Source: a virus. From it: DNA of 64,000 nt. The stretch lies in the IMG/VR virus record IMGVR_UViG_3300042924_004713, positions 1-64,000 of that record, one strand, 5' to 3'. Under the pieces are notes generated by a model, which saw nothing but the letters and a program-made list of their open reading frames with translations, did no database searches and was not told the DNA's origin. The translations under genes and the position numbers were made by a program. Below are positions 1 through 64,000 of this stretch, piece after piece (position 1 is the first letter of the stretch; every line of letters starts with the position of its first letter).

Positions 1-562
1 GTTCCAACATCTGCCTAGGAATATGATCTCTCACATAAGCTGAAATATCAGCGTAGTTTGAGATCAAATAATTTTTGTCAGGGTAGGTTTTTTGATAAAT
101 CAATTGGTTAGAGGGTAGTAGGTCAATCATTACTTCATATACTACCACAACGCTTTGAGCGTGTAACTTTTTGATACTTAAATCAAACCACTGTTGCTGA
201 CTCTCAATCACAGGATCTACATCTTCTGGTGTGAGAATTACAGGTTCAAGATTGGGTCGCTGATCTTGACTGGCCAAGTGCCAAAGTTCTAGCCTATTGG
301 ACAGAGCATGCGAAACCAAGGCTTCCACAAGATTTCTACGCACACTGTATATTGGTGTCACGTAGTCTAGCTCTTGTGGTGAAAAAAAGTTATGGCTATG
401 AAAACAGGTTGGAATGTTTTTAAGCCATTGGATTTTGTCTAGATCATCTTTACTTTCAAGATGCACTATCAAACTTTGATATTTTCTTCGAGCAATATAA
501 CTTGCTAATAACACCGAGCCTGTGCGGCCCGGTGTCAGTACTGCCACACTATTTTTAAACAT
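1..562 (-). CDS. Sulfotransferase-like P-loop protein (partial, 3' end off window)
   Basis: An open frame on the minus strand runs from an ATG at 562 to the window edge without a stop (187 codons), so the C-terminus is missing. The N-terminus carries LTPGRTGSVLL, the position and shape of the 5'-phosphosulfate-binding loop of PAPS-dependent sulfotransferases, and a later YSVRRNLVEALVSH stretch resembles the 3'-phosphate site. The same two motifs occur in the gene at 8443-9606, so the two look like paralogues. It starts 7 bases after the phoH stop on the same strand and is probably co-transcribed with it. Acceptor unknown. A general nucleotide-binding P-loop protein is the alternative. Confidence 0.6.
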   Translation of the reverse strand, partial: MFKNSVAVLTPGRTGSVLLASYIARRKYQSLIVHLESKDDLDKIQWLKNIPTCFHSHNFFSPQELDYVTPIYSVRRNLVEALVSHALSNRLELWHLASQDQRPNLEPVILTPEDVDPVIESQQQWFDLSIKKLHAQSVVVVYEVMIDLLPSNQLIYQKTYPDKNYLISNYADISAYVRDHIPRQMLE

Positions 563-569
563 CCTGTAC

Positions 570-1328
570 TTATGAGTACAATTTTAGGATGTCAGATATG
601 ATTGGGTGACGTCGAATATCGCGGGTGCCCATTTCAATAAGTGTTAGGCCATTGACTTTTTCGCTGCTGAGTCTGCGACAAAGATCCAGTAGACCGTTGG
701 TTTGGATATTCCGGTCCGCTTGTTCAGTGTCACCCGTAACTGTGATCTTGCTGTCCTCACCAATGCGAGTGAGCAGCATTTTGAACTGTGCAGGTGTGGC
801 GTTTTGCATTTCGTCAGCAATGATCCAAGATCGCTTGAAAGTGCGCCCACGCATATAGGCCAAGGGAGAGATTTCAATGATCTGATCTTCTATCATGCGA
901 GTGATATCTCGCTGGTGATAATATTCCTGCAGCACATCAAACAATGGACGAGTCCATGGCTCCATTTTGCTCACAAGATTACCCGGTAAAAATCCATGCT
1001 TTTCATCTTCAACGCCCACTGCTGGTCTAGTGAGAATCAATCTGTCAACCTGACGGCTGCGCAGTGCTCTAATAGCTGCCAGCATGGTCAGATAGGTTTT
1101 GCCAGTGCCTGCAGGGCCCACAGTGACCACAATGGGTGTGTTTTCATCTAGTAGATTAACCACTAGGCGTTCTTGATTTATGCTCTTGGGACGAAGTTCT
1201 ACGGTACGGTTTGAGTTGTGTTGGCTGGGGAAAAAACTTATGTTGTTTACATCTTGTTCTACCAGGGTCATGCGTTTTTGAGCTTTGGCTCCGCGGGCTC
1301 TAGACAATTCCAATCCTCCTTTGATCAT
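570..1328 (-). CDS. phoH: PhoH-like P-loop ATPase
   Basis: PhoH family ATPase (252 residues), a common gene of marine phages; host PhoH is phosphate-starvation inducible and linked to RNA metabolism, but the phage role is not established. Seen: Walker A VGPAGTGKTYL, an ILTRPAVGVEDEKHGFLPG stretch, the Walker B region WIIADEMQNA and the VTGDTEQAD motif, in the usual order. The frame is open further upstream, but the start at 1328 is preferred because GGAGGT lies 7 bases before it; residues before MIKGGLEL are not family-like. A minus-strand CTAAATA box lies 17 bases upstream of the start codon, suggesting late expression. Confidence 0.93.
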   Translation of the reverse strand: MIKGGLELSRARGAKAQKRMTLVEQDVNNISFFPSQHNSNRTVELRPKSINQERLVVNLLDENTPIVVTVGPAGTGKTYLTMLAAIRALRSRQVDRLILTRPAVGVEDEKHGFLPGNLVSKMEPWTRPLFDVLQEYYHQRDITRMIEDQIIEISPLAYMRGRTFKRSWIIADEMQNATPAQFKMLLTRIGEDSKITVTGDTEQADRNIQTNGLLDLCRRLSSEKVNGLTLIEMGTRDIRRHPIISDILKLYS

Positions 1329-1345
1329 GTCGCTACCTCCATGGA

Positions 1346-1352
1346 TATTTAG
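1346..1352 (-). promoter_or_regulatory. T4-type late promoter box (CTAAATA) before phoH
   Basis: On the minus strand CTAAATA is followed by TCCATGGAGGT and the phoH start at 1328. The box differs from the T4 late consensus TATAAATA only at its first positions. Predicted +1 would fall just before the ribosome binding site. Confidence 0.45.
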
Positions 1353-1468
1353 ACTGTTGCGTAGGTCTATGTGTGCTGATGTATCTGCATGGTCAAGCAT
1401 CATAAGTAAAGAGCTTGTCAGTAATTTTCCTAAAACCCAGCACCTTGACAGAGTCAATAAATAAGAAC

Positions 1469-2071
1469 ATGGACAAAGACCTTTTTTCCGATCACAGAGA
1501 TTACTGGAACGTAGCCCAGAATATAAAAAATATCTACGTTAGTCAAAATAGCCTGCTGACTTTGCTGGACTTTGAGCGTGTGCTTGACGAACTGGATCTT
1601 TATGCATTTCGCAACTGGAGCCTGGGCGAGCTGGTGCAGGGACCAGATGTTGGAAAATACACCGTGAGCTGCACATTTATGTGGCCGGAAAAACTCATGC
1701 CTGATCCGCGTGGTGCCAAAAGACTGCTGCCATTTGACTGTAATATTGAATTCAAAAAAACCCAGATCAAAATTCCTGTGAAAATTCAAGATCCAGGTGA
1801 TTATATTCCTGGTACCAAGAAAGCACGTATCATAGAAAAACCCATTTGGCTTGTGGAAATCACCATGCCCAAGGCCTTGATCAGCGACATACGCACAGGC
1901 TCCGTGGAATTTGAAGACGAGGAAATAGATCTAGCAGATCTGGATCAAGCCTATGAAGACGACCTGGATCAAGAACAGTATCAAGATCAATCTGCCTCAC
2001 CTGCACAGCAGGCCTTGGCAGCACCGCAGGCTCAACCGCAGCCTGGTGCAGCAGGAGCGATCAATGTCTGA
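1469..2071 (+). CDS. Conserved phage protein of unknown function
   Basis: I do not recognise a domain. The 200-residue product has a compact N-terminal region of about 140 residues rich in beta-prone segments (for example KIPVKIQDPGDYIPGTKKAR) and an acidic then Pro/Gln/Ala-rich C-terminal tail (from about residue 145). The start at 1469 (MDKDLF) is chosen over an upstream in-frame ATG because the upstream 18 residues overlap the divergent phoH leader region; a TAAATA box ends 5 bases before the ATG. It overlaps the next gene by 8 bases, so the two are translationally linked. A structural or scaffold-associated role is possible but not shown. Confidence 0.8.
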   Translation: MDKDLFSDHRDYWNVAQNIKNIYVSQNSLLTLLDFERVLDELDLYAFRNWSLGELVQGPDVGKYTVSCTFMWPEKLMPDPRGAKRLLPFDCNIEFKKTQIKIPVKIQDPGDYIPGTKKARIIEKPIWLVEITMPKALISDIRTGSVEFEDEEIDLADLDQAYEDDLDQEQYQDQSASPAQQALAAPQAQPQPGAAGAINV

Positions 2072-2606
2072 TCTACAGCCAATTTTTGAATCCTTGGAAT
2101 ACAAGGATCTCGTGGGCATGATGAAACCCACTATTCACATCGATGAATTTAGCAGCAAAATGGGCGATGATGATGATGTGATTGTGATCAGTTTTTATCT
2201 GCGCGACCAGCAAGCCGCCAAGGATCTCATGAACTGGTTTGAAAAAGGCTATGATTTTGTACTAGACGCAGATAGATCGCCAGGTGAAATCAAGCCCAAC
2301 AGATATCTAGTGTACATTGAAATTCTGCGTCGTAGCACCGCAGGTGCCAAGGTGCAAGACCTACTACGAGATCTTGAAACACTCACAGAGTACAAACTAG
2401 ATGATTGGGTCATGCACTACGAGGGCAAGGAACAGCCATTTTCACGTGATGAATTTGATCAGCTGGTGCCGTTGACTCCTGCTGCATACCGCGCCAAAAA
2501 AGAATCAGATCTAAATGAATGGCGTCAGCGAGCTGGACTTGACACCAAACCTATACACGAAAGAGATAGGTTACTAAGACAGTTGCAGAACGCAGCAGGA
2601 ATCTAA
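2064..2606 (+). CDS. Conserved phage protein of unknown function
   Basis: 180 residues. The start is the ATG at 2064, 8 bases inside the preceding gene, with AGGAG upstream. The central part (DDDDVIVISFYLRDQQAAK ... GYDFVLDADRSPGEI ... RYLVYIEILRR) reads as an alternating beta/alpha fold, followed by a charged C-terminal helix. No catalytic motif is visible. Its place between two other small unknowns ahead of a convergent methyltransferase gives no clear clue to function. Confidence 0.82.
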   Translation: MSDLQPIFESLEYKDLVGMMKPTIHIDEFSSKMGDDDDVIVISFYLRDQQAAKDLMNWFEKGYDFVLDADRSPGEIKPNRYLVYIEILRRSTAGAKVQDLLRDLETLTEYKLDDWVMHYEGKEQPFSRDEFDQLVPLTPAAYRAKKESDLNEWRQRAGLDTKPIHERDRLLRQLQNAAGI

Positions 2607-2608
2607 AA

Positions 2609-2935
2609 ATGCTATTACTTGACTTGATCATGGAACAGACTATCACACAGCCACCTGGTAAAGTTCCAGCAGCTGGTGGAGTACCAGTGCCTCCCACTGT
2701 GGACACATCTGGTGATGCAGCCAAGGCAGTGATAGCCAGTCCAAAGCCTGCGCCCAGCACAGCCAAACCACAGCCCACTGGTCAACCTGCACAACAAGCA
2801 CAACAGGCCAAGGCCGCACAACCAGCTGCTCAATCAGCTGCCGCGGCACAGTCAGCAGCACAGGAAAGTCAGGCCGAACTAGAAGAGCGTGTGATGAAAC
2901 GCCTTCAACAGTTGGCTGGCATGCTAGGTCGTTGA
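2609..2935 (+). CDS. Low-complexity Pro/Ala/Gln-rich small protein
   Basis: 108 residues, starting 2 bases after the preceding stop. Residues about 12-90 are dominated by Pro, Ala and Gln with few charged residues, so this region is probably disordered; the C-terminus (ELEERVMKRLQQLAGMLGR) is a likely amphipathic or coiled-coil helix. Such proteins act as linkers or scaffold-like parts in phages, but nothing here fixes the role. The end overlaps the convergent methyltransferase gene by 12 bases. Confidence 0.7.
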   Translation: MLLLDLIMEQTITQPPGKVPAAGGVPVPPTVDTSGDAAKAVIASPKPAPSTAKPQPTGQPAQQAQQAKAAQPAAQSAAAAQSAAQESQAELEERVMKRLQQLAGMLGR

Positions 2936-3664
2936 TTTAACATATTCAAAATACAGTCGGCTGTTGCTGTCTTTTTTAAAGGTAGCAAGATGCAGTGCAA
3001 ACTCAGTTTCAAATTGTTTTACTGTGGCAAAATCCCAAGGAAAAATATCTACCCAGGGTCCAGCAGCATGAGCAATGCCTGGATTCACCCGCAGGTACAT
3101 GTGTCCACCCGGCGTCAATAAATTCACACAGTGTGCGATCCGCGCCTGAATATCATCGCGACTGTTGAAATTAATGCTGCCAAGAGCAATGATATGATCA
3201 TGCGATTCAGGAGGCACCTGATATTCTAGAATATCCACTTGATAGTCAGCACAGTTGTTATAGGGATCAATACCTATTAGATTTTGAATTCGGCCTTTGA
3301 ATGGATGATATCCACAGCCTACGTCCAGCACTGACCGTGGATTGTGTTTGTTGATTTCGTCTGCCAGAGCCCAGCCTGTGTAGGTATATTCGTCGGTTCT
3401 AGGTTTCCAGATCTCTCCAAAGAATCTTGCACTGTAACGAGTGTCAAGGTCATGCACAATTTCATTCAGGGTGCCTACAAAATCACAGGAGAGCTGTAGT
3501 TCGCGTTCGATATTGTCTTTGAACTTTTTATATCGTGCAGGAGTCCATGGCAATGTGTGCACCTGTGTGCTTTGGTCAAACCCACTGGCCAAGTTTCGGT
3601 ATCTGGCTAGGCCAAAACTCTGCTGAAGATTTTCCAGTATCAAACGAAAAATTTTGGTATTCAT
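2924..3664 (-). CDS. SAM-dependent methyltransferase (class I fold)
   Basis: 246 residues. The SAM-binding motif I is visible as SVLDVGCGYHPF (about residues 111-122), followed by an acidic residue at the end of the next strand (LIGIDPYN) and a DHIIALGSINF strand typical of motif post-II. The C-terminal half (LLTPGGHMYLRVNP) matches the class I methyltransferase core. Substrate cannot be read; it could act on a small molecule, a sugar or a protein. It is transcribed against its neighbours and is one of four methyltransferase-like genes in the window (others at 35363, 40158, 56823). Confidence 0.85.
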   Translation of the reverse strand: MNTKIFRLILENLQQSFGLARYRNLASGFDQSTQVHTLPWTPARYKKFKDNIERELQLSCDFVGTLNEIVHDLDTRYSARFFGEIWKPRTDEYTYTGWALADEINKHNPRSVLDVGCGYHPFKGRIQNLIGIDPYNNCADYQVDILEYQVPPESHDHIIALGSINFNSRDDIQARIAHCVNLLTPGGHMYLRVNPGIAHAAGPWVDIFPWDFATVKQFETEFALHLATFKKDSNSRLYFEYVKSTT

Positions 3665-3683
3665 TGAATTTTTTCTAAATGGA

Positions 3684-3690
3684 CTAAATA
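3684..3690 (+). promoter_or_regulatory. T4-type late promoter box (CTAAATA)
   Basis: CTAAATA lies 66 bases before the ferritin-like gene start at 3757, in the 92-base gap between divergent genes. The spacing allows a leader of about 60 bases. Confidence 0.4.
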
Positions 3691-3756
3691 TTTGTACACA
3701 AAGCCGTAAAAAATTTTATCCCCTTGTGTTTCCACATATATATCCTAGGAGAAATC

Positions 3757-4455
3757 ATGTTAACAGGAAAACAATTTGTTGAAAAAATTCGTGCCGAAAA
3801 CTCAGCTCTGTTTGAGGCCAGTCGTCACAATGTTCGTGCCTACTTTGAAAGCCAGCCCAGCCAGCAAGAACTGGTAGACCATTTTGTTGGTCGCATGGTA
3901 AACGAGCGCATGAACATGGTAGAAATCAGCCAGGCCATTGCTAACCTGCCCGCTGACACTGATCCAGTTGAACTGCAATTGCTAACACAGCAGGCGCATG
4001 ACGAAGCTGTGCATTTCCGCATGGTCAAAGAAGTTATTGAACACATTCAAGGTTCAGAAGTTGATGTTGAAGCAGCCATTGCTCGTGAAACAGCCAAGCC
4101 CACTGCCAAGGGCGCTGGTCTATTGGAAAAATACGGCGCACAAAACGACGAAGCCGCACTGGCAGCATATCAGCTAGTGGCAGAAGGTCGTGCTGAAGCT
4201 GTGTGGAACGAAATGGCAGACTGCATTGAAGATCAATACATTGCCACTCGCTATGCTAAAATTGCTAGAGACGAAGGCTTTCACAGCAAGATTGGTGCAC
4301 GTAAACTGGCTCAATTGGTTGAAAGCGCAGAAGAACAAGCACGTATTGAAAAACTAGTGAGTGCAATGCGTCGTGATCTGTATGACATCAGCTGCCGTAA
4401 CACCACTGCGGCCGAAGCAGGTCGTAAGCTGGTATCAGAAGCCTACGGTTGGTAA
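3757..4455 (+). CDS. Ferritin-like / diiron helical-bundle protein
   Basis: 232 residues, strongly helical. Two ExxH motifs are visible (DEAVHFRM at about residue 88 and DEGFHSKI at about residue 175), the spacing expected for a four-helix ferritin-like diiron centre. Substrate is unknown; diiron bundles include oxidases, oxygenases and iron-storage proteins. The start at 3757 has CTAGGAGA upstream and is preferred to an ATG 33 bases earlier. The next gene, a glutamine amidotransferase, follows after 1 base, suggesting a joint pathway with the cupin further on. Confidence 0.7.
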   Translation: MLTGKQFVEKIRAENSALFEASRHNVRAYFESQPSQQELVDHFVGRMVNERMNMVEISQAIANLPADTDPVELQLLTQQAHDEAVHFRMVKEVIEHIQGSEVDVEAAIARETAKPTAKGAGLLEKYGAQNDEAALAAYQLVAEGRAEAVWNEMADCIEDQYIATRYAKIARDEGFHSKIGARKLAQLVESAEEQARIEKLVSAMRRDLYDISCRNTTAAEAGRKLVSEAYGW

Positions 4456-4456
4456 A

Positions 4457-5005
4457 TTGCGCATAGGACTTACACAACGAGTCCTATATCACAGAGGTAG
4501 GGCTTATGACTCACTAGAGCAAGTGTGGTACGAATTTCTAGATGGTCATAAGCTCTTTTTAATTCCCAATACCAAAGACTACGATTATCAAGAGCTGTGT
4601 GCAAATCTTGATTGTCTTATAATAACCGGTGGTGATGACAGTGCAGTGCGTAGACGCACAGAACTCAAGGTTGCCACTATCATGATGCAGAGTTTCAAAC
4701 CCATACTGGGCATTTGTCATGGTGCTATGTTGCTCACAGATGTGCTGGGAGGCACCGTGACTGGCACAGATGGACACAGTGACACTGTTCACGAAATAAA
4801 CTATGCAGGCAGACGTATCATGGTCAACAGTCATCATGATCAAACCATAGGACGAGCCCACAATGCTGCCCGGGTCTTGGCCACTGATGATGACGGAAAC
4901 TGTGAAGCCTGGATTGACGGATTATTGGCTGGAATAATCTGGCATCCAGAACGCATGAAAGCACCATTTATTCCAGCAGAAATTCAACAGGTAATAAAAC
5001 TATGA
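4457..5005 (+). CDS. Class I glutamine amidotransferase-like protein
   Basis: Class I glutamine amidotransferase fold, about 182 residues, similar in plan to gamma-glutamyl-GABA hydrolases (PuuD-like). Seen: CLIITGGDD, the nucleophile elbow ILGICHGAMLL with the catalytic Cys, and IIWHPERM carrying the catalytic His-Pro-Glu. No synthase domain is fused, so it either hydrolyses a gamma-glutamyl amide or supplies ammonia to a partner. I place the start at the TTG at 4457, directly after the previous stop, because no ATG or GTG lies near; the frame is open upstream inside the ferritin-like gene. It overlaps the cupin gene by 4 bases. Confidence 0.8.
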   Translation: MRIGLTQRVLYHRGRAYDSLEQVWYEFLDGHKLFLIPNTKDYDYQELCANLDCLIITGGDDSAVRRRTELKVATIMMQSFKPILGICHGAMLLTDVLGGTVTGTDGHSDTVHEINYAGRRIMVNSHHDQTIGRAHNAARVLATDDDGNCEAWIDGLLAGIIWHPERMKAPFIPAEIQQVIKL

Positions 5006-5664
5006 TGATCAATATTCAAGGTGTGTTTGAAACTCAGGATCGCTGGCCTTTGCGAATTATCAAACTAGAAACAGGCGAAAGTCGTGCGTTTGATTATACT
5101 CGTGGCACATACTATATCATGTTGCAGAATGCCAGTTACTACAGCGATAATGTCAAATTTGAAGATGTTGATGCTGCGCTGTGTGTTAATAATCACTTTA
5201 CAATCAAGTGCGCACGTGGCAGCGCAGTGGTCGTTGAATATCTAGGACTGCGTTTGCTAGAAAGTCGTTACTATGTTCAGGATCAACTAGGACAAGGTAA
5301 TTTAAGTTATATAGATGGTGGCACTAACACCACTGCGGTGAATCCAGGTAGACTGGGTGATCCTGTTATCAACTACGTTCATTTTCCTGCGGGCATGACG
5401 CAGACCCTACACACCCATCCTAGTCATCGTGTGGGCATGGTACTCAAAGGCCGTGGACTAGTTGAATTGGACAACAGCGATTTTCCATTAAAACAGGGTG
5501 ATGCGTTTTTTCTGCAGCGTAATGTTCTGCATAATTTTACATGTCCTTACGACGAAGACGTGGTTTTATTTGTGTTTGCTCCAGATTCGGGCACAGGTCC
5601 TACAGACGAAGTAAATCCATTAAAAATCCGTACCTATATTGGCCAACAACGATATGCCCGCTAA
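5002..5664 (+). CDS. Cupin-domain protein
   Basis: 220 residues with a C-terminal cupin barrel: motif 1 is seen in HTHPSHRVGMVLKGRG (about residues 133-148) and motif 2 in GDAFFLQRNVLHNF, giving three His that could bind a metal. The N-terminal 100 residues look like another degenerate beta-barrel, so a bicupin is possible. Cupins range from dioxygenases and epimerases to binding proteins; no substrate can be named. The ATG at 5002 overlaps the preceding stop and the 3' end overlaps the next gene by 11 bases, so it sits in a translationally coupled string. Confidence 0.8.
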   Translation: MMINIQGVFETQDRWPLRIIKLETGESRAFDYTRGTYYIMLQNASYYSDNVKFEDVDAALCVNNHFTIKCARGSAVVVEYLGLRLLESRYYVQDQLGQGNLSYIDGGTNTTAVNPGRLGDPVINYVHFPAGMTQTLHTHPSHRVGMVLKGRGLVELDNSDFPLKQGDAFFLQRNVLHNFTCPYDEDVVLFVFAPDSGTGPTDEVNPLKIRTYIGQQRYAR

Positions 5665-6316
5665 AAGACTATTGATCCTAACAGGGCCTCAGGGCTCTGG
5701 AAATCATGTGCTGAGTAGAGTTTTTTCCTGGCATCCTGAAGTGCGTGGCTGGGACGCACTGAAAAGCAATTATTGGGTACCCAGTGACCAAGAGCCATTT
5801 GCAGAATTTTGGGTGCATCCAGAGCGTTTGACTGCTGATTATTTTCGGGATCATCAATATTATTTTGCCAATGTGAGTGCACCATTTTTCTATGACGGTG
5901 TAAGACAGTTGCCAAAAATACGCGAAGTTGCTGAACGTGCTGAGAGTTTTGGCGTAGAGGTAGTAGTGGCCATAGTGAGTCGGGATAAAAATATCAATGC
6001 CTATCAACAAGAACGTGTGGGAGGTGAGGTCACGCTGTATTCTGCAATCGAATACTATCAATCCGAGCTGCTGGAAAACTTTGAATGTCATTTTATCAGC
6101 AATGAAACCTTTTTTCTTTGGCACACAAACTATCTACAGTACCTGTCACGGTTACTGAGATTCCCCATAGATCTAGAACACAGCACTGAAATGATTGATG
6201 CCAACCCCAACAGAAAATACGTGGCAGCAGTGATAGATCACTGGTTAGACAAACACATACAAGCCGGACGCAGAAAATTTGTGGATCGTGTGCTTGACAA
6301 ACTACAGGAGAAATAA
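5654..6316 (+). CDS. Sulfotransferase/kinase-like P-loop protein
   Basis: 220 residues. The N-terminus has ILTGPQGSGNHVLSRVFS, a P-loop of the sulfotransferase type (no GKS/T), and VVVAIVSRDKNINAYQQERV at about residue 105 matches the place of the 3'-phosphate-binding strand of these enzymes. Most of the rest is unfamiliar. The ATG at 5654 is preferred over a TTG 15 bases upstream. It abuts the kinase-nucleotidyltransferase fusion (next start is 1 base after this stop), which could make an activated nucleotide donor; that link is inference. Confidence 0.6.
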   Translation: MPAKRLLILTGPQGSGNHVLSRVFSWHPEVRGWDALKSNYWVPSDQEPFAEFWVHPERLTADYFRDHQYYFANVSAPFFYDGVRQLPKIREVAERAESFGVEVVVAIVSRDKNINAYQQERVGGEVTLYSAIEYYQSELLENFECHFISNETFFLWHTNYLQYLSRLLRFPIDLEHSTEMIDANPNRKYVAAVIDHWLDKHIQAGRRKFVDRVLDKLQEK

Positions 6317-7171
6317 ATGGCAGAACGCATATTGGTCATGGGACTACCTGGTGCAGGTAAAACCTATTTCGCAGAACGCTTGAAACAGTATCTTGAGAAT
6401 CATGGTACTATCAACAATATTGACCCCTCAAGAGCCTTGAGCATGGAAAACTACATAGGTGATTATCGTGTGCAAGTGGACTGGTTCAACGCTGATGAAA
6501 TACGTCGCAGATTCAATGACTGGGATTTCAGCCGTGATGGACGTATTCGTCAGAGTCTGCGTATGTTTGAATTTGCCATGAAATGCTCGGGTGATTATGC
6601 CCTGTGTGATTTTGTGGCGCCTCTGCCGGAAATGCGTGCTAACTTCAAAGCAGACTGGACTGTGTGGATTGATACAATTGATGCAGGCCGTTATGAGGAC
6701 ACCAATCGTGCGTTTGTGCCTCCCGAAGTATATGATTTTAGAATCACAGAACAGCATGCTGAACGTTGGGTGGAGTTTGTAGGTGAACACATACTAGATC
6801 AACGTCGTAGGCCTACGTTTGATTATCGCCGAGAAACAGTGCAGATGCTGGGACGTTGGCAACCTTGGCATAAGGGACATCGTGCGCTGTTTGACAGGCT
6901 GATCACACGCACCGGACAGGTGGTAATTCAAATACGAGATGTACAAGGCTGGCAGGGATCCAATCCATTTAGTTTTGAACAGGTTCGTGAAAGAATTCGC
7001 AGAGATCTAGATCCCCTGTATCAAGGACAATATCTAATTCAGCTGGTGCCAAACATCGTACACATTGGCTGGGGTCGCAACGTGGGCTACACCGCAGCAG
7101 AAGAAATATTTGATGATGATATTAATTGCATCAGCGGCACTGCGATCAGAGCACAAATGGGCTTGAAATGA
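6317..7171 (+). CDS. Fusion: APS-kinase-like P-loop domain plus nucleotidylyltransferase domain
   Basis: 284 residues with two enzyme domains. Residues 1 to about 165 start with ILVMGLPGAGKTYFAERL (Walker A) and contain DWFNADEIRRRFNDW, the ADxxR layout seen in adenylylsulfate kinases and gluconate-kinase-like enzymes. Residues about 175-284 show MLGRWQPWHKGHRALFD (the HxGH-type motif, here HKGH) and CISGTAIRAQM (ISxTxxR motif) of nicotinamide/pantetheine-type nucleotidylyltransferases. The two together resemble bifunctional ATP-sulfurylase/kinase or NadR-type arrangements, but the substrate is not fixed. Placed between two sulfotransferase-like genes; production of a sulfonucleotide donor is an attractive but unproven idea. 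Confidence 0.75.
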   Translation: MAERILVMGLPGAGKTYFAERLKQYLENHGTINNIDPSRALSMENYIGDYRVQVDWFNADEIRRRFNDWDFSRDGRIRQSLRMFEFAMKCSGDYALCDFVAPLPEMRANFKADWTVWIDTIDAGRYEDTNRAFVPPEVYDFRITEQHAERWVEFVGEHILDQRRRPTFDYRRETVQMLGRWQPWHKGHRALFDRLITRTGQVVIQIRDVQGWQGSNPFSFEQVRERIRRDLDPLYQGQYLIQLVPNIVHIGWGRNVGYTAAEEIFDDDINCISGTAIRAQMGLK

Positions 7172-7806
7172 AATATATTTTTGTAACAGGTGCGCCGGGT
7201 AGTAAATGGAGTTCGGTAATAAAAAATATCTACTACAGCCGTGACATAGATCGTTCGGATTTTAGTCATGCCCGCACCTACTATCATGATGCCAACGGAC
7301 ACATGGATTTGATGCATCTGGGCAGCTATTTTGACCCTGGCATGGAATTTGGCGACTGGTTTGATCGCATTGAAGGACACACTCGCAAGGAGTGCGAGGC
7401 AGAATTTGATCGGCCTTTTTCAGGCACAGGCGTTAGAATTATTCGCAGTCATGTGTTTGCACACAACATAGCGTATCTACGCACACACTGGCCTGACTCG
7501 CCGGTGATCATGGTACATCGTTCCGATGACGCCTGCCTGGGCTGGTGGGTAAAATGCGGACATTTTGATATTACCTATCCAGACTACAGTGCATACTACA
7601 AAGACCTGCGTGTGATGGCGCATCGTATTGAACAGCAAAATGGTGACATCAGCATGGTATGGCGACAGCAACCTGGTGTTGAACCCAAAAACAACATCGA
7701 GCTGTGTGCTGCTCTGGGTATTTCGGCTCCCACTCTTTCCTCGCACAAGCAGGTATATGAATATCATGACATCGAAGTAAAAGTCCTGGGAGCAAGAAAT
7801 GTCTAA
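7168..7806 (+). CDS. Sulfotransferase-like P-loop protein
   Basis: 212 residues starting at the ATG at 7168 (ATGA overlap with the previous stop). FVTGAPGSKWSSVIKN is a modified 5'-phosphosulfate loop, and PVIMVHRSDDACLGWW resembles the second conserved strand and Arg-Ser element of sulfotransferases. Its size and order of motifs match the genes at 5654 and 8443, so three diverged members of one fold lie within 4 kb. Acceptor unknown. Overlaps the following gene by 8 bases. Confidence 0.55.
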   Translation: MKYIFVTGAPGSKWSSVIKNIYYSRDIDRSDFSHARTYYHDANGHMDLMHLGSYFDPGMEFGDWFDRIEGHTRKECEAEFDRPFSGTGVRIIRSHVFAHNIAYLRTHWPDSPVIMVHRSDDACLGWWVKCGHFDITYPDYSAYYKDLRVMAHRIEQQNGDISMVWRQQPGVEPKNNIELCAALGISAPTLSSHKQVYEYHDIEVKVLGARNV

Positions 7807-8473
7807 CGATTCAAGTTCTTGGCAGTGGTGCAAACAGCGCAGCAACTATCATTTTGATAACACAACATACGATCAAGCAGGCGATTACATACATCTCATG
7901 GGCAGGTTTGTGGGCGACTGGTCTCAGGAACTTGATCAGGTGCTGCAACAAACTCACAGTGTGACCTGGAGCACTCGCAAGAATTATCAAGGACAGTCTC
8001 GTGTGAGTCCTATGTTGGCTCAAGAGCTCTATGACCTTGAGTCAGTGGGAGCCGATCCTGATCTAGTGCTCACTGATCGCATGGATTATCCGGATCAAGT
8101 GCCTGTGTTTGCTCGCATGATTGAATACTTTGGCATGGAAAATTGTCGTAGTCAGATACACATACAACGCACCGGACAGATGTTTAATCTACACATAGAC
8201 AAACTGTATGAATATGCAGACCGTGCTGAAGATGTGTTTAGATTTGTTGTGATGCTCGCAGACTGGGAGCCCGGACAGTTTTACTGCTATGGAACCTATC
8301 AATACACACACTGGCAGGCCGGAGACTTCCACTGGTTTGATTGGCCCAACGTTCCACATGCCACTGCCAATGCCAGTCACACACCGCGACCCACACTGCA
8401 AATCACAGGGCGTGCCACTGGTATTACCAAACAACGGATCAATCAATTACATCTGGACCCGGTGTTTGTTTGA
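7799..8473 (+). CDS. 2-oxoglutarate/Fe(II) oxygenase-like (double-stranded beta-helix) protein
   Basis: 224 residues. Seen: NLHIDKLYE, which could give the HxD metal pair, WEPGQFYCYG, WQAGDFHWFDW and NVPHATANAS with the distal His, then a PTLQITGRAT strand. This order (HxD ... GD ... H ... R) is the plan of the Fe(II)/2-oxoglutarate oxygenase barrel. The protein at 48359-48913 ends with the same GDxxxW...PHxxxN...TLQITG pattern, so the two are probably distant relatives. Substrate unknown. Convergent with the next gene, overlapping by 31 bases. Confidence 0.6.
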   Translation: MSNDSSSWQWCKQRSNYHFDNTTYDQAGDYIHLMGRFVGDWSQELDQVLQQTHSVTWSTRKNYQGQSRVSPMLAQELYDLESVGADPDLVLTDRMDYPDQVPVFARMIEYFGMENCRSQIHIQRTGQMFNLHIDKLYEYADRAEDVFRFVVMLADWEPGQFYCYGTYQYTHWQAGDFHWFDWPNVPHATANASHTPRPTLQITGRATGITKQRINQLHLDPVFV

Positions 8474-9606
8474 TCAGAATCATGTTCCAATAGTGGTACG
8501 TCGTGAAAACGCCTGAGTTCCTGGCGACTGTGATCCAGTAACTGTTGTTCGGTATAGGGTTCACCAAGGCCTCGACTTTCTACCCACTGATTATACCATT
8601 CAACTGATTGGTCAAAATTGCGTGTGAGCAGTTTCTTTTCCAGCATGGTTTGTAGTTTGATAGGCACGTTGCTTACCAGAATCTTGTGGTCAACCAGTTC
8701 ATCTATGGCCTGTTGACTTTTTTTGTAGTTCAGCGCATTGTCACGTAGAAACACTTGGTCACGACTGCTGAGTGTGGCCACGGCTTCTCTTACTGTGCGT
8801 GGTGGTGTGGGCAGCGCACGGTCTTGTGATGGCCCAGGCAGCAACAGAGTACGATCATGTTCTAGTCTGGCTCCCACTGCACTCATGTCACTCACTAGAT
8901 AATGACATCGATTCCAGTCTCCAAACTCTATACCAAACATGTTGTTCCAGCTCAAGCGTTGAGTCTGATTTTGGAAAATATCTAGACCTAGGATATAGCT
9001 TTCGATATTTTTCATGTGAGTATCATATTGAAAGTAACTGTTCACATGAAAGTGTCGGTCGCACCAGTCTAGATAGTCTCTATAGGCGTCAAGATATTTC
9101 CATAGATTGGTACGATCAACAGTGATGCCATGCTGATAGAGATCTGCTAGGGTCTCAAACTTTTGCTCATGACTATAAACATTCAGTTGTTTGGTCTTGG
9201 TCACTATACACCAGCTCAATGCATGCTCGAATAGATTTTCCCTGCGAGCACTGATGATGTAAAAATTGTCATTGAGATATTGATAAAAAGGAATCTGCTG
9301 TGCTAGACTGTCTTCACGATTGCGCAGATGATACAGAGCAAGCCTAGAAGTCTTGTAGTGCTTGACACTGTCAAGCAGTGTGGTTATCTGCTCTAGAGTC
9401 TGAAAATATCCATACTGTCCTTTTTCTTTGCTTTTGCCCAGCACCTCGGTACGAAACACCGGACTGTAGTATTTGATAATTCCGTTGGTGAGCTCGTGAA
9501 GATTGATCACTGGTTGATCAAATTCATGAAACTGCATGTAAATGGTAATTAAACGCTGTAAAAGTGTGCTGCCCACACGATCTGGCGTAAGTATAAGAAC
9601 ATTCAT
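8443..9606 (-). CDS. Sulfotransferase-like protein
   Basis: 387 residues on the minus strand. The N-terminal VLILTPDRVGSTLLQRLI matches the 5'-phosphosulfate loop of sulfotransferases, and FYIISARRENLFEHALSW (about residues 115-132) matches the 3'-phosphate site (Arg, then Ser further along). The C-terminal half is helical and unfamiliar. Its paralogue is the truncated gene at the window start. It stands alone in orientation and faces the spanin gene across a 42-base gap that contains CTAAGTA on the minus strand, a possible weak late box. Confidence 0.68.
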   Translation of the reverse strand: MNVLILTPDRVGSTLLQRLITIYMQFHEFDQPVINLHELTNGIIKYYSPVFRTEVLGKSKEKGQYGYFQTLEQITTLLDSVKHYKTSRLALYHLRNREDSLAQQIPFYQYLNDNFYIISARRENLFEHALSWCIVTKTKQLNVYSHEQKFETLADLYQHGITVDRTNLWKYLDAYRDYLDWCDRHFHVNSYFQYDTHMKNIESYILGLDIFQNQTQRLSWNNMFGIEFGDWNRCHYLVSDMSAVGARLEHDRTLLLPGPSQDRALPTPPRTVREAVATLSSRDQVFLRDNALNYKKSQQAIDELVDHKILVSNVPIKLQTMLEKKLLTRNFDQSVEWYNQWVESRGLGEPYTEQQLLDHSRQELRRFHDVPLLEHDSDQTNTGSRCN

Positions 9607-9648
9607 GGTAGTTGATTACTTAGTGAATTTTTTCAAGGTGAACACAAG

Positions 9649-10104
9649 ATGTTTTGGATAATTTCTTATTTGCCCAGCGACCTACTGTCAGCTATTGGTC
9701 TTATATTGCTGGGCGCAGGCGTGTTGATCACTGCCCTGGCATCATTGATAAAATTTGTGCCTGTGATCAATATGTATCGTTTGCACTTTCAAGTCTTGGG
9801 TGTGATCATACTGTTGGCAGGTGTGTATTTGCGTGGTGTGTTTGAAACTGAAATAGTCTGGCGAGAACGAGTACGAGTAGCAGAAGAAAAAGTTCGAGCC
9901 GCAGAAAAACAAGCCCAAGAAGCCACTGCACAAGTGGTCACAGAATATCGTGATCGGGTGAAAGTTGTAAAGCAAAAGGTTGAAGTTGTGAAAAAAGAAA
10001 TACAGGTTCAACGCGAGGTTATCAATGCCGACTGTAGACTGAATCCCACTGCTGTGGATCTTTATAATCGCAGTATTGCTGCGCCTGTGGAGAACAAAAA
10101 ATGA
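9649..10104 (+). CDS. Inner-membrane spanin-like protein (i-spanin, Rz-like)
   Basis: 151 residues. Two hydrophobic segments (about residues 12-34 and 43-62) are followed by a long charged coiled coil (about residues 68-125, rich in Glu, Lys, Arg and Val heptads). This is the plan of an i-spanin, which spans the periplasm and fuses inner and outer membranes at the last step of lysis, except that one rather than two membrane segments is usual. The assignment rests on topology and on the next gene, a short lipoprotein overlapping by 4 bases. Supports a Gram-negative host. Confidence 0.68.
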   Translation: MFWIISYLPSDLLSAIGLILLGAGVLITALASLIKFVPVINMYRLHFQVLGVIILLAGVYLRGVFETEIVWRERVRVAEEKVRAAEKQAQEATAQVVTEYRDRVKVVKQKVEVVKKEIQVQREVINADCRLNPTAVDLYNRSIAAPVENKK

Positions 10105-10412
10105 CTTTGGAAAAGAACCAGCAAAAACGCAGCTTCCTGATTGGCATGCTGCTGCTAATCCTGTTTGTGGTTGCCATGTGTTCGGGCTGCTCCACTCCGG
10201 TGCCAGTCACACAGAAATTTCCCGCTGCTGATCCTGTGATGATGGAGCCTGCCCCAGCACTGGTGGCCTTGCCCAAGGACACGGTGGAACTGGACAAGCT
10301 GATTGAAAACACAGCAGAAAACTATGGACGTTATCATGAAATGGTGCGCAGACTAGAACTCTGGCAAACATGGTACACCAAGCAGAAAAAGATATTTGAC
10401 TCCGTGCAATAA
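10101..10412 (+). CDS. Outer-membrane lipoprotein spanin-like protein (o-spanin, Rz1-like)
   Basis: 103 residues. A basic N-terminus, a hydrophobic stretch (about residues 12-27) and AMCSGCSTP give a lipoprotein signal with a lipobox-type Cys. The mature part is short, with a Pro-rich start and a helical C-terminus, as in o-spanins, which pair with an i-spanin. It overlaps the i-spanin gene by 4 bases. A different small lipoprotein is possible. Confidence 0.68.
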   Translation: MTLEKNQQKRSFLIGMLLLILFVVAMCSGCSTPVPVTQKFPAADPVMMEPAPALVALPKDTVELDKLIENTAENYGRYHEMVRRLELWQTWYTKQKKIFDSVQ

Positions 10413-10413
10413 C

Positions 10414-11289
10414 ATGCTGTTTCCGGATTTGATCTTGCACAGCCGTGTGAATCAAACCTGGCATACGTCGGGCATGGACAGTCTAGAACACTGCAACGAT
10501 CCACAGCATTTTCAAAACTATCCTTGGCCCATTGTTTATCAATACAACAGTCGTGGCTTCCGCGATCAAGAGTGGCCTAATAATTTTCAAGATGTGATTT
10601 GGTGCGTGGGCGACAGCTTCACAGTGGGCATAGGCTCGCCCTTGGAACACACCTGGCCCTGGCTGTTATCACAACACCTAAATCGGCGTATCATCAATGT
10701 CAGCATGGATGGCGCCAGTAATCAATGGATAGCTCGTAGAGCCAGTGAAATACTTGCATCTGGACTGGCATCGCACATGGTGATACAATGGAGCTACACA
10801 CATCGCCGTGAGAATCAGGACCTTGAGCAGCTGATTGATCAAAGATGGCGTGCGTTCTATCAAGACGTAAGAGATCACAGCTGGCCAGCGTGTCCTGCCT
10901 GGCAGCAGCGTGATCAGTTGCCAGTGAGAATTCAACAGGAACTTGCTCGTGATCCCTACTGGCAACAGATTGATCAGATACACGACGAAGAACGTAGAAT
11001 AGATGTGCCTAGAAGAGAAGCAGTGCTGGATCCCACTTTGAATTCTCAAAACTTTCGCGAGTGTTTGAATCAAGTGGAACACAGTCAGGGCATGATCAAG
11101 GTACTGCATACCTTTATACCAGACTGGAGCAATGATCCAGCGTTGACAGCGGAAATTCAGCAATGGCCCAGGCATAGAACCTGGTTGCCTGAAATTCAAC
11201 GCCTGGACTGGGCTCGTGATCACCATCATTATGACCTTAAAACAGCACACAAACTGGTGCTGGACATCCAAAATAAACTACTAGTATAA
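10414..11289 (+). CDS. SGNH/GDSL-hydrolase-like protein
   Basis: 291 residues. VIWCVGDSFTVGIGSP (about residues 62-77) is block I of SGNH esterases with the nucleophile Ser; MDGASNQWIARR fits the Gly/Asn block, and a late WARDHHHYD region may supply the Asp-His pair. SGNH enzymes deacylate lipids, glycans or peptidoglycan acetyl groups. Start at 10414, one base after the previous stop. Lies between the spanins and the endolysin, so removing O-acetyl groups from the wall is a reasonable guess, not shown. A second SGNH-like protein is at 60669. Confidence 0.65.
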   Translation: MLFPDLILHSRVNQTWHTSGMDSLEHCNDPQHFQNYPWPIVYQYNSRGFRDQEWPNNFQDVIWCVGDSFTVGIGSPLEHTWPWLLSQHLNRRIINVSMDGASNQWIARRASEILASGLASHMVIQWSYTHRRENQDLEQLIDQRWRAFYQDVRDHSWPACPAWQQRDQLPVRIQQELARDPYWQQIDQIHDEERRIDVPRREAVLDPTLNSQNFRECLNQVEHSQGMIKVLHTFIPDWSNDPALTAEIQQWPRHRTWLPEIQRLDWARDHHHYDLKTAHKLVLDIQNKLLV

Positions 11290-11300
11290 CCAAGTGTGAT

Positions 11301-11345
11301 AGCTGCCCCTGTTTGCTAAATATTGGCAAACTACAACAGGGAGCT
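11301..11345 (+). promoter_or_regulatory. RBS-sequestering hairpin with embedded late promoter box before the endolysin
   Basis: Strands 11301-11304 (AGCT) pair with 11342-11345, 11307-11312 (CCCTGT) with 11336-11341 (ACAGGG), and 11313-11316 with 11326-11329, with small bulges. The second 3' strand is the ribosome binding site of the gene at 11349. The loop holds CTAAATA (11316-11322), a T4-type late box; a transcript starting about 7 bases after it would lack the 5' strand and leave the site free. The same device controls T4 gene e (lysozyme). Confidence 0.65.
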
Positions 11346-11348
11346 ACA

Positions 11349-11963
11349 ATGGAGCTAAAACTCAACCAACTCAAAGAGATGGTGCACGGCATACCCTATG
11401 CTGAACAATGGCACCACGCACTGGAGCAACTACTTCCAGACTATCAAATCAATACCCCCAAGCGTATCGCAGCGTTTATTGCTCAATGTGCGCATGAGTC
11501 AGGTGGGTTTAGATTTGTCAGCGAAAATCTCAACTACAAAGCGGAAAGTCTCATGAAGGTTTTCCCCAAGTATTTTCACACCAAGGAATTGGCCAATGCC
11601 TATGCTAAAAATCCTGAAAAAATCGCCAACAGAGTCTATGCCAATCGCATGGGCAACGGAGACGAAGCATCAGGTGATGGCTTTAAGTATCGAGGCCGCG
11701 GATTAATTCAACTCACTGGCAAAGAAAATTATTCTTGGTTCGCAGCCAGTCTGCAGATTTCCCCCGAAGAAGCCACAGAGTACATGAGCACTTTTGAAGG
11801 TGCTGCTCAGAGCGCCTGTTGGTTCTGGGAGACCAACAACCTAAACAAAGAAGCCGACGCAGGTGATATCAAGCTCATGACACGCAAAATCAATGGTGGT
11901 TTCATTGGACTTGAGGATCGTATCAAACACTATAATCATGCACTGCATGTGCTAGGAGTATAA
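11349..11963 (+). CDS. GH19-type endolysin
   Basis: 204 residues. Glycoside hydrolase family 19 fold: AFIAQCAHESGGFRFVSE holds the catalytic Glu, and FKYRGRGLIQLTGKENY is the conserved GRGxxQLTG signature. In phages this fold cleaves peptidoglycan to release progeny. No signal peptide, so export needs a holin; holin-like proteins follow. Start at 11349 with CAGGGAG upstream. Expression is probably restricted to late times by the hairpin described before it. A second GH19 domain is in the cargo protein at 23972. Confidence 0.9.
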   Translation: MELKLNQLKEMVHGIPYAEQWHHALEQLLPDYQINTPKRIAAFIAQCAHESGGFRFVSENLNYKAESLMKVFPKYFHTKELANAYAKNPEKIANRVYANRMGNGDEASGDGFKYRGRGLIQLTGKENYSWFAASLQISPEEATEYMSTFEGAAQSACWFWETNNLNKEADAGDIKLMTRKINGGFIGLEDRIKHYNHALHVLGV

Positions 11964-11964
11964 C

Positions 11965-12111
11965 ATGGCCAAAGCAAAACAAAGCGCAACCGCTGTAACA
12001 CACACTTCGGTACACAAGCGTACCAGTCAAGGTGGACGCAAACCCAAGACCAGTAGCATGAACAAAAATCGTCGTCGTGGGTTCAAAAAGAATCGTGGAC
12101 AGGGAAGATAA
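11965..12111 (+). CDS. Small basic protein of unknown function
   Basis: 48 residues starting right after the endolysin stop (TAACATG). Very basic: the second half is rich in Lys, Arg, Asn and Gly (KPKTSSMNKNRRRGFKKNRG). Probably a nucleic-acid-binding or virion-internal peptide. It is coupled to genes on both sides (1-base gaps), which supports it being real. Confidence 0.7.
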   Translation: MAKAKQSATAVTHTSVHKRTSQGGRKPKTSSMNKNRRRGFKKNRGQGR

Positions 12112-12112
12112 T

Positions 12113-12346
12113 ATGTCTATGAAATATCTAATGGCGTTGCTGGCACTGCCAGTGCTCATGGGCTGTCAGGAAAACTATCGTTATCCCTGTCAGGATCCTG
12201 ACAATTGGGAGAAAAAAGAATGCCAAAAACCCTATTGTAGTGCCAACGGTACCTGCCCCGAAGACCTAACACACTATGAAAAAGAAAAAGTCAACAGCGC
12301 AGCACCTCAACCTGTGCCTGCGCCTGCTCAAGGAGAATGCAAATGA
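12113..12346 (+). CDS. Small Cys-rich lipoprotein
   Basis: 77 residues beginning MSMKYLMALLALPVLMGCQE, a lipoprotein signal peptide with lipobox LMGC. The mature part has several Cys (YPCQDPDN, KKECQKPYCSANGTC) that could form disulfides, and a Pro/Ala-rich C-terminus. Probably anchored in the outer membrane or periplasm. Could take part in lysis control or superinfection exclusion, both speculative. The 3' end overlaps the next gene by 4 bases. Confidence 0.78.
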   Translation: MSMKYLMALLALPVLMGCQENYRYPCQDPDNWEKKECQKPYCSANGTCPEDLTHYEKEKVNSAAPQPVPAPAQGECK

Positions 12347-12807
12347 TTAAAGACATGTGGGAAGGCCCAAGATACACCACAGAAGAACTAAATGCCAGAT
12401 TAAAATTCTTTATTGGAATTGTGCTGGGATTGACCCTGTTTGGCATTGTGTTTGTGGTGCTATACAGTTTGATTTTTGTCACACAGCCCATGAATGGCAT
12501 GAGCCCAGTGGATAATAAATTCTTTGAATTGATTATTCCCATTGCTACGTTCTTAACTGGAACACTGTCAGGAATCATGCTAGCAGGTGATGACAAGGAT
12601 CTGCGTGCCAAGGCTCTAGAGTCTGCCAACAAGCCTTACACACCACCACCTGCACCAGCTCCTGTGCCTGCAGCCAAGTCTGTGAACAGTTTTGCTCCAG
12701 TGGCCGCAGCAGCACCAGTGGCTGCGTTCAGTGATTTTGTTCCGCAAGTGGTATCAGGGTTTGGTGGCAAGCCAGCACCAACTGAACCTCCGCATCCGGA
12801 GCTGTGA
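12343..12807 (+). CDS. Two-transmembrane protein with Pro/Ala-rich tail
   Basis: 154 residues. Two hydrophobic helices (about residues 23-46 and 61-82) precede a Pro/Ala-rich C-terminal tail of about 60 residues. Start ATG at 12343 overlaps the previous stop (ATGA). Topology and position between endolysin and another small membrane protein allow a role as holin or antiholin, but sequence alone does not decide. Confidence 0.72.
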   Translation: MIKDMWEGPRYTTEELNARLKFFIGIVLGLTLFGIVFVVLYSLIFVTQPMNGMSPVDNKFFELIIPIATFLTGTLSGIMLAGDDKDLRAKALESANKPYTPPPAPAPVPAAKSVNSFAPVAAAAPVAAFSDFVPQVVSGFGGKPAPTEPPHPEL

Positions 12808-12809
12808 AC

Positions 12810-13049
12810 ATGACATGGCTATGTCGCATGCTCACAGCAGAAGGTGAACGTTATCCTAGCAGCAAGCGTGTGATAACGTTTGTGGCCTTTGTGCTGGTGG
12901 CCGTGGGATTTTTTGCTGAAACTTTTTTTGGTTATACCACAAAACAATTTACCATGGAAAGTTTGATGTATATAGTACTAGGAGGCCTAGGATTCACGGC
13001 CTCAGAAAAATTTTCTAGAAAGGAAAAACAAAATGACGTATCTCAGTAG
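12810..13049 (+). CDS. Holin-like small membrane protein
   Basis: 79 residues. Two hydrophobic segments (about residues 18-38 and 51-66) separated by a short polar loop, with a highly charged C-terminus ([12 protein letters not shown]), the plan of class II holins. The pattern SSKR ... FFGY ... GLGFTASEKF is one I associate with phage holin-like proteins. Start at the ATG at 12810 with GGAG 8 bases upstream; a GTG at 12804 is the alternative. Best holin candidate in the lysis cassette. Confidence 0.68.
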   Translation: MTWLCRMLTAEGERYPSSKRVITFVAFVLVAVGFFAETFFGYTTKQFTMESLMYIVLGGLGFTASEKFSRKEKQNDVSQ

Positions 13050-13236
13050 CATTCTATTCGCAATTATGTTGGCCATGAGCCTGCCTGTAATGGCCAATAA
13101 TCATGAAGCCAAGCCTGAAACCAAAAAAGTCTGTATCAAGACCAAAGATGCAAAGAGCGGCAAAGAAATCGAAAAGTGCCGTGATGTTAAGATACATAAA
13201 AAGCTCGAGGGCACTGAAATTCCACCTAAAAAATAA
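13033..13236 (+). CDS. Small secreted basic protein
   Basis: 67 residues with an N-terminal signal peptide ([21 protein letters not shown], cleavage after AxA-like VMA) and a Lys-rich mature part with two Cys ([19 protein letters not shown]) that could form one disulfide. Overlaps the holin-like gene by 17 bases and ends just before a strong terminator, closing the lysis operon. Function unknown. Confidence 0.75.
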
Positions 13237-13242
13237 TAGGTG

Positions 13243-13268
13243 AAAAAGGCCCCGGTGGGCCTTTTTTT
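13243..13268 (+). terminator. Rho-independent terminator
   Basis: AAAAAGGCCC-CGGT-GGGCC followed by seven T. The stem is GC-rich with a tetraloop and A/T flanks that extend the pairing. It ends the lysis operon and directly abuts the next start codon at 13269. Confidence 0.9.
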
Positions 13269-14048
13269 ATGGATCATTACAAAACACTAGGTGTAGATCG
13301 ACGAGCTTCAGCTGAAGATATCAAACGTGCATTCCGCAAGTTGGCCATGCAACATCATCCAGATCGCGGAGGAGACGAAGCTCGTTTCAAAGAAATTCAA
13401 GCGGCTTATGATGTGTTAAGCGATCAGCAGCGTCGTGCTGAATATGACAATCCACGACCACAGGGCTTTAGATTTTCCACAGGTCCAGGTGCTGGCGGCT
13501 TTGACTTTGATCAAATATTCAATATGTTTGGCACTGACATGGGCAGACGTCCCATGCGTAGTCAATTAAGACTGAGTCTATGGATCACACTGCGTGATGT
13601 GGCACAAGGCGGTCGTCGCACACTGAATGTGAGCAGCAGCGCAGGATCAAATCTAGTGGAAATTGAAATTCCCGCCATGATCGATGATGGTGCCACTGTG
13701 CAGTATCCTAAAATGGCACCAGATGGTTCGGATCTCTTGGTACAGTTTAGAATCAAACCAGATCCGGTTTGGCAGCGTCAGGGCAGCACCCTGTTATTGG
13801 ATAAACCTGTGCTGATCTGGACTCTGCTTCAGGGAGGAGAAATCACTGTTAACACTCTCACCGATCAAACACTCACAGTGCGAGTTCCTGCTCATACTCG
13901 TCCGGGCACCATGCTGCGTGTGCGCGGTCATGGCTTGAAAGACAATCAAGGACGATCCGGTGATCTCATGGTACGTGTGCAAGCACAGCTTCCGGACACA
14001 GTCAGTCCAGAATTAATGGCTGCTATTCAACGTGAAACCCATGGCTAA
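13269..14048 (+). CDS. DnaJ/CbpA-like co-chaperone
   Basis: 259 residues. N-terminal J domain with the invariant HHPDRGG (HPD at residues 30-32) and [14 protein letters not shown]; then a Gly/Phe-rich linker (about residues 68-92) and a C-terminal substrate-binding region with paired beta-barrel repeats ([32 protein letters not shown]). There is no Cys-rich zinc finger, so it is CbpA-like. It should stimulate host DnaK. No ribosome binding site is visible: the ATG follows the T-run of the terminator at once. Followed by the ClpA-like gene, suggesting a phage protein-remodelling module. Confidence 0.93.
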
Positions 14049-14068
14049 GTATTTTTATACCAAAACTG

Positions 14069-14097
14069 TTGATCACAAAACCAAACTGCTGTACAAT
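14069..14097 (+). promoter_or_regulatory. Sigma70-type promoter before clpA-like gene
   Basis: TTGATC, a 17-base spacer and TACAAT, with the gene start at 14124 and AAGGA about 10 bases before it. Placement and spacing fit a host RNA polymerase promoter. Confidence 0.55.
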
Positions 14098-14123
14098 ACA
14101 TACTCAACTACCAAGGACTGGCA

Positions 14124-16385
14124 ATGACCCCAAACCCAGATATTGAAAAAATTGTAGATCATGCAATACAGTTGGCCAAAAAGCGCCAAAATGCCTATAT
14201 CACCGTGGAGCACGTACTTTTGGCCATGGTTATGTATCCTAGTTTTCGTAGAATACTAGAACGTTTTGGAACCAACTGTGATGCCTTGCAAGGTGAGGTC
14301 GAAGCCTATATTGACTCACAGAAAAACACAGCTCGTAATCCCACGGATCAGCCTAGAAAAACACACGCACTGGAGCGACTGTTTAATCGAGCACTGACTT
14401 CTGTGATGCTCACAGGTCGTCGTCAAACCAATGTGATCGATATCTATCTTAGTATCATGGCAGAATCACACAGCCATGCTCAGTATTTTTTGTTGAAGCA
14501 CGGAGTCAACAAACAGGCGTTCCTGGAGTTCTACAACAAACTACAAGGACGTGACGACGCTAGACTCAGTCCAGATCAGGCTAATGAAATTCTCAATGAG
14601 TACTGTACCAATCTCACTGACATGGCCAATCGTAGCCAGCTGGAGCCCATGATTGGTCGTGAGCGCGAAGTTGAAGAAATGATCACGGTGCTGGCCAAGA
14701 GATTCAAGAGCAATGTGCTCATGGTGGGCGATCCTGGTGTGGGCAAAACAGCCATTGTTGAAGGCCTAGCACAGGAAATGGCAGCAAATCGTGTGCCAGA
14801 GTTTCTACATGATCATGAACTATACAGTCTTGAAGTAGGCAGCTTGTTGGCAGGGTCAAAGTACCGCGGCGAATTTGAAGAAAAATTCAAGCTGGTCATG
14901 GCCGCATTGGAAACCAAAAAGAAATGCGTGTTGTTTATTGACGAAGCACACACCATGCGAGGCGCAGGTAGTTCAGGATCCAGTACCCTGGACATGGCCA
15001 ATATGATCAAGCCTGCTATCACCAAGGGCGCACTGAAAGTGATTGCCAGTACCACCTGGGAAGAGTATTACGAAAGTTTTGAAAAAGATCGTGCGCTGAT
15101 GCGACGTTTCTACAGACTCAGTATTGACGAACCCACGCCAGAGGTAACCGAACAGATCTTGATTGGCCTGAGTCCTAGATTAGAAAAGTTTCACAACGTG
15201 GAAATTACCACAGAAGCCATTACCACTGCGGTTGAACTTGCAGGTCGTTACATACACGACAAAAAGAATCCAGACAAGAGCATTGACCTTATTGATGCTG
15301 CCTGCGCACGTGAGCGTGTGAAAGACGCAGGCACTGTGCCTATCACTGCTGCCTTGATACAGGAACAGCTCAGCAAGGTCAGCGGAGTGCCTGTGGACAG
15401 ACTAACATCTGAAAGCAGCCAAAATGTCATTGGACTGGAAGGCAACATCAAGAGTCGACTGTATGGGCAAGACTCAGCTGTTGACTCTGTGTTGGAGAGA
15501 ATCTATATCAGCTTTGCAGGCATTGCCAAGGTGGGCAGACCCATTGCCAGCTTTTTGTTCCTAGGTCCAACGGGCACAGGCAAGACCGAACTGGCCAAGC
15601 TGTTGAGCAGCAATCTTGACATGAAGCTGCTGCGCTATGACATGAGTGAATATCAAGAGCGCCACACAGTGAGCAGTCTGATTGGTGCACCGCCCGGCTA
15701 TGTGGGCTTTGAAGACGGCAACGTGGGCGGTGGCAAGCTGATTTCAGATCTCAATAAAAATCCGTTTTCTATTCTTTTGTTTGACGAAATTGAAAAAGCA
15801 CACCCTGATGTGATCAATATCATGTTGCAGTTGCTGGACGAAGGACGCATTACCTCCAGTAATGGCAAAACAGTGGACTGCAAAAACACCATTGTGATCA
15901 TGACATCCAACCTGGGCGCACGTGACAACGAAAACAACAACATTGGTTTCAGTACCGAACTAGAACGCTCGGGCGAAGAAGATCGAGCCATGAAAGAGTT
16001 CTTCCGTCCTGAACTGCGCAATCGTATTGATCAGATCTGCAAGTTTAACAAACTTGACACTCTGGCAATCAAGAAGATCGTGGTTAAATTTGTTGAAGAA
16101 CTACGTGCGGGACTAACACAACACAATATTCGCATCAGTCTCAGCGAACCTGCTGTGAACTATCTGGCTGAACAGGGCTACGACAGCAAAATGGGCGCAC
16201 GTCCACTGAGTCGCAAGATTGATGAACTTATCCGTGTGCCATTGAGCAAGCGCATATTGTTTGAAAAACTGCGTGACTGTCAGATACATGTGGACTACGA
16301 TCAAGAGCTGAAGTTTGATGTCAAGCCCTTGATGACACATCGTGTGGAAAGTGACGGGCTCATAGTTGTAGACACGCCAGAATAA
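14124..16385 (+). CDS. clpA: ClpA-like AAA+ unfoldase
   Basis: 753 residues, close to the length of bacterial ClpA. Order seen: a double Clp-N repeat (residues 1-150), first AAA+ module with Walker A GDPGVGKT near residue 203 and Walker B VLFIDEAH, second module with GPTGTGKT near residue 481, SEYQERHTVSSLIGAPPGYVG and ILLFDEIEKAHPD, and a C-terminal sensor 2 GARPLSR. There is no ClpB-type middle coiled coil. NNIGF at residues 605-609 occupies the place of the ClpA loop (IGL/IGF) that docks on ClpP, so it may feed substrates to host ClpP. A sigma70-type promoter lies upstream. No adaptor or ClpP gene is in the window. Confidence 0.93.
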   Translation: MTPNPDIEKIVDHAIQLAKKRQNAYITVEHVLLAMVMYPSFRRILERFGTNCDALQGEVEAYIDSQKNTARNPTDQPRKTHALERLFNRALTSVMLTGRRQTNVIDIYLSIMAESHSHAQYFLLKHGVNKQAFLEFYNKLQGRDDARLSPDQANEILNEYCTNLTDMANRSQLEPMIGREREVEEMITVLAKRFKSNVLMVGDPGVGKTAIVEGLAQEMAANRVPEFLHDHELYSLEVGSLLAGSKYRGEFEEKFKLVMAALETKKKCVLFIDEAHTMRGAGSSGSSTLDMANMIKPAITKGALKVIASTTWEEYYESFEKDRALMRRFYRLSIDEPTPEVTEQILIGLSPRLEKFHNVEITTEAITTAVELAGRYIHDKKNPDKSIDLIDAACARERVKDAGTVPITAALIQEQLSKVSGVPVDRLTSESSQNVIGLEGNIKSRLYGQDSAVDSVLERIYISFAGIAKVGRPIASFLFLGPTGTGKTELAKLLSSNLDMKLLRYDMSEYQERHTVSSLIGAPPGYVGFEDGNVGGGKLISDLNKNPFSILLFDEIEKAHPDVINIMLQLLDEGRITSSNGKTVDCKNTIVIMTSNLGARDNENNNIGFSTELERSGEEDRAMKEFFRPELRNRIDQICKFNKLDTLAIKKIVVKFVEELRAGLTQHNIRISLSEPAVNYLAEQGYDSKMGARPLSRKIDELIRVPLSKRILFEKLRDCQIHVDYDQELKFDVKPLMTHRVESDGLIVVDTPE

Positions 16386-16404
16386 TATCTTGGTGTTTAA
16401 TGAG

Positions 16405-16411
16405 CTAAATA
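16405..16411 (+). promoter_or_regulatory. Late-type box (CTAAATA) close to a start codon
   Basis: CTAAATA ends 7 bases before the ATG at 16419; a short inverted repeat GTGTT/AACAC (16393-16397, 16411-16415) brackets it. A transcript from it would be nearly leaderless, so promoter function is uncertain. Confidence 0.3.
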
Positions 16412-16418
16412 ACACACT

Positions 16419-16589
16419 ATGGCAAAAATACACGAAGAAGTATTGGTTATCAAAGTCAGCAGGTTAGTCAAAGACGATCAAAGTCTTGCTCATGGTTCCC
16501 TTATCACACCAGAAGCTGTGTCTGCGCTTGAACAGGTAGCACAGGAACTGGTGGGACCTGGGTCTGTTGTAGAAGTAGAACAGGCCTGA
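16419..16589 (+). CDS. Small acidic conserved phage protein
   Basis: 56 residues: a beta-type start (HEEVLVIKVSRLVKDD) followed by a helix (ITPEAVSALEQVAQELVG) and a short strand. Function not recognised. The frame is clean between the clpA-like gene and the next gene, and codon use matches its neighbours. No clear ribosome binding site. Confidence 0.6.
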   Translation: MAKIHEEVLVIKVSRLVKDDQSLAHGSLITPEAVSALEQVAQELVGPGSVVEVEQA

Positions 16590-16614
16590 ACTACCCGCAC
16601 TTGCCCGGCACTGC

Positions 16615-17049
16615 ATGGCCTCAGTGACTTTTTCCTGCGACATTTCAGCACCCCTAGACGCGAACTTGCGTCTAGAAGTTTTCTGTGACGGTGCATCAGC
16701 AGCGGTATTTGAACCCGTACACAATCACAAATTCACATACACTTTTGCAGACAGTGTGGAACTCACGGATCACAAGATTGAGTTTGTGATGACAGGCAAA
16801 ACTCAGGATCACACTCAGGTTGATCACGCAGGCAATATCACAAGCGATTGCTTGATCTATATCACAAACAAACAGTTTGAAAACATTGATGTCAACTATG
16901 CTTTTGACAGCCATGCTGTGTATCACCATGATTTCAATGGCACCGCTGCTGCTGTGCAAGACGGTTTTTCAGGCATCATGGGCTGTAATGGACGTGTGAG
17001 TTTTGAGTTTACAACTCCTATCTACCTTTGGATGCTAGAAAACCTCTAG
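16615..17049 (+). CDS. Beta-rich protein of unknown function
   Basis: 144 residues, alternating hydrophobic strands with several His/Asp (VEPVHNHKFTYTF, FDSHAVYHHDFNG). The pattern looks like a beta-sandwich of the carbohydrate-binding or head-decoration kind, but no family signature is clear. Similar in style to the 95-residue protein at 33298. Ends just before a small hairpin (GCTAG/CTAGC at 17034-17050) and a TAAATA box. Confidence 0.7.
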   Translation: MASVTFSCDISAPLDANLRLEVFCDGASAAVFEPVHNHKFTYTFADSVELTDHKIEFVMTGKTQDHTQVDHAGNITSDCLIYITNKQFENIDVNYAFDSHAVYHHDFNGTAAAVQDGFSGIMGCNGRVSFEFTTPIYLWMLENL

Positions 17050-17052
17050 CGG

Positions 17053-17058
17053 TAAATA
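17053..17058 (+). promoter_or_regulatory. Late-type TAAATA box close to a start codon
   Basis: GGTAAATAATAG, 7 bases before the ATG at 17066. Same close spacing as at 16405 and 19150. Confidence 0.3.
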
Positions 17059-17065
17059 ATAGATC

Positions 17066-18124
17066 ATGCAAACACTTGTGATCTATCCCGGCCGTTTTCA
17101 TCCATTTCATCGTGGCCATTTGGCCAGTTATCACTGGCTCACCAAGAAATTTGGGGACAACTCTGTATTTGTGGCCACTTCAGGCAAACAGGAACCCGAA
17201 ACATCTCCGTTTAGCTTTGCAGACAAGCAGATGATGATGGTCAAACTGGGTATTCCCGCAGGACACGTGGTACAGGTCAAAAACCCTTACCAGGCACAGG
17301 AAATCACACAGAACTTTGATCCCAACGACACAGTGTTGATATTTGCTATCAGCGAAAAAGACGCTGAACGCATCAGTTTCAAACCCAAGCGTGATGGATC
17401 GCCTAGTTATCTACAGCCATTTCCTGAAAACGGCAAAGGACTCAAGCCCATGAGTCAGCATGGTTATGCCATACTAACTCCCAAGGTCAACTTCCGTGTA
17501 CAGGGTCAAGACGCAGACAGTGCTAGTCAGATACGCAAACTCTATGCACAAAGCAACGACTCGGGGCGTGACAGTATACTAGTGGATCTCTACGGTGATG
17601 CGGATGGTAATCTAAGAAAGATATTTGATCAACGGTTATTGCAGTCTGATGAAGCAGTGGTCAACGAAACTGTGTTGATCAATGATCCCGAGGCTGGCAT
17701 ACAGCTACGTCCGCCAGGCGGCATGGGCACATGGGATGAATCAAGTCTGGTTAAAAATCTCACCAGCAAGATAACCGATCTCAATAGACTGCTGTCAACT
17801 GGACAATATCGAGCACTATACCAGGTAATCTATGATCGCGGTACCTTGGAAAGCATGATCAAGGCACTGGCTGATCTAGAAAAATTCCGTGAACGTCAGG
17901 GACGTCGTCCCATTGCTCGTGGGCGTCAAATTGATATCAGTGCTGATTACCTTGAAGAAAAATGGAGTGAAAAATACAAACGCAGCATCAACTGCGCCAA
18001 TCCTCGAGGATTCAGCCAAAAGGCACACTGTGCTGGCCGTAAGAAAAACGAAGCCGCACTGGAATCCCTACGCCGTATGAAACAACGCATTCTAGAAATG
18101 CGCAAACGTTCAAAAGCCAAGTAA
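17066..18124 (+). CDS. Cytidylyltransferase-fold nucleotidylyltransferase with phage C-terminal Cys module
   Basis: 352 residues. The N-terminal domain (1-170) is a nucleotidylyltransferase of the HxGH class: YPGRFHPFHRGHLASYHWL, and SASQIRKLY in place of the ISxTxxR motif. The middle is unfamiliar helical sequence. The C-terminus (about residues 295-352) has KRSINCANPRGFSQKAHC followed by a basic AGRKKNE stretch, a two-Cys module I associate with marine phage proteins. Which nucleotide is transferred cannot be said; NMN and phosphopantetheine enzymes share the fold. It may be a virion-associated enzyme, since it opens the cargo-like region. Confidence 0.8.
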   Translation: MQTLVIYPGRFHPFHRGHLASYHWLTKKFGDNSVFVATSGKQEPETSPFSFADKQMMMVKLGIPAGHVVQVKNPYQAQEITQNFDPNDTVLIFAISEKDAERISFKPKRDGSPSYLQPFPENGKGLKPMSQHGYAILTPKVNFRVQGQDADSASQIRKLYAQSNDSGRDSILVDLYGDADGNLRKIFDQRLLQSDEAVVNETVLINDPEAGIQLRPPGGMGTWDESSLVKNLTSKITDLNRLLSTGQYRALYQVIYDRGTLESMIKALADLEKFRERQGRRPIARGRQIDISADYLEEKWSEKYKRSINCANPRGFSQKAHCAGRKKNEAALESLRRMKQRILEMRKRSKAK

Positions 18125-18131
18125 TTTTCTG

Positions 18132-18177
18132 CCTCTCTGTGCTACAATTAAATATCAAGCACTTTTTATCAGAGAGG
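18132..18177 (+). promoter_or_regulatory. RBS-sequestering hairpin with late box in the loop
   Basis: CCTCTCTG (18132-18139) pairs perfectly with CAGAGAGG (18170-18177), whose GAGAGG is the ribosome binding site of the gene at 18183; GCT/AGC (18141-18143, 18058-type partner at 18158-18160) extends it inward. The loop holds TTAAATA (18148-18154). Transcripts starting about 18161 would lose the 5' strand. Same design as at 11301. Confidence 0.62.
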
Positions 18178-18182
18178 AATTT

Positions 18183-19145
18183 ATGGTTGACCAAACAACA
18201 AACGACAGCGTAGCAGCAGAAAGTCTGCCCGTTGAATCTGCACCTGCTGAAGCACCTGCCGCGGATAACAACTCAACACAAATTCAAGTTAATGTTGATT
18301 TCCTAAGAAAAACTCGAGTACACATCTGCATGCCCTGCTATGGCGGCATGCTCACAGAACAATGCTTTATGAGCTTTGTTAAATGGGGCAATGCCTGCAG
18401 ACAACTGGGCATTGACTGGACTGTGGAAACCATGACCAATGAGAGTCTGATTTCACGAGCACGAAACACACTAGTGGCCAAATTCCTCAGTAATCCAGAA
18501 AGCACACACTTGATGTTTATTGACGCAGACATCGGCTGGGAGCCTTGGCATCTGCTGGCTCTGCTTAACCATGACAAGGATGTTGTGGGAGGTCTTTATC
18601 CCATGAAAACCATTCCTGTGAAATGGTGTGTGAACGGCATTCCTGGTGCTCCAGACAATGACCCCAATGGACTACTAGAAGTTACCAAGACTGGCACAGG
18701 ATTTCTGTTGATCAAACGCGAGGTATTTGAAAAACTCAAGGCACACCCTGCTGTAAAGCCTTTTGCCAATGACATTGGACTTGACGCTAGCCTAGACAAA
18801 GACATGAAAACCTACTTTGACACTGCTGTGCGCGAAAATCGTTACTACAGTGAGGATTGGACCTTCTGCGAAAACTGGCGCGATCTGGGCGGTCAGGTCT
18901 GGGTGGATAAGCGTATTCTTCTGCGTCATGTGGGCACACATACCTTTGATTTCGCTACACAGGAAAACATGTATCGTGAACTGCACAAAGTAGCACAGGC
19001 CAATGGCAAAGCCTTGAACGCCGACAGTGATCTAACACAGCCTGTGCCTGCTCCTGTGGTATCAGGTCCAGAACCAGTGGCTGCTCCTGTGAAAGCTCGC
19101 GTACTAAGCGCCAGCGAGAATCTAGAAACCGAGCCAGCTGCCTAA
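18183..19145 (+). CDS. GT-A type glycosyltransferase-like protein
   Basis: 320 residues. After a disordered Ala/Glu-rich N-terminus (1-40) comes a GT-A nucleotide-sugar fold: RVHICMPCYGGM, a long helix, THLMFIDADIGWEP (the DxD-type metal site) and DVVGGLYPMK, as in GT2-like phage glycosyltransferases. Residues 225-260 (YSEDWTFCENWRDLGGQVW) form the acceptor-side region with a probable catalytic Asp/Glu. The C-terminal 50 residues are Pro/Val/Ala-rich. Could glycosylate virion proteins or host structures. Translation is probably late-only because of the upstream hairpin. Confidence 0.78.
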   Translation: MVDQTTNDSVAAESLPVESAPAEAPAADNNSTQIQVNVDFLRKTRVHICMPCYGGMLTEQCFMSFVKWGNACRQLGIDWTVETMTNESLISRARNTLVAKFLSNPESTHLMFIDADIGWEPWHLLALLNHDKDVVGGLYPMKTIPVKWCVNGIPGAPDNDPNGLLEVTKTGTGFLLIKREVFEKLKAHPAVKPFANDIGLDASLDKDMKTYFDTAVRENRYYSEDWTFCENWRDLGGQVWVDKRILLRHVGTHTFDFATQENMYRELHKVAQANGKALNADSDLTQPVPAPVVSGPEPVAAPVKARVLSASENLETEPAA

Positions 19146-19149
19146 ACAA

Positions 19150-19155
19150 TAAATA
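19150..19155 (+). promoter_or_regulatory. Late-type TAAATA box before the giant cargo gene
   Basis: CAATAAATACAG, 8 bases before the ATG at 19164. It would serve the whole 19.2-29.3 kb overlapping gene string if active. Confidence 0.35.
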
Positions 19156-19163
19156 CAGTTCAT

Positions 19164-22100
19164 ATGCATATCGATGAACTGGAAAATTATAATTTAGCCG
19201 ACGCTGTACGATTTCACGACGAGCTGAATCCTGGACTTTGGGGCAAAGACGAACATCTGCGCCCCGAAGTTCGTGAAGCACTGCTGCGCATTGCAGACGA
19301 TTTTCGTGAATTTCTAGGTGTTAGTGATCTTGAAGTTCAAGACATCACTATTTCTGGCAGCAATGCTGCCTATAATTACACCCCCAACAGTGATATTGAT
19401 CTACATCTAGTGGTCAATATTCCCGAGCTTGACGATGAAGTCTATCGCGAATTATTCAACGCGAAAAAATATCAATACAACGATCAGCACGATATTCGTG
19501 TGCGCGACGCTGATGTTGAACTCTATGTGCAACCAGCCAATGATCCGCATATCAGCCAAGGCATCTATAGCCTAGTAAACAACAAGTGGCTGTCAGTTCC
19601 CCGACGTCAACGAGCCAAGATAGATGACGACAGTGTGCGTCACAAGGCCGAAGATCTAGAAGCTAGAATCAATCAGGCCATTGAATCTGGCGATCGTGAA
19701 ACCATGGATCGCTTGTGGCAAAAGATCAAGGACATGCGCAAAAGCGGACTAGAACAAAAAGGTGAATTCAGTACAGAAAACCTAGTGTTCAAGATGCTGC
19801 GTGTGAACAAATTAATAGAACGTCTGCAAACAGCACGTCAAGCAGCACGTGATCAAGAACTCAGCCTTAGCGAAAGAAAACGCAAGAAGTCTCGTAAACG
19901 CTATGCATATGGTGGTTACTGGTATCCAGGCTACAGCTATTATGGCAGCGGTTCTGAAGGCAGTGACAGTGGTGGCGATGGCGGCGGTGAAAGTGTTCAA
20001 GAAGACGTAGGCTCAACCTGGGATGGAGTGAGTCCTACCACAAGAATGTTCACTAGCGAACAAGAACACACTGAAAACAAAAACGTAATTGGTAAATTTG
20101 CTAGATTTGTGGCACAGCAGATAGGCATGAGCAAGTTGCCACGTATCCGTGTCACACGAGATCCAAAATGGAGTTCCAAAAACGGTACATTTGGACACTA
20201 TGATCAAAATACACAAACACTGACCATTAGTCTGGCCAATCGCCATATCATGGATGTGCTTAGAACCATGGCTCACGAGCTAGTGCATGCACATCAGGAT
20301 CGCGAACATGGCTTGCCTAGCACAGCTGGCAAGACTGGTAGTCCATATGAAAACGAAGCCAATGCGGTGGCGGGTCGTATCATGCGACGTTGGGCCAAGA
20401 AACATGGCAATATGTTTGATCAGCCTGCCACAGAAGACTATGATCCCAATGCCAGACCTCCAGGACCTGAAACCAAACCCACTATGCCAGCTGGCACTGT
20501 GAGAGTTGATGTTAGTGATGTGTATGACTGGTACAAACTAGGACAGCACATCAGTGACCTCGAAGGTCTAGGCAAACATGATTTTGGCAAAGGACCGCCT
20601 AGTGCTATTTTTAGTTTTGGTGACGAAGACACCGAACACAAATATATTAACAATCTGAAGCGCACTGGCCTTGATGTCACGGACATTGATCCACGCGATC
20701 CCAATCAGCCGCCAGGCATGAAGAAAATCAAAACAGATCCAACCTATAATGTTGATGAAGATTGGAAAAGCAGTCTAGGTGCAGCAGCCGCGGCTGCATG
20801 TATTGCAGGCACACCAGGCTGTGCTACCACTAACACAGATAGCAGTCCCACTGCTGATGTGCTAAGAGGTGTACAAACTGTAGGACGTACAGCACAGGCA
20901 GTAAAGGACATGGGCGTGGGTGGCGCCAAAGAAGAACTAATCAATCAACTTCGTGACAAACTGCGCGGTATACGTGAAGCCACTGGTTACATTCCCACAA
21001 AAAAACAAGCTCGTGATCCTAGATTCTCCATGGCCTTGACAAAGGATATTCAGCCAGGCCAGATTGGCAAGGAAGCAAACAAACTAAAGTTAGACACTGA
21101 CAGTCAAGGTCATCCTGCGCTGTTAATGAAACGTCTTAACAATCTGCTGGAATCAGTTAAGACAGACGAACAATTAGACGAAGACGAACTGTTTGAACTC
21201 AAAATGAGTCCCAGCAATCTGGCCAAAATGGCCAAAGACATTGATGCTAGAGCTGGTCTAGAGTTTGAAATGTATGTGCCTAATGTAGACGCCGACGACG
21301 AGGAATTTGAATCCGAGCCGGATTACGGTGCCGACGAATATTTCCCTATGGGTCCAGGCTGGCAGAGTGATGTTATGGATTTCTTCCGTGGTGGAGATAT
21401 GAGCAGTCCTAGAGTTCTTATTCAACGGGCAATTGATGAACTAAATGAAAATTTTTATGAGTGGGTTGGCGAGCAAGAAGAAGAGTTTTTAGCATCCAAC
21501 GAAGGACGAGAACGAGCCATAGAAATCGCTACCAGCAATGTAAGCAGAGACGATTTTGAAACAGACGAAGAATATGAAGCTGCCGTTCGCGAATACCTGA
21601 CAGACAATGAAGACGACATTAGAGATGAATTAATAGACGAATTCCGCGATGATCTTGATAGCAAGTTCGAAGAATGGCTAGACGATCAAGGCATTCGTAT
21701 GATGGCAGATTTTGCGAGCGAATACGGTTTAGAATGGCCATATTGGACCGAGCCAGATGATTACAGCAGAGGCGGAGCAGACATCGACGACGTAGCACGA
21801 GACTTCCAAGATGCTGTTGGACGTCCGGTGAAAACTGGTGGTTATCACAGCGGTGCTTATAGTCAAACCAATAACTATCGTGTGGAAACAGACAGTAGCT
21901 TGAGTGATCCAGACGAACCAGGTGATGCAGGCTTGGAGTTTATCAGTCCGCCCTTGACCATTCCTGAGATGCTGGGAGATATCAAAAAGATCACTGCCTG
22001 GGCTAATCGTGTGGGTGCATATACCAATGACACCACTGGCCTACACATGAATATCAGTGTACCAGGGTACAGCATGCAAAAGCTAGACTATGTAAAGTTG

Positions 22101-23975
22101 GCCATGTTCTTGGGCGACAACTATGTTCTAGAGCAGTTTGGTCGTGCAGGAAATACCTATTGCAAGTCAGCCCTGAATAAAATCAAAGCAGAAGTAAAAC
22201 AAGATCCCGCAAGACTCAAAAACATGCTTCAGGCCATGCAGGGAGAATTAAACAGCATAGCCAGCAAAATTGTTCATACCGGCAACACTGACAAATATAC
22301 CAGCATCAACACCAAGGACAATCGTGTGGAGTTTCGCAGTCCTGGCGGCGATTATCTTGACATATTAGCCAACGATCCTGCACAGATCACAAACACACTG
22401 CTGCGCACAGTGGTAGCTTTGGATGTGGCCATGAAACCTGAAGCGTTCCGTCAAGAGTACATGAAAAAGCTGTACAAGACTCTCACACCAACGGAATTCA
22501 CAGGCGGTCGAGGCGAGCGTCAAACTAGATTGGAATCACAGACCAACGAGGTCGCTGACCTGCTCAGCAAGTACATCGCAGGTGAATTGCCGCAGTCAGC
22601 ACTAAAAAGCTTTATCCAGCAGATTAAGAAAAAGCGTGACGATAAGAAGCAGCCACCAGAAACGCAAACACCTAGTCGTGATCAAGAGTTTTCAGGCACT
22701 TGGGAAATTGTGGCTCGTAATACCGACGAAGTAGTACGCCAATTTAGTGGTGTTGGTAATGCCATAAGAGATGCTGAAGTGTGGGCAAGAAGATGGGCAA
22801 TGGATACCGGATATGATGATCCGTACTATGTGCGCCCTGTAATGCGACCAAGAACCGCGCCACCTGAAACCTCCATTTATCAAATTGTAAACTACCAAGA
22901 CGGTGAAGTGTTAAGTCCGGGACTAAACATGCCTTGGGTTTATGCTCGTGCTCTTGCTGATGATATAGCTCGGCGTCGTGGTATGGGTAGAGCCGACATC
23001 AGAATTGTTGACCTAGAAAACAATCAGACCTATAGTTTTGAAGGTAGACTGATACAGCCAAGTGTGAGAGCCACTGCCGGGGAACCTGTACCAGCTGGTA
23101 GTGTAGGTGGTGGATTCGCTCGAGCACCACATACCAGCATATATCAATTGATTGATAATAGAAATGGTCAAATAATGCTAGGCGGCGAAACAAGAACTTT
23201 TGCTGACACCGTAGAGAAGGCCAATATTTTAATGCGTGACTATAGGCTTACAGCTGATGATATTAGAATTGTTGATATGTATACCAATACTGTATATGAT
23301 ATCAATGGTCGTCCTGTAAGTGGCAACAATGCTAATACTTCTAGCATAGATGGCGAGCAAAGCACAGATGCCAACTACGAAATCATTGATCTTGAAACTC
23401 GTGGACCAGTTTTTAGATTCATTGCCAACACCGATCAAGAAGCACAGAGAAAGTTTATAGATTGGTTGGAAGCAGGTGATCGCTTTATTGGCCAGTATTA
23501 TTGGCGTAGAATTGAAGGTCGTGGCATACCAGGGTCAACAGCAGAACTGCAACGACAGCGATCAGATCAGCAAGTACAAGGTTTTAGAGTCTCTTATACC
23601 GTTACCCATGACGATGAAGTTAGAAATAACACTGTGACTATTCAAGCCCGTAATGCTGACGCTGCAATGGATGTTATGAGAACTAATTTACAACGGGCTG
23701 GATATGAGGTTCTTAGAATTGAAGCTGAACCTGTGGCACAAACTCTAGAGCCACCACCAGAAACAGTAGATATTTCAATGCCCGGTCAGGCTCGCGGAAC
23801 AGAAAGCTTACCACCCGGCAACACTCGCTGGTTGATACTTGATCCAAACGACCGTGAAGTATATAGTTTTGTACATCGTAGTAATCAAGGCGAAGCAAAT
23901 CAATATGCTGTGAACTGGCTAAGACAAAACGGTCTACTAGGCAGTGGCGAATTCATGGTGGTGCCAGCAAGATGA
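19164..23975 (+). CDS. Giant multidomain protein: nucleotidyltransferase + HExxH peptidase + amidoligase + beta-alpha repeats
   Basis: 1603 residues. Seen in order: an MNT-type nucleotidyltransferase (GSNAAYNYTPNSDIDLHLVV at 65-84, third acidic site DADVELYV at 115-122); a Gly/Tyr/Ser-rich linker (about 245-275); a zincin-like peptidase with MAHELVHAHQ (HExxH at 371-375) and a downstream ENEAN; EDWKSSLG followed by an Ala-rich hydrophobic stretch (532-556) that looks like a signal peptide in mid-protein; an amidoligase-2-like domain (about 695-1110: AGLEFEMYV, GLEFISPP, TGLHMNISVPG, NRVEFRSPGGDYLD); and from about 1170 a series of 50-65 residue modules including two clear tandem copies (TSIYQIVNYQDGEV and TSIYQLIDNRNGQI). 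Probably a virion-packaged, ejected protein; that is inference from its neighbours. Confidence 0.85.
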   Translation: MHIDELENYNLADAVRFHDELNPGLWGKDEHLRPEVREALLRIADDFREFLGVSDLEVQDITISGSNAAYNYTPNSDIDLHLVVNIPELDDEVYRELFNAKKYQYNDQHDIRVRDADVELYVQPANDPHISQGIYSLVNNKWLSVPRRQRAKIDDDSVRHKAEDLEARINQAIESGDRETMDRLWQKIKDMRKSGLEQKGEFSTENLVFKMLRVNKLIERLQTARQAARDQELSLSERKRKKSRKRYAYGGYWYPGYSYYGSGSEGSDSGGDGGGESVQEDVGSTWDGVSPTTRMFTSEQEHTENKNVIGKFARFVAQQIGMSKLPRIRVTRDPKWSSKNGTFGHYDQNTQTLTISLANRHIMDVLRTMAHELVHAHQDREHGLPSTAGKTGSPYENEANAVAGRIMRRWAKKHGNMFDQPATEDYDPNARPPGPETKPTMPAGTVRVDVSDVYDWYKLGQHISDLEGLGKHDFGKGPPSAIFSFGDEDTEHKYINNLKRTGLDVTDIDPRDPNQPPGMKKIKTDPTYNVDEDWKSSLGAAAAAACIAGTPGCATTNTDSSPTADVLRGVQTVGRTAQAVKDMGVGGAKEELINQLRDKLRGIREATGYIPTKKQARDPRFSMALTKDIQPGQIGKEANKLKLDTDSQGHPALLMKRLNNLLESVKTDEQLDEDELFELKMSPSNLAKMAKDIDARAGLEFEMYVPNVDADDEEFESEPDYGADEYFPMGPGWQSDVMDFFRGGDMSSPRVLIQRAIDELNENFYEWVGEQEEEFLASNEGRERAIEIATSNVSRDDFETDEEYEAAVREYLTDNEDDIRDELIDEFRDDLDSKFEEWLDDQGIRMMADFASEYGLEWPYWTEPDDYSRGGADIDDVARDFQDAVGRPVKTGGYHSGAYSQTNNYRVETDSSLSDPDEPGDAGLEFISPPLTIPEMLGDIKKITAWANRVGAYTNDTTGLHMNISVPGYSMQKLDYVKLAMFLGDNYVLEQFGRAGNTYCKSALNKIKAEVKQDPARLKNMLQAMQGELNSIASKIVHTGNTDKYTSINTKDNRVEFRSPGGDYLDILANDPAQITNTLLRTVVALDVAMKPEAFRQEYMKKLYKTLTPTEFTGGRGERQTRLESQTNEVADLLSKYIAGELPQSALKSFIQQIKKKRDDKKQPPETQTPSRDQEFSGTWEIVARNTDEVVRQFSGVGNAIRDAEVWARRWAMDTGYDDPYYVRPVMRPRTAPPETSIYQIVNYQDGEVLSPGLNMPWVYARALADDIARRRGMGRADIRIVDLENNQTYSFEGRLIQPSVRATAGEPVPAGSVGGGFARAPHTSIYQLIDNRNGQIMLGGETRTFADTVEKANILMRDYRLTADDIRIVDMYTNTVYDINGRPVSGNNANTSSIDGEQSTDANYEIIDLETRGPVFRFIANTDQEAQRKFIDWLEAGDRFIGQYYWRRIEGRGIPGSTAELQRQRSDQQVQGFRVSYTVTHDDEVRNNTVTIQARNADAAMDVMRTNLQRAGYEVLRIEAEPVAQTLEPPPETVDISMPGQARGTESLPPGNTRWLILDPNDREVYSFVHRSNQGEANQYAVNWLRQNGLLGSGEFMVVPAR

Positions 23976-25549
23976 GAGCCAGCGAGTTTATTGTAGAATC
24001 AAAGATACCTGATGTGGTCTATCACGGCACGGCATCTGCCAACCTCACCAACATAATGAAACACGGTATCAAACCCAAGTTAAATCGTTATGCATACTCC
24101 AATAGACAACACGGTGGCGGAATAGCAACAGGTTTAGAACTAGAGCCAGGTAAACGTAGAAGTGATTTAGAAACTATCAGCACCAGTGTGAACTTTGACA
24201 ACAGTTTAGAGTATGCCAAATTGGGTGGCAGCACAGGTTCAGGCTCTCCTGGCGTGGTACTAGCGTTTCGTCCATTGCCCAGTGATAGCTTTGAAGAAAC
24301 CGGCATGCCTGGTGAAGTTGTATTCCGCAATGCTATCTCTCCAGATAGACTACAAATAGTCTGGCCCCAACGACTAGCGGGCAAAGAAAAACAACTCGCA
24401 CAAAAAGCCGAAAAGAAAAAACAATCAGGTGCTGAAAAAACACAGCAGATCAAAAGCATTAACCAGCAACTCAAAGCCGCAGGTTCTAGTATAAGAATCA
24501 AGTCAACCAACCCTAATACTGCAAGAATTGCCATATGGTTTATGGATCCTGACAACCCTGTACAGGTAGGCAACACCAACATAGATGATCAAAATTTCGC
24601 AGTATTCTTGAAAAAAGAACTAGCTAACCCTGCACCCAACAAACAACGCTATTATGGTAGAACCAATTGGTTAAATGAATTCGCTCCTGAAGGATTTGAG
24701 CAATACAGTTTATACACCGGTGATGGTGTTAGAAATCATTTAGTTGATAAATTTTCGTCATTAAACGCAGCCAAGGAAGAAGTTGAGTTTATATGGGACT
24801 CAGATCCCGAAGCTCGTCTGGCTATATGGTTTATTAAAAATCTAAATGATGAAGTGGTGTGGTCCTATGATCCACAGGAAATAGCGGATGCGCCAAGATA
24901 TCAGTTTAGAAAAAAATCTGATGATCTTGAAGAAATGAATCGTAGAGGATTCCTAGGAGCCATGGGAGCAGGTGCAATGGCTGCTGCGGGAGTTCCCTCA
25001 CAAGCAGCTAACAAGGTGGGACCACCCATGCTCAGTGCCAACATTGGTGCAGAAGAGGCTCTTCATCGTGCGGCTCGTGCTGCTGGCATACGTGGCGTGG
25101 AACTTGCGCAGTTTCTAGCACAGTGTTATCATGAGTCTGGCGGCTTTAAATACATGCAAGAACTAGGTGATCCACGTTATTTTCTACGATACGATCCTAG
25201 AGTAGATCCTGCCAAGGCACGTGTGCTAGGTAATGTAAAGCCAGGAGATGGTGAACGCTACAAGGGTCGTGGATTTATACAGATCACTGGCAGAGATAAC
25301 TATCGTAGAGCCGGTGAAGCTCTGGGTCTGCCCTTGGAAGACCGGCCAGAACTCGCAGCTAGAATGGATGTGGCAGCACGTATTGCAGTATGGTATTGGA
25401 AACAAAGAGTCAAGCCCAATGTGTCTAATTTCAATGACACTCGTGCGGTGACTCGGCAAATCAATCCCAACATGCGCGGTCTTGAAGATCGACATGAAAA
25501 TTTCAAAGACTATAAAAAGGTCTTTAGTATGAATTGGAAAGCTGTATGA
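23972..25549 (+). CDS. CTS-tagged ADP-ribosyltransferase-like / GH19 hydrolase fusion
   Basis: 525 residues. The N-terminus MRASEFIVES resembles the T4 capsid-targeting leader (cut after Glu). Residues about 12-130 contain DVVYHGTASANLTNIMKHGI and GDELEPGKRR-like followed by ISTSVNFDN, the layout of ADP-ribosyltransferase or RNA 2'-phosphotransferase folds. Residues 130-320 hold two related beta modules. At 322 MNRRGFLGAMGAGAMAAAG looks like a twin-arginine signal peptide, then VPSQAAN and a GH19 domain (QCYHESGGFKYM with catalytic Glu; YKGRGFIQITGRDNY). The internal ATG at 24935 could also start a separate 204-residue exported hydrolase. Overlaps both neighbours by 4 bases. Confidence 0.82.
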   Translation: MRASEFIVESKIPDVVYHGTASANLTNIMKHGIKPKLNRYAYSNRQHGGGIATGLELEPGKRRSDLETISTSVNFDNSLEYAKLGGSTGSGSPGVVLAFRPLPSDSFEETGMPGEVVFRNAISPDRLQIVWPQRLAGKEKQLAQKAEKKKQSGAEKTQQIKSINQQLKAAGSSIRIKSTNPNTARIAIWFMDPDNPVQVGNTNIDDQNFAVFLKKELANPAPNKQRYYGRTNWLNEFAPEGFEQYSLYTGDGVRNHLVDKFSSLNAAKEEVEFIWDSDPEARLAIWFIKNLNDEVVWSYDPQEIADAPRYQFRKKSDDLEEMNRRGFLGAMGAGAMAAAGVPSQAANKVGPPMLSANIGAEEALHRAARAAGIRGVELAQFLAQCYHESGGFKYMQELGDPRYFLRYDPRVDPAKARVLGNVKPGDGERYKGRGFIQITGRDNYRRAGEALGLPLEDRPELAARMDVAARIAVWYWKQRVKPNVSNFNDTRAVTRQINPNMRGLEDRHENFKDYKKVFSMNWKAV

Positions 25550-26274
25550 AAATCACAGAATTTGTCACGGAAGACTGGCAAAAGACCAATCGCAAGGACA
25601 AGACCTCGGGCATGAGCCGCAAGGCAGTTAAACAATACCGCCGTGAAAATCCCGGCAGTAAACTGCAAACCGCTGTGACCACCAAGCCCAGCAAGTTGAA
25701 AAAAGGTTCTAAGAGCGCCAAGCGTCGCAAGAGCTTTTGTGCTAGAATGCGTGGCATGAAGAAATCACGCACTTCAGCCAAAACAGCTAGAAATCCCAAT
25801 TCAAATATTAATAAAGCACTGCGCCGTTGGAACTGCGAAAGCATTGAGCAAATGCAAGAGCTGGTAATGATTGCCGAGCAAAAGATCGCTGCGTTGCGGC
25901 AAGGTGTGGCGGAAGATCAAGAAGATATCGTAGCCGTCATTGATGGTGTACGTTCGGATAGAACTTACAACGATAGATATCACGCACACAATTCTTTATC
26001 AAAACTAGTGGGATATGGCAAAGCCAAGGTAGCAGAATTGTATATTAACGGCGAAAAAGTAGAACACTTTGAACTAGGAAAAAAATATATTGATTTTGAA
26101 CCCAAGAGTCTAGGTTCAATGTCAGAGGCAGGTCCATTCTCATACGGTGCCAAGAAGCCTAGAAAAGGTAGTGTGGCAGATCTTGCTGCAAAGAAACGCC
26201 AAGAACAGGAAAAAGGCAAGCTGCCTGCGGAACCTAAAGACCATATGGTTGGCACAGCACGGATAATCAAATAA
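25546..26274 (+). CDS. CTS-tagged basic protein with conserved phage Cys motif
   Basis: 242 residues, start ATG at 25546 overlapping the previous stop. MKITEFVTE-DW resembles the T4 capsid-targeting leader. Residues 10-110 are strongly basic and carry motifs common in marine phage proteins: SGMSRKAVKQYRRENPG, KKGSKSAKRRKSFCARMRG, SAKTARNPNSNINKALRRWN then Cys. The second half (about 130-242) holds a small domain (HNSLSKLVGYGKAKVAELYI) and a basic tail. The first part looks nucleic-acid binding. Function unknown; likely packaged. Confidence 0.8.
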   Translation: MKITEFVTEDWQKTNRKDKTSGMSRKAVKQYRRENPGSKLQTAVTTKPSKLKKGSKSAKRRKSFCARMRGMKKSRTSAKTARNPNSNINKALRRWNCESIEQMQELVMIAEQKIAALRQGVAEDQEDIVAVIDGVRSDRTYNDRYHAHNSLSKLVGYGKAKVAELYINGEKVEHFELGKKYIDFEPKSLGSMSEAGPFSYGAKKPRKGSVADLAAKKRQEQEKGKLPAEPKDHMVGTARIIK

Positions 26275-26275
26275 A

Positions 26276-26812
26276 ATGAGAGCACAAGAATTTTTAAAAG
26301 AAGAAACAGGCAATGAGCAAGATTTAGAATCTCTCAAGGAAGCCTGCGAAAACTGGATGGAAATGTATTTTGATGCTAATGACATCAATACAATTTTAAC
26401 ACATCCTTATAGTCAACAATTCAAGCAACCACCAGCCGGTATAGAAAAACTTTATCGTGGACTGGTAGTTGCCGGTGGAAAAGTAAAGGCGGTGCCCGGT
26501 AAAAGCAATAGAAAGTTTGTGGCCTATGCCACACACCCCTACGGTGCTGAAGCATTCTTGGCCAGTCTTGATGTTGGCGGTCGTAAAGTAATCATTGAAA
26601 AACAGTTTAACCCCGCTGACTTTGTGTTAGACTTCACAGGCCTGTATGAAAGTTTGTTTCCTGATCAAGGTCTTCACAATCGGTATGAAACTGAATACGA
26701 AGTTTGGATGCGAGCCACAAGATACTATCAGTCAGCGTCAGAGCAAGAAATAATTAAAGACACTGCCTGGGGTCAGACCGACGACGGTGAACCAGGTAGA
26801 GGAAATCTCTAA
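26276..26812 (+). CDS. CTS-tagged ADP-ribosyltransferase-like protein
   Basis: 178 residues. Leader MRAQEFLKEETGN. The body has the R-S-E order of Arg-specific ADP-ribosyltransferases: KLYRGLVVAGG (Arg), RKFVAYATHPYGAEAF (the STS-like strand, here YAT) and YETEYEVWMRAT (ExE-type pair of Glu). T4 packs ADP-ribosyltransferase Alt in its head and injects it to modify host RNA polymerase, so this could be an analogue. The motifs are degenerate and the fold call is by eye. Start codon 1 base after the previous stop; overlaps the next gene by 1 base. Confidence 0.68.
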   Translation: MRAQEFLKEETGNEQDLESLKEACENWMEMYFDANDINTILTHPYSQQFKQPPAGIEKLYRGLVVAGGKVKAVPGKSNRKFVAYATHPYGAEAFLASLDVGGRKVIIEKQFNPADFVLDFTGLYESLFPDQGLHNRYETEYEVWMRATRYYQSASEQEIIKDTAWGQTDDGEPGRGNL

Positions 26813-27357
26813 TGAGAGCTTCTGAGTTTATCGCAGAAGGTGTGTCAGTGAGAGATCAGATCCTAGCTGATGTTAAAAAACACGGCGGTGATACCGATGA
26901 TTACTTTGTAAGATACACCAGTGTTGATAAACTAGGCTTCAGCGCACGTCAATGGTTTTCTAGAACCCCCGATGTGGATCATCCAAAATTTCACGTGGAC
27001 TTTATAGGACACGATGTGGGTCGATTGGCACTTTGGTTTTATCCCTTGAAAACTGCCATGGACACCAGTAGAACTCTGTATGGCAGTGAACAACCCTATG
27101 TATGGTTGGTCAAGCTCCGTCCTGATGCTTGGCTACAGACTGTCAAGCGTGGCGACAACACAGTTGAGCCGCCACCTCCAGGCAAACAAAGAGTGGGAAT
27201 ACTGCGCATGAGTCAACCTCCTGCTGCTATCTTTTTCCGGCCCGCATTTGATGTGATTGGTAGATATTATGATTATGCCTCTAGACACAAAAGACATGGT
27301 GAAGTCAAAGGGCCTCCCCCGCCCACACTGTTCCAAAGAATTCGGGGTGAACGATGA
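26812..27357 (+). CDS. CTS-tagged protein, possible ADP-ribosyltransferase-like fold
   Basis: 181 residues. The leader MRASEFIAEG is the closest match in the window to the T4 internal-protein leader (MKTYQEFIAEA), with an IAE|G cleavage-type site. The body contains DDYFVRYTSVDKLGFSARQ, then a Phe-rich beta region, SRTLYGSEQPYVWLVKLRPD and a Pro/Arg-rich C-terminus. The YVRYTS-type start and the late YVWLVKL strand fit an ADP-ribosyltransferase-type barrel weakly. An unrelated beta protein is possible. Confidence 0.65.
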   Translation: MRASEFIAEGVSVRDQILADVKKHGGDTDDYFVRYTSVDKLGFSARQWFSRTPDVDHPKFHVDFIGHDVGRLALWFYPLKTAMDTSRTLYGSEQPYVWLVKLRPDAWLQTVKRGDNTVEPPPPGKQRVGILRMSQPPAAIFFRPAFDVIGRYYDYASRHKRHGEVKGPPPPTLFQRIRGER

Positions 27358-27377
27358 AAACATTTAGGAACTAGACC

Positions 27378-28475
27378 ATGCGCTTACACGAAATTCAACA
27401 ACAGCGTAGACCGCATCTTTTTCTTGACATGGATGGTGTTCAAGCAGACTTCTTTTCAGCCTGGGCACGCTTGTTTGGCAAAGAACGCTACAAAGAAATA
27501 GGCAATCGCGCACAACGCGAAGCCACTATCGCAGATCTCAATGCACGTGGTCCTGAATTTGTAGAAGAATTCTTTACAAACTTGCCTGTGTTGCCTGGTG
27601 CGCAGACTCTAATTAAGTTTCTACGTGACAATGATATCAAGTACACAATTCTAAGTGCGCCGCTGCGTGGCAACGAAGCTGCTAGTATCCGCGGAAAGTT
27701 GGCATGGTTAGATCGCCATCATCCTGGCACATCTGCCACTGCGATCTTCACAGGCGAAAAACAACGCTATGCCACTACCAATGGTGAACCAAATGTGCTA
27801 GTTGATGACTTCAAGAAATATGTGAATGCCTGGACCGCAGATGGTGGCATTGCTGTGCTGTATCGTTGGAATAATGTTGGCGCTGCAATTGAACAGTTGA
27901 AAAAGATCTATGGATTAGAGCCAGGTGCTCAGGTCAACAGTCTTGATGCATTACAAGAGGCAGTGGTAGGCACGCTGTATCCTAAAAAAATACTAGGCAC
28001 TGCTAGAGTAGGTGACTTGTCTATTCCTATACACCGTCATCTATATGATCAAGCGCAGAGCCGTGGAATTGATCTAAAAACCATAGAACGCACACTGCGT
28101 AGACTGCCCAGAATAGCCAGCAAACTCAAAAAAATTGAAGCAGGAAACAAGGTATGGGTTTACAACCCTCACGATGAAATTAGTCTAGGCTTTTTTGCAC
28201 TGGACAGTGGTGGATATTTGTTGAACACAGTGATTCCCAATGCGCCACATCAACAGGGAGTTACTGATGTGATACGCATGTATGAAGCAGACATTGAAGA
28301 AAATTTTGCAGACGGTAAAGTCAAGGGCCGGAGCCGGCCTGGGCGTGTAAAACGTGCGGGTGCCAGTTGTGATGGCAGTGTAACCAGTTTAAGAGCCAAG
28401 GCCAAAAAATACAGCGGCGAACGAGGTCGAATGTACCATTGGTGTGCAAACATGAAATCAGGACGTCAAAAATGA
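27378..28475 (+). CDS. HAD-family phosphatase-like fusion with phage C-terminal module
   Basis: 365 residues. Residues 10-185 are a HAD phosphatase related to 5'(3')-deoxyribonucleotidases: FLDMDGVQADFFSAW (nucleophile DxD), a TILSAP strand, a Lys in GEKQRYAT and NVLVDDFKKYV with the acidic pair. Residues about 200-310 form a second domain (RVGDLSIPIHRHLYDQAQ ... GLKTVI-like), possibly toxin- or nuclease-like. The C-terminus has GASCDGSVTSLRAKAKKYSG then RGRMYHWCANMKSGR, a conserved two-Cys module. Leader MRLHEIQQQ is only weakly like the MRAxEF type. Could degrade or dephosphorylate nucleotides after injection. Confidence 0.78.
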   Translation: MRLHEIQQQRRPHLFLDMDGVQADFFSAWARLFGKERYKEIGNRAQREATIADLNARGPEFVEEFFTNLPVLPGAQTLIKFLRDNDIKYTILSAPLRGNEAASIRGKLAWLDRHHPGTSATAIFTGEKQRYATTNGEPNVLVDDFKKYVNAWTADGGIAVLYRWNNVGAAIEQLKKIYGLEPGAQVNSLDALQEAVVGTLYPKKILGTARVGDLSIPIHRHLYDQAQSRGIDLKTIERTLRRLPRIASKLKKIEAGNKVWVYNPHDEISLGFFALDSGGYLLNTVIPNAPHQQGVTDVIRMYEADIEENFADGKVKGRSRPGRVKRAGASCDGSVTSLRAKAKKYSGERGRMYHWCANMKSGRQK

Positions 28476-28894
28476 GAGACCTACTTAATATACTAGAAGC
28501 AGTGAGCCGCGGCTGTCCTCCTGCAACACAAGACATTGATCTTAATCTAAAGAATCGTCAGAAGGCCATAGAAGAATATCATTATGGCCCGCTGAATCCC
28601 AATGAACCCAATGAAGAATACTGGGCTGAACTAGCCGACAAATGGAATACCAGTGATATTGAATCTGTAAAACAGAATCGCTGTGGCAACTGTGCTGCAT
28701 TTGACATCTCAGAAAAAATGCTGGACTGCATTGCCACTGGTATTGGTGCAGAACCCGGATCAGATCCACATGATACCATAGATGCTGGTCAGCTAGGCTA
28801 CTGTAAGTTTTTGAAATTCAAATGTGCTGCCAAGCGTACCTGCGATGCCTGGGTAGAGGGTGGTCCTGTGACAGGAGAAAAAAATGAGAGCTAA
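28472..28894 (+). CDS. CTS-like leader plus HiPIP-like four-Cys module
   Basis: 140 residues, start ATG at 28472 overlapping the previous stop. Leader MRDLLNILE-AVSRG has an ILE|A prohead-protease-type site. The C-terminal half has four spaced Cys: RCGNCAAFDISEK, GQLGYCKFLKFKC and AKRTCDAWVEGG. The order CxxC ... GxC ... CxAW matches high-potential iron-sulfur proteins, which hold one 4Fe-4S cluster; an extra Cys lies between. A zinc knuckle is the alternative. Function in a phage unknown. Confidence 0.7.
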   Translation: MRDLLNILEAVSRGCPPATQDIDLNLKNRQKAIEEYHYGPLNPNEPNEEYWAELADKWNTSDIESVKQNRCGNCAAFDISEKMLDCIATGIGAEPGSDPHDTIDAGQLGYCKFLKFKCAAKRTCDAWVEGGPVTGEKNES

Positions 28895-29258
28895 AGAATT
28901 TGTAAAAAAGTCCGCCACTGAAGCTGAAATGCCCTGGAAGGATGCAGTGGATGCAGGTGCCATGACCACACAACAGGGTGCCAAAATAGCTGCCAGTGAT
29001 ATTTCTCAAGCCATTGGTGATTTGGAAAAAAATCAAGCTGCCATTGGTAAAGAAATTGCCACACAAAGAGCTGCTGCCAATTCAGTGCCCTCCAACGTAC
29101 AAGTGACCAGCATGAAGCCAGATGGCAGTTGGACCGGACGTGAGCTACCCAAAACTACTAAAATTGGTCCTATTTCAATTACACGAGGCAGCGGTAATCC
29201 TGTAGCCGGCGGTGCAGTGAAAAAAGCACCACCTGCCTATCCCCCAGGCGCCATCTAA
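28884..29258 (+). CDS. CTS-tagged small protein of unknown function
   Basis: 124 residues. Leader MRAKEFVKKSATEAEM matches the MRAxEF family of starts. The middle is a helical, Ala/Gln-rich stretch (about 25-75) that may be a coiled coil, and the C-terminus is Pro/Gly-rich. The gene overlaps the previous one by 11 bases and ends the tightly coupled string that began at 19164. Role unknown; a packaged internal protein is likely from its leader. Confidence 0.7.
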   Translation: MRAKEFVKKSATEAEMPWKDAVDAGAMTTQQGAKIAASDISQAIGDLEKNQAAIGKEIATQRAAANSVPSNVQVTSMKPDGSWTGRELPKTTKIGPISITRGSGNPVAGGAVKKAPPAYPPGAI

Positions 29259-29292
29259 AAATACACCTGCTGATTTCAGGCCACTAAGTACC

Positions 29293-29311
29293 AGGCGAAA
29301 ATTCGCTTTTT
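29293..29311 (+). terminator. Weak Rho-independent terminator candidate
   Basis: AGGCGA-AAAT-TCGCTT followed by TTT. The stem is six pairs including one G-T. It ends the cargo operon and precedes TATAGGAG, the ribosome binding site of the next gene. Confidence 0.4.
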
Positions 29312-29323
29312 ATAGGAGACTTT

Positions 29324-30262
29324 ATGGCAACCAAAAAACCGGCCAAAAAAACAGCAGCGCCAGCTAAGAAAGCAGCCGCTCCTGTAGCCAAAAAACCCGT
29401 GGCAAAAGCAGCCAAGGCCAAACCCAAGGCTCGAGCCAAACCCCGTGCGCAGGTAGTTGAAGCTGTGGAACAGGAACTGGAATTCAAACCAGTGAGCAGT
29501 TTCTTGAGCATGCATGCTGCCATGGATCCCGAGGCACAAGCAGCCATGATCGCAGAGCAGACCAAACGTGCGTTTGATGTTGAAGCCTATGTACAATTTA
29601 ATGTGGCTCAAACACAGGTAGCAAGATCAATCGTTGAAGAAAACGTCACTGACGCCATGCAGAGCTGGGCTATCAATGCCGGTGGTAATCGTGAAATGAT
29701 CATGCGTACCACAGACGATGTTTATCGCAATCGTCTCATGATGTTGAATCTGTTGAAGCCCGAGAATCCTGTGGAAGCAGCGTTTCAGGAAAGCATGATC
29801 AACAAGACCAAACTGGAATATCTGCAACATCGTAATGTCATGAACCGTCGCATGGCTGATATTGCATATGAAATGGCCAATGCTATCAAGGCCATTGGTG
29901 CAGCGTCGGAGAAATTCTATAATGCCAACGAAGAAATGGCAGCATTTATCAACGACACCGCAGACGAAAATGCAGTATGGTTTGATGGTGAGCTGCGTAA
30001 AATGATGCGTGAAGCCTCAAATGTCACAAATGATCAGCGTATTCAGCACACCATGGAAGTGAGTCAGCTGCTAGCAAATGATGCACAAACAGGCCGTGCT
30101 CGTATTCGCGAAGTTGCAGAATTTGCACAGGGTCTTGGTGACAGTCTGCAGGAACTGCAAGAGTCAGGCAATGAACTGCGCGAAGAAGTGATTAATATTC
30201 GTGAAAAGATCGACGCAGGTCAACGCCGTATCGCTGACACCATTGTAAACAAGCGTAAATAA
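29324..30262 (+). CDS. Histone H1-like Lys/Ala/Pro-rich N-terminus with coiled-coil body
   Basis: 312 residues. Residues 2-48 are a run of KPAKK/AAP-type repeats (for example KPAKKTAAPAKKAAAPVAKK), like the tail of histone H1 or bacterial H1-like proteins, and should bind DNA. The remainder is almost all helix, with many Gln, Glu, Met and Ala, and probably forms a long coiled coil (for example LQELQESGNELREEVINIR near the end). A strong ribosome binding site (AGGAGA) precedes the ATG. Could condense DNA in the head or bridge DNA to a protein shell; not shown. Confidence 0.82.
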   Translation: MATKKPAKKTAAPAKKAAAPVAKKPVAKAAKAKPKARAKPRAQVVEAVEQELEFKPVSSFLSMHAAMDPEAQAAMIAEQTKRAFDVEAYVQFNVAQTQVARSIVEENVTDAMQSWAINAGGNREMIMRTTDDVYRNRLMMLNLLKPENPVEAAFQESMINKTKLEYLQHRNVMNRRMADIAYEMANAIKAIGAASEKFYNANEEMAAFINDTADENAVWFDGELRKMMREASNVTNDQRIQHTMEVSQLLANDAQTGRARIREVAEFAQGLGDSLQELQESGNELREEVINIREKIDAGQRRIADTIVNKRK

Positions 30263-30264
30263 AT

Positions 30265-30516
30265 GTGGCCCAGATACGTTGGTGCTGGCGTTGGTACGAT
30301 GGACATACCGCAGTAGCTAGAAACAGTCTGCGTAGGTCCCGTATACTAAACCAGTTACGCCGTATACATAGACAACACCCCGCTTTGAAATTCACAGTCA
30401 AACGCGGGGAGTTTTTTATAGAAGCATGGTTTGTGGATACAAATGATCTGCTGATATTTGCTTTGATATGGCCACCAACTTGTCCTGTGTGGGAGAAATT
30501 TGATGATATTTCCTGA
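30265..30516 (+). CDS. Small basic protein of unknown function
   Basis: 83 residues from a GTG start 2 bases after the previous stop. The first half is Arg-rich (NSLRRSRILNQLRRIHRQHP), the second has a FTVKRGEFFIEAWFVD strand pair. No family recognised. The frame is bounded by real genes, and it overlaps the next by 14 bases, which supports coding use, but the GTG start and lack of a clear ribosome binding site leave doubt. Confidence 0.55.
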   Translation: MAQIRWCWRWYDGHTAVARNSLRRSRILNQLRRIHRQHPALKFTVKRGEFFIEAWFVDTNDLLIFALIWPPTCPVWEKFDDIS

Positions 30517-30787
30517 TATGCCTAAACGTCAACACTGGTGGGATCAACACACTGAACCTGTGTCGCCAGTTGCAGTTGAAACCCACACTGTGGTTGTGCC
30601 AGAACTCACGGCTGTCAGCGCCGAAGAATGGTTTGCCAAACATTTTCCAGACACAGTGCCCACAGCTTTGCCCAGTCACCGTGAGCCTTTTGACTGGCGT
30701 AAAGATCCACGGGGCACAGCAGAATTTGCTGCGCTGTGTGGGTTCTTGATAGCATGGGTAGCCTACTGGTATCAAGTATCTCACTAA
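30503..30787 (+). CDS. Small protein with C-terminal hydrophobic segment
   Basis: 94 residues. ATG at 30503 with GGGAG 8 bases upstream. The middle is Pro/Val/Thr-rich, followed by SAEEWFAKHFPD and a C-terminal hydrophobic helix (FAALCGFLIAWVAYWYQV, about residues 74-91), suggesting a tail-anchored membrane protein. Function unknown. Confidence 0.65.
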   Translation: MIFPDMPKRQHWWDQHTEPVSPVAVETHTVVVPELTAVSAEEWFAKHFPDTVPTALPSHREPFDWRKDPRGTAEFAALCGFLIAWVAYWYQVSH

Positions 30788-30790
30788 ATA
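30784..30790 (+). promoter_or_regulatory. Late-type box (CTAAATA) at a gene junction
   Basis: CTAAATA overlaps the preceding stop codon and ends 4 bases before the ATG at 30795, too close for a normal leader. Confidence 0.25.
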
Positions 30791-30794
30791 ATTG

Positions 30795-31010
30795 ATGCGC
30801 TTGAATGAACTATTTGAAAACTTGGTACAAAACTATGATCTATACCAAGCTCAGGTGAAAATACAGCAGCCTGGTTATCTAGGACGTATCAACGTCACGG
30901 TGAGTGCGCCCAGCGCCGCTGCGGCACGAGCACTGATCAAAGCACAGTATAATGTAAAAACACATGATATTGGCCAAGTTCGTCGCATGCCCGCAGGAAA
31001 GAAACTATAA
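30795..31010 (+). CDS. Small single-module protein related to the giant protein's repeats
   Basis: 71 residues. After MRLNELFENLVQN (a leader with LFE|N, like the MRAxEF group) comes one beta-alpha-beta unit: YLGRINVTVSAPSAAAARAL, then a helix and DIGQVRRM. The pattern (strand, A-rich helix, strand) matches the repeated modules at the C-terminus of the 1603-residue protein. Probably a stand-alone copy of that module. Confidence 0.65.
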   Translation: MRLNELFENLVQNYDLYQAQVKIQQPGYLGRINVTVSAPSAAAARALIKAQYNVKTHDIGQVRRMPAGKKL

Positions 31011-31432
31011 TGCGTGCTAGAGAGTTTGTTCCAAGAGCCTGGTATGTAACAGTAAACGGTGATCCTGGCATTCTCACAAGAAACACCACACCTGGTGAAC
31101 AGCCCTGGAGAGTCACTTGGTTTGATAGAGAAGATCATGAACCCAATGGTCACACGGACATCAGCAAACTACAAGCCCGTCAGATTCAACGCGGTAACAA
31201 CATAGAAGTTGTAGATCAAGACATAATTTACTATATAGATGCCGGTGAAGAACTTGCGGAAAACAGTTTGTTCTGGCGCCAATATCCTTGTACCAAAGAC
31301 TGTTCAGGTCACCAAGCAGGTGATTCCTGGGCACAGGCACGCGGTATCACAGATGTAACACAATGCCCTCCTGGCAACAGCAACAGCTGGTGGGAAGGCT
31401 GCAAAAGCGAAGCCGAAAAACGTCCTTATTAA
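31010..31432 (+). CDS. MRAREF-leader protein with conserved phage Cys module
   Basis: 140 residues; the ATG shares one base with the previous stop. Leader MRAREFVPRAW. Residues 12-75 form a small beta domain (WYVTVNGDPGILTR, IEVVDQDIIYYI). The C-terminus has YPCTKDCSGHQAGDSWAQA, then QCPPGNSNSWWEGC, four Cys and a His in a pattern I associate with several marine phage proteins and which could bind a metal. Function unknown. Confidence 0.72.
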   Translation: MRAREFVPRAWYVTVNGDPGILTRNTTPGEQPWRVTWFDREDHEPNGHTDISKLQARQIQRGNNIEVVDQDIIYYIDAGEELAENSLFWRQYPCTKDCSGHQAGDSWAQARGITDVTQCPPGNSNSWWEGCKSEAEKRPY

Positions 31433-31435
31433 GCT

Positions 31436-33334
31436 ATGAAACAAAATGTGTATCTTTATGCTCCTAACTTTGAGTCAGGACATGGAAATGTAACGTCGGT
31501 GTGGCTACCCTATACAGTGGGCTGTATCTGGAGTTACGCCATGACCGATCAAAGGCTACGAGATAACTTTAATTTGTGTGGTCTTGGGTTCCTGCGTGAT
31601 CCAGTTGATCAAGTGGTTGATAGTCTTGACAACCCAGCGGTGTGTGGATTTAGTACCTATATCTGGAACGAAAACTACAACCTTGCTCTCAGTAAGGCTA
31701 TCAAGCAAAGGTATCCCAATTGCTTGATCTTGTTTGGTGGTCCTAATGTGCCCAATGAAGAAGAAGTTCTGCGACAGTGGCGCAAGGATCATGCCTGGAT
31801 TGATGTATCCATTAGATACGAGGGAGAAATTGCGTTTAAAAATGTGTTGCATGATATTCTTGACAACAAGGTCAAAAGAGACTATGTGGCACATAGAGTA
31901 GAAGATCTTGAAGTGCCTAGTCCTTATCTAACCGGACTGTTTGACGACATTGTCAAAGACAAACAATTCATGTACTCCATGACCATTGAGACCAATCGTG
32001 GTTGTCCATTTCCCTGTACCTTTTGCGACTGGGGTAGTTTGACCTATGCCAAGATCAAGAAATTTCCCTTGGAAAAAGTTTTTGCAGAAATAGAGTGGTC
32101 AGGACGTAACCAAATTGAGTTTATTAGTCTAGCTGATGCTAACTTTGGCGTGTTTCCTGAGCGTGATCAAGCCATTGCCGAATGTTTTATTGAAACCAAG
32201 AAAAAATATGGGTATCCACAGCAGATCAGTTGTACATGGTACAAAAACTCCAATGAAGTAATTTTAAACATAGCCGAGGATCTTACACGTCATGGCCTAA
32301 ACCGTGGACTCACACTAAGTGTACAAAGCATGCACGAGCCCACGCTCACTGCTATCAAACGCAAGAACATGAAGATCAATGATCAGAGTCTGCTGTTTCA
32401 AGAATGCAATCGTAGACACATACCTTTTTATACCGAGCTGATTCTAGGCATGCCCGAAGAAACACTGGCCAGCTGGCGTCAAGGCCATTTGGATCTAATT
32501 GAAATGGGCCAGCATGGTTGTGTGTACATGGCTCCCATTGAGCTGCTGCGCAACGCAGAAATGACCAAACAGATTGATCAGTACAAGATCAAAAGCACAG
32601 TGATATCTGACTATTGGACCTGTGCTCGCAGCGGTATCAGCGAGTGCCAACACATAGCCACGGAAACCAATACCATGTCCACTGATGACATGATAGATGC
32701 TACTATTTTTTCCTGGATGATAATTTCATTTCATCATCACGGCTGGACAGAGCTATATTCAAGATATCTACACAAGCGTGGCTGGAGCTACAAACAGATC
32801 TACGATAATCTTGAAACATGGTTAATGAGCCACCCTTACTACAGCCAACAAATAGCAAAGTTTAGAAGCACAGTGAGTGATTTTTACCATCACAGTAGAA
32901 GCATTGAATACTATGCTCTCTGGGAAGGCGTAAAAAACATGTATGTGGATAGACAACAACATCTTGACAACATAGCAGCATGGTTTCAAACTCTTTGTCA
33001 AGATGACTGCTGCGATGAAATAATTGAACTACAAAGGCATTGGATAATTGATCCATATGGAACCAGTAAGAACACAGTGGAACTGCCCAGTAACTTGATC
33101 TATTGGATATTAGATCTAGAACCCGTGGTAACCAAATCCCCCATACAGTGTGAATTTTCCACTAGCCAAACCGAGTCATGGGCTAACCTAGAGGAGTTCC
33201 TGAGTTTTGTTGTGCTACGCAGAAAAGAAAGTTTTGGCAAAGCCATTGTTAATATTTTGCCGCAACAAACACCAGCTGATTTTGAACTAAATATGGAATG
33301 TCCAATGACATTGTCAAACTTGTCTGTAAGCTAG
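31436..33334 (+). CDS. B12-binding-type radical SAM protein
   Basis: 632 residues. The N-terminal 140 residues look like a cobalamin-binding (Rossmann) domain: VYLYAPNFESGHGN, CLILFGGPNVPNEEE. The radical SAM core has NRGCPFPCTFCDWG (CX3CX2C, Cys 190, 194 and 197), then EFISLADANFGVFPERD and the LILGMPEETLASW strand. The C-terminal 200 residues are helical and specific. Such enzymes methylate or rearrange unactivated carbon; the substrate is not known. The DxHxxG cobalamin motif is not evident, so B12 binding is uncertain. Overlaps the next gene by 37 bases. Confidence 0.85.
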   Translation: MKQNVYLYAPNFESGHGNVTSVWLPYTVGCIWSYAMTDQRLRDNFNLCGLGFLRDPVDQVVDSLDNPAVCGFSTYIWNENYNLALSKAIKQRYPNCLILFGGPNVPNEEEVLRQWRKDHAWIDVSIRYEGEIAFKNVLHDILDNKVKRDYVAHRVEDLEVPSPYLTGLFDDIVKDKQFMYSMTIETNRGCPFPCTFCDWGSLTYAKIKKFPLEKVFAEIEWSGRNQIEFISLADANFGVFPERDQAIAECFIETKKKYGYPQQISCTWYKNSNEVILNIAEDLTRHGLNRGLTLSVQSMHEPTLTAIKRKNMKINDQSLLFQECNRRHIPFYTELILGMPEETLASWRQGHLDLIEMGQHGCVYMAPIELLRNAEMTKQIDQYKIKSTVISDYWTCARSGISECQHIATETNTMSTDDMIDATIFSWMIISFHHHGWTELYSRYLHKRGWSYKQIYDNLETWLMSHPYYSQQIAKFRSTVSDFYHHSRSIEYYALWEGVKNMYVDRQQHLDNIAAWFQTLCQDDCCDEIIELQRHWIIDPYGTSKNTVELPSNLIYWILDLEPVVTKSPIQCEFSTSQTESWANLEEFLSFVVLRRKESFGKAIVNILPQQTPADFELNMECPMTLSNLSVS

Positions 33335-33585
33335 ATTGCCGCTGGGAAGGGCTTGCCCCAACCTATCGCGCCTGGGTCAACAATGAGCTGTTTACCGAAC
33401 GCACTTGGATTTGGACTGAAAACTATATTGAAGAAATATTTCAAGTCAAGGCCATACCCGGAAAATACCGTATTAGATTTGAGTTGGTACAGCCCTGTCT
33501 AGCGGACTTGATTTTTCTAGAAATGCGAGCATTGCACGGTCCAGTGCGTGTAAAAAGTGGTGGCATATTTTTGATTGATTCTTAA
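33298..33585 (+). CDS. Small beta-sandwich-like protein
   Basis: 95 residues starting inside the 3' end of the radical SAM gene. Strand-rich (RAWVNNELFTERTWIW, YRIRFELVQP, LIFLEMRALHGPVRV). The layout is that of small carbohydrate-binding or decoration domains. Catalytic residues are not visible. It may bind a glycan or be an accessory part of the radical SAM protein given the long overlap. Confidence 0.65.
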   Translation: MSNDIVKLVCKLDCRWEGLAPTYRAWVNNELFTERTWIWTENYIEEIFQVKAIPGKYRIRFELVQPCLADLIFLEMRALHGPVRVKSGGIFLIDS

Positions 33586-33586
33586 C

Positions 33587-33763
33587 ATGAGAGCAAGAGA
33601 ATTCATAGGCGAAGATGTATCAACTACCAGCGCCAGTATTGCCCCGGTTGCACAGAGCCTGGGACACATGCCAATGATCAGTCGCATGGGCCGAGTGCCT
33701 ACTGTGCATAAATATCAGACTAGAAAACCTAAACGGACTAAAAATGCTGGCAGAATCGCTTAA
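33587..33763 (+). CDS. Very small MRAREF-leader peptide
   Basis: 58 residues. Leader MRAREFIGEDVS fits the capsid-targeting-like family (IGE|D). The rest is Ser/Ala-rich and then basic (KYQTRKPKRTKN). The 3' part overlaps the Dps-like gene by 20 bases and contains a late box for it. No ribosome binding site is obvious, but the start one base after the previous stop supports coupling. Likely a packaged basic peptide like T4 internal proteins. Confidence 0.6.
   Translation: MRAREFIGEDVSTTSASIAPVAQSLGHMPMISRMGRVPTVHKYQTRKPKRTKNAGRIA
33708..33714 (+). promoter_or_regulatory. T4-type late promoter box (ATAAATA) before the Dps-like gene
   Basis: GCATAAATATC lies 29 bases before the ATG at 33744, the spacing usual for T4 late promoters. 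Confidence 0.5.
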
Positions 33764-34187
33764 AACTATATTGGCTTCAAGCTACGCTTATGTGATCAAA
33801 GCGCAGTTTTTTCATTGGAACGTAGAAGGGCCTGACTTTGCTCAACTGCATGATTTCTTTGGCAAGATCTACGAAGAAGTCTATGACAATTCCATTGATC
33901 GCTGTGCTGAATTCATCAGAGTACTTGATGACTACGCTCCGGGTAGTTTTGAACGATTCGCGGAACTGTCTATTATATCTGGACAAATCAAAGTACCTCG
34001 TGCTCGACTCATGCTGGAAGAACTATTACAAGATACAAATAATATGTTGGCATTGTTAAACACTGCGTTTCAAGAAGCAGATGCAGATCAACAGCAAGGT
34101 ATTGCTGACTTTCTGGCCGAACGAATTGACGCCATGGGCAAACATCGTTGGATGTTGAGATCGTTTCTCAAGGAAGCACGAGCATGA
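33744..34187 (+). CDS. Dps-like ferritin-fold protein
   Basis: 147 residues. The Dps signature is clear: AQFFHWNVEGPDFAQLHDFF, followed by YDNSIDRCAEFIR carrying the ferroxidase Asp and Glu, all on the expected helices. Dps dodecamers oxidise iron with peroxide and protect DNA. Length fits the family, without a long basic N-tail. It lies between two MRAxEF-type or related cargo genes, so packaging in the head is possible. The start follows a late box and the ATGA overlap couples it to the next gene. Confidence 0.88.
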   Translation: MLAESLKTILASSYAYVIKAQFFHWNVEGPDFAQLHDFFGKIYEEVYDNSIDRCAEFIRVLDDYAPGSFERFAELSIISGQIKVPRARLMLEELLQDTNNMLALLNTAFQEADADQQQGIADFLAERIDAMGKHRWMLRSFLKEARA

Positions 34188-35065
34188 ACGATATCTACAC
34201 CATCCTAGCCAGACTGGAAGCCATACAAGAAGGCAGTACCACGCCAACTAAACTGTCAAAAGATCTCAACCCGCAACAAAAAGCAGTGCCTCAATTGCCT
34301 GCTCTGTTCAAGCCTAATAAGATTTCAGTTCTGGGTGCCAAAACTGATCCAGATCATCCCATGCGTGGTTACGCAGTGGGTGCAAGTGAAAGTGCTGAAA
34401 CCGAAGTAGAAGAAGACTGGCGCAGTGCCGCAGCAGCAGGTGCATTGGCCGCTGCTAACCTTCTGGGTACACCGGCTCAAGCAACAGAACCTGTGAAACC
34501 AATCACAGTAGCGCATGTGACCATAGATGGTGAAACACGCACATACAATCTTGGTGATAGATTTAAAAGTTCCAAAGAAGCAGAAAAGTTTATCAGCGAT
34601 GTACTAGATCGTCAAGGGCTGTCAGGTTACAGTCTTGACATCAAGACCGGCGTGCCAAAGAACACAGACAGCACAGCAATGAAAGAACAAATAATCGCAG
34701 CCGAAGACATGCTGGGCAAAATACGTCGTGACTTAGCAGATTACCTCCGCAGCGTAGAAGATGAACTAGTGGGACGAGATAGATCACTGATACGCAAGGC
34801 CAAGCAAGAACTCGCCAAACCTGACATTGAAAAGTTTCTACCAGTCAAAGTTATCAGCACCGACGATGGTAAAGAACTCAGAATACATGGCAACGAAGAC
34901 GATGGATTTAGAATCAGTGTGCATGAAAAAATGCTACCCACTGCATTTGAAAGCCTTGAAGAAGCCAGCATGGCCTGCGAAATGTACTGTGCTCGTAGGC
35001 GTGGCCAGCCCATGGAAGCCAATCCAGACTACGTGGATGAGCGCGACAGCACAGCAAAGCATTAG
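34184..35065 (+). CDS. Probable packaged protein with internal signal-peptide-like segment
   Basis: 293 residues, ATGA overlap with the Dps-like gene. The N-terminus MNDIYTILARLEAIQE-GS has an IQE|G prohead-protease-type site, then LNPQQKAVPQLPALFKPN, a linker motif I associate with phage head proteins. At residues 76-100 EEDWRSAAAAGALAAANLLG then TPAQAT looks like a signal peptide in mid-protein, as in the 1603- and 525-residue proteins. The rest has a small beta unit (HVTIDGETRTYNLGDRF), a helical region, and an EDDGFRISVHEKM module with two Cys near the C-terminus. Function unknown. Confidence 0.75.
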   Translation: MNDIYTILARLEAIQEGSTTPTKLSKDLNPQQKAVPQLPALFKPNKISVLGAKTDPDHPMRGYAVGASESAETEVEEDWRSAAAAGALAAANLLGTPAQATEPVKPITVAHVTIDGETRTYNLGDRFKSSKEAEKFISDVLDRQGLSGYSLDIKTGVPKNTDSTAMKEQIIAAEDMLGKIRRDLADYLRSVEDELVGRDRSLIRKAKQELAKPDIEKFLPVKVISTDDGKELRIHGNEDDGFRISVHEKMLPTAFESLEEASMACEMYCARRRGQPMEANPDYVDERDSTAKH

Positions 35066-35168
35066 ATGACCACCTTAGGACCGTAAGTGTTGGTCGTAGG
35101 CGGCTGCTGCCTGTGAACTAGAACCGCTACCTCTCGTTCCAAAGTGAGCTTTTATAATAACAATAATA
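35066..35168 (+). other. Structured intergenic region, no gene seen
   Basis: About 100 bases that can form three hairpins: GACC/GGTC, GTAG-CGG/CCG-CTAC around AGGC/GCCT, and a CTC/GAG stem before TTTTATAAT. It does not fold as a canonical tRNA. It may stabilise or end the upstream mRNA. Confidence 0.35.
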
Positions 35169-35372
35169 ATGATCTACACCAGATGGATCGACGACGAAGA
35201 ATGGTACCATGTGTGCAATGATCATGGCGACTGTTTGATCCACACACGCAACCGACAACTGGCCTATTTTGTAGAACAACACAGTCGTGGTCTACCCCGT
35301 GGTTTATATCTGAGCATTGGCGGAGATCGACGTAGAGATAAAAAGCGTCCGTTGTTTAGGCGTCAACGCTGA
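35169..35372 (+). CDS. Small basic protein of unknown function
   Basis: 67 residues: MIYTRWIDDEEWYHVC at the start, a central HTRNRQLAYFVEQHSRGLPRG stretch, and a basic tail (RRRDKKRPLFRRQR). Likely nucleic-acid binding by charge only. Convergent with the methyltransferase gene, overlapping by 10 bases. Confidence 0.6.
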   Translation: MIYTRWIDDEEWYHVCNDHGDCLIHTRNRQLAYFVEQHSRGLPRGLYLSIGGDRRRDKKRPLFRRQR

Positions 35373-36109
35373 CGCTGCCAAACATACCTTGCACCACGAT
35401 TTAGCGTTTGATCCTGAGTTTCACCAATGAATCCTTGATAGGCTGACATCACAGGCGTTTGTCCTAGAGCTTCGCTGATCATGGGCACAACACTGAGATG
35501 ATCTATACGAATGTCCATGCACAGCCTGCCTCCAATTCGCAAACTTTGCAACACCTGTGGCCAGTACATTTCAAACGGTAGATGCCAACACCAGCACCAT
35601 GTGCTGATCACAAGATCTAGATCCTGTGGCCAAGGGCTATCTGGTGGTTGGAGCACGAAACGCTGCCTAGCCAACTGGTTCGCTGTTAACAATTCTTCAA
35701 CCACGGGCCAAGAATTATAATAGGGATGATCTGATCCATGTCTGACATAGTATGCAGGATCATAGGTAAAGTCGTTTTGATCAACCAGCCAAAATCTAGA
35801 TTCTGGAAGTATCTTGGCAGCTATGATGTCCAGTATGCCTAATCCAGAACCAAGGTCCAATATCCTAGCATCAGCAGCTAGATCAAACGCACCTAGACGT
35901 TCGCATCTTTGCCAGTGCCATGTATAATATTCTGACAGTTTACCGGAAAGATCAGGAGCTGCACTGTTGATAAAATTACCGGTTTGAATTTTAACTAGAT
36001 TCTCACAGAGAGGATCTATAGGAAACTGTAGATCAACATTTTGGAATTTAGTTACAACAGAAAAATCTATCTGTGGAAATGTGGGTTTGAAAGTCAAAAC
36101 AGTTGACAC
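35363..36109 (-). CDS. SAM-dependent methyltransferase
   Basis: 248 residues on the minus strand from a GTG at 36109. Motif I is RILDLGSGLGILDIIAA (about residues 82-98); SRFWLVDQND gives the acidic ribose-binding residue, and DLVISTWCWCW sits at the motif IV strand. The C-terminus has the usual GGRLCMDIRIDHL strand. Substrate unknown. Flanked by genes on the other strand, and shares a short divergent spacer with the DsbA-like gene. Confidence 0.82.
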   Translation of the reverse strand: MSTVLTFKPTFPQIDFSVVTKFQNVDLQFPIDPLCENLVKIQTGNFINSAAPDLSGKLSEYYTWHWQRCERLGAFDLAADARILDLGSGLGILDIIAAKILPESRFWLVDQNDFTYDPAYYVRHGSDHPYYNSWPVVEELLTANQLARQRFVLQPPDSPWPQDLDLVISTWCWCWHLPFEMYWPQVLQSLRIGGRLCMDIRIDHLSVVPMISEALGQTPVMSAYQGFIGETQDQTLNRGARYVWQRQR

Positions 36110-36149
36110 CTATTGAAGTAGAAGCTAAAATACTTATCTAGGAGGATTT

Positions 36150-36407
36150 ATGAACCGAACATTCAGTGCAGAACAAAAAGCCAAACTCACGCAATTGATC
36201 AACGAAGGCATGCAGGTCATGCACGAAGTTGAAACACTCAATGGTGGTTTGAGCGACACTATCAAGGCAGTTGCAGAAGAATTGGAAATCAAACCCAATG
36301 TTTTGAAAAAAGCCATTAGACTCGCTCACAAAGCTGAATTTGGCAAAGAACAGCAGGATCATGCACTACTAGAAGAGATTCTTACCACAGTAGGCAAGAC
36401 TTTGTGA
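36150..36407 (+). CDS. dsbA: DsbA-like small DNA-binding protein (T4 late transcription accessory)
   Basis: 85 residues, helical and charged: INEGMQVMHEVETLNGGLSD, then VAEELEIKPNVLKKAIRLAH, a probable helix-turn-helix, and a C-terminal helix (EEILTTVGKTL). Layout and size match the T4-type DsbA family, a double-stranded DNA-binding protein that binds near late promoters. This fits the late boxes seen in the window. Strong ribosome binding site (TAGGAGG). GTGA overlap with the next gene. Confidence 0.75.
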   Translation: MNRTFSAEQKAKLTQLINEGMQVMHEVETLNGGLSDTIKAVAEELEIKPNVLKKAIRLAHKAEFGKEQQDHALLEEILTTVGKTL

Positions 36408-37450
36408 CCCGTAGAATCATTTTATTTGATTCAAAAAACTATCAAAACCAGGTCTGTCTAAGTCCGTTTGTCAGTGTTGAAATAGATGTACAAGGTAATG
36501 TGCGAATGTGTGGCTGTCAGGCCTGGATGCCCACCATCGTAGGAAATCTGTTTGAACAGAGTTTGCCAGAGATGTTGTCGTCGCCTTTGGCTCGTGCTAT
36601 TAGAACCAGTATAGCCGATGGAACCTATAGATACTGCAATGAAAAAACCTGTGGTATTATTGCCAGTGGAGCACTGAACAGTGTTCACACAGTTCCACCA
36701 GAAGTCGCACTGCAACTCAAAGACAACACCAGATGGAGCTTGCCACATGAAATTTTCTTGGCAGGTGACTTGACCTGTAATCTAAGCTGTCCAAGCTGTA
36801 GGAACAGTGTGATCACAGTGCCTGATCACGAAGTAGAGCAACAGATGCGGCTTGGTGAAATTCTCAGAGCTAATCTTTTTCCTGAACCCACTGATCAGTC
36901 AATAAAAATACATGTCAGCACCAGTGGTGAGGTGTTTGCAAGCCCAAGACTACTGTCTTTTATCAACAGCCTGGATGTTGATCAGTTTCCTAATCTTAGA
37001 CTACATCTGCAGACCAATGGACTACTGATGCCTGCAAGATGGCATCGTTTGGGCAACATGGCTCAACGAGTTGACAAGGTCACAGTCACAGTTGATGCTG
37101 CCCAAGCTAATACATATGAGCTCCTAAGACGCGGCGGTCGTTGGGCCGACATTGTCAAAGCTCTGGAGTGGAGTTCAGATCACTGTGTGGCCAACAACAT
37201 TGACCTGCATCTTCGTATGGTGGTTCAACGTGACAATTGGCAGCAGATGCAAGAGTTCTATGACATGGCCATGCTATATAAAGCAACCCTGGTTGAGTTT
37301 ACTCGCATCAGCAACTGGGGGACTTTTGATGCTGTGGCCTTTGCTGAGGTTGACGTTTTTGATCCACAACATGATCAATATGTTCCAGCACAAAACCTGC
37401 TACAACAAATAAGAATTTTGCCAAATGTGTTTGTTTCTGGCGGATTATAA
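36404..37450 (+). CDS. Radical SAM protein with N-terminal SPASM-like domain
   Basis: 348 residues from a GTG overlapping the previous stop. Residues 18-95 have the SPASM/twitch plan: VCLSPFVSVEIDVQGNVRMC, then GNLFEQSLPEM, a conserved Arg-Ser region and YRYCNEKTCG, giving Cys for an auxiliary cluster. The radical SAM core follows: FLAGDLTCNLSCPSC (CX3CX2C). SPASM domains normally sit after the core, so the order is inverted or permuted. Family members often modify peptides, including tungsten or mycofactocin types; the substrate here is not known. Confidence 0.8.
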   Translation: MTRRIILFDSKNYQNQVCLSPFVSVEIDVQGNVRMCGCQAWMPTIVGNLFEQSLPEMLSSPLARAIRTSIADGTYRYCNEKTCGIIASGALNSVHTVPPEVALQLKDNTRWSLPHEIFLAGDLTCNLSCPSCRNSVITVPDHEVEQQMRLGEILRANLFPEPTDQSIKIHVSTSGEVFASPRLLSFINSLDVDQFPNLRLHLQTNGLLMPARWHRLGNMAQRVDKVTVTVDAAQANTYELLRRGGRWADIVKALEWSSDHCVANNIDLHLRMVVQRDNWQQMQEFYDMAMLYKATLVEFTRISNWGTFDAVAFAEVDVFDPQHDQYVPAQNLLQQIRILPNVFVSGGL

Positions 37451-37459
37451 GATTGTTTG

Positions 37460-37488
37460 TTGACATTCTTTGCTTTTTTATATACAAT
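37460..37488 (+). promoter_or_regulatory. Strong sigma70-type promoter before DNA polymerase
   Basis: TTGACA, a 17-base spacer, TACAAT. The ATG at 37495 starts 7 bases after the -10 box, so the predicted +1 is the start codon itself and the mRNA would be leaderless. No ribosome binding site is present. Confidence 0.75.
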
Positions 37489-37494
37489 AACTAG

Positions 37495-40161
37495 ATGAGT
37501 TATGTTGACGCCCTTTTTGATCGTGACCACGATCGCATACATGTAGTAGAACGCAGAAACGGCGAACGCCGTTATCAAGAATATCCTGCCAACTATGTTT
37601 TCTATTATGATGATCCTCGCGGTAAGTTTCAGAGCATATATGGAACTCCCGTGTCTAGATTCTCTACACGGAGTAACAAGGAGTTTCGTAAGGAACTGCG
37701 TATTCAAAGTGGAAAACAATGTTATGAGTCGGACATCAATCCGGTATTTCGTTGTCTAGAGGACAACTACAAAGGCCAGGATGCACCCAAACTCAACGCA
37801 GCATTTTTTGACATTGAAGTAGACTTTGATCCTGAACGTGGTTACAGCAGACCCGACGATCCTTTCAACGCAATCACAGCCATCTCGGTATATCTTGGTT
37901 GGTTGGATCAACTAGTGACCATGGCAGTGCCACCGCGCAGTGTGAGCATGGAGACTGCACAGGATCTTGTGAAAGATTTCCCCAACACTTTTTTGTTTGG
38001 CACAGAAGCAGAGATGTTGGCTATGTTTTTGGATCTCATAGACGATGCTGACGTGCTGTCGGGTTGGAACTCAGAAGGCTATGATATTCCCTACACAGTT
38101 CAACGTATCACTAGAGTTCTCAGCAAAGATGACACACGCAAATTCTGTTTATGGGGACAGTTTCCAAAACAACGAACGTTTGAACGCTTTGGTGCAGAAG
38201 CCCTGACATTTGACCTTGTGGGTCGAGTGCATATGGACTATATGCAACTTTATAGGAAATACACTTATGAAGAACGTCACAGCTACAGCCTTGATTCAAT
38301 CCTTGAATACGAAGAACTTGAGGGCAAGACCAAATACGAAGGTACGTTGGATCAACTCTACAATCAAGACTTCCGCAAGTTCATCGAGTATAACAGACAA
38401 GACGTTAATGGACTGGCCTCGCTCGACAAAAAGCTCAAGTTCTTGGATCTAGCCAACACACTAGCACATGAAAACACAGTGCTGCTGCCTACCACAATGG
38501 GTGCAGTGGCTGTGACAGAACAGGCTATTATTAACGAAGCCCACGAACGTGGTATGGTTGTGCCCAACAGACAGGAGAGACACAGTGATGACGACACACA
38601 AGCGGCAGGTGCCTATGTTGCTTATCCCAAAAAAGGGCTCCACGAATGGATTGGCTCCATTGACATCAACAGCCTCTATCCCTCAGCGATCCGCGCTCTT
38701 AACATGGCACCGGAGACCATTGTTGGCCAACTCCGGCCGCACATGACCAATCGGTATATACAAGAAAGGCAACAGCAAGGCATGAGCTTTGCTGCTTCAT
38801 GGGAAGGATTGTTTGGCACACTAGAATATACCGCTGTTATGGAACAACAGCGGGGCACTGAAATCATTATTGATTGGCAATCAGGCGAAGAGTCAGTTCA
38901 CAGTGCAGCAGAAGTATGGCGCATGATTTTTGACAGTCGTCAACCTTGGATGCTCAGTGCCAATGGTACTATTTTTACTTACGAACGCGAAGGCGTGGTT
39001 CCTGGCTTGCTGAAACGTTGGTATGCTGAACGTAAGGACATGCAGAAAAAAGCCAGAGAATACGAAGGAGTAGATGATGCACAATTTGAATACTGGGACA
39101 AACGCCAACTCGTCAAGAAGATTAATCTTAATAGTTTGTATGGCGCTATTCTTAACCCCGGTTGTAGGTTTTTTGATAAGCGCATTGGTCAGTCTACTAC
39201 TCTTACTGGACGGGCGATTGCGAAGCACATGGACGCACACGTCAACGAATGCCTCACAGGACGATACGACCACGTCGGAGAAACCATAATCTATGGCGAC
39301 ACAGACTCATGTTACTTTTCTGCTTGGCCTGTGCTCAAGAAAGAAGTAGAGTCTGGGCGAATGGAATGGAACAGCGATATCTGTATTCAACTCTACAATG
39401 GCATTGCAGATCAAGTCAACGAAAGCTTCCCTGCTTTCATGGAAACAGCTTTTCATGTGCCAAGAGAAATGGGTTCAGTGATACGCGGCGGGCGTGAACT
39501 TGTGGCCACCAAGGGTCTGTTTATCACCAAGAAACGCTATGCTGTGATGTACATAGACAAAGAAAACAAACGTGTTGACATCAACGGCAAGCCGGGCAAG
39601 GTCAAGGCCATGGGGCTTGATCTCAAACGTTCAGACACTCCCAAGGTAATTCAAGACTTCTTGAGTGAAGTTCTCAATGATGTGCTACAAGGCGCCAATC
39701 GTGAACAGATAGTGGAAAAGATACGTCAGTTTAAATTTGATTTTAAAGAGCGCCCAGGTTGGGAAAAAGGTTCACCCAAGCGTGTGAACAACTTGACCAA
39801 GTTTGTGAAAGCCGAAGAACGCGAAGGTAGAGCCAATATGCCAGGACATGTACGTGCTGCCATGAACTGGAATGTTATGCGTAAAATGATGGGCGATAAC
39901 TATTCAATGCAGATCATGGATGGCGCCAAGGTAATTGTTTGTAAACTCAAAAACAATCCATTGAACTGGACATCAATTGCCTATCCCACAGATGAGCTGC
40001 ACTTGCCTCAATGGTTTAGAGAACTGCCATTCGATGACAATGGCATGGAATCAACTGTGATTGATGGCAAAGTAGATAATCTACTGGGTGTGTTGGACTG
40101 GGATCTGGAAGGCTCAACCAATACTACCAACACTTTTCAAAGTCTATTTGATTTTTCATGA
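37495..40161 (+). CDS. 43: Family B DNA polymerase (T4 gp43-like)
   Basis: 888 residues, the length of T4 gp43. Seen: exonuclease motif I FFDIEVDFD (Asp-Ile-Glu at 106-108), exo II region VLSGWNSEGYDIPY, exo III EYNRQDVNGLASL; polymerase motif A DINSLYPSAIRALN (Asp 390), motif B KINLNSLYGAIL (Lys near 542) and motif C YGDTDSCYFS (Asp 602 and 604). All catalytic residues for 5'-3' synthesis and 3'-5' proofreading are present. It should replicate the phage genome with the sliding clamp at 41141. Leaderless transcription from the promoter just before it is likely. Confidence 0.97.
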   Translation: MSYVDALFDRDHDRIHVVERRNGERRYQEYPANYVFYYDDPRGKFQSIYGTPVSRFSTRSNKEFRKELRIQSGKQCYESDINPVFRCLEDNYKGQDAPKLNAAFFDIEVDFDPERGYSRPDDPFNAITAISVYLGWLDQLVTMAVPPRSVSMETAQDLVKDFPNTFLFGTEAEMLAMFLDLIDDADVLSGWNSEGYDIPYTVQRITRVLSKDDTRKFCLWGQFPKQRTFERFGAEALTFDLVGRVHMDYMQLYRKYTYEERHSYSLDSILEYEELEGKTKYEGTLDQLYNQDFRKFIEYNRQDVNGLASLDKKLKFLDLANTLAHENTVLLPTTMGAVAVTEQAIINEAHERGMVVPNRQERHSDDDTQAAGAYVAYPKKGLHEWIGSIDINSLYPSAIRALNMAPETIVGQLRPHMTNRYIQERQQQGMSFAASWEGLFGTLEYTAVMEQQRGTEIIIDWQSGEESVHSAAEVWRMIFDSRQPWMLSANGTIFTYEREGVVPGLLKRWYAERKDMQKKAREYEGVDDAQFEYWDKRQLVKKINLNSLYGAILNPGCRFFDKRIGQSTTLTGRAIAKHMDAHVNECLTGRYDHVGETIIYGDTDSCYFSAWPVLKKEVESGRMEWNSDICIQLYNGIADQVNESFPAFMETAFHVPREMGSVIRGGRELVATKGLFITKKRYAVMYIDKENKRVDINGKPGKVKAMGLDLKRSDTPKVIQDFLSEVLNDVLQGANREQIVEKIRQFKFDFKERPGWEKGSPKRVNNLTKFVKAEEREGRANMPGHVRAAMNWNVMRKMMGDNYSMQIMDGAKVIVCKLKNNPLNWTSIAYPTDELHLPQWFRELPFDDNGMESTVIDGKVDNLLGVLDWDLEGSTNTTNTFQSLFDFS

Positions 40162-41102
40162 AACTAAGTGATTTGGTTCACTACAGAAACATACTACTGG
40201 CCAATCGCAGCCAGGAATGGCGCTGGCCTTTGCAAAACTATCTTGATCTGCAACAACGCAGTATGAGACAAAATGTTGATACCCGTAATAAGTTTGAAAC
40301 ACAATTGGAACACAACATTGGTCAAGTGGCCACGGCACTGGGAAATCTAGAAGACTGTATCACTGACATCATTGCCAATGTAAACAAGATGATATCAGAA
40401 ATAGAACCACAGTACTTTGCTAAAAGCTACAATTGGTATCAACAAGAATCCAGTTTTGAAACAGTGGATTACATATTGAATCGTAGACTACGGGTGCCTG
40501 CGGAAGACTTTGAACCTTTGCAATATCGTGTTAAAAATCTTACCGACTGGCGTTATCCATTGCTGTGCATACGCCCCGGACGTGAAGATCATATACGCTG
40601 GTTGGTGCCAGCGCATCCGTTGTATATTGCAGATACCGAACATGAACTGTTAAAACCTGCCATTGAACTGTTCAATCCTAAATATCAAAGACATCTACGT
40701 CCTTATAAGATTCGCGAGGATCACAGTCAGATGTTTGACTTTATTCCAGACGAACAGTTGGGGTTGATCTATTCCTATTACTTTTTTAATTTTAGACCGT
40801 TTGAAGTAATCAAACGATATCTGTCTGAACTGTATCACAAACTCAGACCAGGTGGATCAATCATCTTTACCTTTAACAACTGCGACTACTCAGGCGGTGT
40901 GCGTTTAACTGAAAATCAGTTTTGTTGTTACACTCCTGGTAAGATGTTGCAACGCTTGGTTGAAAGTCTGGGTTTTATCCACATGGAAACCTGCAACACC
41001 GACAACGGACTATACTGGATGCACCTACAACGTCCGGGCAATCTTGAAACTTTACGTGCTGGGCAGAACCTTGCAAAAATCATTCCTAAAACAGTTGAAT
41101 GA
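40158..41102 (+). CDS. Methyltransferase-like protein
   Basis: 314 residues, overlapping the polymerase gene by 4 bases. The C-terminal half resembles the end of a class I methyltransferase (SELYHKLRPGGSIIFTFNNC, FCCYTPGKMLQRLVESLGFI), and an upstream YIADTEHELLKPAIELFN may hold the acidic residue. The glycine-rich motif I is not clear, so SAM binding is doubtful. The N-terminal 120 residues are helical and may bind protein or DNA. It sits between polymerase and clamp, but no replication role is known. Confidence 0.6.
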   Translation: MKLSDLVHYRNILLANRSQEWRWPLQNYLDLQQRSMRQNVDTRNKFETQLEHNIGQVATALGNLEDCITDIIANVNKMISEIEPQYFAKSYNWYQQESSFETVDYILNRRLRVPAEDFEPLQYRVKNLTDWRYPLLCIRPGREDHIRWLVPAHPLYIADTEHELLKPAIELFNPKYQRHLRPYKIREDHSQMFDFIPDEQLGLIYSYYFFNFRPFEVIKRYLSELYHKLRPGGSIIFTFNNCDYSGGVRLTENQFCCYTPGKMLQRLVESLGFIHMETCNTDNGLYWMHLQRPGNLETLRAGQNLAKIIPKTVE

Positions 41103-41123
41103 TCTAAATATCTCTGTTATCAT
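41095..41123 (+). promoter_or_regulatory. Nested sigma70-type and late promoter before sliding clamp
   Basis: TTGAAT, 17-base spacer, TATCAT; the spacer contains CTAAATA (41104-41110), a T4-type late box. The ribosome binding site AAAGGAGA precedes the ATG at 41141. Confidence 0.5.
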
Positions 41124-41140
41124 ATACAAAAGGAGAACAC

Positions 41141-41863
41141 ATGAGAGACCAATTACTTGATCTAGTTGAACACACCTATGACCTTGGCTGCATTGATCTA
41201 ATCAAGATCGATGGCACGGACAAAGAAACCACAATTTTTGGCTACGCCGAAAACAAAAACGTAGTACTAGAAGGCAAATTTCATACACCAGTGGCCGAAT
41301 TCATTGGACACTTTGGTATGCCCAATCTCAGCAAGTTGAAAATTCTGCTGAACTTGCCTGAGTATCGAGAAAACGCCAAGCTCAGTATCACCAAGAAAAC
41401 CAACGGTGATCCTGATGGCGTATACTTTGAAAATCAAACAGGTGACTTTCACAACACCTATAGATTCATGTCAGCTGACATCGTGAGTCAACAAGTGAAA
41501 GATGTCAAGTTCAAAGGAGTGAACTGGGACGTGGAGTTTGAACCCACTGTGGCGTCAATTCAAAGACTTCGCATGCAGGCACAGGCCAACTCAGATGAAC
41601 CTTTGTTGCAGGTACAGGTTGACAAACAGAATCTCAAGTTCTTGTTTGGTGATCACAGCACACATGCTGGCAACTTTGTGTTTCATGCAGGAGTATCCGG
41701 TGTTCTAAAACGTCCATGGGCATATCCAGTGGCAGTGGTACAATCAATTTTGAATCTCAATGGTGACAAGAAAGTTCGTTTTTCAGATGGTGGAGCTGCT
41801 GAAATCGTGGTTGATTCTGGATTGGCTACCTACAGCTACATTATGCCCGCACATCAGAAATGA
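41141..41863 (+). CDS. 45: Sliding clamp (T4 gp45-like)
   Basis: 240 residues, near the T4 gp45 length (228). The plan of the T4 clamp is visible: an N-terminal helix (MRDQLLDLVEHTYDLG), IDLIKIDGTDKETTIFGYAE, KLKILLNLPEYRENAKLSI and a C-terminal domain ending in SYIMPAHQK. The clamp tethers polymerase to DNA and in T4 also activates late transcription with gp33 and gp55, in line with the late boxes here. Motifs are diverged, so the call rests on fold pattern, length and position after polymerase. Confidence 0.82.
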   Translation: MRDQLLDLVEHTYDLGCIDLIKIDGTDKETTIFGYAENKNVVLEGKFHTPVAEFIGHFGMPNLSKLKILLNLPEYRENAKLSITKKTNGDPDGVYFENQTGDFHNTYRFMSADIVSQQVKDVKFKGVNWDVEFEPTVASIQRLRMQAQANSDEPLLQVQVDKQNLKFLFGDHSTHAGNFVFHAGVSGVLKRPWAYPVAVVQSILNLNGDKKVRFSDGGAAEIVVDSGLATYSYIMPAHQK

Positions 41864-42228
41864 TAAAAACTATTTCGTCTTCTAGCGCCTTTGTTCAAGT
41901 CACTGGTGGTTTTCCATCAAGCGGACCATACCTACAGACTCCCGCAGTGGCAGGACCTCCTCCTGCTGTTGGAGCTGTGAAATTTGATTCTGCCTCACAA
42001 AACCTACAGGTATGGGATGGCTTCAACTGGTTGAATATGTACACTAGTCATGCCATGGTTGGTTTAAACCCAGCCGCTGAAGACGCAATTAAGTGGGCTC
42101 AACAAAAACAAAAAGAAGAACAAGAACTTGAAGAACTTATGCAACGATCTCCTGCGCTGCGTGATGCCTATGAAAAATTCCAAATAGTAAAGACACTAGC
42201 CACTAATGAAAACAGACAACCAGCATGA
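41860..42228 (+). CDS. Small conserved phage protein with C-terminal helix
   Basis: 122 residues, ATGA overlap with the clamp gene. The N-terminus is Gly/Pro-rich and probably exposed (GGFPSSGPYLQTPAVAGPPP); then GAVKFDSASQNLQVWDGFNW, a beta-hairpin motif common in phage structural proteins, and a coiled-coil C-terminus (AQQKQKEEQELEELMQR). Function unknown; probably structural. Confidence 0.68.
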   Translation: MIKTISSSSAFVQVTGGFPSSGPYLQTPAVAGPPPAVGAVKFDSASQNLQVWDGFNWLNMYTSHAMVGLNPAAEDAIKWAQQKQKEEQELEELMQRSPALRDAYEKFQIVKTLATNENRQPA

Positions 42229-43744
42229 TCTAACTGCTGCACAAAACGACTATGCTGTGTTTCTTCCAGCAGTGAGTAGTTTTTACAGTACCTATATAGG
42301 ACGTCAACGCTATGAACAGTATGTAGAAGCCACACGCATGCCTGCAGGCATTCCTGACATGGAAATGATGAACTTCTTTAATGATCAAAAGGCATTGTTT
42401 CCTTATCGTTGGGCACTGTATTCTGCAGGACATGCCAATCTGGATCTTACCAAACCAGATCCACGTGAAGACATGATGCGTAATCGAGGTAGTCACACAA
42501 CTCTACTCTGTGACTCTGGTGGATTTCAGATTGCCAAGGGTGTATGGGAGGGAGACTGGCGAGATCCTAAATGTCCGCGAGCTCAAAAGAAACGCGAAGC
42601 AGCACTGAAGTGGCTTGATGGCATGGCTGACTATGGCATGACCTTGGATATTCCCACATGGACTGCCAATGTACCTGGCGCTACAGAAAAAACAGGCATT
42701 AGAGACTACAACGATGCTGTTGCGGCTACACACTATAACAATGAATATTTCATTAAACATCGTCGTGGTGTTGCAGAAGGTGGCACACGTTTCTTGAACG
42801 TTTTGCAAGGAGCCAATCATACCGAAGCAGACGCATGGTATGATCTAATGAAACAGTATTGTGATCCCAAAAAATATCCTGGGCGCCATTTCAACGGCTG
42901 GGGCATGGGAGGACAAAACATGTGTGATGTGCATCTGGTTCTCAAAAGAATAATCACATTGATACATGACGGCTTGTTAGAAAAGGGTGTACATGACTGG
43001 ATGCACTTTTTAGGTACCTCCAAACTTGAGTGGGCAGTATTGCTTACAATCATACAACGCTCAGTACGGCGATACCACAACTCCGACTTCACCATTTCAT
43101 TTGACTGTGCTAGTCCATTTTTGGCCACAGCCAATGGACAACTATATCACACCATTACCACAAAAGATCGAGATAAATGGAGTTATCAAATGAGTCCCAC
43201 AGCAGACAACAAAAAGTTTGCCACTGACTCTAGATCATTCCGTGATGCTGTGATGCAAGAAGGTATTCATCCTGCGTTTGAAGATTCTCCAATATCTGCT
43301 AGACTAAAAATATCCGACGTGTGTGTATACAAGCCTGGCGACCTAAACAAAATTGGCAAGGAAGGACGCACATCATGGGATAGTTTCAGTTATGCCTTGC
43401 TCATGGGACACAATGTGTGGATGCATATCGAAGCCGTACAACGTGCCAACCGAGAGTTTGACACAGGAACATCTCCAGACATGCTGGTGCATCCTCTCAA
43501 TTCAGACTATGATGTGGCAAAAATTATTGATCAAATATTTGCCGCACGTGATCGACAACGCAGTCTACAGATCATAGATGATCATGCTCGTGTGTGGGAA
43601 CGAGTGATTGGGACTCGCGGTTTCACTGGTAAACGAGCAGTCAATGCCAACTCAATGTTCAACAGTCTGTTTGAAACAGTTGAAGACATCGAAACCACAG
43701 ATGAATTGGATCAGGCCAAACTGGATGCATTGGAAGCTGAGTAA
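42206..43744 (+). CDS. dpdA: DpdA-like tRNA-guanine-transglycosylase homologue (7-deazaguanine DNA modification)
   Basis: 512 residues. TGT-fold signatures: CDSGGFQIAKG with the substrate-binding Asp at 103, MTLDIPTW, a GWGMGGQN glycine loop, and FTISFDCASPF with the nucleophile Asp at 300. Size and divergence from tRNA enzymes fit DpdA, which exchanges guanine in DNA for a 7-deazaguanine base. FolE (48955), QueD (52870) and QueE (58200) in the same window make the base up to 7-carboxy-7-deazaguanine. QueC is not seen, so the inserted base is unknown. Overlaps the previous gene by 23 bases. Confidence 0.82.
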   Translation: MKTDNQHDLTAAQNDYAVFLPAVSSFYSTYIGRQRYEQYVEATRMPAGIPDMEMMNFFNDQKALFPYRWALYSAGHANLDLTKPDPREDMMRNRGSHTTLLCDSGGFQIAKGVWEGDWRDPKCPRAQKKREAALKWLDGMADYGMTLDIPTWTANVPGATEKTGIRDYNDAVAATHYNNEYFIKHRRGVAEGGTRFLNVLQGANHTEADAWYDLMKQYCDPKKYPGRHFNGWGMGGQNMCDVHLVLKRIITLIHDGLLEKGVHDWMHFLGTSKLEWAVLLTIIQRSVRRYHNSDFTISFDCASPFLATANGQLYHTITTKDRDKWSYQMSPTADNKKFATDSRSFRDAVMQEGIHPAFEDSPISARLKISDVCVYKPGDLNKIGKEGRTSWDSFSYALLMGHNVWMHIEAVQRANREFDTGTSPDMLVHPLNSDYDVAKIIDQIFAARDRQRSLQIIDDHARVWERVIGTRGFTGKRAVNANSMFNSLFETVEDIETTDELDQAKLDALEAE

Positions 43745-43751
43745 ACTGAGT

Positions 43752-43780
43752 TTGACATAATTTGTGTTGTGTTATAAAAT
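43752..43780 (+). promoter_or_regulatory. Sigma70-type promoter
   Basis: TTGACA, 17-base spacer, TAAAAT; start codon of the next gene is 31 bases on at 43811, after CAGGAAAAAG as ribosome binding site. It should drive the small-gene operon 43811-47423. Confidence 0.65.
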
Positions 43781-43810
43781 TGCAATAGATTATTTGTGAC
43801 AGGAAAAAGA

Positions 43811-44020
43811 ATGTACCAAGATCAAATACGCCAACTAGAAGTTCAACATCGAGACCTAGACAACAAGATTGACACACTGGAAAAAACCGGCATCTATGAA
43901 GACCTGCGTTTGCAAGAGCTCAAAAAACGCAGACTCATGGTACGAGATCAACTCAGTGAACTAAGACGCAGACAGTTTGAACACGATCACGAACGAGTTA
44001 ATTACGACGATTATGAATAG
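43811..44020 (+). CDS. DUF465-like small coiled-coil protein
   Basis: 69 residues: IRQLEVQHRDLDNKIDTLEK, then EDLRLQELKKRRLMVRDQL, the helical-hairpin pattern of DUF465 (YdcH-type) proteins. Role unknown; small coiled-coil dimers of this type are common in bacteria. First gene after the promoter at 43752; start at 43811 after AGGAA. Overlaps the next gene by 8 bases. Confidence 0.72.
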   Translation: MYQDQIRQLEVQHRDLDNKIDTLEKTGIYEDLRLQELKKRRLMVRDQLSELRRRQFEHDHERVNYDDYE

Positions 44021-44543
44021 ATTAGGACATCACAACGCCAACTTCTTTATTGGTAATGAAGTTGAGCATACACCCGCACACGGCAAGCGAACTCTGTTTG
44101 TGGTTGGGTATCAACCCGTGGAAGATATACAGGCAGTGTTAGATGAACACAACAGTTGGACAGACCCTGCTCTACATATCAAGCATATCTTTTTTGGTGC
44201 CAATGACAGCTATCATCCATTGACCAACCCAGATATCGTGGGCTGGGAAAACATCATACACAGTTTTTTGATGCGAGGATACTGGTGTAGTCTTGACATT
44301 CCTTTCAAGTACGTGGCTGAATTCAACGAAAGTGGGCTGTGCGAACACAATCGCTTTATTCCTATAATCAAGGTTCCTGTGCCTTATATCAGATTGTGGA
44401 ACTATAATACCTGTGTGAAAATTGATGACAAAGATTTCGCTGATACCAATCCAGGTGTCTGGGTACACAGACTGCATGACCTCATGCACACAGATTGCTT
44501 TACTGATTGGAGCATGTACAACGACGACAAGGTGACAACATGA
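44013..44543 (+). CDS. Conserved phage protein of unknown function
   Basis: 176 residues, starting 8 bases before the previous stop. Alternating alpha/beta sequence (RTLFVVGYQPVEDIQAVLDE, HIKHIFFGANDSYHP) and a Trp- and Asp-rich C-terminus (IKVPVPYIRLWNYNT). It looks like a family of marine T4-like phages, but I cannot name a function. No nucleotide- or metal-binding motif is obvious. Confidence 0.75.
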   Translation: MNRLGHHNANFFIGNEVEHTPAHGKRTLFVVGYQPVEDIQAVLDEHNSWTDPALHIKHIFFGANDSYHPLTNPDIVGWENIIHSFLMRGYWCSLDIPFKYVAEFNESGLCEHNRFIPIIKVPVPYIRLWNYNTCVKIDDKDFADTNPGVWVHRLHDLMHTDCFTDWSMYNDDKVTT

Positions 44544-44851
44544 AATGGTTTGATCAATGGTTTATACGTAAATCTAAATGGGCCTGGGAAAACAAACATT
44601 TGGTGCGTGATGCATACGAAAGCGAGGGTAAATTGGTGAGTTCACAAGCAGTGGAAACTGACCTACATGACTTTAACGATGGTTTGAGAATAGCTGTGAA
44701 AAAAGTTATAGGTGGGTCTGTGGTTACATTCAAAACCTACGATAGAAAAATTGATCGTAGCACAGACAGAACCTATATAATCACTAACGAACAAGATTTC
44801 AATACCGAACTTGGTAAGATTATTACCATGGAAAGTATGCGTCAACATTAA
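44540..44851 (+). CDS. Small conserved phage protein
   Basis: 103 residues, ATGA overlap. MKWFDQWFIRKSKWAWENKH start, then a small beta sheet (GLRIAVKKVIGGSVVTFKTY, RTYIITNEQDF). Unknown function. Coupled with neighbours at both ends. Confidence 0.7.
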   Translation: MKWFDQWFIRKSKWAWENKHLVRDAYESEGKLVSSQAVETDLHDFNDGLRIAVKKVIGGSVVTFKTYDRKIDRSTDRTYIITNEQDFNTELGKIITMESMRQH

Positions 44852-45306
44852 TGCAACAACCTCCAAAAATCCTTTATCGCGTAACCAGTCTCGCTGACAG
44901 ATCGGTTAGAGTTCATCATGTTTTACAGCGTCTGAGTAGGGACCAGGTTGTGCGCATTGACCAGTGGTATATGTGGGGGCAAGGCTTTGTTGCCGAGCAC
45001 ACAGATCTCGCCAGATATACCAAGTTTATTGAATGTGATCCCGAGCTAGGTTACCAGGTAGAAAACGAAGTTGCATCAAACTTTCAGTGGGAAGGACCAG
45101 ACTGGAATGAAAAAGCTCAACATCGCATGCAAAAAGATCTTGCCAAAGGTGGAGTACAAAGAATAGTGGAACAACAAAGCAGTTGGAAGCTGCTTGAAAC
45201 AAAAATATGGATCAATGCACCGTTTAGAGTTGACGAAGTTGACTTTTTAAACAATAATATAGTACTCAAGATTGATGTACCTTACAAAGGACAGATTAGA
45301 GCATGA
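44851..45306 (+). CDS. Conserved phage protein of unknown function
   Basis: 151 residues; start shares a base with the previous stop. Contains RLSRDQVVRIDQWYMWGQGF and EHTDLARYTKFIE, then a C-terminal beta part. No family recognised. Strict overlap with flanking genes suggests a common early operon. Confidence 0.72.
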   Translation: MQQPPKILYRVTSLADRSVRVHHVLQRLSRDQVVRIDQWYMWGQGFVAEHTDLARYTKFIECDPELGYQVENEVASNFQWEGPDWNEKAQHRMQKDLAKGGVQRIVEQQSSWKLLETKIWINAPFRVDEVDFLNNNIVLKIDVPYKGQIRA

Positions 45307-45788
45307 ACTCACAAGAATACATTGACGTTTTAGAATCACACCTACAGGCCTCATTGGACACTAGGAATCGTATTGTGCAACAGGCCAAAAGACAGATTTG
45401 GGTTACGTTCCGCAAAGAAGGCATTCACAAGTATCCAGCGGCTGCTACTGATCCTAATCTAGCCACAGGAGATGCATATGACGTTTCGTTTTTGGCCAAT
45501 GCACATCGCCATATATTTCATTTTAGGGTGTCAATCGACGTATGGCACAATGACCGTGATATCGAGTTCATCCAATTCAAACGATGGCTGGAATCACTGT
45601 ATTCAGGGCAAGAAAATTGTTTGCGATTGGACTACAAAAGCTGCGAAATGATCGCAGATGACTTATACAATCAGATTGCTCAACGTTACCCAGATCGAGA
45701 TATCTGTATTGAAGTAAGTGAAGATGGTGAAAACGGTTGCTGTGTTTACTACAACACACATCAACCTTCTATGAAAGTAAAAATCTAA
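45303..45788 (+). CDS. Possible T-fold (QueD/PTPS-like) protein
   Basis: 161 residues. NAHRHIFHFRVSIDVWHNDR carries a cluster of His followed by a strand, and SCEMIADDLYNQIAQRYPDR then ICIEVSEDGENG. The second part has the same layout as the QueD gene at 52870 (GCEGLADMLY ... FRVEVRET), so a tunnelling-fold relative of 6-carboxytetrahydropterin synthase is possible. The match is by pattern only. Alternative: an unrelated conserved phage protein. Confidence 0.6.
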   Translation: MNSQEYIDVLESHLQASLDTRNRIVQQAKRQIWVTFRKEGIHKYPAAATDPNLATGDAYDVSFLANAHRHIFHFRVSIDVWHNDRDIEFIQFKRWLESLYSGQENCLRLDYKSCEMIADDLYNQIAQRYPDRDICIEVSEDGENGCCVYYNTHQPSMKVKI

Positions 45789-45797
45789 AGGACTACT

Positions 45798-45989
45798 ATG
45801 CCTAATCTAAATAAACTAAACAAGGTTAATGAAACAGTATCAATCTATCGCTATGACAACGGTTGGATGGTTGAAGTTGGTGGCCGTGATGACGACGATG
45901 AGTGGGTAACTGCTAAAGTGATTTGCAACACAGAAGTAGAAGTACTTGATTTAATTAAACAATACAATACACTACCATTGGTGAACTAA
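45798..45989 (+). CDS. Small protein of unknown function
   Basis: 63 residues: a beta-hairpin (SIYRYDNGWMVEVGGRDDDD) and C-terminal helix. Ribosome binding site AAAGGAC precedes the ATG. No function recognised. Confidence 0.7.
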   Translation: MPNLNKLNKVNETVSIYRYDNGWMVEVGGRDDDDEWVTAKVICNTEVEVLDLIKQYNTLPLVN

Positions 45990-45999
45990 GGAGATTGAA

Positions 46000-46218
46000 A
46001 TGGCCAAGCCTGTAATCAAGCCAAACCCTCGTGTAACTCAAGTGTTTGATGACCTCGAACGTTATCTTGAATTCTGTCAAGAGTTTGGTTACCGTTACAA
46101 TGAAGCAGAACTTTACAACTGGAAGAGCTATGCTTATCAACAGTTTATGAAGTTCTCTCAAGGCAAACCAGTAAAAGACATGTGGTTTCAAGACCAGCGT
46201 AGGCCTGGGAGACCATAA
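46000..46218 (+). CDS. Small basic protein of unknown function
   Basis: 72 residues, helical: VTQVFDDLERYLEFCQEFGY, then YQQFMKFSQGKPVKDMW. AAGGAG ribosome binding site. Role unknown; next gene follows after 2 bases. Confidence 0.7.
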   Translation: MAKPVIKPNPRVTQVFDDLERYLEFCQEFGYRYNEAELYNWKSYAYQQFMKFSQGKPVKDMWFQDQRRPGRP

Positions 46219-46220
46219 TA

Positions 46221-47423
46221 ATGAAAAAACTTTACTACATGGGGCTTGAAAGTTATCAAGCTCGTTACACTCTACAACTAACTGAATGGAATCGACGTGT
46301 GTTTGAACGTCGTGGGTTAGATGTGGTATATGTTCCAGGCACTGCTATAGACAACTCACAGGCCATATCTGTGGGACAGGTTCTAGACGCACATGGTAGA
46401 AGTTACTTTGGCATGAGCCAAATGATGAATCTCGTGCAAATGCATAAGAACGGAGAGATTAGGCATGATGATGTTATCTACTTTGAGGACATGTTTCAAC
46501 CCGGTATCGAGAGCCTACCTTACATATTTGATCAGGTCCCTCGTGATCAGCGTCCCCGTGTTTTTGTTAGGTGTCTTGCTCAGTCCATTGATCCTGATGA
46601 CTTTGTTCATGTATGGGGTCTTGAAAAGTGGATGGCGCATTACGAACGCATGGTCAATGAGTTCGCTACCGGAATTCTCGCCACAAATGAGGAGATGGTT
46701 GCTCATATGCGTATTGCTGGATGGCGTGCTCCTATCTATAATATTTCTGGCCTAGCATTTGGCAAACAAGAAGTGCTGGAACGCATTGGTGGTTCTGACA
46801 ACATCACTCCATTCAACCAACGTCCCATGAGAGTGGGCTTTGCTGCTCGATTTGATCAAGAAAAGCAGCCAGGCTTTTACATGGACTTGATTGATATGTG
46901 GAACAACCAAGCTGATTTCCCAGTGGAGTTTTGCTTGTTCTCTGGTGGGCCACTGCGTTCGAACAATCCAGAGTATATCGCTCGAGCTCGTGATCTTGAA
47001 GCACAAGGTCTCCTGACCATTCATGAGAATCTAACCAAGAATGATTACTATGATCTGCTCAATAACACGCGAGTTCTTTTCAATTGCGCACTACAAGATT
47101 GGGTGTCAAACACTGTTAGTGAAGCTGATACCCTGGGTTGCAATGTATTATACCCTGCTTATCGTAGCTTCCCAGAAACTTTTGCAAATGATCCCAACCG
47201 TCTTTATGTTCCTTGGAGCATTGATGATGCATTCCACAAGCTGGAGAATCTACTGAAAGCACCACATCACAACATGGGCTTGATTTCAGATTGGAACGAT
47301 GGCACAGTGGATCGTGTGGTCGATATCATACTAGGACATGGTGAACAATGGAATCGCAGCGGCAATCGCTACAGAGATCATTTGCCCGGTGACAAATATC
47401 ATGTTAGAAAAATAGGTGAGTAA
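46221..47423 (+). CDS. GT-B type glycosyltransferase
   Basis: 400 residues. The C-terminal half has the GT4-type pattern: MRVGFAARFDQEKQPGFYMD, FCLFSGGPL, ENLTKNDYYDLLNNTRVLFN and VSEADTLGCNVLYPAYRSF with the acidic (E) residue that binds the donor sugar. The N-terminal half is a Rossmann-like acceptor domain. Donor and acceptor unknown: DNA bases, virion proteins or host lipids are possible. Followed by a sugar epimerase gene, which may supply the donor. Confidence 0.82.
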   Translation: MKKLYYMGLESYQARYTLQLTEWNRRVFERRGLDVVYVPGTAIDNSQAISVGQVLDAHGRSYFGMSQMMNLVQMHKNGEIRHDDVIYFEDMFQPGIESLPYIFDQVPRDQRPRVFVRCLAQSIDPDDFVHVWGLEKWMAHYERMVNEFATGILATNEEMVAHMRIAGWRAPIYNISGLAFGKQEVLERIGGSDNITPFNQRPMRVGFAARFDQEKQPGFYMDLIDMWNNQADFPVEFCLFSGGPLRSNNPEYIARARDLEAQGLLTIHENLTKNDYYDLLNNTRVLFNCALQDWVSNTVSEADTLGCNVLYPAYRSFPETFANDPNRLYVPWSIDDAFHKLENLLKAPHHNMGLISDWNDGTVDRVVDIILGHGEQWNRSGNRYRDHLPGDKYHVRKIGE

Positions 47424-47431
47424 CTTGCTGG

Positions 47432-47438
47432 CTAAATA
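47432..47438 (+). promoter_or_regulatory. Late-type box (CTAAATA) before epimerase gene
   Basis: CTAAATA lies 24 bases before the ATG at 47463 and is bracketed by a short inverted repeat GAGTA/TACTC (47418-47422, 47446-47450). Confidence 0.4.
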
Positions 47439-47462
47439 CTGGCTCTACTCAATAACTCCCCC

Positions 47463-48383
47463 ATGAAAATATTCATTACCGGCAGTAACGGCTTTATCGG
47501 CCAACATCTTTTGCCTTTGTTACAACAACGTCATACTGTGGTTGAGCTTGTTAGCGACCTTAGAGATCATGCCAAGGTTGTAGCTGAACTGCAAGCAGCT
47601 AACCCAGATATAGTAGTACATCTGGCTGCTCGCACCGAAGTTGAAAAAAGTTTTTATGAGCAAGTTACTTTTAGTGACATCAACTACGTGGGCAGTGTTA
47701 ATCTCATCGACGCAGCCAGCAAGTTAAGTAATCTCAAAAACTTTGTGTTTGCTAGTACCATGGAAGTCTATGGCTGGCAACCTATCAGCGATGAAGTCCG
47801 TGATCATGGCAAACCACTTGTGTCATTGGCTTTTGACGAAAACACTGTGCCCAATCCCAATGCTCCTTATGCAGTGGCAAAGCTAGCAGTGGAAAAATAC
47901 TTGGAATATGCTCATCGTGCTCTAGGTCTACCTTTCACAGCATTACGACAAACCAACAGCTATGGTCGTGGTGACAATGACTTCTTTGTAACAGAACAAA
48001 TTGTCACACAGATGTTGCAAGGTCTTGATGTAGTGAAGTTAGGCTATGCCGAACCCTATAGAAACTTTATCTGGATTGAAGATTTGTTGCAAGCCTGGAT
48101 GCAAGTGATTGAAAATCCTGAGCAATGCAATCAAGGCAAGATCTACACCGTGGGTCCTGACAATCCAATCAAGATAAGAGATTATGCAGAAAAGATTGCA
48201 GGCATGATTGGCTGGCAAGGCGAAATAAAATGGAATACCAAGCCGCATCGTCCCGGAGAAATCTACTGGTTAAATTCGGGTACCACAGCTATTACTCGTG
48301 ATCTTGGATGGCGCCCTGTGATTGATATGGACACAGGTTTAGAAAAGACTATAAAAATATGGCGCCAGAAATTCAACAAATAA
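47463..48383 (+). CDS. NAD-dependent sugar epimerase/dehydratase (extended SDR)
   Basis: 306 residues. Nucleotide-binding motif FITGSNGFIGQHL at the N-terminus; DIVVHLAARTEVEKS; the catalytic Ser-Thr strand NFVFASTMEVYG; and the YxxxK pair in NAPYAVAKLAVEKY. The C-terminal HRPGEIYWLNSGT part fits nucleotide-sugar 4-epimerase or 4,6-dehydratase type enzymes. The exact nucleotide sugar is not fixed. Lies between a glycosyltransferase and an oxygenase-like gene; overlaps the latter by 25 bases. Confidence 0.88.
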   Translation: MKIFITGSNGFIGQHLLPLLQQRHTVVELVSDLRDHAKVVAELQAANPDIVVHLAARTEVEKSFYEQVTFSDINYVGSVNLIDAASKLSNLKNFVFASTMEVYGWQPISDEVRDHGKPLVSLAFDENTVPNPNAPYAVAKLAVEKYLEYAHRALGLPFTALRQTNSYGRGDNDFFVTEQIVTQMLQGLDVVKLGYAEPYRNFIWIEDLLQAWMQVIENPEQCNQGKIYTVGPDNPIKIRDYAEKIAGMIGWQGEIKWNTKPHRPGEIYWLNSGTTAITRDLGWRPVIDMDTGLEKTIKIWRQKFNK

Positions 48384-48913
48384 AACAAGGACACATTGAC
48401 CTATCACGGTTTGGTGATTGGCACGAGAACTGTGATTTTGTTACACACCCAGATCCATGGAGTGGATTTAGTCCTGTGTATGCAGTTGATCGAGAACGTT
48501 ATTTTAATATCACTGAGATAGCCATTGCTCGCAACATACCCGAGAGTCTTGAACACTATCTCTCGCAGCAATTTGCTTTTTTGTCCGATAAAGTTTATGC
48601 AGCACATCTAATTCCAGCAGGCAAGATATTACCATGGCATCAAGATGCATATCGAATCTACTGTGAAAAACGAGCAATCACAGATTTATCATTGATCACT
48701 AGAGTAATCATCTTTGTACAGGACTGGAAGGTTGGACACGGTCTACAAGTGGGTGATAGATCCATTGGCACCTGGCAGCGAGGAGATTGGGTGTCATGGC
48801 AAGGCGATACTCCGCATCTAGTGTATAACCTAGGTCAAGATCCAAGATATACCCTGCAGATTACTGGCACAAAAATGTCAAACAATCTTGACCACGACCT
48901 AAATATTCTGTAA
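48359..48913 (+). CDS. 2-oxoglutarate/Fe(II) oxygenase-like protein
   Basis: 184 residues. KILPWHQDAYRIY supplies an HxD pair, VIIFVQDWKVGHGLQVGD a strand pair, and WQGDTPHLVYNLGQDPRYTL the distal His and an Arg, with LQITGTK at the end. This is the metal-site order of the double-stranded beta-helix oxygenases. Related in pattern to the gene at 7799. Could hydroxylate a sugar, amino acid or peptide. It starts within the epimerase gene. Confidence 0.65.
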   Translation: MAPEIQQIKQGHIDLSRFGDWHENCDFVTHPDPWSGFSPVYAVDRERYFNITEIAIARNIPESLEHYLSQQFAFLSDKVYAAHLIPAGKILPWHQDAYRIYCEKRAITDLSLITRVIIFVQDWKVGHGLQVGDRSIGTWQRGDWVSWQGDTPHLVYNLGQDPRYTLQITGTKMSNNLDHDLNIL

Positions 48914-48916
48914 ACT
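48888..48916 (+). promoter_or_regulatory. Nested sigma70-type and late promoter before folE
   Basis: TTGACC, 17-base spacer, TAAACT; the spacer contains CTAAATA (48899-48905). folE starts 38 bases on. The -35 box lies inside the preceding gene. Confidence 0.5.
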
Positions 48917-48954
48917 AGCAACAGTCATCCTCGACTCAAACTCGGAGAAAAACA

Positions 48955-49779
48955 TTGTCAAACACTTATACCCCTGATCCACTACTCAACACACCTGTAG
49001 ACACAGAGTTTCAGCCACAAACCTATCAAGATCGATATGTGCCTTTGCCCACAAAGGTCTATGTCAAGGCCGGCGAAGTTGGACGACGCCAAGAATATGT
49101 GTCAGATCTAATCAAAGCTCGGATGAAGACTGATAACAAACGTTTTTGGGCCGGTGACAACATCAGTGACTATATCACAGCAGAACAAAAGAGTCAGCTA
49201 ATTGATGAAGCCACCGAAGCCTTTGAGCTTGTGTTGGATCGATTGTTGATTGATCGTGAAAACGATCCTAACTCACAAGGCACAGCCAGGCGCTTGGCCA
49301 AGATGTACTTCAATGAAATAATGGCAGGTAGATACGAACCAAGTCCCAACGCCACAGCTTTTCCAAACGACACAGAAGATCGTTATGAGGGCATGCTGGT
49401 TGTACGCAGTGAGCTTCGTAGTATGTGTAGTCACCATCACCAACCAGTCAGCGGAGTTGCATATATTGGTATCATTGCTGCGGAAAAACTCATTGGTTTG
49501 TCTAAGTACACTCGTATCGCCCAATGGTGCGCTCGTCGTGGCACACTACAGGAAGAGCTGTGCAATGATATCGCCAGAGAAATCATGAAAGCCACAGGCA
49601 GCAAAAACGTAGGTGTATACATTCAAGCCACACACGGTTGCTGTGAAAATCGCGGCATCATGGCACATTCAAGTCTAACACAAACCACTGTATTGACCGG
49701 AGCTTTCAAAGACGATCCCAGCGTCAAGAAAGAGTTCATGGACAATATCAAACTTCAACAAGAATTCGCTCCGAGGTAA
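48955..49779 (+). CDS. folE: GTP cyclohydrolase I (FolE)
   Basis: 274 residues from a TTG start with CGGAGA upstream; E. coli FolE has 222, the extra residues being N-terminal. Converts GTP to 7,8-dihydroneopterin triphosphate, the first step towards 7-deazaguanine. Seen: SMCSHHHQPVSGVAYIGI (Cys and His of the zinc site), IGLSKYTRIAQWCARRG, LQEELCNDIA and ATHGCCENRG (second zinc Cys). All active-site elements are in order. Part of the pathway with QueD (52870) and QueE (58200), feeding DpdA. Confidence 0.92.
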   Translation: MSNTYTPDPLLNTPVDTEFQPQTYQDRYVPLPTKVYVKAGEVGRRQEYVSDLIKARMKTDNKRFWAGDNISDYITAEQKSQLIDEATEAFELVLDRLLIDRENDPNSQGTARRLAKMYFNEIMAGRYEPSPNATAFPNDTEDRYEGMLVVRSELRSMCSHHHQPVSGVAYIGIIAAEKLIGLSKYTRIAQWCARRGTLQEELCNDIAREIMKATGSKNVGVYIQATHGCCENRGIMAHSSLTQTTVLTGAFKDDPSVKKEFMDNIKLQQEFAPR

Positions 49780-49781
49780 TC

Positions 49782-49949
49782 ATGGAAATACAACCCAAAG
49801 ACACAAGCAAAGGACATTTTTATGTTAGTCTTGCCAAAAGCGGCATTAGGATATTTGCTGGAGGCGTGTTGATGGTAGGAAACTTTTGGCTAGCAGGAGT
49901 ATGCATCGTACTGGCTGAAGTATTAGGCGTAGTGGAGGAAATAGTATGA
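49782..49949 (+). CDS. Small membrane protein
   Basis: 55 residues with one or two hydrophobic stretches (IFAGGVLMVGNFWLAGVCIV). Starts 2 bases after the folE stop and overlaps the mazG-like gene by 4 bases (ATGA). Function unknown; conserved spacing supports it as real. Confidence 0.65.
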   Translation: MEIQPKDTSKGHFYVSLAKSGIRIFAGGVLMVGNFWLAGVCIVLAEVLGVVEEIV

Positions 49950-50314
49950 GTGTGTTTCTAGACCAGATGGCTTTTATGTTGGCTTGCGATCAAACAGTTG
50001 GCAAGTTCAACCAAGAACAATTCAACATGTATCTAAGCTTGATACAAGAAGAAGCAGACGAACTTGCACAAGCTATCCAACAGCATGACAAAGTTGAAAC
50101 CTTGGATGCATTGATTGACATCTTAGTGGTTACCATTGGTGCTATTCACAGCCTTGGAGTAGATGCCGAGGGAGCCTGGAACGAAGTGTTGGTTAGTAAT
50201 TTGGCCAAGATTGACAAAGACACTGGTAAAGTGCGCAAACGCGAAGATGGCAAAGTTCTTAAACCAGAAGGCTGGCAACCTCCTAATCTTGGAAAATACG
50301 TTCGTCCACTGTAA
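49946..50314 (+). CDS. MazG-like nucleotide pyrophosphohydrolase
   Basis: 122 residues. The all-alpha NTP pyrophosphatase pattern is seen: LSLIQEEADELAQAIQ with the EExxE metal-binding helix, then VETLDALIDILVVTIGAI with the second ExxD helix. Such enzymes hydrolyse (d)NTPs; in phages they may adjust nucleotide pools or lower ppGpp. Adjacent to folE and a HIT gene, a nucleotide-related string. Confidence 0.82.
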   Translation: MSVFLDQMAFMLACDQTVGKFNQEQFNMYLSLIQEEADELAQAIQQHDKVETLDALIDILVVTIGAIHSLGVDAEGAWNEVLVSNLAKIDKDTGKVRKREDGKVLKPEGWQPPNLGKYVRPL

Positions 50315-50324
50315 AGGATTCAGC

Positions 50325-50573
50325 ATGAAGAATGAACTACCAAAAGACTTTTACAAAAACCAAGCCAGTGCTGTGATAGATCGAGTTAGAAATCTCAAAA
50401 CCTGGGAAATCACTAGAGTGCTTGACGAGCCGTTGGAATTTAGAGGAGGTCCTGTGCCTTTTGATATCAAGGCCGATCAAAAACGTGCTTGGTTCAAAGT
50501 GATAGCATTGACCAAACAAGAAGCAGAGCAGATGGTCGATGATTGGATGCGAGGAGCAGACCATGATCTCTGA
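50325..50573 (+). CDS. Small protein of unknown function
   Basis: 82 residues from the ATG at 50325 with AAAGGA upstream. A mixed helix-strand product (RVRNLKTWEITRVLDEPLEF, AWFKVIALTKQEAEQMVDDW). No family recognised. Overlaps the HIT-like gene by 11 bases. Confidence 0.68.
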   Translation: MKNELPKDFYKNQASAVIDRVRNLKTWEITRVLDEPLEFRGGPVPFDIKADQKRAWFKVIALTKQEAEQMVDDWMRGADHDL

Positions 50574-50952
50574 TCTTGATCGTGCTATCGCAGACAAAAG
50601 AGCTCCTTGGACTGAGATAGAACGCACCGAATCTTTGTACACAGTGTTCAGAGATGCATTTGCAGTGACTCCTGGACATTTGTTGTTTGTTCCCGCACAA
50701 GAAACCTGGGAATGTGTTGCGGCCTGCTATCAAGCTGCTTACGAAACTGGAGCAGCCGGTGTGACGCAGGGTCAATGGGACGCTTTTAACATCGGACAAA
50801 ATGTTGGTGAGGCTGCTGGACAAACTGTGATGTATCCACATGTTCACATGATACCACGTAGACAAGGTGATTGTGCTGATCCCACGGGTGGAGTACGTGG
50901 AGTGATTTCCAGTCAACAAAACTACAAACGACCTGGATATATCAAACCATGA
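50563..50952 (+). CDS. HIT-family nucleotide-binding protein
   Basis: 129 residues. The histidine triad appears as MYPHVHMIPRR near residue 92, with the GHLLFVPAQ strand and FNIGQNVGEAAGQT upstream, as in HIT/Hint hydrolases that act on nucleotide phosphoramidates or dinucleotide polyphosphates. The third His of the triad is replaced (HVHMIPR instead of HxHxHV), so activity may be altered. ATGA overlap with the next gene. Confidence 0.78.
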   Translation: MISDLDRAIADKRAPWTEIERTESLYTVFRDAFAVTPGHLLFVPAQETWECVAACYQAAYETGAAGVTQGQWDAFNIGQNVGEAAGQTVMYPHVHMIPRRQGDCADPTGGVRGVISSQQNYKRPGYIKP

Positions 50953-51851
50953 AGAAACTTTTGACTATGTTGTTGCTGTTGACTATGTCAGTTTCAGTCA
51001 ACGCTAAAAAATCTACGTCGCATCACCCAGCAGTTTGGGTCTACAACATTACCAAACAAGAGATAGTTACCGCACGGTTTCACAATGAGACCATGCCCAT
51101 TGCCAGTATAACCAAACTCATGACCGCCATGGTATCCTTGGATTATGATCGCGATCTTGAGAGAAAAATCACAATGTTGCCGGGTGGACGACTGCCCGCA
51201 GGTGAACACAGTCGTCGTGATGTAATGACAGCAATGTTGGTGCGCAGTGATAACATAGCAGCCGAAAGCATAGCCAGGGACTATCCTGGAGGTCGTAAAG
51301 ACTTTATCAAGGCCATGAATCGCAAGGCACAGGAGATTGCCATGGTTGGTGCCAGATTCATGGATCCCACAGGACTGAGTTCTAGCAACGAAGCCACTGC
51401 TGGCAGCGTGGGCAACATGGTGCAGATTGCATCACTGTATCCTTTCATTGTGGAAACCAGTGTGAAAAAGCATGTGCTATTTGAGGTCAATAGAAAACGA
51501 AAGATTAGAACAATTTCTATTGACAATACTAACAAGCCCTTGCTTATGGAGTTTGACCAAATACGTGTGAGCAAAACTGGTTTTACAAATTCAGCTGGTT
51601 GGTGTGTGGGCATGTTAGTAGAAAGCAAAGGTCAGGAGTTTGTGATTGTGATTCTTCACAGTGAAAGCAAACAAAAAAGATATGAGCTAGCGAAATCTAC
51701 CATTTACAATAATTTGGTTGATCATGAAGTTGATAATGTGGTCAATGACTCAGATCCCCAACCAGAACCTGCGCCAGAACCAGAAACCATTGACAAAACA
51801 ATTTATAGATGGTATAATAAGTTTTGGCTGTCAATAACCGGCAAATCCTAA
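50949..51851 (+). CDS. D-alanyl-D-alanine carboxypeptidase (peptidase S11)
   Basis: 300 residues with a signal peptide (MKKLLTMLLLLTMSVSVNA). The three S11 motifs are present: IASITKLMTAM (SxxK with nucleophile Ser), RSDNIAAES (SxN) and RVSKTGFTN (KTG). Cuts the terminal D-Ala from peptidoglycan stem peptides, in the periplasm. It is shorter than E. coli PBP5 and has a Glu/Pro linker and a C-terminal aromatic helix (TIYRWYNKFWLSITG) that could anchor it to the membrane. Unusual in phages; it may remodel the wall or block further infection. Confidence 0.88.
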   Translation: MKKLLTMLLLLTMSVSVNAKKSTSHHPAVWVYNITKQEIVTARFHNETMPIASITKLMTAMVSLDYDRDLERKITMLPGGRLPAGEHSRRDVMTAMLVRSDNIAAESIARDYPGGRKDFIKAMNRKAQEIAMVGARFMDPTGLSSSNEATAGSVGNMVQIASLYPFIVETSVKKHVLFEVNRKRKIRTISIDNTNKPLLMEFDQIRVSKTGFTNSAGWCVGMLVESKGQEFVIVILHSESKQKRYELAKSTIYNNLVDHEVDNVVNDSDPQPEPAPEPETIDKTIYRWYNKFWLSITGKS

Positions 51852-51865
51852 CTGGGAGAAATAAC

Positions 51866-52474
51866 ATGGCTAATTGGAAGGTTTCAACCTACTATAAAAA
51901 GTCCTGCGAAGAACATGAGTACTATTACAAAGATGGTGCTAGTATCATCCGTAAAACAGGTTATCGTTGGAGTAGTTTTTTTATAGAAACAGACGACGAC
52001 AATCCTCCTGAGTTTGAATTTGACTACGTACCAGGGGGCGACGGCAAACTAGACAGCATCAACATGTATGATTGCTGTGTAAACAACATTGTAAATTCAG
52101 AACTTGATTCAATGAGCGATGGCTGTTGGGAAGATATTGAGTTTCCTGAAGACATGGATGAGGAAGAACAAGAACGCTTGCTAGAAGCGTTTGATGAATC
52201 CAGCATCTACGAAGTTCTTGAAGGCGAAGAAGGTTGGAGTCAAAACGATACTGAAGCCTGGGTATGGGGACCAATTCTTATTGAAGACGAACAAGGTAAT
52301 CGTGTGAAAATCATCTGCGCTGACAAACAAGGTCGTGCTGTGGAATTCAAAGAGGATGATGAAGAAGAAATTACCTTTGACGAACTGGCCCAAATCAATC
52401 CCGAAGAACAAGCTGTTCGAGATAGTATGCCTGTATGGCCTTTCCCCACTGGTACTAGCGAGGAATCAAAATGA
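51866..52474 (+). CDS. Acidic protein of unknown function
   Basis: 202 residues, very acidic: about a third Glu/Asp in EDIEFPEDMDEEEQERLLEA and KEDDEEEITFDEL. The N-terminal part is Tyr/Ser-rich. Start at the ATG at 51866 with GGGAGA upstream. Strongly acidic phage proteins can mimic DNA; with the acidic neighbour (52471) that is worth noting but unsupported. Confidence 0.72.
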   Translation: MANWKVSTYYKKSCEEHEYYYKDGASIIRKTGYRWSSFFIETDDDNPPEFEFDYVPGGDGKLDSINMYDCCVNNIVNSELDSMSDGCWEDIEFPEDMDEEEQERLLEAFDESSIYEVLEGEEGWSQNDTEAWVWGPILIEDEQGNRVKIICADKQGRAVEFKEDDEEEITFDELAQINPEEQAVRDSMPVWPFPTGTSEESK

Positions 52475-52788
52475 CTCTAGAAGAAGCAGTTGAACTAATA
52501 GAAAATCTCAACGAAGAAGCACATCAACTGGCATGGGATGCGTGGACCGAAGCAGATGAACTAGGAGACTCCGAAGACGAGGATGACTGGATCGCTGCTG
52601 AAGAAAAACGTGAAGAAGCCAGTGAGGAACAGTCGCAACACTTCAGAGATCTGTATCATGAGTTGTCAGAAGAAGATCAAGCCGGTATTATTAATTGGCT
52701 TCAACAAGACGAAGACTTTAGAGAGCAGTTTTCTTCGTGGTTTGGTGATGATCAATATCAAATTGAGTTTGATTTTTTAGAAGACTAA
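52471..52788 (+). CDS. Acidic helical protein
   Basis: 105 residues, ATGA overlap with the previous gene. Highly acidic helices (TEADELGDSEDEDDWIAAEE) and a C-terminal LQQDEDFREQFSSWFG part. May bind the preceding protein or act as a DNA mimic; no evidence beyond composition. The stop codon lies in a CTAAATA box (52785-52791). Confidence 0.7.
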   Translation: MTLEEAVELIENLNEEAHQLAWDAWTEADELGDSEDEDDWIAAEEKREEASEEQSQHFRDLYHELSEEDQAGIINWLQQDEDFREQFSSWFGDDQYQIEFDFLED

Positions 52789-52799
52789 ATATCAATCAC

Positions 52800-52867
52800 A
52801 GCGGCCTTCCTGGCTCTTCATCCCGCTTTACAAATTCTGCAGGCCTATATTAACTTATAGGAGAATT
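52800..52867 (+). promoter_or_regulatory. Two-stem leader that sequesters the queD ribosome binding site
   Basis: Stem 1 pairs AGCGG (52800-52804) with CCGCT (52823-52827). Stem 2 pairs AATTCT (52833-52838) with AGAATT (52862-52867) and CCTAT (52844-52848) with ATAGG (52857-52861), with a 5-base bulge and an 8-base loop; its 3' side is the AGGAG site before the GTG at 52870. Possible translational control or riboswitch. Confidence 0.5.
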
Positions 52868-52869
52868 AC

Positions 52870-53388
52870 GTGCTTTACCTAAATGAAACACAACCCCCAA
52901 GAACTTACAAATATGTAAGCACCAAAGAGTATCATGATGCTTTTCCCTGTGCGTATCGCCAATGGCGTGCGGATAGTCATTGTAACTTGATTCATGGTTA
53001 CAGTTTTAGCATGAAGTTCTACTTTGGCACAGATCTACTTGATGTGCGCAACTGGGCAGCTGACTATGGCGGCCTTAAAGAGCTTAAAAAGATTCTAGAA
53101 GATCAATTTGATCATACCTTGCTAGTAGCCATGGATGACCCAGAACTAGAAACATTCAAATTACTGCAAGAAAAGAAGTTAGCCAAACTTACTATTCTTC
53201 CTAGACTAGGCTGCGAAGGCCTAGCCGATATGCTGTACAAGTATGTGAATGGCGTGTATATTCCTGATATGTGGGGGCCTGGAGAGTCTGAAAGACTTTG
53301 GTGCTTCCGTGTGGAAGTACGCGAAACACAAAGCAACATGGCGTTCCGTGAGGGTCACCGTGAATGGGATGAAGATCTGTTTGCGTAA
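52870..53388 (+). CDS. queD: QueD-type 6-carboxytetrahydropterin synthase (divergent phage form)
   Basis: 172 residues from a GTG with AGGAG upstream. T-fold enzyme that turns dihydroneopterin triphosphate into 6-carboxytetrahydropterin, step 2 to 7-deazaguanine. Seen: FPCAYRQWRADSHCNLIHGY, WAADYGGLKELKKILEDQ, DHTLLVAMDDPE, GCEGLADMLYKYV. The catalytic Cys and one zinc His are in place, but two other zinc His of the bacterial enzyme (AxH and HGH) read as Tyr here (CAYR, HGYS). SHC may give a substitute ligand. A phage subfamily is the simplest view. Confidence 0.82.
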   Translation: MLYLNETQPPRTYKYVSTKEYHDAFPCAYRQWRADSHCNLIHGYSFSMKFYFGTDLLDVRNWAADYGGLKELKKILEDQFDHTLLVAMDDPELETFKLLQEKKLAKLTILPRLGCEGLADMLYKYVNGVYIPDMWGPGESERLWCFRVEVRETQSNMAFREGHREWDEDLFA

Positions 53389-53539
53389 TTTTTGGAGACT
53401 ATGGGCCAAAGCCCTAGGAGAAAAAGCCACTCAATCTGATTCTGAATCTGACAAAGTGGCTTTGATTCGCTCTGGTATTGTACTGATCTACATTGTCACA
53501 AATTTTTTTATCATAGCAGGTATTATTAGGCACTGGTAG
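53369..53539 (+). CDS. Small membrane protein
   Basis: 56 residues. A basic/aromatic start (LRNFWRLWAKALGEKA) and a C-terminal hydrophobic helix (VLIYIVTNFFIIAGIIRHW). Start uncertain: ATG at 53369 or TTG at 53381, both inside the queD 3' end. Looks like a small conserved T4-like phage protein, role unknown. Confidence 0.65.
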   Translation: MKICLRNFWRLWAKALGEKATQSDSESDKVALIRSGIVLIYIVTNFFIIAGIIRHW

Positions 53540-53557
53540 TGTGCTAGGAGTAAACAT

Positions 53558-53773
53558 ATGAGTCAACGTATTCAAGAACTTGCCGATCAAGCCAAAGAGT
53601 CAGTGCCAAAAAATATACTGGCTCCTGATCTATGGATAAAAGAATACAATCGAATATTTGCGGAATTGATCATCAAAGAATGTGCTGGTCAGTTTAATCT
53701 TGTGTATACTGACGAGCAGTATCAACGTAGAATAGACAAAACTATACTCAAACATTTTGGCTTGTACGCATGA
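53558..53773 (+). CDS. Small conserved T4-like phage protein
   Basis: 71 residues, helical: RIFAELIIKECAGQFNLVY, then RRIDKTILKHFGL. The FAELIIKECA ... ILKHFG pattern recurs in the protein at 54247 (FAEYIVEECAQCCG ... IRKRFGL), so the two are paralogues. Ribosome binding site TAGGAG. Function unknown. Confidence 0.75.
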   Translation: MSQRIQELADQAKESVPKNILAPDLWIKEYNRIFAELIIKECAGQFNLVYTDEQYQRRIDKTILKHFGLYA

Positions 53774-54009
53774 GATACTGGACCATATGTTATCCTGATC
53801 GTCATCCCACACAAGACTTTGATATTGATCGCTGGGAGACTCTGTCAGATCAGGAGATACTGGATTCCTATTGGGATTATTGGTCAGGTAAAATGCTTGA
53901 AAAAGGTCCTAATGATTCTTGCACCTATGAGAACTGCATTACTGATTGGTGTATTGTACACTGGGCAGCTCGCAATCGTTGGCGTGAAATCAAGGAGTAC
54001 TATGAATGA
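53770..54009 (+). CDS. Small protein of unknown function
   Basis: 79 residues, ATGA overlap. Trp-rich, with RWETLSDQEILDSYWDYW and three Cys (SCTYENCITDWC). No motif for metal binding is certain. Overlaps the next gene by 4 bases. Confidence 0.7.
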   Translation: MRYWTICYPDRHPTQDFDIDRWETLSDQEILDSYWDYWSGKMLEKGPNDSCTYENCITDWCIVHWAARNRWREIKEYYE

Positions 54010-54263
54010 AACCCTTGATCTATAAGTTTCATCATTGGGCCAAGATTTGGGAACGAATCAAACAAGATAATCCTCCCAGTGTATATCTCATACGCAGCAA
54101 CATGCGGAAGACGCTGGGATTCACAGTGCGTGAGCATTTACACTTTGACAGAGAAAGTCATAGCTATCGGCCTGAGGTACATCTAGATTTTTATGGTGAA
54201 AAGTACCTTAGTCATTTTTTACTCAAGTACGGAAATATCAAACATCATGACGAGACCAAGTGA
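54006..54263 (+). CDS. Small protein of unknown function
   Basis: 85 residues; HHWAKIWERIKQDNPPSVYL at the start, then MRKTLGFTVREHLHF and beta strands. Unknown function; coupled to the previous gene and overlapping the next by 17 bases. Confidence 0.68.
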   Translation: MKPLIYKFHHWAKIWERIKQDNPPSVYLIRSNMRKTLGFTVREHLHFDRESHSYRPEVHLDFYGEKYLSHFLLKYGNIKHHDETK

Positions 54264-54579
54264 TTTCCCTGACTTTGATCGAGCCTACAAGTCGGTGCTG
54301 TTACCAGACAATCCTGACAGGTTTGACCATATAGCGGCACAGGCTAATTTTAATATCTATCACAACGATCTTTGGCGCGGCACAGCGCGACGATTCGCTG
54401 AGTACATCGTGGAAGAGTGTGCGCAGTGCTGTGGAAGCCAGGCAGACAAAAAGGCCATACGAAAAAGATTTGGTTTGCCTATTGAAGATCCAGTGAAATA
54501 TCCGGGACCGGATCCCTTGGGCAGTGTACAATCTCAATATGCCCGAGAGTATAATCTTCCAAAAACAGATGAAACCTAG
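54247..54579 (+). CDS. Conserved T4-like phage protein (paralogue of 53558)
   Basis: 110 residues. The core FAEYIVEECAQCCGSQADKK then AIRKRFGLP matches the gene at 53558 in order and spacing. The C-terminus (DPVKYPGPDPLGS) is Pro-rich. Start at the ATG at 54247. Overlaps the Rieske oxygenase gene by 11 bases. Confidence 0.72.
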   Translation: MTRPSDFPDFDRAYKSVLLPDNPDRFDHIAAQANFNIYHNDLWRGTARRFAEYIVEECAQCCGSQADKKAIRKRFGLPIEDPVKYPGPDPLGSVQSQYAREYNLPKTDET

Positions 54580-55684
54580 CCATTTTTATTTTGACAATCG
54601 CATTCTAGAAAAAGAACAACTGCTGTTCAATCATGCTCGTTATGTGGGACATGAACTGTTGGTTCCTGGCCTGGGTAACTATGCTGTGATCCCACAGGAA
54701 GGCGATGGTAGAATGTTGATCAACAACAGTGATGGCGTGCAACTCATGAGCAATGTGTGCAGACATCGACAAGCAACTATCTTGCAGGGATCAGGACATC
54801 ATGCACAAATTGTTTGCCCACTGCATGGTTGGACCTATGACAATCACGGCAAGCTCATTGGTGCGCCTTTTTTTGATCCATGCCCAGATCGACATTTACA
54901 AAAGTTTACCACTCAATCCTGGCATGGATTGATATTTGAACAAGGTCATTTTGATCTGGTAAAAGCACTAGATCAAATCACTCACAAGTCTTATTTTAAC
55001 TTTAACAACTATGCGTTTCACAGCCGCCAGCAGCATTGGTGCAACTATAATTGGAAGACCTTTGTTGAAGTATACTTAGAAGACTATCATGTGGATGCAT
55101 TTCATCCAGGACTAGGTAACTTTGTAGATTGCAAACAGCTTACTTGGCAATTCAATGATCACTACAGTGTGCAGAGTGTGGGGATCAAACAGCGTTTACA
55201 GACTCCGGGCACACCTGTGTATCGTACCTGGCACAAAGCAGTAACTGACAGATGCCGTCCAAATCTACCAGACTATGGAGCCATTTGGTTGTTGATATAT
55301 CCCAACGTCATGGTAGAGTGGTATCCAGAGGTCTTGGTAATCAGCAGTGTATGGCCAGAGTCACCACAACGAACTTTGAACATAGTGGACTTTTACTATC
55401 CCGAAGAAATCGCACACTTTGAAGCAGATTTCGTAGAAGCACATCAAGCTGCCTACATGGAGACCTGCTACGAAGATGATGAAATAGCTGAACGCATGGA
55501 TCGCGGTCGTAGGCATCTTGACAGTCGAGGAGCCAATGACACAGGTCCTGTACAAGATCCTATGGAAACAGGACTAAAGAAATTTCATGATTACTACGAC
55601 CAATGGATTTTTACAGAACAACATAGAGCGTATGTCGCGCCGCGCATTGAAGATCCAGGCAGCGAAGGCGGAACATTGGATTGA
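54569..55684 (+). CDS. Rieske non-heme iron oxygenase, alpha-subunit type
   Basis: 371 residues, the size of a ring-hydroxylating or demethylating oxygenase. The Rieske 2Fe-2S site is complete: MSNVCRHRQATI (Cys 64, His 66) and IVCPLHGWTYD (Cys 83, His 86). The mononuclear iron site shows EVYLEDYHVDAFHPGLG with His 174 and His 179. These enzymes need a reductase, which is not in the window, so host ferredoxin is the probable donor. Substrate unknown: choline- or carnitine-type, aromatic or sterol-type substrates occur in the family. The gene looks intact and in operon with phage genes. Confidence 0.92.
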   Translation: MKPSHFYFDNRILEKEQLLFNHARYVGHELLVPGLGNYAVIPQEGDGRMLINNSDGVQLMSNVCRHRQATILQGSGHHAQIVCPLHGWTYDNHGKLIGAPFFDPCPDRHLQKFTTQSWHGLIFEQGHFDLVKALDQITHKSYFNFNNYAFHSRQQHWCNYNWKTFVEVYLEDYHVDAFHPGLGNFVDCKQLTWQFNDHYSVQSVGIKQRLQTPGTPVYRTWHKAVTDRCRPNLPDYGAIWLLIYPNVMVEWYPEVLVISSVWPESPQRTLNIVDFYYPEEIAHFEADFVEAHQAAYMETCYEDDEIAERMDRGRRHLDSRGANDTGPVQDPMETGLKKFHDYYDQWIFTEQHRAYVAPRIEDPGSEGGTLD

Positions 55685-55976
55685 TCAGATCATGCCCATA
55701 GCTCGAATACCCAACTCATTGCTGCAAGAAGTAGGACAATGGAGTTTGATACGCTCGGAGATCAACAAAACCATTGCAGAGCAAAACAATCACGCTAATT
55801 ATCAGCAGCAGCAACGTATTGATCAACTGCATGAGGCACGTAGAATTCTACGTAACTACCACTATCAGAAAGACACTGAATGGATACGCAATTACGAATT
55901 CTATGAGTCGATCAAAGAACAACGCCTACTAGCAAGACACACCGTGAGAGGTATTTTTGTCGATCGTTACGTTTAA
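55632..55976 (+). CDS. Helical protein of unknown function
   Basis: 114 residues, starting inside the 3' end of the oxygenase gene at the ATG at 55632 (an upstream ATG at 55587 is possible). Long helices with many Gln, Arg and Glu (RIDQLHEARRILRNYHYQK). Could be a small partner of the oxygenase or an unrelated coiled coil. Function unknown. Confidence 0.6.
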   Translation: MSRRALKIQAAKAEHWIDQIMPIARIPNSLLQEVGQWSLIRSEINKTIAEQNNHANYQQQQRIDQLHEARRILRNYHYQKDTEWIRNYEFYESIKEQRLLARHTVRGIFVDRYV

Positions 55977-55996
55977 ATTACAAGCAAGGAAACAGA

Positions 55997-56833
55997 ATGG
56001 AAAATTCCAAAAATCACAAATTTGATATAGCAGTGTTGCTGCCTACTAGAGGTCGTACCACTGCACTGATGCGCAGCATCATGAGTCTAGTTAATAGAAC
56101 AAGAAATCTTGATCGTATTCAATTCTTTATTGGGCTTGATGAAGATGACACAGTGGGTATAAACTATTGGCAGACCGAAGTAGAACCATTGCTGCGTCAA
56201 CGCTCTGCTAACTTTACTGCCATGGTATTTGAGCCTTTGGGATATATCAGACTCAACGAATATGTAACCGAACTAGCCAAACATTCGGATAGCAAGTGGT
56301 TGATGTTCTGGAATGACGATGCAATCATGGAGAGTCAGAACTGGGACGAGGAAATAATGAAATATCAAGGACAGTTCAAGGTGCTAGCAGTACACACGCA
56401 TCGTGAACATCCTTATAGCATTTTCCCCATAGTGCCAAGAGATTGGCTGGATCTTTTTGGTTACATGAGTCCACATCAACTCAGCGATGCTTGGATCAGT
56501 CAGATAGGATATTTGGTTGATATCTGGGAACGCATACCAGTTTGGGTCACACATGATCGTTTTGACCTCACCGGCAACAACAACGATGACACGTACAATA
56601 ATCGTCCTCAATTAGAAAATCAACCTGACAATCCAGAAGATTTTCACAGCAACAAATGGCACACTCGCAGAGTCAATGATGCTGAACGTTTGAGTCAACT
56701 GTTGGCTTCTAGAGGCATTGATCAAACTTGGTGGGAAAATTGCAAATCAGGCAAACAAGATCCCTGGGTCAAACTCAGTGCTAACGACATAAACAAACAA
56801 ATGACACAAACGAGAACAGTTAATGGCCAATAA
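55997..56833 (+). CDS. Glycosyltransferase family 2-like protein
   Basis: 278 residues. Typical GT-A start: DIAVLLPTRGRTTALMRSI, then RIQFFIGLDEDDTVG (the first DxD region) and KWLMFWNDDAIMESQNWD with the metal-binding acidic pair. The C-terminal NNNDDTYNNRPQ part fits the acceptor side. Donor sugar and acceptor are unknown. It lies between the oxygenase block and a methyltransferase, suggesting modification of a sugar or surface polymer. Confidence 0.8.
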   Translation: MENSKNHKFDIAVLLPTRGRTTALMRSIMSLVNRTRNLDRIQFFIGLDEDDTVGINYWQTEVEPLLRQRSANFTAMVFEPLGYIRLNEYVTELAKHSDSKWLMFWNDDAIMESQNWDEEIMKYQGQFKVLAVHTHREHPYSIFPIVPRDWLDLFGYMSPHQLSDAWISQIGYLVDIWERIPVWVTHDRFDLTGNNNDDTYNNRPQLENQPDNPEDFHSNKWHTRRVNDAERLSQLLASRGIDQTWWENCKSGKQDPWVKLSANDINKQMTQTRTVNGQ

Positions 56834-57605
56834 CAGTGAACTGGTAGAAAAAATTCAAGCCTATTGGGACAGGCAACCCTGTAACATTAGGCATAGTCAA
56901 AAACCTCTAGGCAGCGTAGAATACTTTGAAGAAGTCACAGCTCGTCGCTATAGAGTTGAGCCTCATATCTTGGACTTTGCGCAGTTTCATCGCTGGCAGG
57001 GCAAGAGAGTATTAGAAATTGGCTGTGGTATTGGCACTGATGCCGAGCAGTTTGTGCGTCATGGTGCAGAATATGTGGGCATTGACATATCAGATGCCAG
57101 TCTACAAATCTGTCGTGAAAGATTCAAGGTCATGGATCTTCATGGAGAATTCCACAATGTAAACCTATTGGATCCAGATCACATGGATCTTGGTCAGTTT
57201 GATCTTGTGTACAGTTATGGAGTCATACATCATAGTCCAGACATTGATCATCACATCACTGAGATACACAAGCTTTTGCGACCAAACGGTGAGTTTAGAT
57301 TCATGGTCTATGCCAAGAATTCATGGAAATATGCCATGATTCAAAAAGGACTTGATCAGTTTGAAGCACAAGCAGAATGTCCTTATGCTGAGGCCTTTAC
57401 TAGAGATGAAATTGAGGACATGTTAGATGGAATTTTTGACATCGAACGTATTAGACAAGCGCACTGTTTCATGTATAATGTAGCTGCATATCGCGAAGGT
57501 AGATATGAACTTGAACCCTGGTTTGCAGCAATGAGTGACACTATGCGTGATGCTGTGAGAGAATATCTGGGTTGGCATCTTTTGGTCAAGGCACGTAAAA
57601 AATGA
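56823..57605 (+). CDS. SAM-dependent methyltransferase (UbiE/Coq5-like type)
   Basis: 260 residues. Clear motif I RVLEIGCGIGTDAEQF, acidic residue in YVGIDISDASL, motif post-I FDLVYSYGVIHHSPD and LLRPNGEFRFMVYA. This is a small-molecule type class I methyltransferase. Substrate unknown; may work with the GT2-like or Rieske protein next to it. Overlaps the previous gene by 11 bases and the next by 4. Confidence 0.88.
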   Translation: MANNSELVEKIQAYWDRQPCNIRHSQKPLGSVEYFEEVTARRYRVEPHILDFAQFHRWQGKRVLEIGCGIGTDAEQFVRHGAEYVGIDISDASLQICRERFKVMDLHGEFHNVNLLDPDHMDLGQFDLVYSYGVIHHSPDIDHHITEIHKLLRPNGEFRFMVYAKNSWKYAMIQKGLDQFEAQAECPYAEAFTRDEIEDMLDGIFDIERIRQAHCFMYNVAAYREGRYELEPWFAAMSDTMRDAVREYLGWHLLVKARKK

Positions 57606-58168
57606 AAAAAATTCATATTTCTGACAAAGAAGTACGAGGCATGGTATTGGATATCCTGCGTCAAATGACTCAAGATCGTTGGCTTCCGGACTATGTGGTT
57701 GGACTCACTCGTGGTGGACTTGTACCTGCTAACATGATAAGCCAGTACTTGAAAGTGCCCATGGAGACTCTCAAGGTCAGCCTGCGTGACCAAAATTCTG
57801 AACCCGAAAGTAATCTGTGGATGGCCGAGGATGCATTTGGTTACATACCTCAAGAACAGCGAGGTGCGTCAGGAACAGTGACTGATCCTGCACTGCGCAA
57901 AAAAATCTTGATTGTGGACGATATCAACGACAGCGGCGCTACATTCAACTGGATTACCAAAGATTGGCCATCTGGCTGTATGCCAAATGAAACACATGTT
58001 TGGCGAGCTATTTGGAATCATTCGGTGAGATTTGCTGTGTTGGTAGACAACGCCAGCAGCAAGTCTGAGGTTTCTATGAACTATAGTGCTCGTACAATCA
58101 ACAAGTTCGAAGATCCTAGTTGGATTGTTTTTCCCTGGGAGCAATGGTGGCATCCAACAAAAATTTGA
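57602..58168 (+). CDS. Phosphoribosyltransferase
   Basis: 188 residues, type I PRTase fold. YVVGLTRGGLVPANMIS supplies the first conserved loop, and KKILIVDDINDSGATFNWI is the PRPP-binding signature. Purine or xanthine-guanine salvage is the common role; the neighbouring queE suggests guanine-like base handling, but this is inference. ATGA overlap with the methyltransferase gene; the 3' end holds the -35 box of the queE promoter. Confidence 0.88.
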   Translation: MKKIHISDKEVRGMVLDILRQMTQDRWLPDYVVGLTRGGLVPANMISQYLKVPMETLKVSLRDQNSEPESNLWMAEDAFGYIPQEQRGASGTVTDPALRKKILIVDDINDSGATFNWITKDWPSGCMPNETHVWRAIWNHSVRFAVLVDNASSKSEVSMNYSARTINKFEDPSWIVFPWEQWWHPTKI

Positions 58169-58193
58169 CACAACACACTAACTCAAGTATAAT
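58165..58193 (+). promoter_or_regulatory. Consensus sigma70 promoter for queE, leaderless
   Basis: TTGACA, 17-base spacer, TATAAT, a perfect consensus. The ATG at 58200 begins 7 bases after the -10 box, so the predicted +1 is the start codon. No ribosome binding site is seen. Confidence 0.8.
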
Positions 58194-58199
58194 CTACAC

Positions 58200-59066
58200 A
58201 TGGAAAAGATAACCTATACTGAAATTTTCTACAGCCTACAAGGCGAAGGAATGTATGCTGGCGTGCCCAGCATTTTCTTTCGTACCTATGGTTGTAACTT
58301 TAGATGCCGTAAATTTGGTAGATCACAAGATGAACAGATTGACGGACATAATCCTGAAGTGGTTGAAATCATCAAAAACATTGCACAGTACAATAAATTT
58401 GAAGACCTACCTCTGGTGACCACAGGATGCGATACCTATGCGTCAATCTATCCCGAGTTCAAGCGTTTCAATCAACAAGAAACAGTGTCAACCATTGCTG
58501 ATCAAATCCATGCACTATTGCCTGGTAACGTATGGCAAGATTCACATTTGATCATCACAGGTGGTGAGCCCTTGCTGGCCTATCAACAACTGTATCCGGA
58601 ACTCTTAGAACTGTGTAGAGCCAAGGGACTGCGACATCTTACATTTGAAACCAACGGTACTCAAAAGATCTATCCTGAAGTAGAAGAATATCTGTTTCAA
58701 GAGTTCACAAGACATGGACGCGACTTTGAGAACTTGACATTCAGTGTGAGTCCTAAACTGCCGTGTTCTGGTGAACCGTTTGAACGAGCCATACAACCTG
58801 AAGTTGTGCATCAATACGCATTGTATGGTCGAGTATACTTGAAATTTGTAGTGGCTACTCAGCAAGACGTAGAAGACGCAGAACGTGCTGTGGCCGAGTA
58901 TCGCAAACACAACGTGAACTGTCCAGTGTATCTCATGCCTGTGGGTGGTGTACCACAGGTGTATAACTTGAATACTCAACAGGTTGCACAGCTAGCACTG
59001 GAGAGAGGATGGCGTTACAGTCCAAGGCTACAAGTTGATATTTGGCGCAACGCATGGGGAACGTAA
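58200..59066 (+). CDS. queE: QueE-type 7-carboxy-7-deazaguanine synthase (radical SAM)
   Basis: 288 residues. Converts 6-carboxytetrahydropterin to 7-carboxy-7-deazaguanine. Seen: FYSLQGEGMYAGVPSIFFRT, GCNFRCRKFG, TTGCDTYASIYPEF, LIITGGEPLLAYQQL, LTFETNGTQK, FSVSPKLPCSG. The usual CX3CX2C cluster motif is split: after CNFRC comes a 40-residue insert and the third Cys is in GCDTYAS. B. multivorans QueE also has an enlarged loop (CX14CX2C). Other QueE features are intact. Made from a leaderless transcript; DpdA at 42206 is the probable user of the product. Confidence 0.9.
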   Translation: MEKITYTEIFYSLQGEGMYAGVPSIFFRTYGCNFRCRKFGRSQDEQIDGHNPEVVEIIKNIAQYNKFEDLPLVTTGCDTYASIYPEFKRFNQQETVSTIADQIHALLPGNVWQDSHLIITGGEPLLAYQQLYPELLELCRAKGLRHLTFETNGTQKIYPEVEEYLFQEFTRHGRDFENLTFSVSPKLPCSGEPFERAIQPEVVHQYALYGRVYLKFVVATQQDVEDAERAVAEYRKHNVNCPVYLMPVGGVPQVYNLNTQQVAQLALERGWRYSPRLQVDIWRNAWGT

Positions 59067-59209
59067 GCAGTCCTTGTGTGAATATCTGTCGCATGCAAAA
59101 CAACATCTGTATAGGCTGCTTGAGAACATTAGAAGAAATAGCCAATTGGCTTTATTATAGTGATCAAGAGAAACAGGAAATATTACAACAACTGGAGACA
59201 AGAAAATGA
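59054..59209 (+). CDS. DUF1289-like small Cys protein
   Basis: 51 residues: SPCVNICRMQNNICIGCLRT and LEEIANWLYYSDQEKQEIL. The SPCxxxC ... CxGCxRTLxEIxxW pattern is that of DUF1289 proteins, common small proteins of Proteobacteria thought to bind a metal. Starts inside the queE 3' end and overlaps the next gene by 4 bases. Phage copy of a host-type gene. Confidence 0.8.
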   Translation: MGNVSSPCVNICRMQNNICIGCLRTLEEIANWLYYSDQEKQEILQQLETRK

Positions 59210-59433
59210 CAGAAACCAAACAACGTACCATTGCTAGAATGGTAAGCTATCGCATCACAGCCTGGCTGTTTACTATCTTCTGGACTTGGTTGTTCACAGA
59301 AGATGTAGCATCTGCCACAACGTTTGCCACTGCCTTGCATATCTTGCTCAGTATTGATTATTACATTCACGAACGTGTATGGCTAAAGATCAAATGGGGC
59401 AAAATAACGGACAAAGATCATGGGACTGTTTGA
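59206..59433 (+). CDS. DUF2061-like small membrane protein
   Basis: 75 residues with two hydrophobic segments (about 18-35 and 42-60) and the end motif YYIHERVWLKIKWG, typical of DUF2061 membrane proteins (conserved SYR ... YYxHERxW). Function not known. Co-transcribed with queE and the DUF1289-like gene. Confidence 0.8.
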   Translation: MTETKQRTIARMVSYRITAWLFTIFWTWLFTEDVASATTFATALHILLSIDYYIHERVWLKIKWGKITDKDHGTV

Positions 59434-59827
59434 TAAATTTTTTAAATCTAAACCAGAAAAGTCAGTGCAACCACGCACTAGCGAGACTGAGCATAGACCA
59501 CCTCCAGCACGTAAAAAAACTGCCAAGGAACTGGCCACTGAACGTGGAGAAGCCTATGTTGGTATTGTGAGTTTTGATCTTAATGCTGACGACATCAACT
59601 CAGGCAGTTTTGAACTAGAGTGGAATGACAAATTTATCACAAATCTTGTGCGTGCTGGATATCAAATGAAGCCAAACGAGCCCGAAGACGTGATTGTGGA
59701 TCGTTGGTTTCAAAACATCTGCCGAAATGTTGTAATGGAAACCTGGGAACAGGAACAAGCAATGCGTGCCTCGGGTATCTATGTGCGTACCACTGACATA
59801 GGCAATGGTCGCAGCGAGGTTTCATGA
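59420..59827 (+). CDS. Conserved phage protein of unknown function
   Basis: 135 residues: a basic, Pro-rich N-terminus (MGLFDKFFKSKPEKSVQPRT), then AYVGIVSFDLNADDINSGSF and DRWFQNICRNVVMETW. Looks like a small alpha/beta domain. No known motif. Overlaps its neighbours by 14 and 4 bases. Confidence 0.74.
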   Translation: MGLFDKFFKSKPEKSVQPRTSETEHRPPPARKKTAKELATERGEAYVGIVSFDLNADDINSGSFELEWNDKFITNLVRAGYQMKPNEPEDVIVDRWFQNICRNVVMETWEQEQAMRASGIYVRTTDIGNGRSEVS

Positions 59828-60015
59828 TTGAACGTGAACGCATAAACTATCTACTACTGAGTGCGCTGGGCAGTGCAGAACTAGTTTACCAATGGTGGCA
59901 TTCCAGAAATGCGGCTTTTGAATACGCTACACCTGAAGAGATCTGGCAGGAAGCACCTGAACGTGTGGCCAATTATGTGATACGAGCAGTAAACGTGGGA
60001 GGAGATTACTTTTGA
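59824..60015 (+). CDS. Small protein with antitoxin C-terminal-like (DUF2384) pattern
   Basis: 63 residues: LLLSALGSAELVYQWWHSRN then AAFEYATPEEIWQEAPERV. The Ww.SxN.aF...tPeE pattern resembles the C-terminal toxin-binding domain of MbcA/ParS/Xre antitoxins. There is no toxin partner next to it, so it may neutralise a host toxin or be an unrelated conserved phage protein. Confidence 0.62.
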   Translation: MIERERINYLLLSALGSAELVYQWWHSRNAAFEYATPEEIWQEAPERVANYVIRAVNVGGDYF

Positions 60016-60485
60016 TTTTTAATCATATCAAAACTCTCAAAGAACAAGGCAAGCGTATAGGCATAACTTTTAGCACGTTTGATCTGTTGCATGCAGGGCA
60101 TGTGGCCATGTTGGCCGAAGCTAAGAATCACTGTGACTATTTGATTGCAGGTCTACAAACTGATCCAACCATTGATAGACCTGATACTAAAAATGCTCCA
60201 ATACAAAGCATTGTTGAGCGGCAGATTCAACTAGCTGCCTGTAGATATGTTGACGAAGTCGTGGTGTATCAAACCGAACAGGATCTAATTGATCTGCTGC
60301 TGATCTTGCCCTTGGATGTTAGAATACTGGGTGTAGAATACAAAGAACGTTCGTTCACTGGTGACAACGAATGTTATAATCGTGGTATCGAACTGGTTTT
60401 CAATTCTAGAGATCATAGTTTTTCCAGTTCCAGTCTTCGCAAACGTGTGATACATGCCGAAACACAACGTGCTCTGCAGTCATGA
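60012..60485 (+). CDS. Cytidylyltransferase (glycerol-3-phosphate/ethanolamine-phosphate type fold)
   Basis: 157 residues from a TTG start with GGAGGAG 7 bases upstream. ITFSTFDLLHAGHVAML holds the HxGH motif, and IVERQIQLAACRYVDEVVVY the following strand-helix; a late FSSSSLRKRV takes the place of the RTxGISTTxI motif. Cytidylyltransferases make CDP-alcohols for teichoic-acid-like, lipid or sugar paths. Substrate unknown. Might serve the glycosyl genes nearby. Confidence 0.8.
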   Translation: MIFNHIKTLKEQGKRIGITFSTFDLLHAGHVAMLAEAKNHCDYLIAGLQTDPTIDRPDTKNAPIQSIVERQIQLAACRYVDEVVVYQTEQDLIDLLLILPLDVRILGVEYKERSFTGDNECYNRGIELVFNSRDHSFSSSSLRKRVIHAETQRALQS

Positions 60486-60691
60486 GACGATACTTCGCTA
60501 GCACATTCAATATCACTGACACTGATATGGATATCATGGAGCACATACGTTGGTGCAGAAATAATCTAGGTGAACGTGGCCGTGACTGGGACTTCAGCGG
60601 CAATAACCGACGAGTACAGGTCTGGGTCAGAGAAGGGTCGCCTCAATTTACTTTTTACGAACTAAAATATGGTAGTCTACGTCAACGGTGA
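60482..60691 (+). CDS. Small protein of unknown function
   Basis: 69 residues, start overlapping the previous stop. RRYFASTFNITDTDMDIM, RWCRNNLGERGRDWDFSG and a beta end (VQVWVREGSPQFTFYELKYG). No function recognised. Overlaps the next gene by 23 bases. Confidence 0.68.
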   Translation: MRRYFASTFNITDTDMDIMEHIRWCRNNLGERGRDWDFSGNNRRVQVWVREGSPQFTFYELKYGSLRQR

Positions 60692-61367
60692 TAGTCATGC
60701 TGCTGCGGCCGAAGCAGCGGTGCCATTTGGTTGGGCCGAAGACGATCCCTTTTATTATGGCATGGGCAAAAGACCACACCCTGAAAATGAACGTGTGAGT
60801 TTTGGTTGTGAGATAGCCAATCGTCTACATGCTATCTTGGACATAGATGCACAGTCCGGAGCCAGTAATGCCAGAATCATGCGCACCACTAGGCAATGGT
60901 TGGATCATGCACAACCCAGTGCCAAAGACCTTGTGATAATTCAATGGAGTACCTGGGAACGCGAAGAGTGGTTGATTGATGGTGAATACTACCAAGTGGG
61001 CGCATCAGGCACTGATTCAGTTCCCGAATCACACCAAGACCAATACAAAGAATTTGTTCAAAAGGTGGATTGGGTGGCCTGTAGAAATCATTGGCACCGA
61101 GCTATATGGAATCTACACTGTGAACTAGCCGAGCAAAAAGTTCCACATTTATTCTTCAACGGTAATAACCATTTCCTAGGCGAAACTGAGTTGTTGGACT
61201 GGCAACACAGTTTTATTGGGCCCTATGATCCAAACAGCACCTACGATGCCCTACTGCGCCTAAATGGTTACAAACCTGTTAACAGTCACAGCTGGCATTT
61301 TGGAGCAGATGCCCATTGCTTTTGGGCGGATTATGTGCTACAATATGTTCACGATCATATACTCTAG
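60669..61367 (+). CDS. SGNH-hydrolase-like protein
   Basis: 232 residues. YVNGDSHAAAAEAA is a block I-like GDS motif with a nucleophile Ser, QSGASNARIMRTTRQW fits the Gly/Asn block, and HFGADAHCFWADYV carries the DxxH pair of block V, so the catalytic set is nearly complete. Similar in plan to the gene at 10414. Substrate unknown; esterase or acyl-transfer activity on a glycan is possible. Confidence 0.7.
   Translation: MVVYVNGDSHAAAAEAAVPFGWAEDDPFYYGMGKRPHPENERVSFGCEIANRLHAILDIDAQSGASNARIMRTTRQWLDHAQPSAKDLVIIQWSTWEREEWLIDGEYYQVGASGTDSVPESHQDQYKEFVQKVDWVACRNHWHRAIWNLHCELAEQKVPHLFFNGNNHFLGETELLDWQHSFIGPYDPNSTYDALLRLNGYKPVNSHSWHFGADAHCFWADYVLQYVHDHIL
61316..61344 (+). promoter_or_regulatory. 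Possible sigma70-type promoter before exonuclease gene
   Basis: TTGCTT, 17-base spacer, TACAAT inside the 3' end of the SGNH-like gene; the exonuclease starts 30 bases on with AGGTGA before it. The -35 match is weak. Confidence 0.35.
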
Positions 61368-61374
61368 GTGACCT

Positions 61375-62397
61375 ATGCATTACTTGCTGATTGACACTGC
61401 CAACATGTTTTTCCGAGCTCGACATGTGGCACACAGAGCCAGTTCCACTGAAGAAAAAGTTGGTTATGCTCTACACATCACCCTGGCTGCTATCAATAAG
61501 GTAGCCAAGAAATTCAATGCTGATCACGTGGTGTTTGCATTGGAGGGACGGTCGTGGCGCAAAGACTTCTACGCTCCCTACAAGAAAAACCGTGCTGTGG
61601 CTCGTGCTGCGCTCACAGAAGCAGAAGCCGAAGAAGATCGAGTGTTTTGGGAAACCTATGATCACTTTACTAAATACCTAGAGCAGGGCACAAACTGTTC
61701 GGTCATACGTCACCCTGAAGCAGAAGCTGACGATATCATTGCTAGATGGATACATCTGCATCCCCAGGATCATCACACTATTGTCAGCAGTGACACTGAT
61801 TTTGTGCAACTCATCGCCCCTAATGTAAATCAATTCAATGGTATTCAAGACGAGTTGATCACACTAGAAGGTGTGTTTGATGCACGTGGTCGTGAAGTCG
61901 TAGATAAAAAAACCAAACAACCTAAACGTATCCCCGACCCAGAGTGGTTATTGTTTGAAAAATGCATGCGAGGCGATGCATCTGACAATGTGTTCTCTGC
62001 ATATCCAGGTGTTCGTGTCAAGGGCACAAAAAACAAAGTAGGATTAATGGAAGCATTTGAAGATCGCCATGCACGTGGTTATGCATGGAACAATCTGATG
62101 TTGCAAAGGTGGACAGATCATGATGGTCAAGAACATCGTGTGTTAGATGACTACATTCGCAACAAACAACTTATTGACCTCACAGCTCAGCCTGACGAAG
62201 TCAAGTATAAAGTTGACTCAGCTATTCGTGAACAGGTTTCGCACAAAGACATTGGACAAGTAGGTGTGCGATTCATGAAGTTCTGTGGTAAGTTTGATTT
62301 GCAAAAAATCAGCGAACAGGCAGAACAGTATGCACAATGGTTGAATACAATATACCAAGGAGTATTGAATGATAATAGCCAAGCCCGTAGTACCTGA
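61375..62397 (+). CDS. rnh: 5'-3' exonuclease (T4 RNase H/FEN-like)
   Basis: 340 residues. FEN/T4 RNase H family: MHYLLIDTANMFFRARH (first Asp), VVFALEGRSWRKDFYAPYK, HPEAEADDIIARWIH (acidic cluster), TIVSSDTDFVQLIA (SSDxDF) and KCMRGDASDNVFSAYPGVR, the helix-three-turn-helix region (GDxSDN). Removes RNA primers and flaps during lagging-strand synthesis in T4. Works with the polymerase and clamp. All metal-binding Asp are present. Confidence 0.92.
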   Translation: MHYLLIDTANMFFRARHVAHRASSTEEKVGYALHITLAAINKVAKKFNADHVVFALEGRSWRKDFYAPYKKNRAVARAALTEAEAEEDRVFWETYDHFTKYLEQGTNCSVIRHPEAEADDIIARWIHLHPQDHHTIVSSDTDFVQLIAPNVNQFNGIQDELITLEGVFDARGREVVDKKTKQPKRIPDPEWLLFEKCMRGDASDNVFSAYPGVRVKGTKNKVGLMEAFEDRHARGYAWNNLMLQRWTDHDGQEHRVLDDYIRNKQLIDLTAQPDEVKYKVDSAIREQVSHKDIGQVGVRFMKFCGKFDLQKISEQAEQYAQWLNTIYQGVLNDNSQARST

Positions 62398-62803
62398 TCG
62401 TTTTTGGATACTAAAACAAAACGACGAAAAGGTCGGAAACATTCAGGCCACTGCTAATGGATACACAGTTAAAATTCTAGATCAAGTTGAGATCTACAAA
62501 AGTGTTCGCACAATCAAACAACGTGTGGGCATTGACTTTGAACCAGCTGTTAAGACCAACAAAAAGCCTCAGAATCAAGTACATGGATTTGAAACTGGTT
62601 GTAATGCATACAACGGCATCTATGAAGTGCGTAGGCAGTTACCACTGTTTACCAAAACTCGCAAGAGCAAGAGTTGGTATGCAGCTGGATGGTATAAGGT
62701 AATGCAGAATCGCACATGGCGTGTGGTACGCAATCCAAAACTGATCACACTGCAACGCTATCCCTATCATGGCCCTTTTCACAGTGAACAGGAAGCACAA
62801 TGA
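62369..62803 (+). CDS. Conserved phage protein of unknown function
   Basis: 144 residues starting inside the exonuclease 3' end. DRFWILKQNDEKVGNIQATA, then a basic region (KTNKKPQNQVHGFETGCNAY) and a Trp/Arg-rich C-terminal beta part (WYKVMQNRTWRVVRNP). Probably a small DNA-associated protein by context, but no motif is known. Confidence 0.72.
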   Translation: MIIAKPVVPDRFWILKQNDEKVGNIQATANGYTVKILDQVEIYKSVRTIKQRVGIDFEPAVKTNKKPQNQVHGFETGCNAYNGIYEVRRQLPLFTKTRKSKSWYAAGWYKVMQNRTWRVVRNPKLITLQRYPYHGPFHSEQEAQ

Positions 62804-63006
62804 GCATGCACATCAATCGCTTTGTGGACAGGATCAAAGCACATGAAAGTCGTGCGGCCAAGGACTTTGTTATGACCATGCAGGATGCAAGGGATCTGCA
62901 TGCTGACATTACCAAGCTCTTGATGCAGCTACAAGCCGCTGCTGAACAAAAGAATTCTCAAAGCGAAGTCATAAACATCGAAGTCACTGGTGGTGGCTTT
63001 AAATAA
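62800..63006 (+). CDS. Small helical protein
   Basis: 68 residues, overlapping the previous stop. Helical: FVDRIKAHESRAAKDFVMTM, DARDLHADITKLLMQLQAAA. Possibly a small coiled-coil regulator. Unknown function. An in-frame ATG at 62806 is an alternative start. Confidence 0.7.
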   Translation: MSMHINRFVDRIKAHESRAAKDFVMTMQDARDLHADITKLLMQLQAAAEQKNSQSEVINIEVTGGGFK

Positions 63007-63055
63007 AAACTACATGGTTTTTGGCATAAATATTGAATTGAAGTAAGGAGATGCT
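63007..63055 (+). promoter_or_regulatory. T4-type late box (ATAAATA) and RBS
   Basis: GCATAAATATTG at 63026-63032, then AAGGAG before a GTG start at 63056, a leader of about 20 bases. Confidence 0.5.
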
Positions 63056-63376
63056 GTGTCTAGACCCAAGCCAAAAATCCTAGTAGAACTCACAGATAAA
63101 AATACCTATCGTACAGAACAAGTGCTGGCCAGCGAGGGTATCTGGGCTGTGTTTTTTGATGGCGCTCCTATCAATCTCAAAACTGCCAACATGTTGCAGC
63201 AGTTTCCTGGTCCCAAATACAAAAAGGTCAGCTTTAGCAATCCCGGACATGCAATCAACTTGGCCAAAAAGCTGAATAGCCAATTTCGTACCAACAAATT
63301 CACCGTGGTGTTGCTACGTGCTGGAGATCAAGTGTATCCTCCGGTCACTGGAACCTCCAGTGAATCGCAAAGCTGA
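63056..63376 (+). CDS. Conserved T4-like phage protein
   Basis: 106 residues from GTG with AAGGAG upstream. KILVELTDKNTYRTEQVLAS, IWAVFFDGAPINL, KKVSFSNPGHAINLAKKLN. A small alpha/beta protein found, as far as I recall, in several marine T4-like phages; no known role. Overlaps the next gene by 17 bases. Confidence 0.76.
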   Translation: MSRPKPKILVELTDKNTYRTEQVLASEGIWAVFFDGAPINLKTANMLQQFPGPKYKKVSFSNPGHAINLAKKLNSQFRTNKFTVVLLRAGDQVYPPVTGTSSESQS

Positions 63377-63722
63377 AATCACTCGTAGAGTATTAGATCT
63401 GCTGCCTGAGCCAGATCGTGTGCCTTTTGAAGTTGCCATGAACACCTGGTGGCGTAATCTTAGAAACAAAGGTGGTTTGTCGCTGACCGATCTAGGACTA
63501 CGTGTGTTCAAAGAGCAAGCAGAATTGGAGTGTCATGAATTTGTGATACCACGAGATCAGCCCATATCGCAAGGTAGCCTGTTGAGATTGGATCGTGGAC
63601 AACAGTGGCCATATCACTTGGATAAAAAGAGACGTATTACCTTTTTTGGCAGCAGAGAAGCCATGATGATGGCGCTGTACGGTAATTTTTCTAACTACGT
63701 ATACAGATTATCAGAACGTTAG
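63360..63722 (+). CDS. Conserved T4-like phage protein
   Basis: 120 residues from a GTG at 63360 (an upstream in-frame ATG lies deeper in the previous gene). AEITRRVLDLLPEPDRVPFE, AMNTWWRNLRNKGGLSLTD, WPYHLDKKRRITFFGSREA. The Trp-rich first part and the RITFFGSREAMMMALYG end look like a conserved phage family. Function unknown; perhaps DNA or protein binding. Confidence 0.74.
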   Translation: MNRKAEITRRVLDLLPEPDRVPFEVAMNTWWRNLRNKGGLSLTDLGLRVFKEQAELECHEFVIPRDQPISQGSLLRLDRGQQWPYHLDKKRRITFFGSREAMMMALYGNFSNYVYRLSER

Positions 63723-63792
63723 CAAAACAACAACTCTTGCATCTTTGTTAAGAAATTTGGCGAAATGTCTGTTGTTTTTTTCAAAAACTAGG

Positions 63793-63821
63793 TTGACCTG
63801 GTATAAATAAAAATGTAAAAT
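63793..63821 (+). promoter_or_regulatory. Nested sigma70-type and consensus late promoter
   Basis: TTGACC, 17-base spacer, TAAAAT. The spacer contains TATAAATA (63802-63809), an exact T4 late consensus. An ATG lies 8 bases after the -10 box at 63829. Confidence 0.6.
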
Positions 63822-63828
63822 AGATGCT

Positions 63829-63954
63829 ATGATGACTTCAATACTTTCATTATCCGCGATGCACAAATGTCCCACACAGAGTGGCCTATCAACATGGCTC
63901 CAGTTTGGGTATACCCGTGCGATCAAGATTAATGATAGTGGGGGGTCCAAGTAG
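63829..63954 (+). CDS. Small open frame, possibly leaderless
   Basis: 41 residues (MMTSILSLSAMHKCPTQSG ... AIKINDSGGSK), no family recognised and no ribosome binding site. Its ATG sits at the predicted +1 of the promoter before it, as for the polymerase and queE genes, which is the only support. From 63955 to 64000 no gene is seen; a GTAGA/TCTAC inverted repeat is present. Confidence 0.35.
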   Translation: MMTSILSLSAMHKCPTQSGLSTWLQFGYTRAIKINDSGGSK

Positions 63955-64000
63955 ATCAAGCATCAAGCAACATGCGTCTACTAGGGCCCTGGAAGTAAAA

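Follow-up and report, generated by a model that had tools for sequence, protein, structure and literature searches.

Genomic Context of the Endolysin

A lysis cassette lies on the + strand of the window, the whole 64,000-nucleotide stretch of DNA that was analysed, which belongs to a virus record of 166,408 bases. The first gene of the cassette (9649..10104; phrog_4952) encodes a candidate holin or i-spanin with membrane segments and a coiled coil, and is followed by an Rz-like spanin gene with a lipobox-like start (10101..10412; phrog_1267, E 2e-4, and synteny). A 297-aa ORF without a family match (10396..11289) stands between this o-spanin-like gene and the endolysin gene; it was not detected at the equivalent position in nearly all relatives, and besides an identical contig it has a single further homologue, which is distant (L089, 54%). 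The endolysin (11349..11963) is a 204 aa GH19-type protein (phrog_181, E 3.8e-76; Pfam GH19 below cut-off), while T4 gene e encodes a GH24 lysozyme; the initial annotation was right to place the two enzymes in different families. A second GH19-type protein is encoded at window positions 23972-25549, with its domain at the C-terminus (phrog_181, 364-518), and is perhaps virion-associated.

The source phage is T4-like and of freshwater type. The record encodes a T4-type DNA polymerase (phrog_262) and the T4-type head proteins gp20, gp21, and gp23 (phrog_213, phrog_207, and phrog_138: portal, head protease, and major head protein), the last being 67% identical to the major head proteins of other T4-like phages; DNA comparison gave no close phage record. 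A gene for a gp55-type late sigma factor is present at genome positions 144880-145770 (phrog_12791, 3e-75; phrog_234, 2e-23). The PF02916 profile of the gp45 sliding clamp found no match across the 166-kb record, which may mean that the record is incomplete or that the clamp is divergent. At genome ~76820-76892 a pstS-like gene has Pho-box-like repeats (CTGTAACACAGTTGTAATACCA) upstream, an arrangement also seen in phages that exploit the phosphate regulon of their host; downstream of it lie genes for a porin-like protein, GroES, and GroEL (names read from translations).

The hexamer TAAATA is the most enriched one 5-70 nt upstream of ORFs, on the gene strand (20 seen versus 1.67 expected, P 2e-15), and this supports its identity as a real T4-type late promoter box in the source genome, where 56 such boxes were counted. 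S-PM2, Syn9, and other T4-like phages have late promoters with the same TAAATA core (NATAAATA) and a gp55-type sigma factor (PMC2984593, PMC2988020). A general placement of late boxes inside hairpins was considered and rejected, as stems flanking all 56 boxes show no overall excess.

The Endolysin Leader

The leader of the endolysin gene reads, in order, CCCTGTTTGC, TAAATA, TTG, GCAAAC, TACA, ACAGGGAG (11336-11343), CTACA, and the ATG at 11349, all on the + strand. The intergenic 5' arm of its hairpin, CCCTGTTTGC (11307..11316), has two partners: GTTTGC (11311-11316) pairs with the inner 3' arm GCAAAC (11326..11331), and CCCTGT (11307-11312) pairs with the outer 3' arm ACAGGG (11336..11341), which contains part of the Shine-Dalgarno (SD) sequence AGGGAG (11338..11343). 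Since these pairings share two bases of the 5' arm (11311-11312), two registers compete; the hairpin is asymmetric, with a bulge on one side only. The ribosome binding site of the endolysin is therefore on the 3' strand of a hairpin, as had been claimed.

The late box (11317..11322) stands between the arms, and late transcription is predicted to start at 11328, six bases past the box as in T4; the box-to-ATG distance peaks at 11 in this genome, which with T4 spacing places the AUG at +1 and supports this position for the endolysin. RNA started there would lack the 5' arm. The initial annotation had put the box in the loop and the late start within it, and this picture needs adjustment: the box does lie between the arms, but is partly paired in the minimum free energy (MFE) structure, and 11328 falls outside the loop, on the 3' side of the inner helix; what stands is the exposure of the site, as the late RNA (11328-11363) is predicted to be nearly unstructured (-2.7 kcal/mol, z -0.25).

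The predicted folding energy of the read-through RNA is about -19 to -20 kcal/mol. The proposed folding of 11295-11360 against shuffled sequence gives -19.0 kcal/mol versus -13.05 +/- 2.53 (z -2.35, 6/200), and 11300-11363 also gives -19.0 (z -2.52, 3/200 dinucleotide shuffles). The cost of opening the translation initiation region (TIR) is 8.8 kcal/mol in the long RNA versus 3.1 in the late RNA, so that the hiding of the SD in read-through transcripts is upheld by prediction; this closure is weaker than that of T4 gene e, which served as a positive control (z -3.37, with an opening cost of 15.7 versus 1.0 or 3.8). When the 16 bases before the box were replaced with random genomic 16-mers (n=2000), an equal or better MFE was seen in 0.1% (P ~0.001) and an equal or better SD closure in 1.6%; among flanks taken from other late boxes, 2/109 pair equally well with the endolysin SD (P 0.018). 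Shuffling of 28-nt flanks gave too little statistical power for a test on opening energy.

The only other copy of the hairpin (L088/L175) is identical and hence carries no covariation; judged from this single copy, selection on the hairpin is likely, short of proof by the copy alone. A search with the inner stem for further phages with the hairpin was set aside, as 10 of 11 matches lie in unrelated contexts and the eleventh is the identical contig. The window gave no match in an Rfam search. A terminator was rejected because no T run follows the hairpin, and a sigma-70-like match, TTGGCA-16-TACAAT (11323-11350), was rejected because its start would fall inside the endolysin gene; sigma-70-like matches overall are about as frequent as in shuffled sequence (23 versus 18).

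Further Leaders with the Same Logic

Three leaders in the source genome carry such a device: that of the endolysin, that of the gene at window position 18183, and that of a gene at genome position 71,946. The gene at 18183, whose product (phrog_1574) is possibly a glycosyltransferase, shares the layout of the endolysin leader on the + strand (CCTCTCTGTGCT, ACAAT, TAAATA, AGCAC, CAGAGAGG): the 5' arm CCTCTCTGTGCT lies at 18132..18143, the late box at 18149..18154, and the 3' strands AGCAC and CAGAGAGG at 18158..18177, with the SD carried by CAGAGAGG. The leader folds at -16.2 kcal/mol (z -2.95, 0/200), and the opening cost is 10.7 for the long RNA versus 3.5 for the late RNA.

Of about 80 relatives, nearly all keep TAAATA before their homolog of this gene, and the hairpin covaries among them. 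The pairing of each homolog's own flank with its SD side beats that of swapped flanks (z 6.4 and 4.1 at 75% and 50% dereplication, 0/5000 permutations), and compensated pairs include CTCTAT/ATAGAG, CTCTAG/CTAGAG, CTCGT/ACGAG, and CTGT/ACAG; no excess of own-flank pairing was found for other box genes of the relatives. The register varies, RNAalifold detected no structure common to the family's aligned leaders, and a fixed-register test under strict dereplication is weak (z 1.96); by these comparisons the device is not universal within the family. An extended -10-like element stands directly upstream of the late box in 33/61 leaders of the family (loose pattern), which suggests that early and late promoters overlap; early RNA could then start from this element, inside the 5' arm. 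Among the relatives L092-L169 the -10-like element TGnTATACT/TATAAT often precedes the late box.

A variant layout, in which the 5' arm lies between the box and the late start rather than upstream of the box, is seen in T4 gene e, at genome 71,946, at the endolysin of the relative L176, and at the first lysis-cassette gene of relatives. The leader at 71,946 reads ATAGTGT-TTTAGG-ACACTAT-ATG (P 0.011); an outer perfect repeat, CCACAATGG/CCATTGTGG, is also present there, and the downstream gene encodes a small secreted-type protein. In L003 and L183 the first lysis-cassette gene is preceded by ATACTGTAT-CGAGG-ATACAGT-ATG, the best of 1024. A pattern scan for leaders of this lysis-cassette type, which fixed only the outer CT/AG pairs, found at least 22 distinct inner sequences; among the matches listed, inner pairs number 61 versus 23.1 by permutation (z 7.5, 0/5000), with the compensated variants CTCC/GGAG, CTGTTA/TAACAG, and CTGGTA/TACCAG. 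Several of these leaders have no clear SD, and in them the hairpin would shield the start region itself. A compact device, TAAATACTCC-loop-GGAGTAT-ATG, in which the SD is the 3' arm, occurs in many other viral contigs (L290, L341, L379, and L382 among them), before genes whose products begin MWIY/MWLY or MWNCKHC.

Related Endolysins and the Origin of the Hairpin

About 150 related endolysin loci were compared; late boxes less than about 100 nt from the gene are almost absent, most loci have neither an adjacent box nor a hairpin, and in many the spanin gene abuts the endolysin gene. The endolysin of L176, which after the identical contig has the most similar N-terminal part (84%), is preceded by a late box 23 nt before the ATG and by a different perfect hairpin, AUACUAGC-CAAGGA-GCUAGUAU, whose loop holds the SD and whose 3' arm ends in the AUG. 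Its opening cost is 14.3 kcal/mol in the long RNA versus 2.6 in the late RNA, and its native 5-mer CTAGC is the best of all 1024. The endolysin of L034 gave P 0.016 in the flank test, the smallest value attainable.

The hairpin of the closest box-bearing relative is thus unrelated and boxes are rare at related endolysins, which makes inheritance from a T4-like ancestor unlikely; descent from the leader of T4 gene e in particular is opposed by the different enzyme family and by relatives with either no hairpin or unrelated ones. That the logic recurs while the sequence differs argues for renewed origin, and the endolysin switch probably arose locally. Where the device had been described as either kept or re-evolved, the comparison makes the latter the more likely.

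Leaderless Spacing

Boxes 10-14 bases before an ATG number 12 in the source genome versus 1.5 expected, with a mode of 11; examples are found at window positions 16406, 17053, and 19150 and at genome positions 158189, where the gene is that of the portal protein, and 159937. Among relatives there are 76 cases in which box and ATG are exactly 11 bases apart, and the first lysis-cassette gene has this spacing, without an SD, in L006, L010, L011, L017, L046, L066, L185, and L199. Such close boxes point to putative leaderless late mRNAs. If late RNA starts at the AUG the message would be leaderless, and the internal copy of the gene on read-through transcripts would yield hardly any protein. First lysis-cassette genes of relatives carry either a hairpin or leaderless spacing. 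It is tentatively proposed, as an idea somewhat short of even odds, that in this group of environmental T4-like phages many late genes, lysis genes included, are translated only from RNA of their own late promoter, through two interchangeable designs: a hairpin that loses its 5' arm, placed before the box or between box and start, through the late start, or a leaderless AUG at +1 without an SD, which would keep read-through RNA untranslated.

A Predicted Timing Switch and Its Alternatives

The endolysin leader is probably a timing switch of the gene e type. Early and middle read-through RNA would carry both arms, fold, and bury the SD, so that little endolysin is made; after replication, the late sigma factor would bring RNA polymerase to TAAATA, and the late RNA, starting near 11328 without the 5' arm, would leave the SD exposed. 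Endolysin would then be made only from late-started RNA. The existence of the read-through RNA, the position of the late 5' end, and the strength of repression are inferred; an SD predicted to be covered in the long RNA and open in the late RNA, the late box enriched across the genome, the late sigma factor gene, and the relatives with other hairpins count for the switch.

Timing could instead be set by a real late promoter alone, with the hairpin a chance fold of little effect. This explanation draws on the 56 boxes of the genome, on the roughly 2.3-2.7% of control sites with an equally strong flanking stem (by which the endolysin site ranks 2nd among the 56 boxes), and on the missing covariation of the endolysin copy; closure of the whole TIR (-14 to +3) against foreign flanks is also weaker, at P 0.10. 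It is nevertheless unlikely, given the MFE result (P 0.001), the SD-specific results (P 0.016-0.018), and the repetition of the same logic in three leaders of the source genome and at the L176 endolysin. Structured leaders can alter RNA decay, and the hairpin might affect RNA stability or processing, by protecting the 5' end or by offering an RNase site, and leave ribosome access unchanged; the position of the arms follows the SD or the start codon across the devices, however, and the unstructured RNA is the late one, which is expected to be productive, so that this explanation is very improbable. Least probable is that the repeat binds a protein and serves as an operator across the promoter: it does enclose the promoter, and I-TevI autorepression in T4 offers a precedent (PMC2988022), but the repeat is asymmetric, with its one-sided bulge, its 3' arm coincides with the SD, and in relatives the arms co-vary while a fixed site is not kept.

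Published accounts of the late RNA and hairpin mechanism cover e, soc, 49, and I-TevI, among other T4 genes, and note that close relatives of T4 are predicted to share the leader structure of gene e and that several other relatives lack it (PMC3014915, PMC2988022). The predicted switch resembles gene e (PMC3014915) in that the SD of a lysis gene lies on the 3' side of a hairpin, with a late box between the arms and a late RNA without the 5' arm. The two differ in that gene e encodes T4 lysozyme, has two boxes, and has the 5' arm between the box and the late start, whereas the endolysin is of GH19 type, has one box with the 5' arm upstream of it, and has a weaker closure known by prediction. 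Escape of a late-started RNA from the hairpin is also shared with T4 soc, gene 49, I-TevI/II/III, segB, and Aeh1 mobE (PMC3014915, PMC2988022), which are unrelated genes, several of them experimentally tested. For S-PM2, Syn9, and other T4-like phages a hairpin at the lysis-gene ribosome binding site is not reported in the passages of PMC2984593 and PMC2988020 that were consulted; in the open-licence literature searched, neither a GH19 endolysin under an e-type device nor a leaderless late message of a T4-like phage was reported.

The gene e device is thus known, and here it seems to guard an unrelated enzyme and to recur in other forms on late genes of relatives. This suggests that it is a general and repeatedly re-made tie of translation to late transcription, reaching beyond the lysozyme of T-even phages; the leaderless alternative, if true, would be a second and simpler route to the same end. 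Genes that are silent early in uncultured T4-like phages could become predictable from sequence alone.

Follow-up and report, generated by a model that had tools for sequence, protein, structure and literature searches.

Why should a run of phage genes with mostly unrelated bodies begin with nearly the same short leader? Proteins injected by phages before gene expression are largely unknown, because such cargo is diverse and anonymous, and a leader that marks it would be of considerable use. The question is raised by a stretch of 64,000 nucleotides (the window) at the start of the 166-kb IMG/VR record IMGVR_UViG_3300042924_004713, whose source is a large T4-related virus of bacteria. No near-identical DNA was found in the annotated phage collection. 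All features located below lie on the plus strand (+).

The block is best explained, with a probability of about 0.82, as head cargo that is targeted by its leaders, cut in the prohead and injected, with modules swapped at their junctions and some of them probably exported. Entry into the prohead core would be conferred by a leader of 9 residues that corresponds to the capsid targeting sequence (CTS) of T4. A gp21-type protease would cut after [LIVM]-x-E, both removing the leader and separating fused modules at their junctions. Once mature, the proteins would exit along with the DNA to act on the newly infected host. Packaging of leader-bearing cargo is well supported. Cutting in this phage, injection, host action and its targets, and export to the periplasm are inferred, with no experiment on this phage. 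The leaders, cut-site motifs, joint, shuffling, putative hidden signals and protease gene are established at the level of sequence.

Leader and Head Machinery

A shared N-terminal leader of about 10 residues on unrelated bodies is present here, as in the CTS-bearing internal head proteins of T4-type phages. The whole record has 1,738 possible ATG starts of ORFs longer than 40 amino acids; seven of them begin M[RK][AI]xEF, all within 23.9-33.8 kb and none elsewhere. Since composition alone predicts 0.0024 in the block, the claim of a preliminary description that at least seven proteins have a common leader is borne out, and all seven translate from an ATG exactly where it placed them. The leader codons differ between genes (GCC, GCA or GCT; GAG or GAA; TTT or TTC), so the conservation is at the protein level and is not that of a DNA repeat. 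No tandem repeats were found in the block.

The leaders were compared with the N-terminus of T4 ipII and ipIII, MKTYQEFIAEA. In T4, targeting needs no more than the first 10 residues, and L/I-X-E is the motif at which gp21 cuts (PMC9026906). The gp21-type site proposed earlier holds for five of the seven strict leaders (MRASEFIVE|S at 23972, MKITEFVTE|D at 25546, and those at 26276, 26812 and 33587), which end in L/I/V-x-E, and for three of the four weaker ones (28472, 30795 and 34184). It does not hold for 28884 (VKKS), 31010 (VPRA) or the leader-like start at 27378 (MRLHEIQQQR), none of which has the Glu. At 28884 and 31010 the leader would still target its protein, with no cut at that position.

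The preliminary description had called for related genomes to be searched for MRAxEF starts on differing bodies, and this check was strongly positive. Among IMG/VR relatives 135 distinct M[RK]AxEF leaders stand on unrelated bodies (controls with one letter altered gave 0-10 matches), and in 102 of the 135 Glu occupies position 9, which corresponds to the gp21 cut position. The preliminary description underestimated the finding: relatives carry comparable gene sets, and module junctions, DNA joint and hidden signal peptides were beyond its view. In Atu_ph07, Motura and Mx1 the exact leader cluster was not found, just scattered occurrences at near-background counts.

The record also encodes a T4-type prohead protease (S77, E 4e-27) and a Gp23-type capsid protein (E 2e-100), and a gp22-like scaffold ORF was assigned by position. 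The S77 protease is present in 15 of 20 large relatives; the remaining five also lack the major capsid protein (MCP) and so look like fragments. The core idea of T4-type capsid targeting with gp21-like cutting is supported by the leaders of relatives, by this protease, scaffold and capsid set, and by virion mass spectrometry (MS) elsewhere.

Predicted Cargo Proteins

A GH19 wall hydrolase and a 5'-nucleotidase/HAD enzyme would belong to the predicted cargo, together with nucleotidyltransferases, basic modules rich in Cys and proteins that look weakly ART-like. Single-domain genes make up most of the block; the genes at 19164 and 23972 combine domains, some of the calls being weak. The limits first proposed (19164-35065) are too narrow, as the module system extends back to the gene at 17066..18124. 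This encodes an NMNAT/cytidylyltransferase-like enzyme (PF01467, E 8e-7) with a C-terminal basic Cys module (17960..18121) that begins with KWSEKYKRSINC behind the predicted cut YLEE|K and is found in 37 distinct contexts in relatives. A protein of 1603 amino acids (19164..23975) has several predicted cut sites. Its N-domain is nucleotidyltransferase-like (NTP_transf_2, E 0.0036), another region is related to an Atu_ph07 protein, and a metallopeptidase-like stretch, HELVH, was seen by eye only, with no Pfam peptidase match. Residues 11-235 are homologous to gp156 of cyanophage S-CREM2 (38%, E 3e-42), which was detected in the S-CREM2 virion.

At 23972..25549 the leader MRASEFIVE| (23972..23998) is followed by a KptA/PARP-like stretch, a Tat-like signal and a GH19 peptidoglycan hydrolase domain (25088..25429; PF00182, E 4e-10; phrog_181 endolysin, E 6e-44). 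The gene at 25546..26274 joins the leader MKITEFVTE| (25546..25572) to a DUF6321 basic module (25573..25836; PF19846, E 5e-11), a joint and a module AGPFSYGAKKPRKGSV. The DUF6321 domain is also known from small T7-like pelagiphages and cyanopodophages, where a T4-type protease is not expected, so this module alone is no proof of packaging.

ADP-ribosyltransferase-like bodies, also proposed at first, are only weakly indicated, with no significant profile or fold match. The KptA-like stretch of 23972 (E 0.0035) falls below the cut-off. The leader MRAQEFLKE|E at 26276..26812 precedes an unidentified body in which R-S-E ART-like motifs were seen by eye only, with no ART profile or fold match; one homologue, in locus L107, has the leader MRANEFVTE. 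The leader MRASEFIAE|G at 26812..27357 precedes a 181-aa family with a weakly ART-like fold, found in 24 IMG/VR loci, nearly all of which retain the leader or cut site. Homologues were absent from the annotated phage collection and from eight cultured phages, the latter searched without a positive control. The AF2 model of this family (pLDDT 83) gave weak PARP matches. Its fold matches are nearly all to ART structures, but with E of at least 0.14 and TM below 0.35, and for this reason an ART fold is not claimed.

The GH19 and HAD bodies of the preliminary description were confirmed, the latter as an NT5C/HAD phosphatase-like domain (PF06941, E 3e-8) at 27378..28475. This gene ends in a module NFADGKVKG.. 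(28302..28472) behind the predicted cut DIEE|, known from 25 contexts. The variant leader MRDLLNILE|A at 28472..28894 carries a Cys-cluster module seen in 16 contexts, behind MRNxINLLE| leaders or VAE| and TNE| junctions. The leader MRAKEFVKK at 28884..29258 has an unknown body with no homologue in the fetched loci. A small protein at 30795..31010 starts with the leader-like MRLNELFE|N. At 31010..31432 the leader is MRAREFVPR, and a CTKDCSGHxAG module follows ELAE|N. MRAREFIGE|D at 33587..33763 is followed by a body of 49 residues, with a related small family in six other loci. The last gene (34184..35065; 29 IMG/VR loci) has the variant N-terminus ..LEAIQE|G, a hidden Sec-like signal and a conserved C-terminal module. 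Among anti-phage defence families, no PADLOC match was obtained.

Putative Masked Export Signals

Putative Tat- and Sec-type signal peptides stand just behind cut sites at three places in the window. A signal-like segment, DWKSSLGAAAAAACIAGTPGCA, follows VDE| in the 19164 protein (20760..20852, end approximate); the upstream motif KTDPxYNV[DE]E also precedes other modules in two loci of relatives (L018 and L141). The Tat-like signal of the GH19 protein, MNRRGFLGAMGAGAMAAAGVPSQA, follows LEE| (24932..25012, ends approximate; Pfam TAT_signal, E 0.019), and a Sec-like one, DWRSAAAAGALAAANLLGTPAQA, follows VEE| in the 34184 protein (34415..34492, end approximate). Internal Tat signals lie directly behind a cut motif in 10 of 10 cases, compared with 9.5% in the control. 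Internal start codons were considered as the cause of internal signal peptides and rejected, as most boundaries lack Met. At some sites the residues exposed by the cut would form a Tat or Sec signal peptide at the fresh N-terminus, and the modules concerned would probably be exported to the periplasm after entry.

These signals bear on whether the products are injected at all. They might be packaged and cut but serve as structural or scaffold-like core proteins, staying in the head or aiding its assembly. Deletion of IPIII in T4 slows head assembly (PMC9026906), and several modules here are small and basic. Such a role remains possible but is unlikely: enzymes are present among the bodies (GH19, NT5C, NMNAT-like, nucleotidyltransferase), the polyproteins of relatives contain GNATs, a cytidine deaminase and a SutA RNAP-binding domain, body content differs between phages, and hidden Tat or Sec signals are meaningful only within a host cell. 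Injection, the preferred reading, is itself inferred from the enzyme bodies and the predicted export signals.

Exchange of Modules

Modules that follow a leader recur within larger proteins, where [LIVM]-x-E precedes them. In relatives the KWSEKYKRSINC module is placed directly after leaders as well as in internal or C-terminal positions, with Glu at P1 in 37/37 contexts and a hydrophobic P3 in 36/37. P1 is Glu in all 57 contexts of the DUF6321 module and in all 25 of the NFADGK module, where P3 is hydrophobic in 22. The background for [LIVMF]xE in this test is 2%.

Many junctions in relatives consist of one 20-bp DNA repeat, AGCAAGGTGTGGCGGAAGGC, encoding QGVAE|G. The window has only one copy, diverged, at 25900..25917 (CAAGGTGTGGCGGAAGAT, QGVAE|D, 16/18 bases). 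The repeat was found in 182 contexts, all in the same frame and inside long ORFs. Matching the repeat exactly favours conserved copies from the outset, and the measurement was therefore repeated on loci obtained by protein search only; in this independent set (n=57) the fixed codons are kept in 88%, compared with 0.9% expected. Partners switch at the joint: 180 pairs are homologous on one side only and 7 on both, and near-identical modules swap partners there, identity ending 0-4 nt beyond it. The joint was not found in six cultured jumbo phages, and bacterial genomes gave 3 matches in 257 billion bases, near chance. A dedicated serine or tyrosine recombinase, as in site-specific cassettes of the integron or shufflon type, was rejected as its agent; PF00239 and PF00589 occur in 0 of 17 records.

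The joint might instead be kept as DNA, as a binding site, packaging signal or RNA element, with its coding of QGVAEG incidental. Rare codons are indeed fixed in it (GCG in 56 of 57, background 0.11), and these codons are not shared by other cut sites or leaders. Against this improbable reading stand the single frame of all 182 contexts and the position of the joint at domain boundaries; the joint also reads as a V-A-E|G site in its own right, and it forms the breakpoint at which partners are switched. On the preferred reading the arsenal would evolve through module exchange at the junctions, in relatives through the repeat. A joint that is both recombination breakpoint and cut site would mean that each new fusion brings its own cut site. 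We incline, with some reserve, to the fuller proposal of self-renewing, capsid-delivered effectors, in which the joint is the protease site, head maturation unmasks Tat and Sec signals, and modules reach the periplasm.

Evidence from Virions

The leader predicts MS detection in the virions of cultured phages. In published data, leader-type proteins were detected for 4/4 in S-CREM2 (p 0.003) and 6/7 in the jumbo phage PA5oct (p 0.0004). The core motif used for PA5oct is slightly unlike the T4-type motif applied to S-CREM2; the T4-type motif in PA5oct gave 2/3 detected. The window-type leader core was not found among the MS-detected S-CREM2 proteins, and the authors of that study noted that contaminants are possible in CsCl-purified virions. 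That such leaders mark virion proteins is supported, on the basis of such published MS of other phages.

The GH19 part of the 23972 protein is homologous to S-CREM2 gp208, which is found in virions and sits among baseplate genes. This would suit a leader that targets proteins to tail or baseplate, like other phage lysozymes, but gp208 itself has no leader, and the leader matches the head CTS of T4 while the cut motif is that of the head protease; a tail location is very improbable. Mere descent by duplication of one ancestral gene, with no targeting role, would fit adjacent genes on one strand but can hardly be entertained when, in many phages and despite drifting codons, unrelated bodies retain M[RK]AxEF[IVL]xE and the leader predicts virion MS detection.

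Relation to Known Systems

The general class, represented by T4 internal proteins and polyvalent proteins, is already known. T4 IPI-III and Alt share with the block the N-terminal leader (MKTYQEFIAE|A, similar to MRAxEFIxE|), the L/I-X-E cut, and a protease, scaffold and capsid of T4 type; Alt is an injected enzyme. The T4 leader has 10 residues and that of the block 9. In contrast to T4, about ten genes stand together, their bodies are mostly unrelated to the IPs, and fusion of modules occurs as well, with cut sites and putative hidden signal peptides inside the fusions.

Mixed effector domains, predicted co-injection with DNA and proposed proteolytic processing are likewise features of the polyvalent proteins that phages and conjugative elements encode (Iyer et al. 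2017, PMC5512222). There the processing is attributed to a peptidase domain, zincin or assemblin-like, within the protein itself (PMC5512222), whereas here the proposed enzyme is a T4-type prohead protease whose targets would be a short leader and the repeated joints, many cargo genes are single-domain, and a coding DNA joint lies at module boundaries. Ejection proteins of the phiKZ-like giant phages SPN3US and phiKZ are similar in their large injected load and gp21-like protease but differ in being cut after S/A-X-E, in propeptides of mostly about 100 residues, and in having no common 9-residue leader on diverse bodies (PMC5694885).

A joint for recombination at a cut site and the unmasking of signals, both predicted here, appear to be undescribed. 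To our knowledge, neither a viral recombination joint with its own processing site in the coding sequence nor the unmasking of a signal peptide by a capsid protease has been reported. With leader, cut motif and DNA joint, a cargo list may be readable from the sequence of uncultured jumbo phages and T4-like cyanophages, and such a list would serve as a ready-made catalogue of candidate proteins for early host takeover and anti-defence. The system may also represent a natural protein-delivery code and a case of evolution that retains processing sites during domain shuffling. S-CREM2 and PA5oct are in culture and their virion proteomes are published, which makes the leader-cargo system testable at once.

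The T4-like cyanophages S-CREM2 and S-SCSM1 resemble the block in having an NMNAT-like enzyme, a kinase and a SAM hydrolase in virions. The four S-CREM2 proteins with a T4-type leader differ in its form (MKxFxSFLTE), the QGVAEG joint was not seen in that phage, and the text of the S-CREM2 paper does not mention the leader. NMNAT-like proteins have repeatedly been found in cyanophage virions (PMC9602691).

Leader-bearing genes

The preliminary description held that seven or more proteins begin with the same short leader, and the seven listed as its clear forms were confirmed (starts at 23972, 25546, 26276, 26812, 28884, 31010 and 33587). They fit the pattern M[RK][AI]xEF. Of the 78 ATG codons that could serve as starts in the block at 23.9-33.8 kb, 7 carry it, against a composition-based expectation of 0.0024, and none was found in the rest of the 166,408-bp IMG/VR virus record, examined as stretches. 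Codons differ among the seven leaders. The gp21-type site said to end them is present in five and missing from 28884 and 31010; among the weaker forms, the variants at 28472, 30795 and 34184 have a site and 27378 has none.

Head packaging by a leader is known biology in T4, where ipII and ipIII begin MKTYQEFIAEA. The first 10 residues target IPIII to the head, gp21 cleaves at L/I-X-E, and Alt and the IPs enter the cell by ejection (PMC9026906).

Relatives also carry the leader on different bodies. The 26812 family was found in 24 IMG/VR loci, the 34184 family in 29, and the 25546 family in 476 IMG/VR stretches; in their neighbourhoods the leader precedes other bodies, for example in a run of such genes in one locus (L012). 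All fetched IMG/VR loci together gave 135 distinct M[RK]AxEF starts, with Glu9 in 102 and a hydrophobic side chain at position 7 in 114. Controls differing by one letter gave 0-3 starts, except the conservative M[RK]AxDF (10). The Ala codons of these leaders are diverse (GCA 79, GCT 30, GCC 30, GCG 1).

Prohead protease

A T4-type prohead protease (Peptidase_S77, profile match E 4e-27) lies at 161.2-161.8 kb of the record, and is followed by an ORF for a gp22-like scaffold and by a capsid protein, gp23 (E 2e-100). It shares 50-57% identity with the proteases of jumbo phages such as Phosso, PA5oct, SCTP-2 and 121Q, and about 70% with its counterparts in uncultured relatives that measure 260-350 kb; from this resemblance it is inferred that the record probably represents part of a jumbo-phage genome. 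Among 20 large records that carry leaders or joints (see below), 15 contain S77. The other five also lack gp23, and so look like fragments missing the head module.

Modules and predicted cut sites

Three modules of the window, DUF6321 (in 25546), KWSEKYK (C-terminal in the 17066 gene) and NFADGK (C-terminal in 27378), turn up both directly after leaders and within or at the C-terminus of unrelated proteins. The preceding residue is Glu in every distinct context: 57/57 for DUF6321 (both registers counted, E|DW and [LIVM]xE|GE[NT]W, the bar marking the predicted cut), 37/37 for KWSEKYK and 25/25 for NFADGK. At P3, 36/37 KWSEKYK and 22/25 NFADGK contexts have L, I, V, M or F, against a 2% background of [LIVMF]xE in these proteins; P2 and P4 are variable. 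Members of the 26812 family retain VEE|AK, IVE|AK or FE|AK even where another protein is fused in front of them. Cleavage of leaders and junctions at these sites in this phage is inferred.

Signal peptides are hidden behind such sites. Ten internal Tat motifs ([STND]RRxF[LM]..G) lie in ORFs of 200 aa or more, and all ten are preceded within six residues by [LIVMF]xE, compared with 9.5% of random positions; examples are QGVAE|DLSRRGFLKG.. and MRATEFVTE|MDRRGFLRG... Sec-like segments, E|[GD]W[KR]..hydrophobic..AxA, likewise sit behind the cut motif. The window has three hidden signals: LEE|MNRRGFLGAMGAGAMAAAGVPSQA in 23972, ahead of GH19, VEE|DWRSAAAAGALAAANLLGTPAQA in 34184 and VDE|DWKSSLGAAAAAACIAGTPGCA in 19164. 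Tat and Sec signals function only at an N-terminus; the hidden signals therefore argue independently for cutting at these positions and for action of the products in a host cell. Periplasmic export of the cargo would be a further inference.

A coding joint

Many module junctions of relatives have the sequence QGVAEG. This string occurs 83 times in the loci retrieved by protein search, versus 0.05 for the average permutation of its letters. CAA GGT GTG GCG is used in 88% of 57 distinct contexts (loci obtained by protein search only), where codon usage predicts 0.9%. A 17-mer scan found the joint in at least 120 stretches; among the matches listed, 182 distinct contexts are all in one frame, and conservation stops sharply at -2 and +17. 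With up to 2 mismatches it is present in all 17 records tested, including the window's own, and absent from six cultured jumbo phages, and its reversed pattern gave no matches. The window has a single copy (25900-25917, 16/18 bases), which separates the DUF6321 module from the one that follows.

Near-identical modules change partners exactly at this 20-bp repeat, AGCAAGGTGTGGCGGAAGGC. Among 216 joints with both flanks, pairs are homologous on the left only in 82 cases, on the right only in 98 and on both sides in 7. Comparison of 39 close pairs shows one flank at a DNA identity of about 0.8-1.0 and the other at random level, with the break 0-4 nt past the joint. No serine or tyrosine site-specific recombinase was found in 17 records, from which recombination via short homology is inferred.

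The in-frame repeat itself (L155-L274 and other loci) marks module boundaries in many uncultured jumbo-phage proteins and merits separate study. In locus L254 one upstream module precedes two different downstream modules, which suggests exchange inside one genome.

Leaders, sites, protease, joint, shuffling and hidden signals are established from the sequences. Multidomain injected proteins have already been described as polyvalent proteins (Iyer et al.), with processing attributed to built-in peptidases (PMC5512222); the polyprotein logic inferred here would rely on the prohead protease. As far as could be found, that logic is new, and so are the number of leader genes, the hidden signals and the coding joint; QGVAEG is mentioned in none of the papers in the collection searched.

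Leader-type proteins in virions of other phages

Published virion mass spectrometry of other phages supports the occurrence of leader-type proteins in virions. In the cyanophage S-CREM2, a T4/window-derived motif, ^M[KR].{3,4}[FIL][ILVM].E, matches 4 of 219 proteins: SAM hydrolase gp6, gp13, kinase gp14 and cytidylyltransferase gp154. Each of these belongs to the set of 52 proteins that were found in CsCl-purified virions (PMC10665884), with a Fisher p of 0.003, or of 0.0004 when only non-structural proteins are counted. The test was not blind, because some of those N-termini had been seen before the motif was fixed, and the S-CREM2 authors caution that contaminants are possible. The PA5oct record flags detected proteins, and counts were made from its feature tables: the window-type core M[RK][AILV]x[ED][FILM] has seven annotated starts, six of them detected versus 93/445 overall (p 0.0004), and the T4-type motif 2/3. 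The window-type core matches no detected S-CREM2 protein, so the leader consensus varies between lineages. S-CREM2 virions also contain homologues of the 19164 N-domain (gp156) and of the GH19 domain (gp208), both without a leader. Injection of the present cargo into the host is inferred.

The Cas9-like S-CREM2 gp12 (OR473000.1, 7704-10313), also virion-detected, has LRFASFMAE|A a few residues in, which suggests a packaged nuclease.

Cargo and neighbouring genes

The GH19 and HAD (NT5C/HAD) bodies proposed earlier are present in the window, with NMNAT-like, nucleotidyltransferase-like and DUF6321 domains; the ADP-ribosyltransferase-like assignments remain weak. Domains recognized among 55 joint-bearing polyproteins of relatives are DUF6321, GP88, GNATs, LysM, a SutA RNAP-binding domain, cytidine deaminase, ParB_N, NT5C and GH19. 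Action of the present phage's cargo on the host is inferred.

The small leader family at 33587-33763 (also in loci L134, L137 and L147) continues E|NASAGATSSGSVA.. at the predicted cut, and there resembles the capsid protein after its own likely cut (LKE|NATAGSTAAGN in this phage, LVE|NASAGATQAGN in PA5oct). Between leader genes, a leaderless Dps/ferritin-like protein (33744-34187, PF00210, E 9e-18), also matched in many of the same loci (65 matches), is possibly a packaged DNA-protection protein. Radical SAM proteins are unusually numerous for a phage: two are confirmed by Pfam (31436-33334 and 36404-37450), and further ORFs at 103-112 kb of the whole record (G000) look related by eye. The phage also encodes DnaJ and a ClpA/ClpB-like ATPase (13269-16385, Pfam), and GroES/GroEL-like ORFs were recognized by eye at G000 79484-81403.
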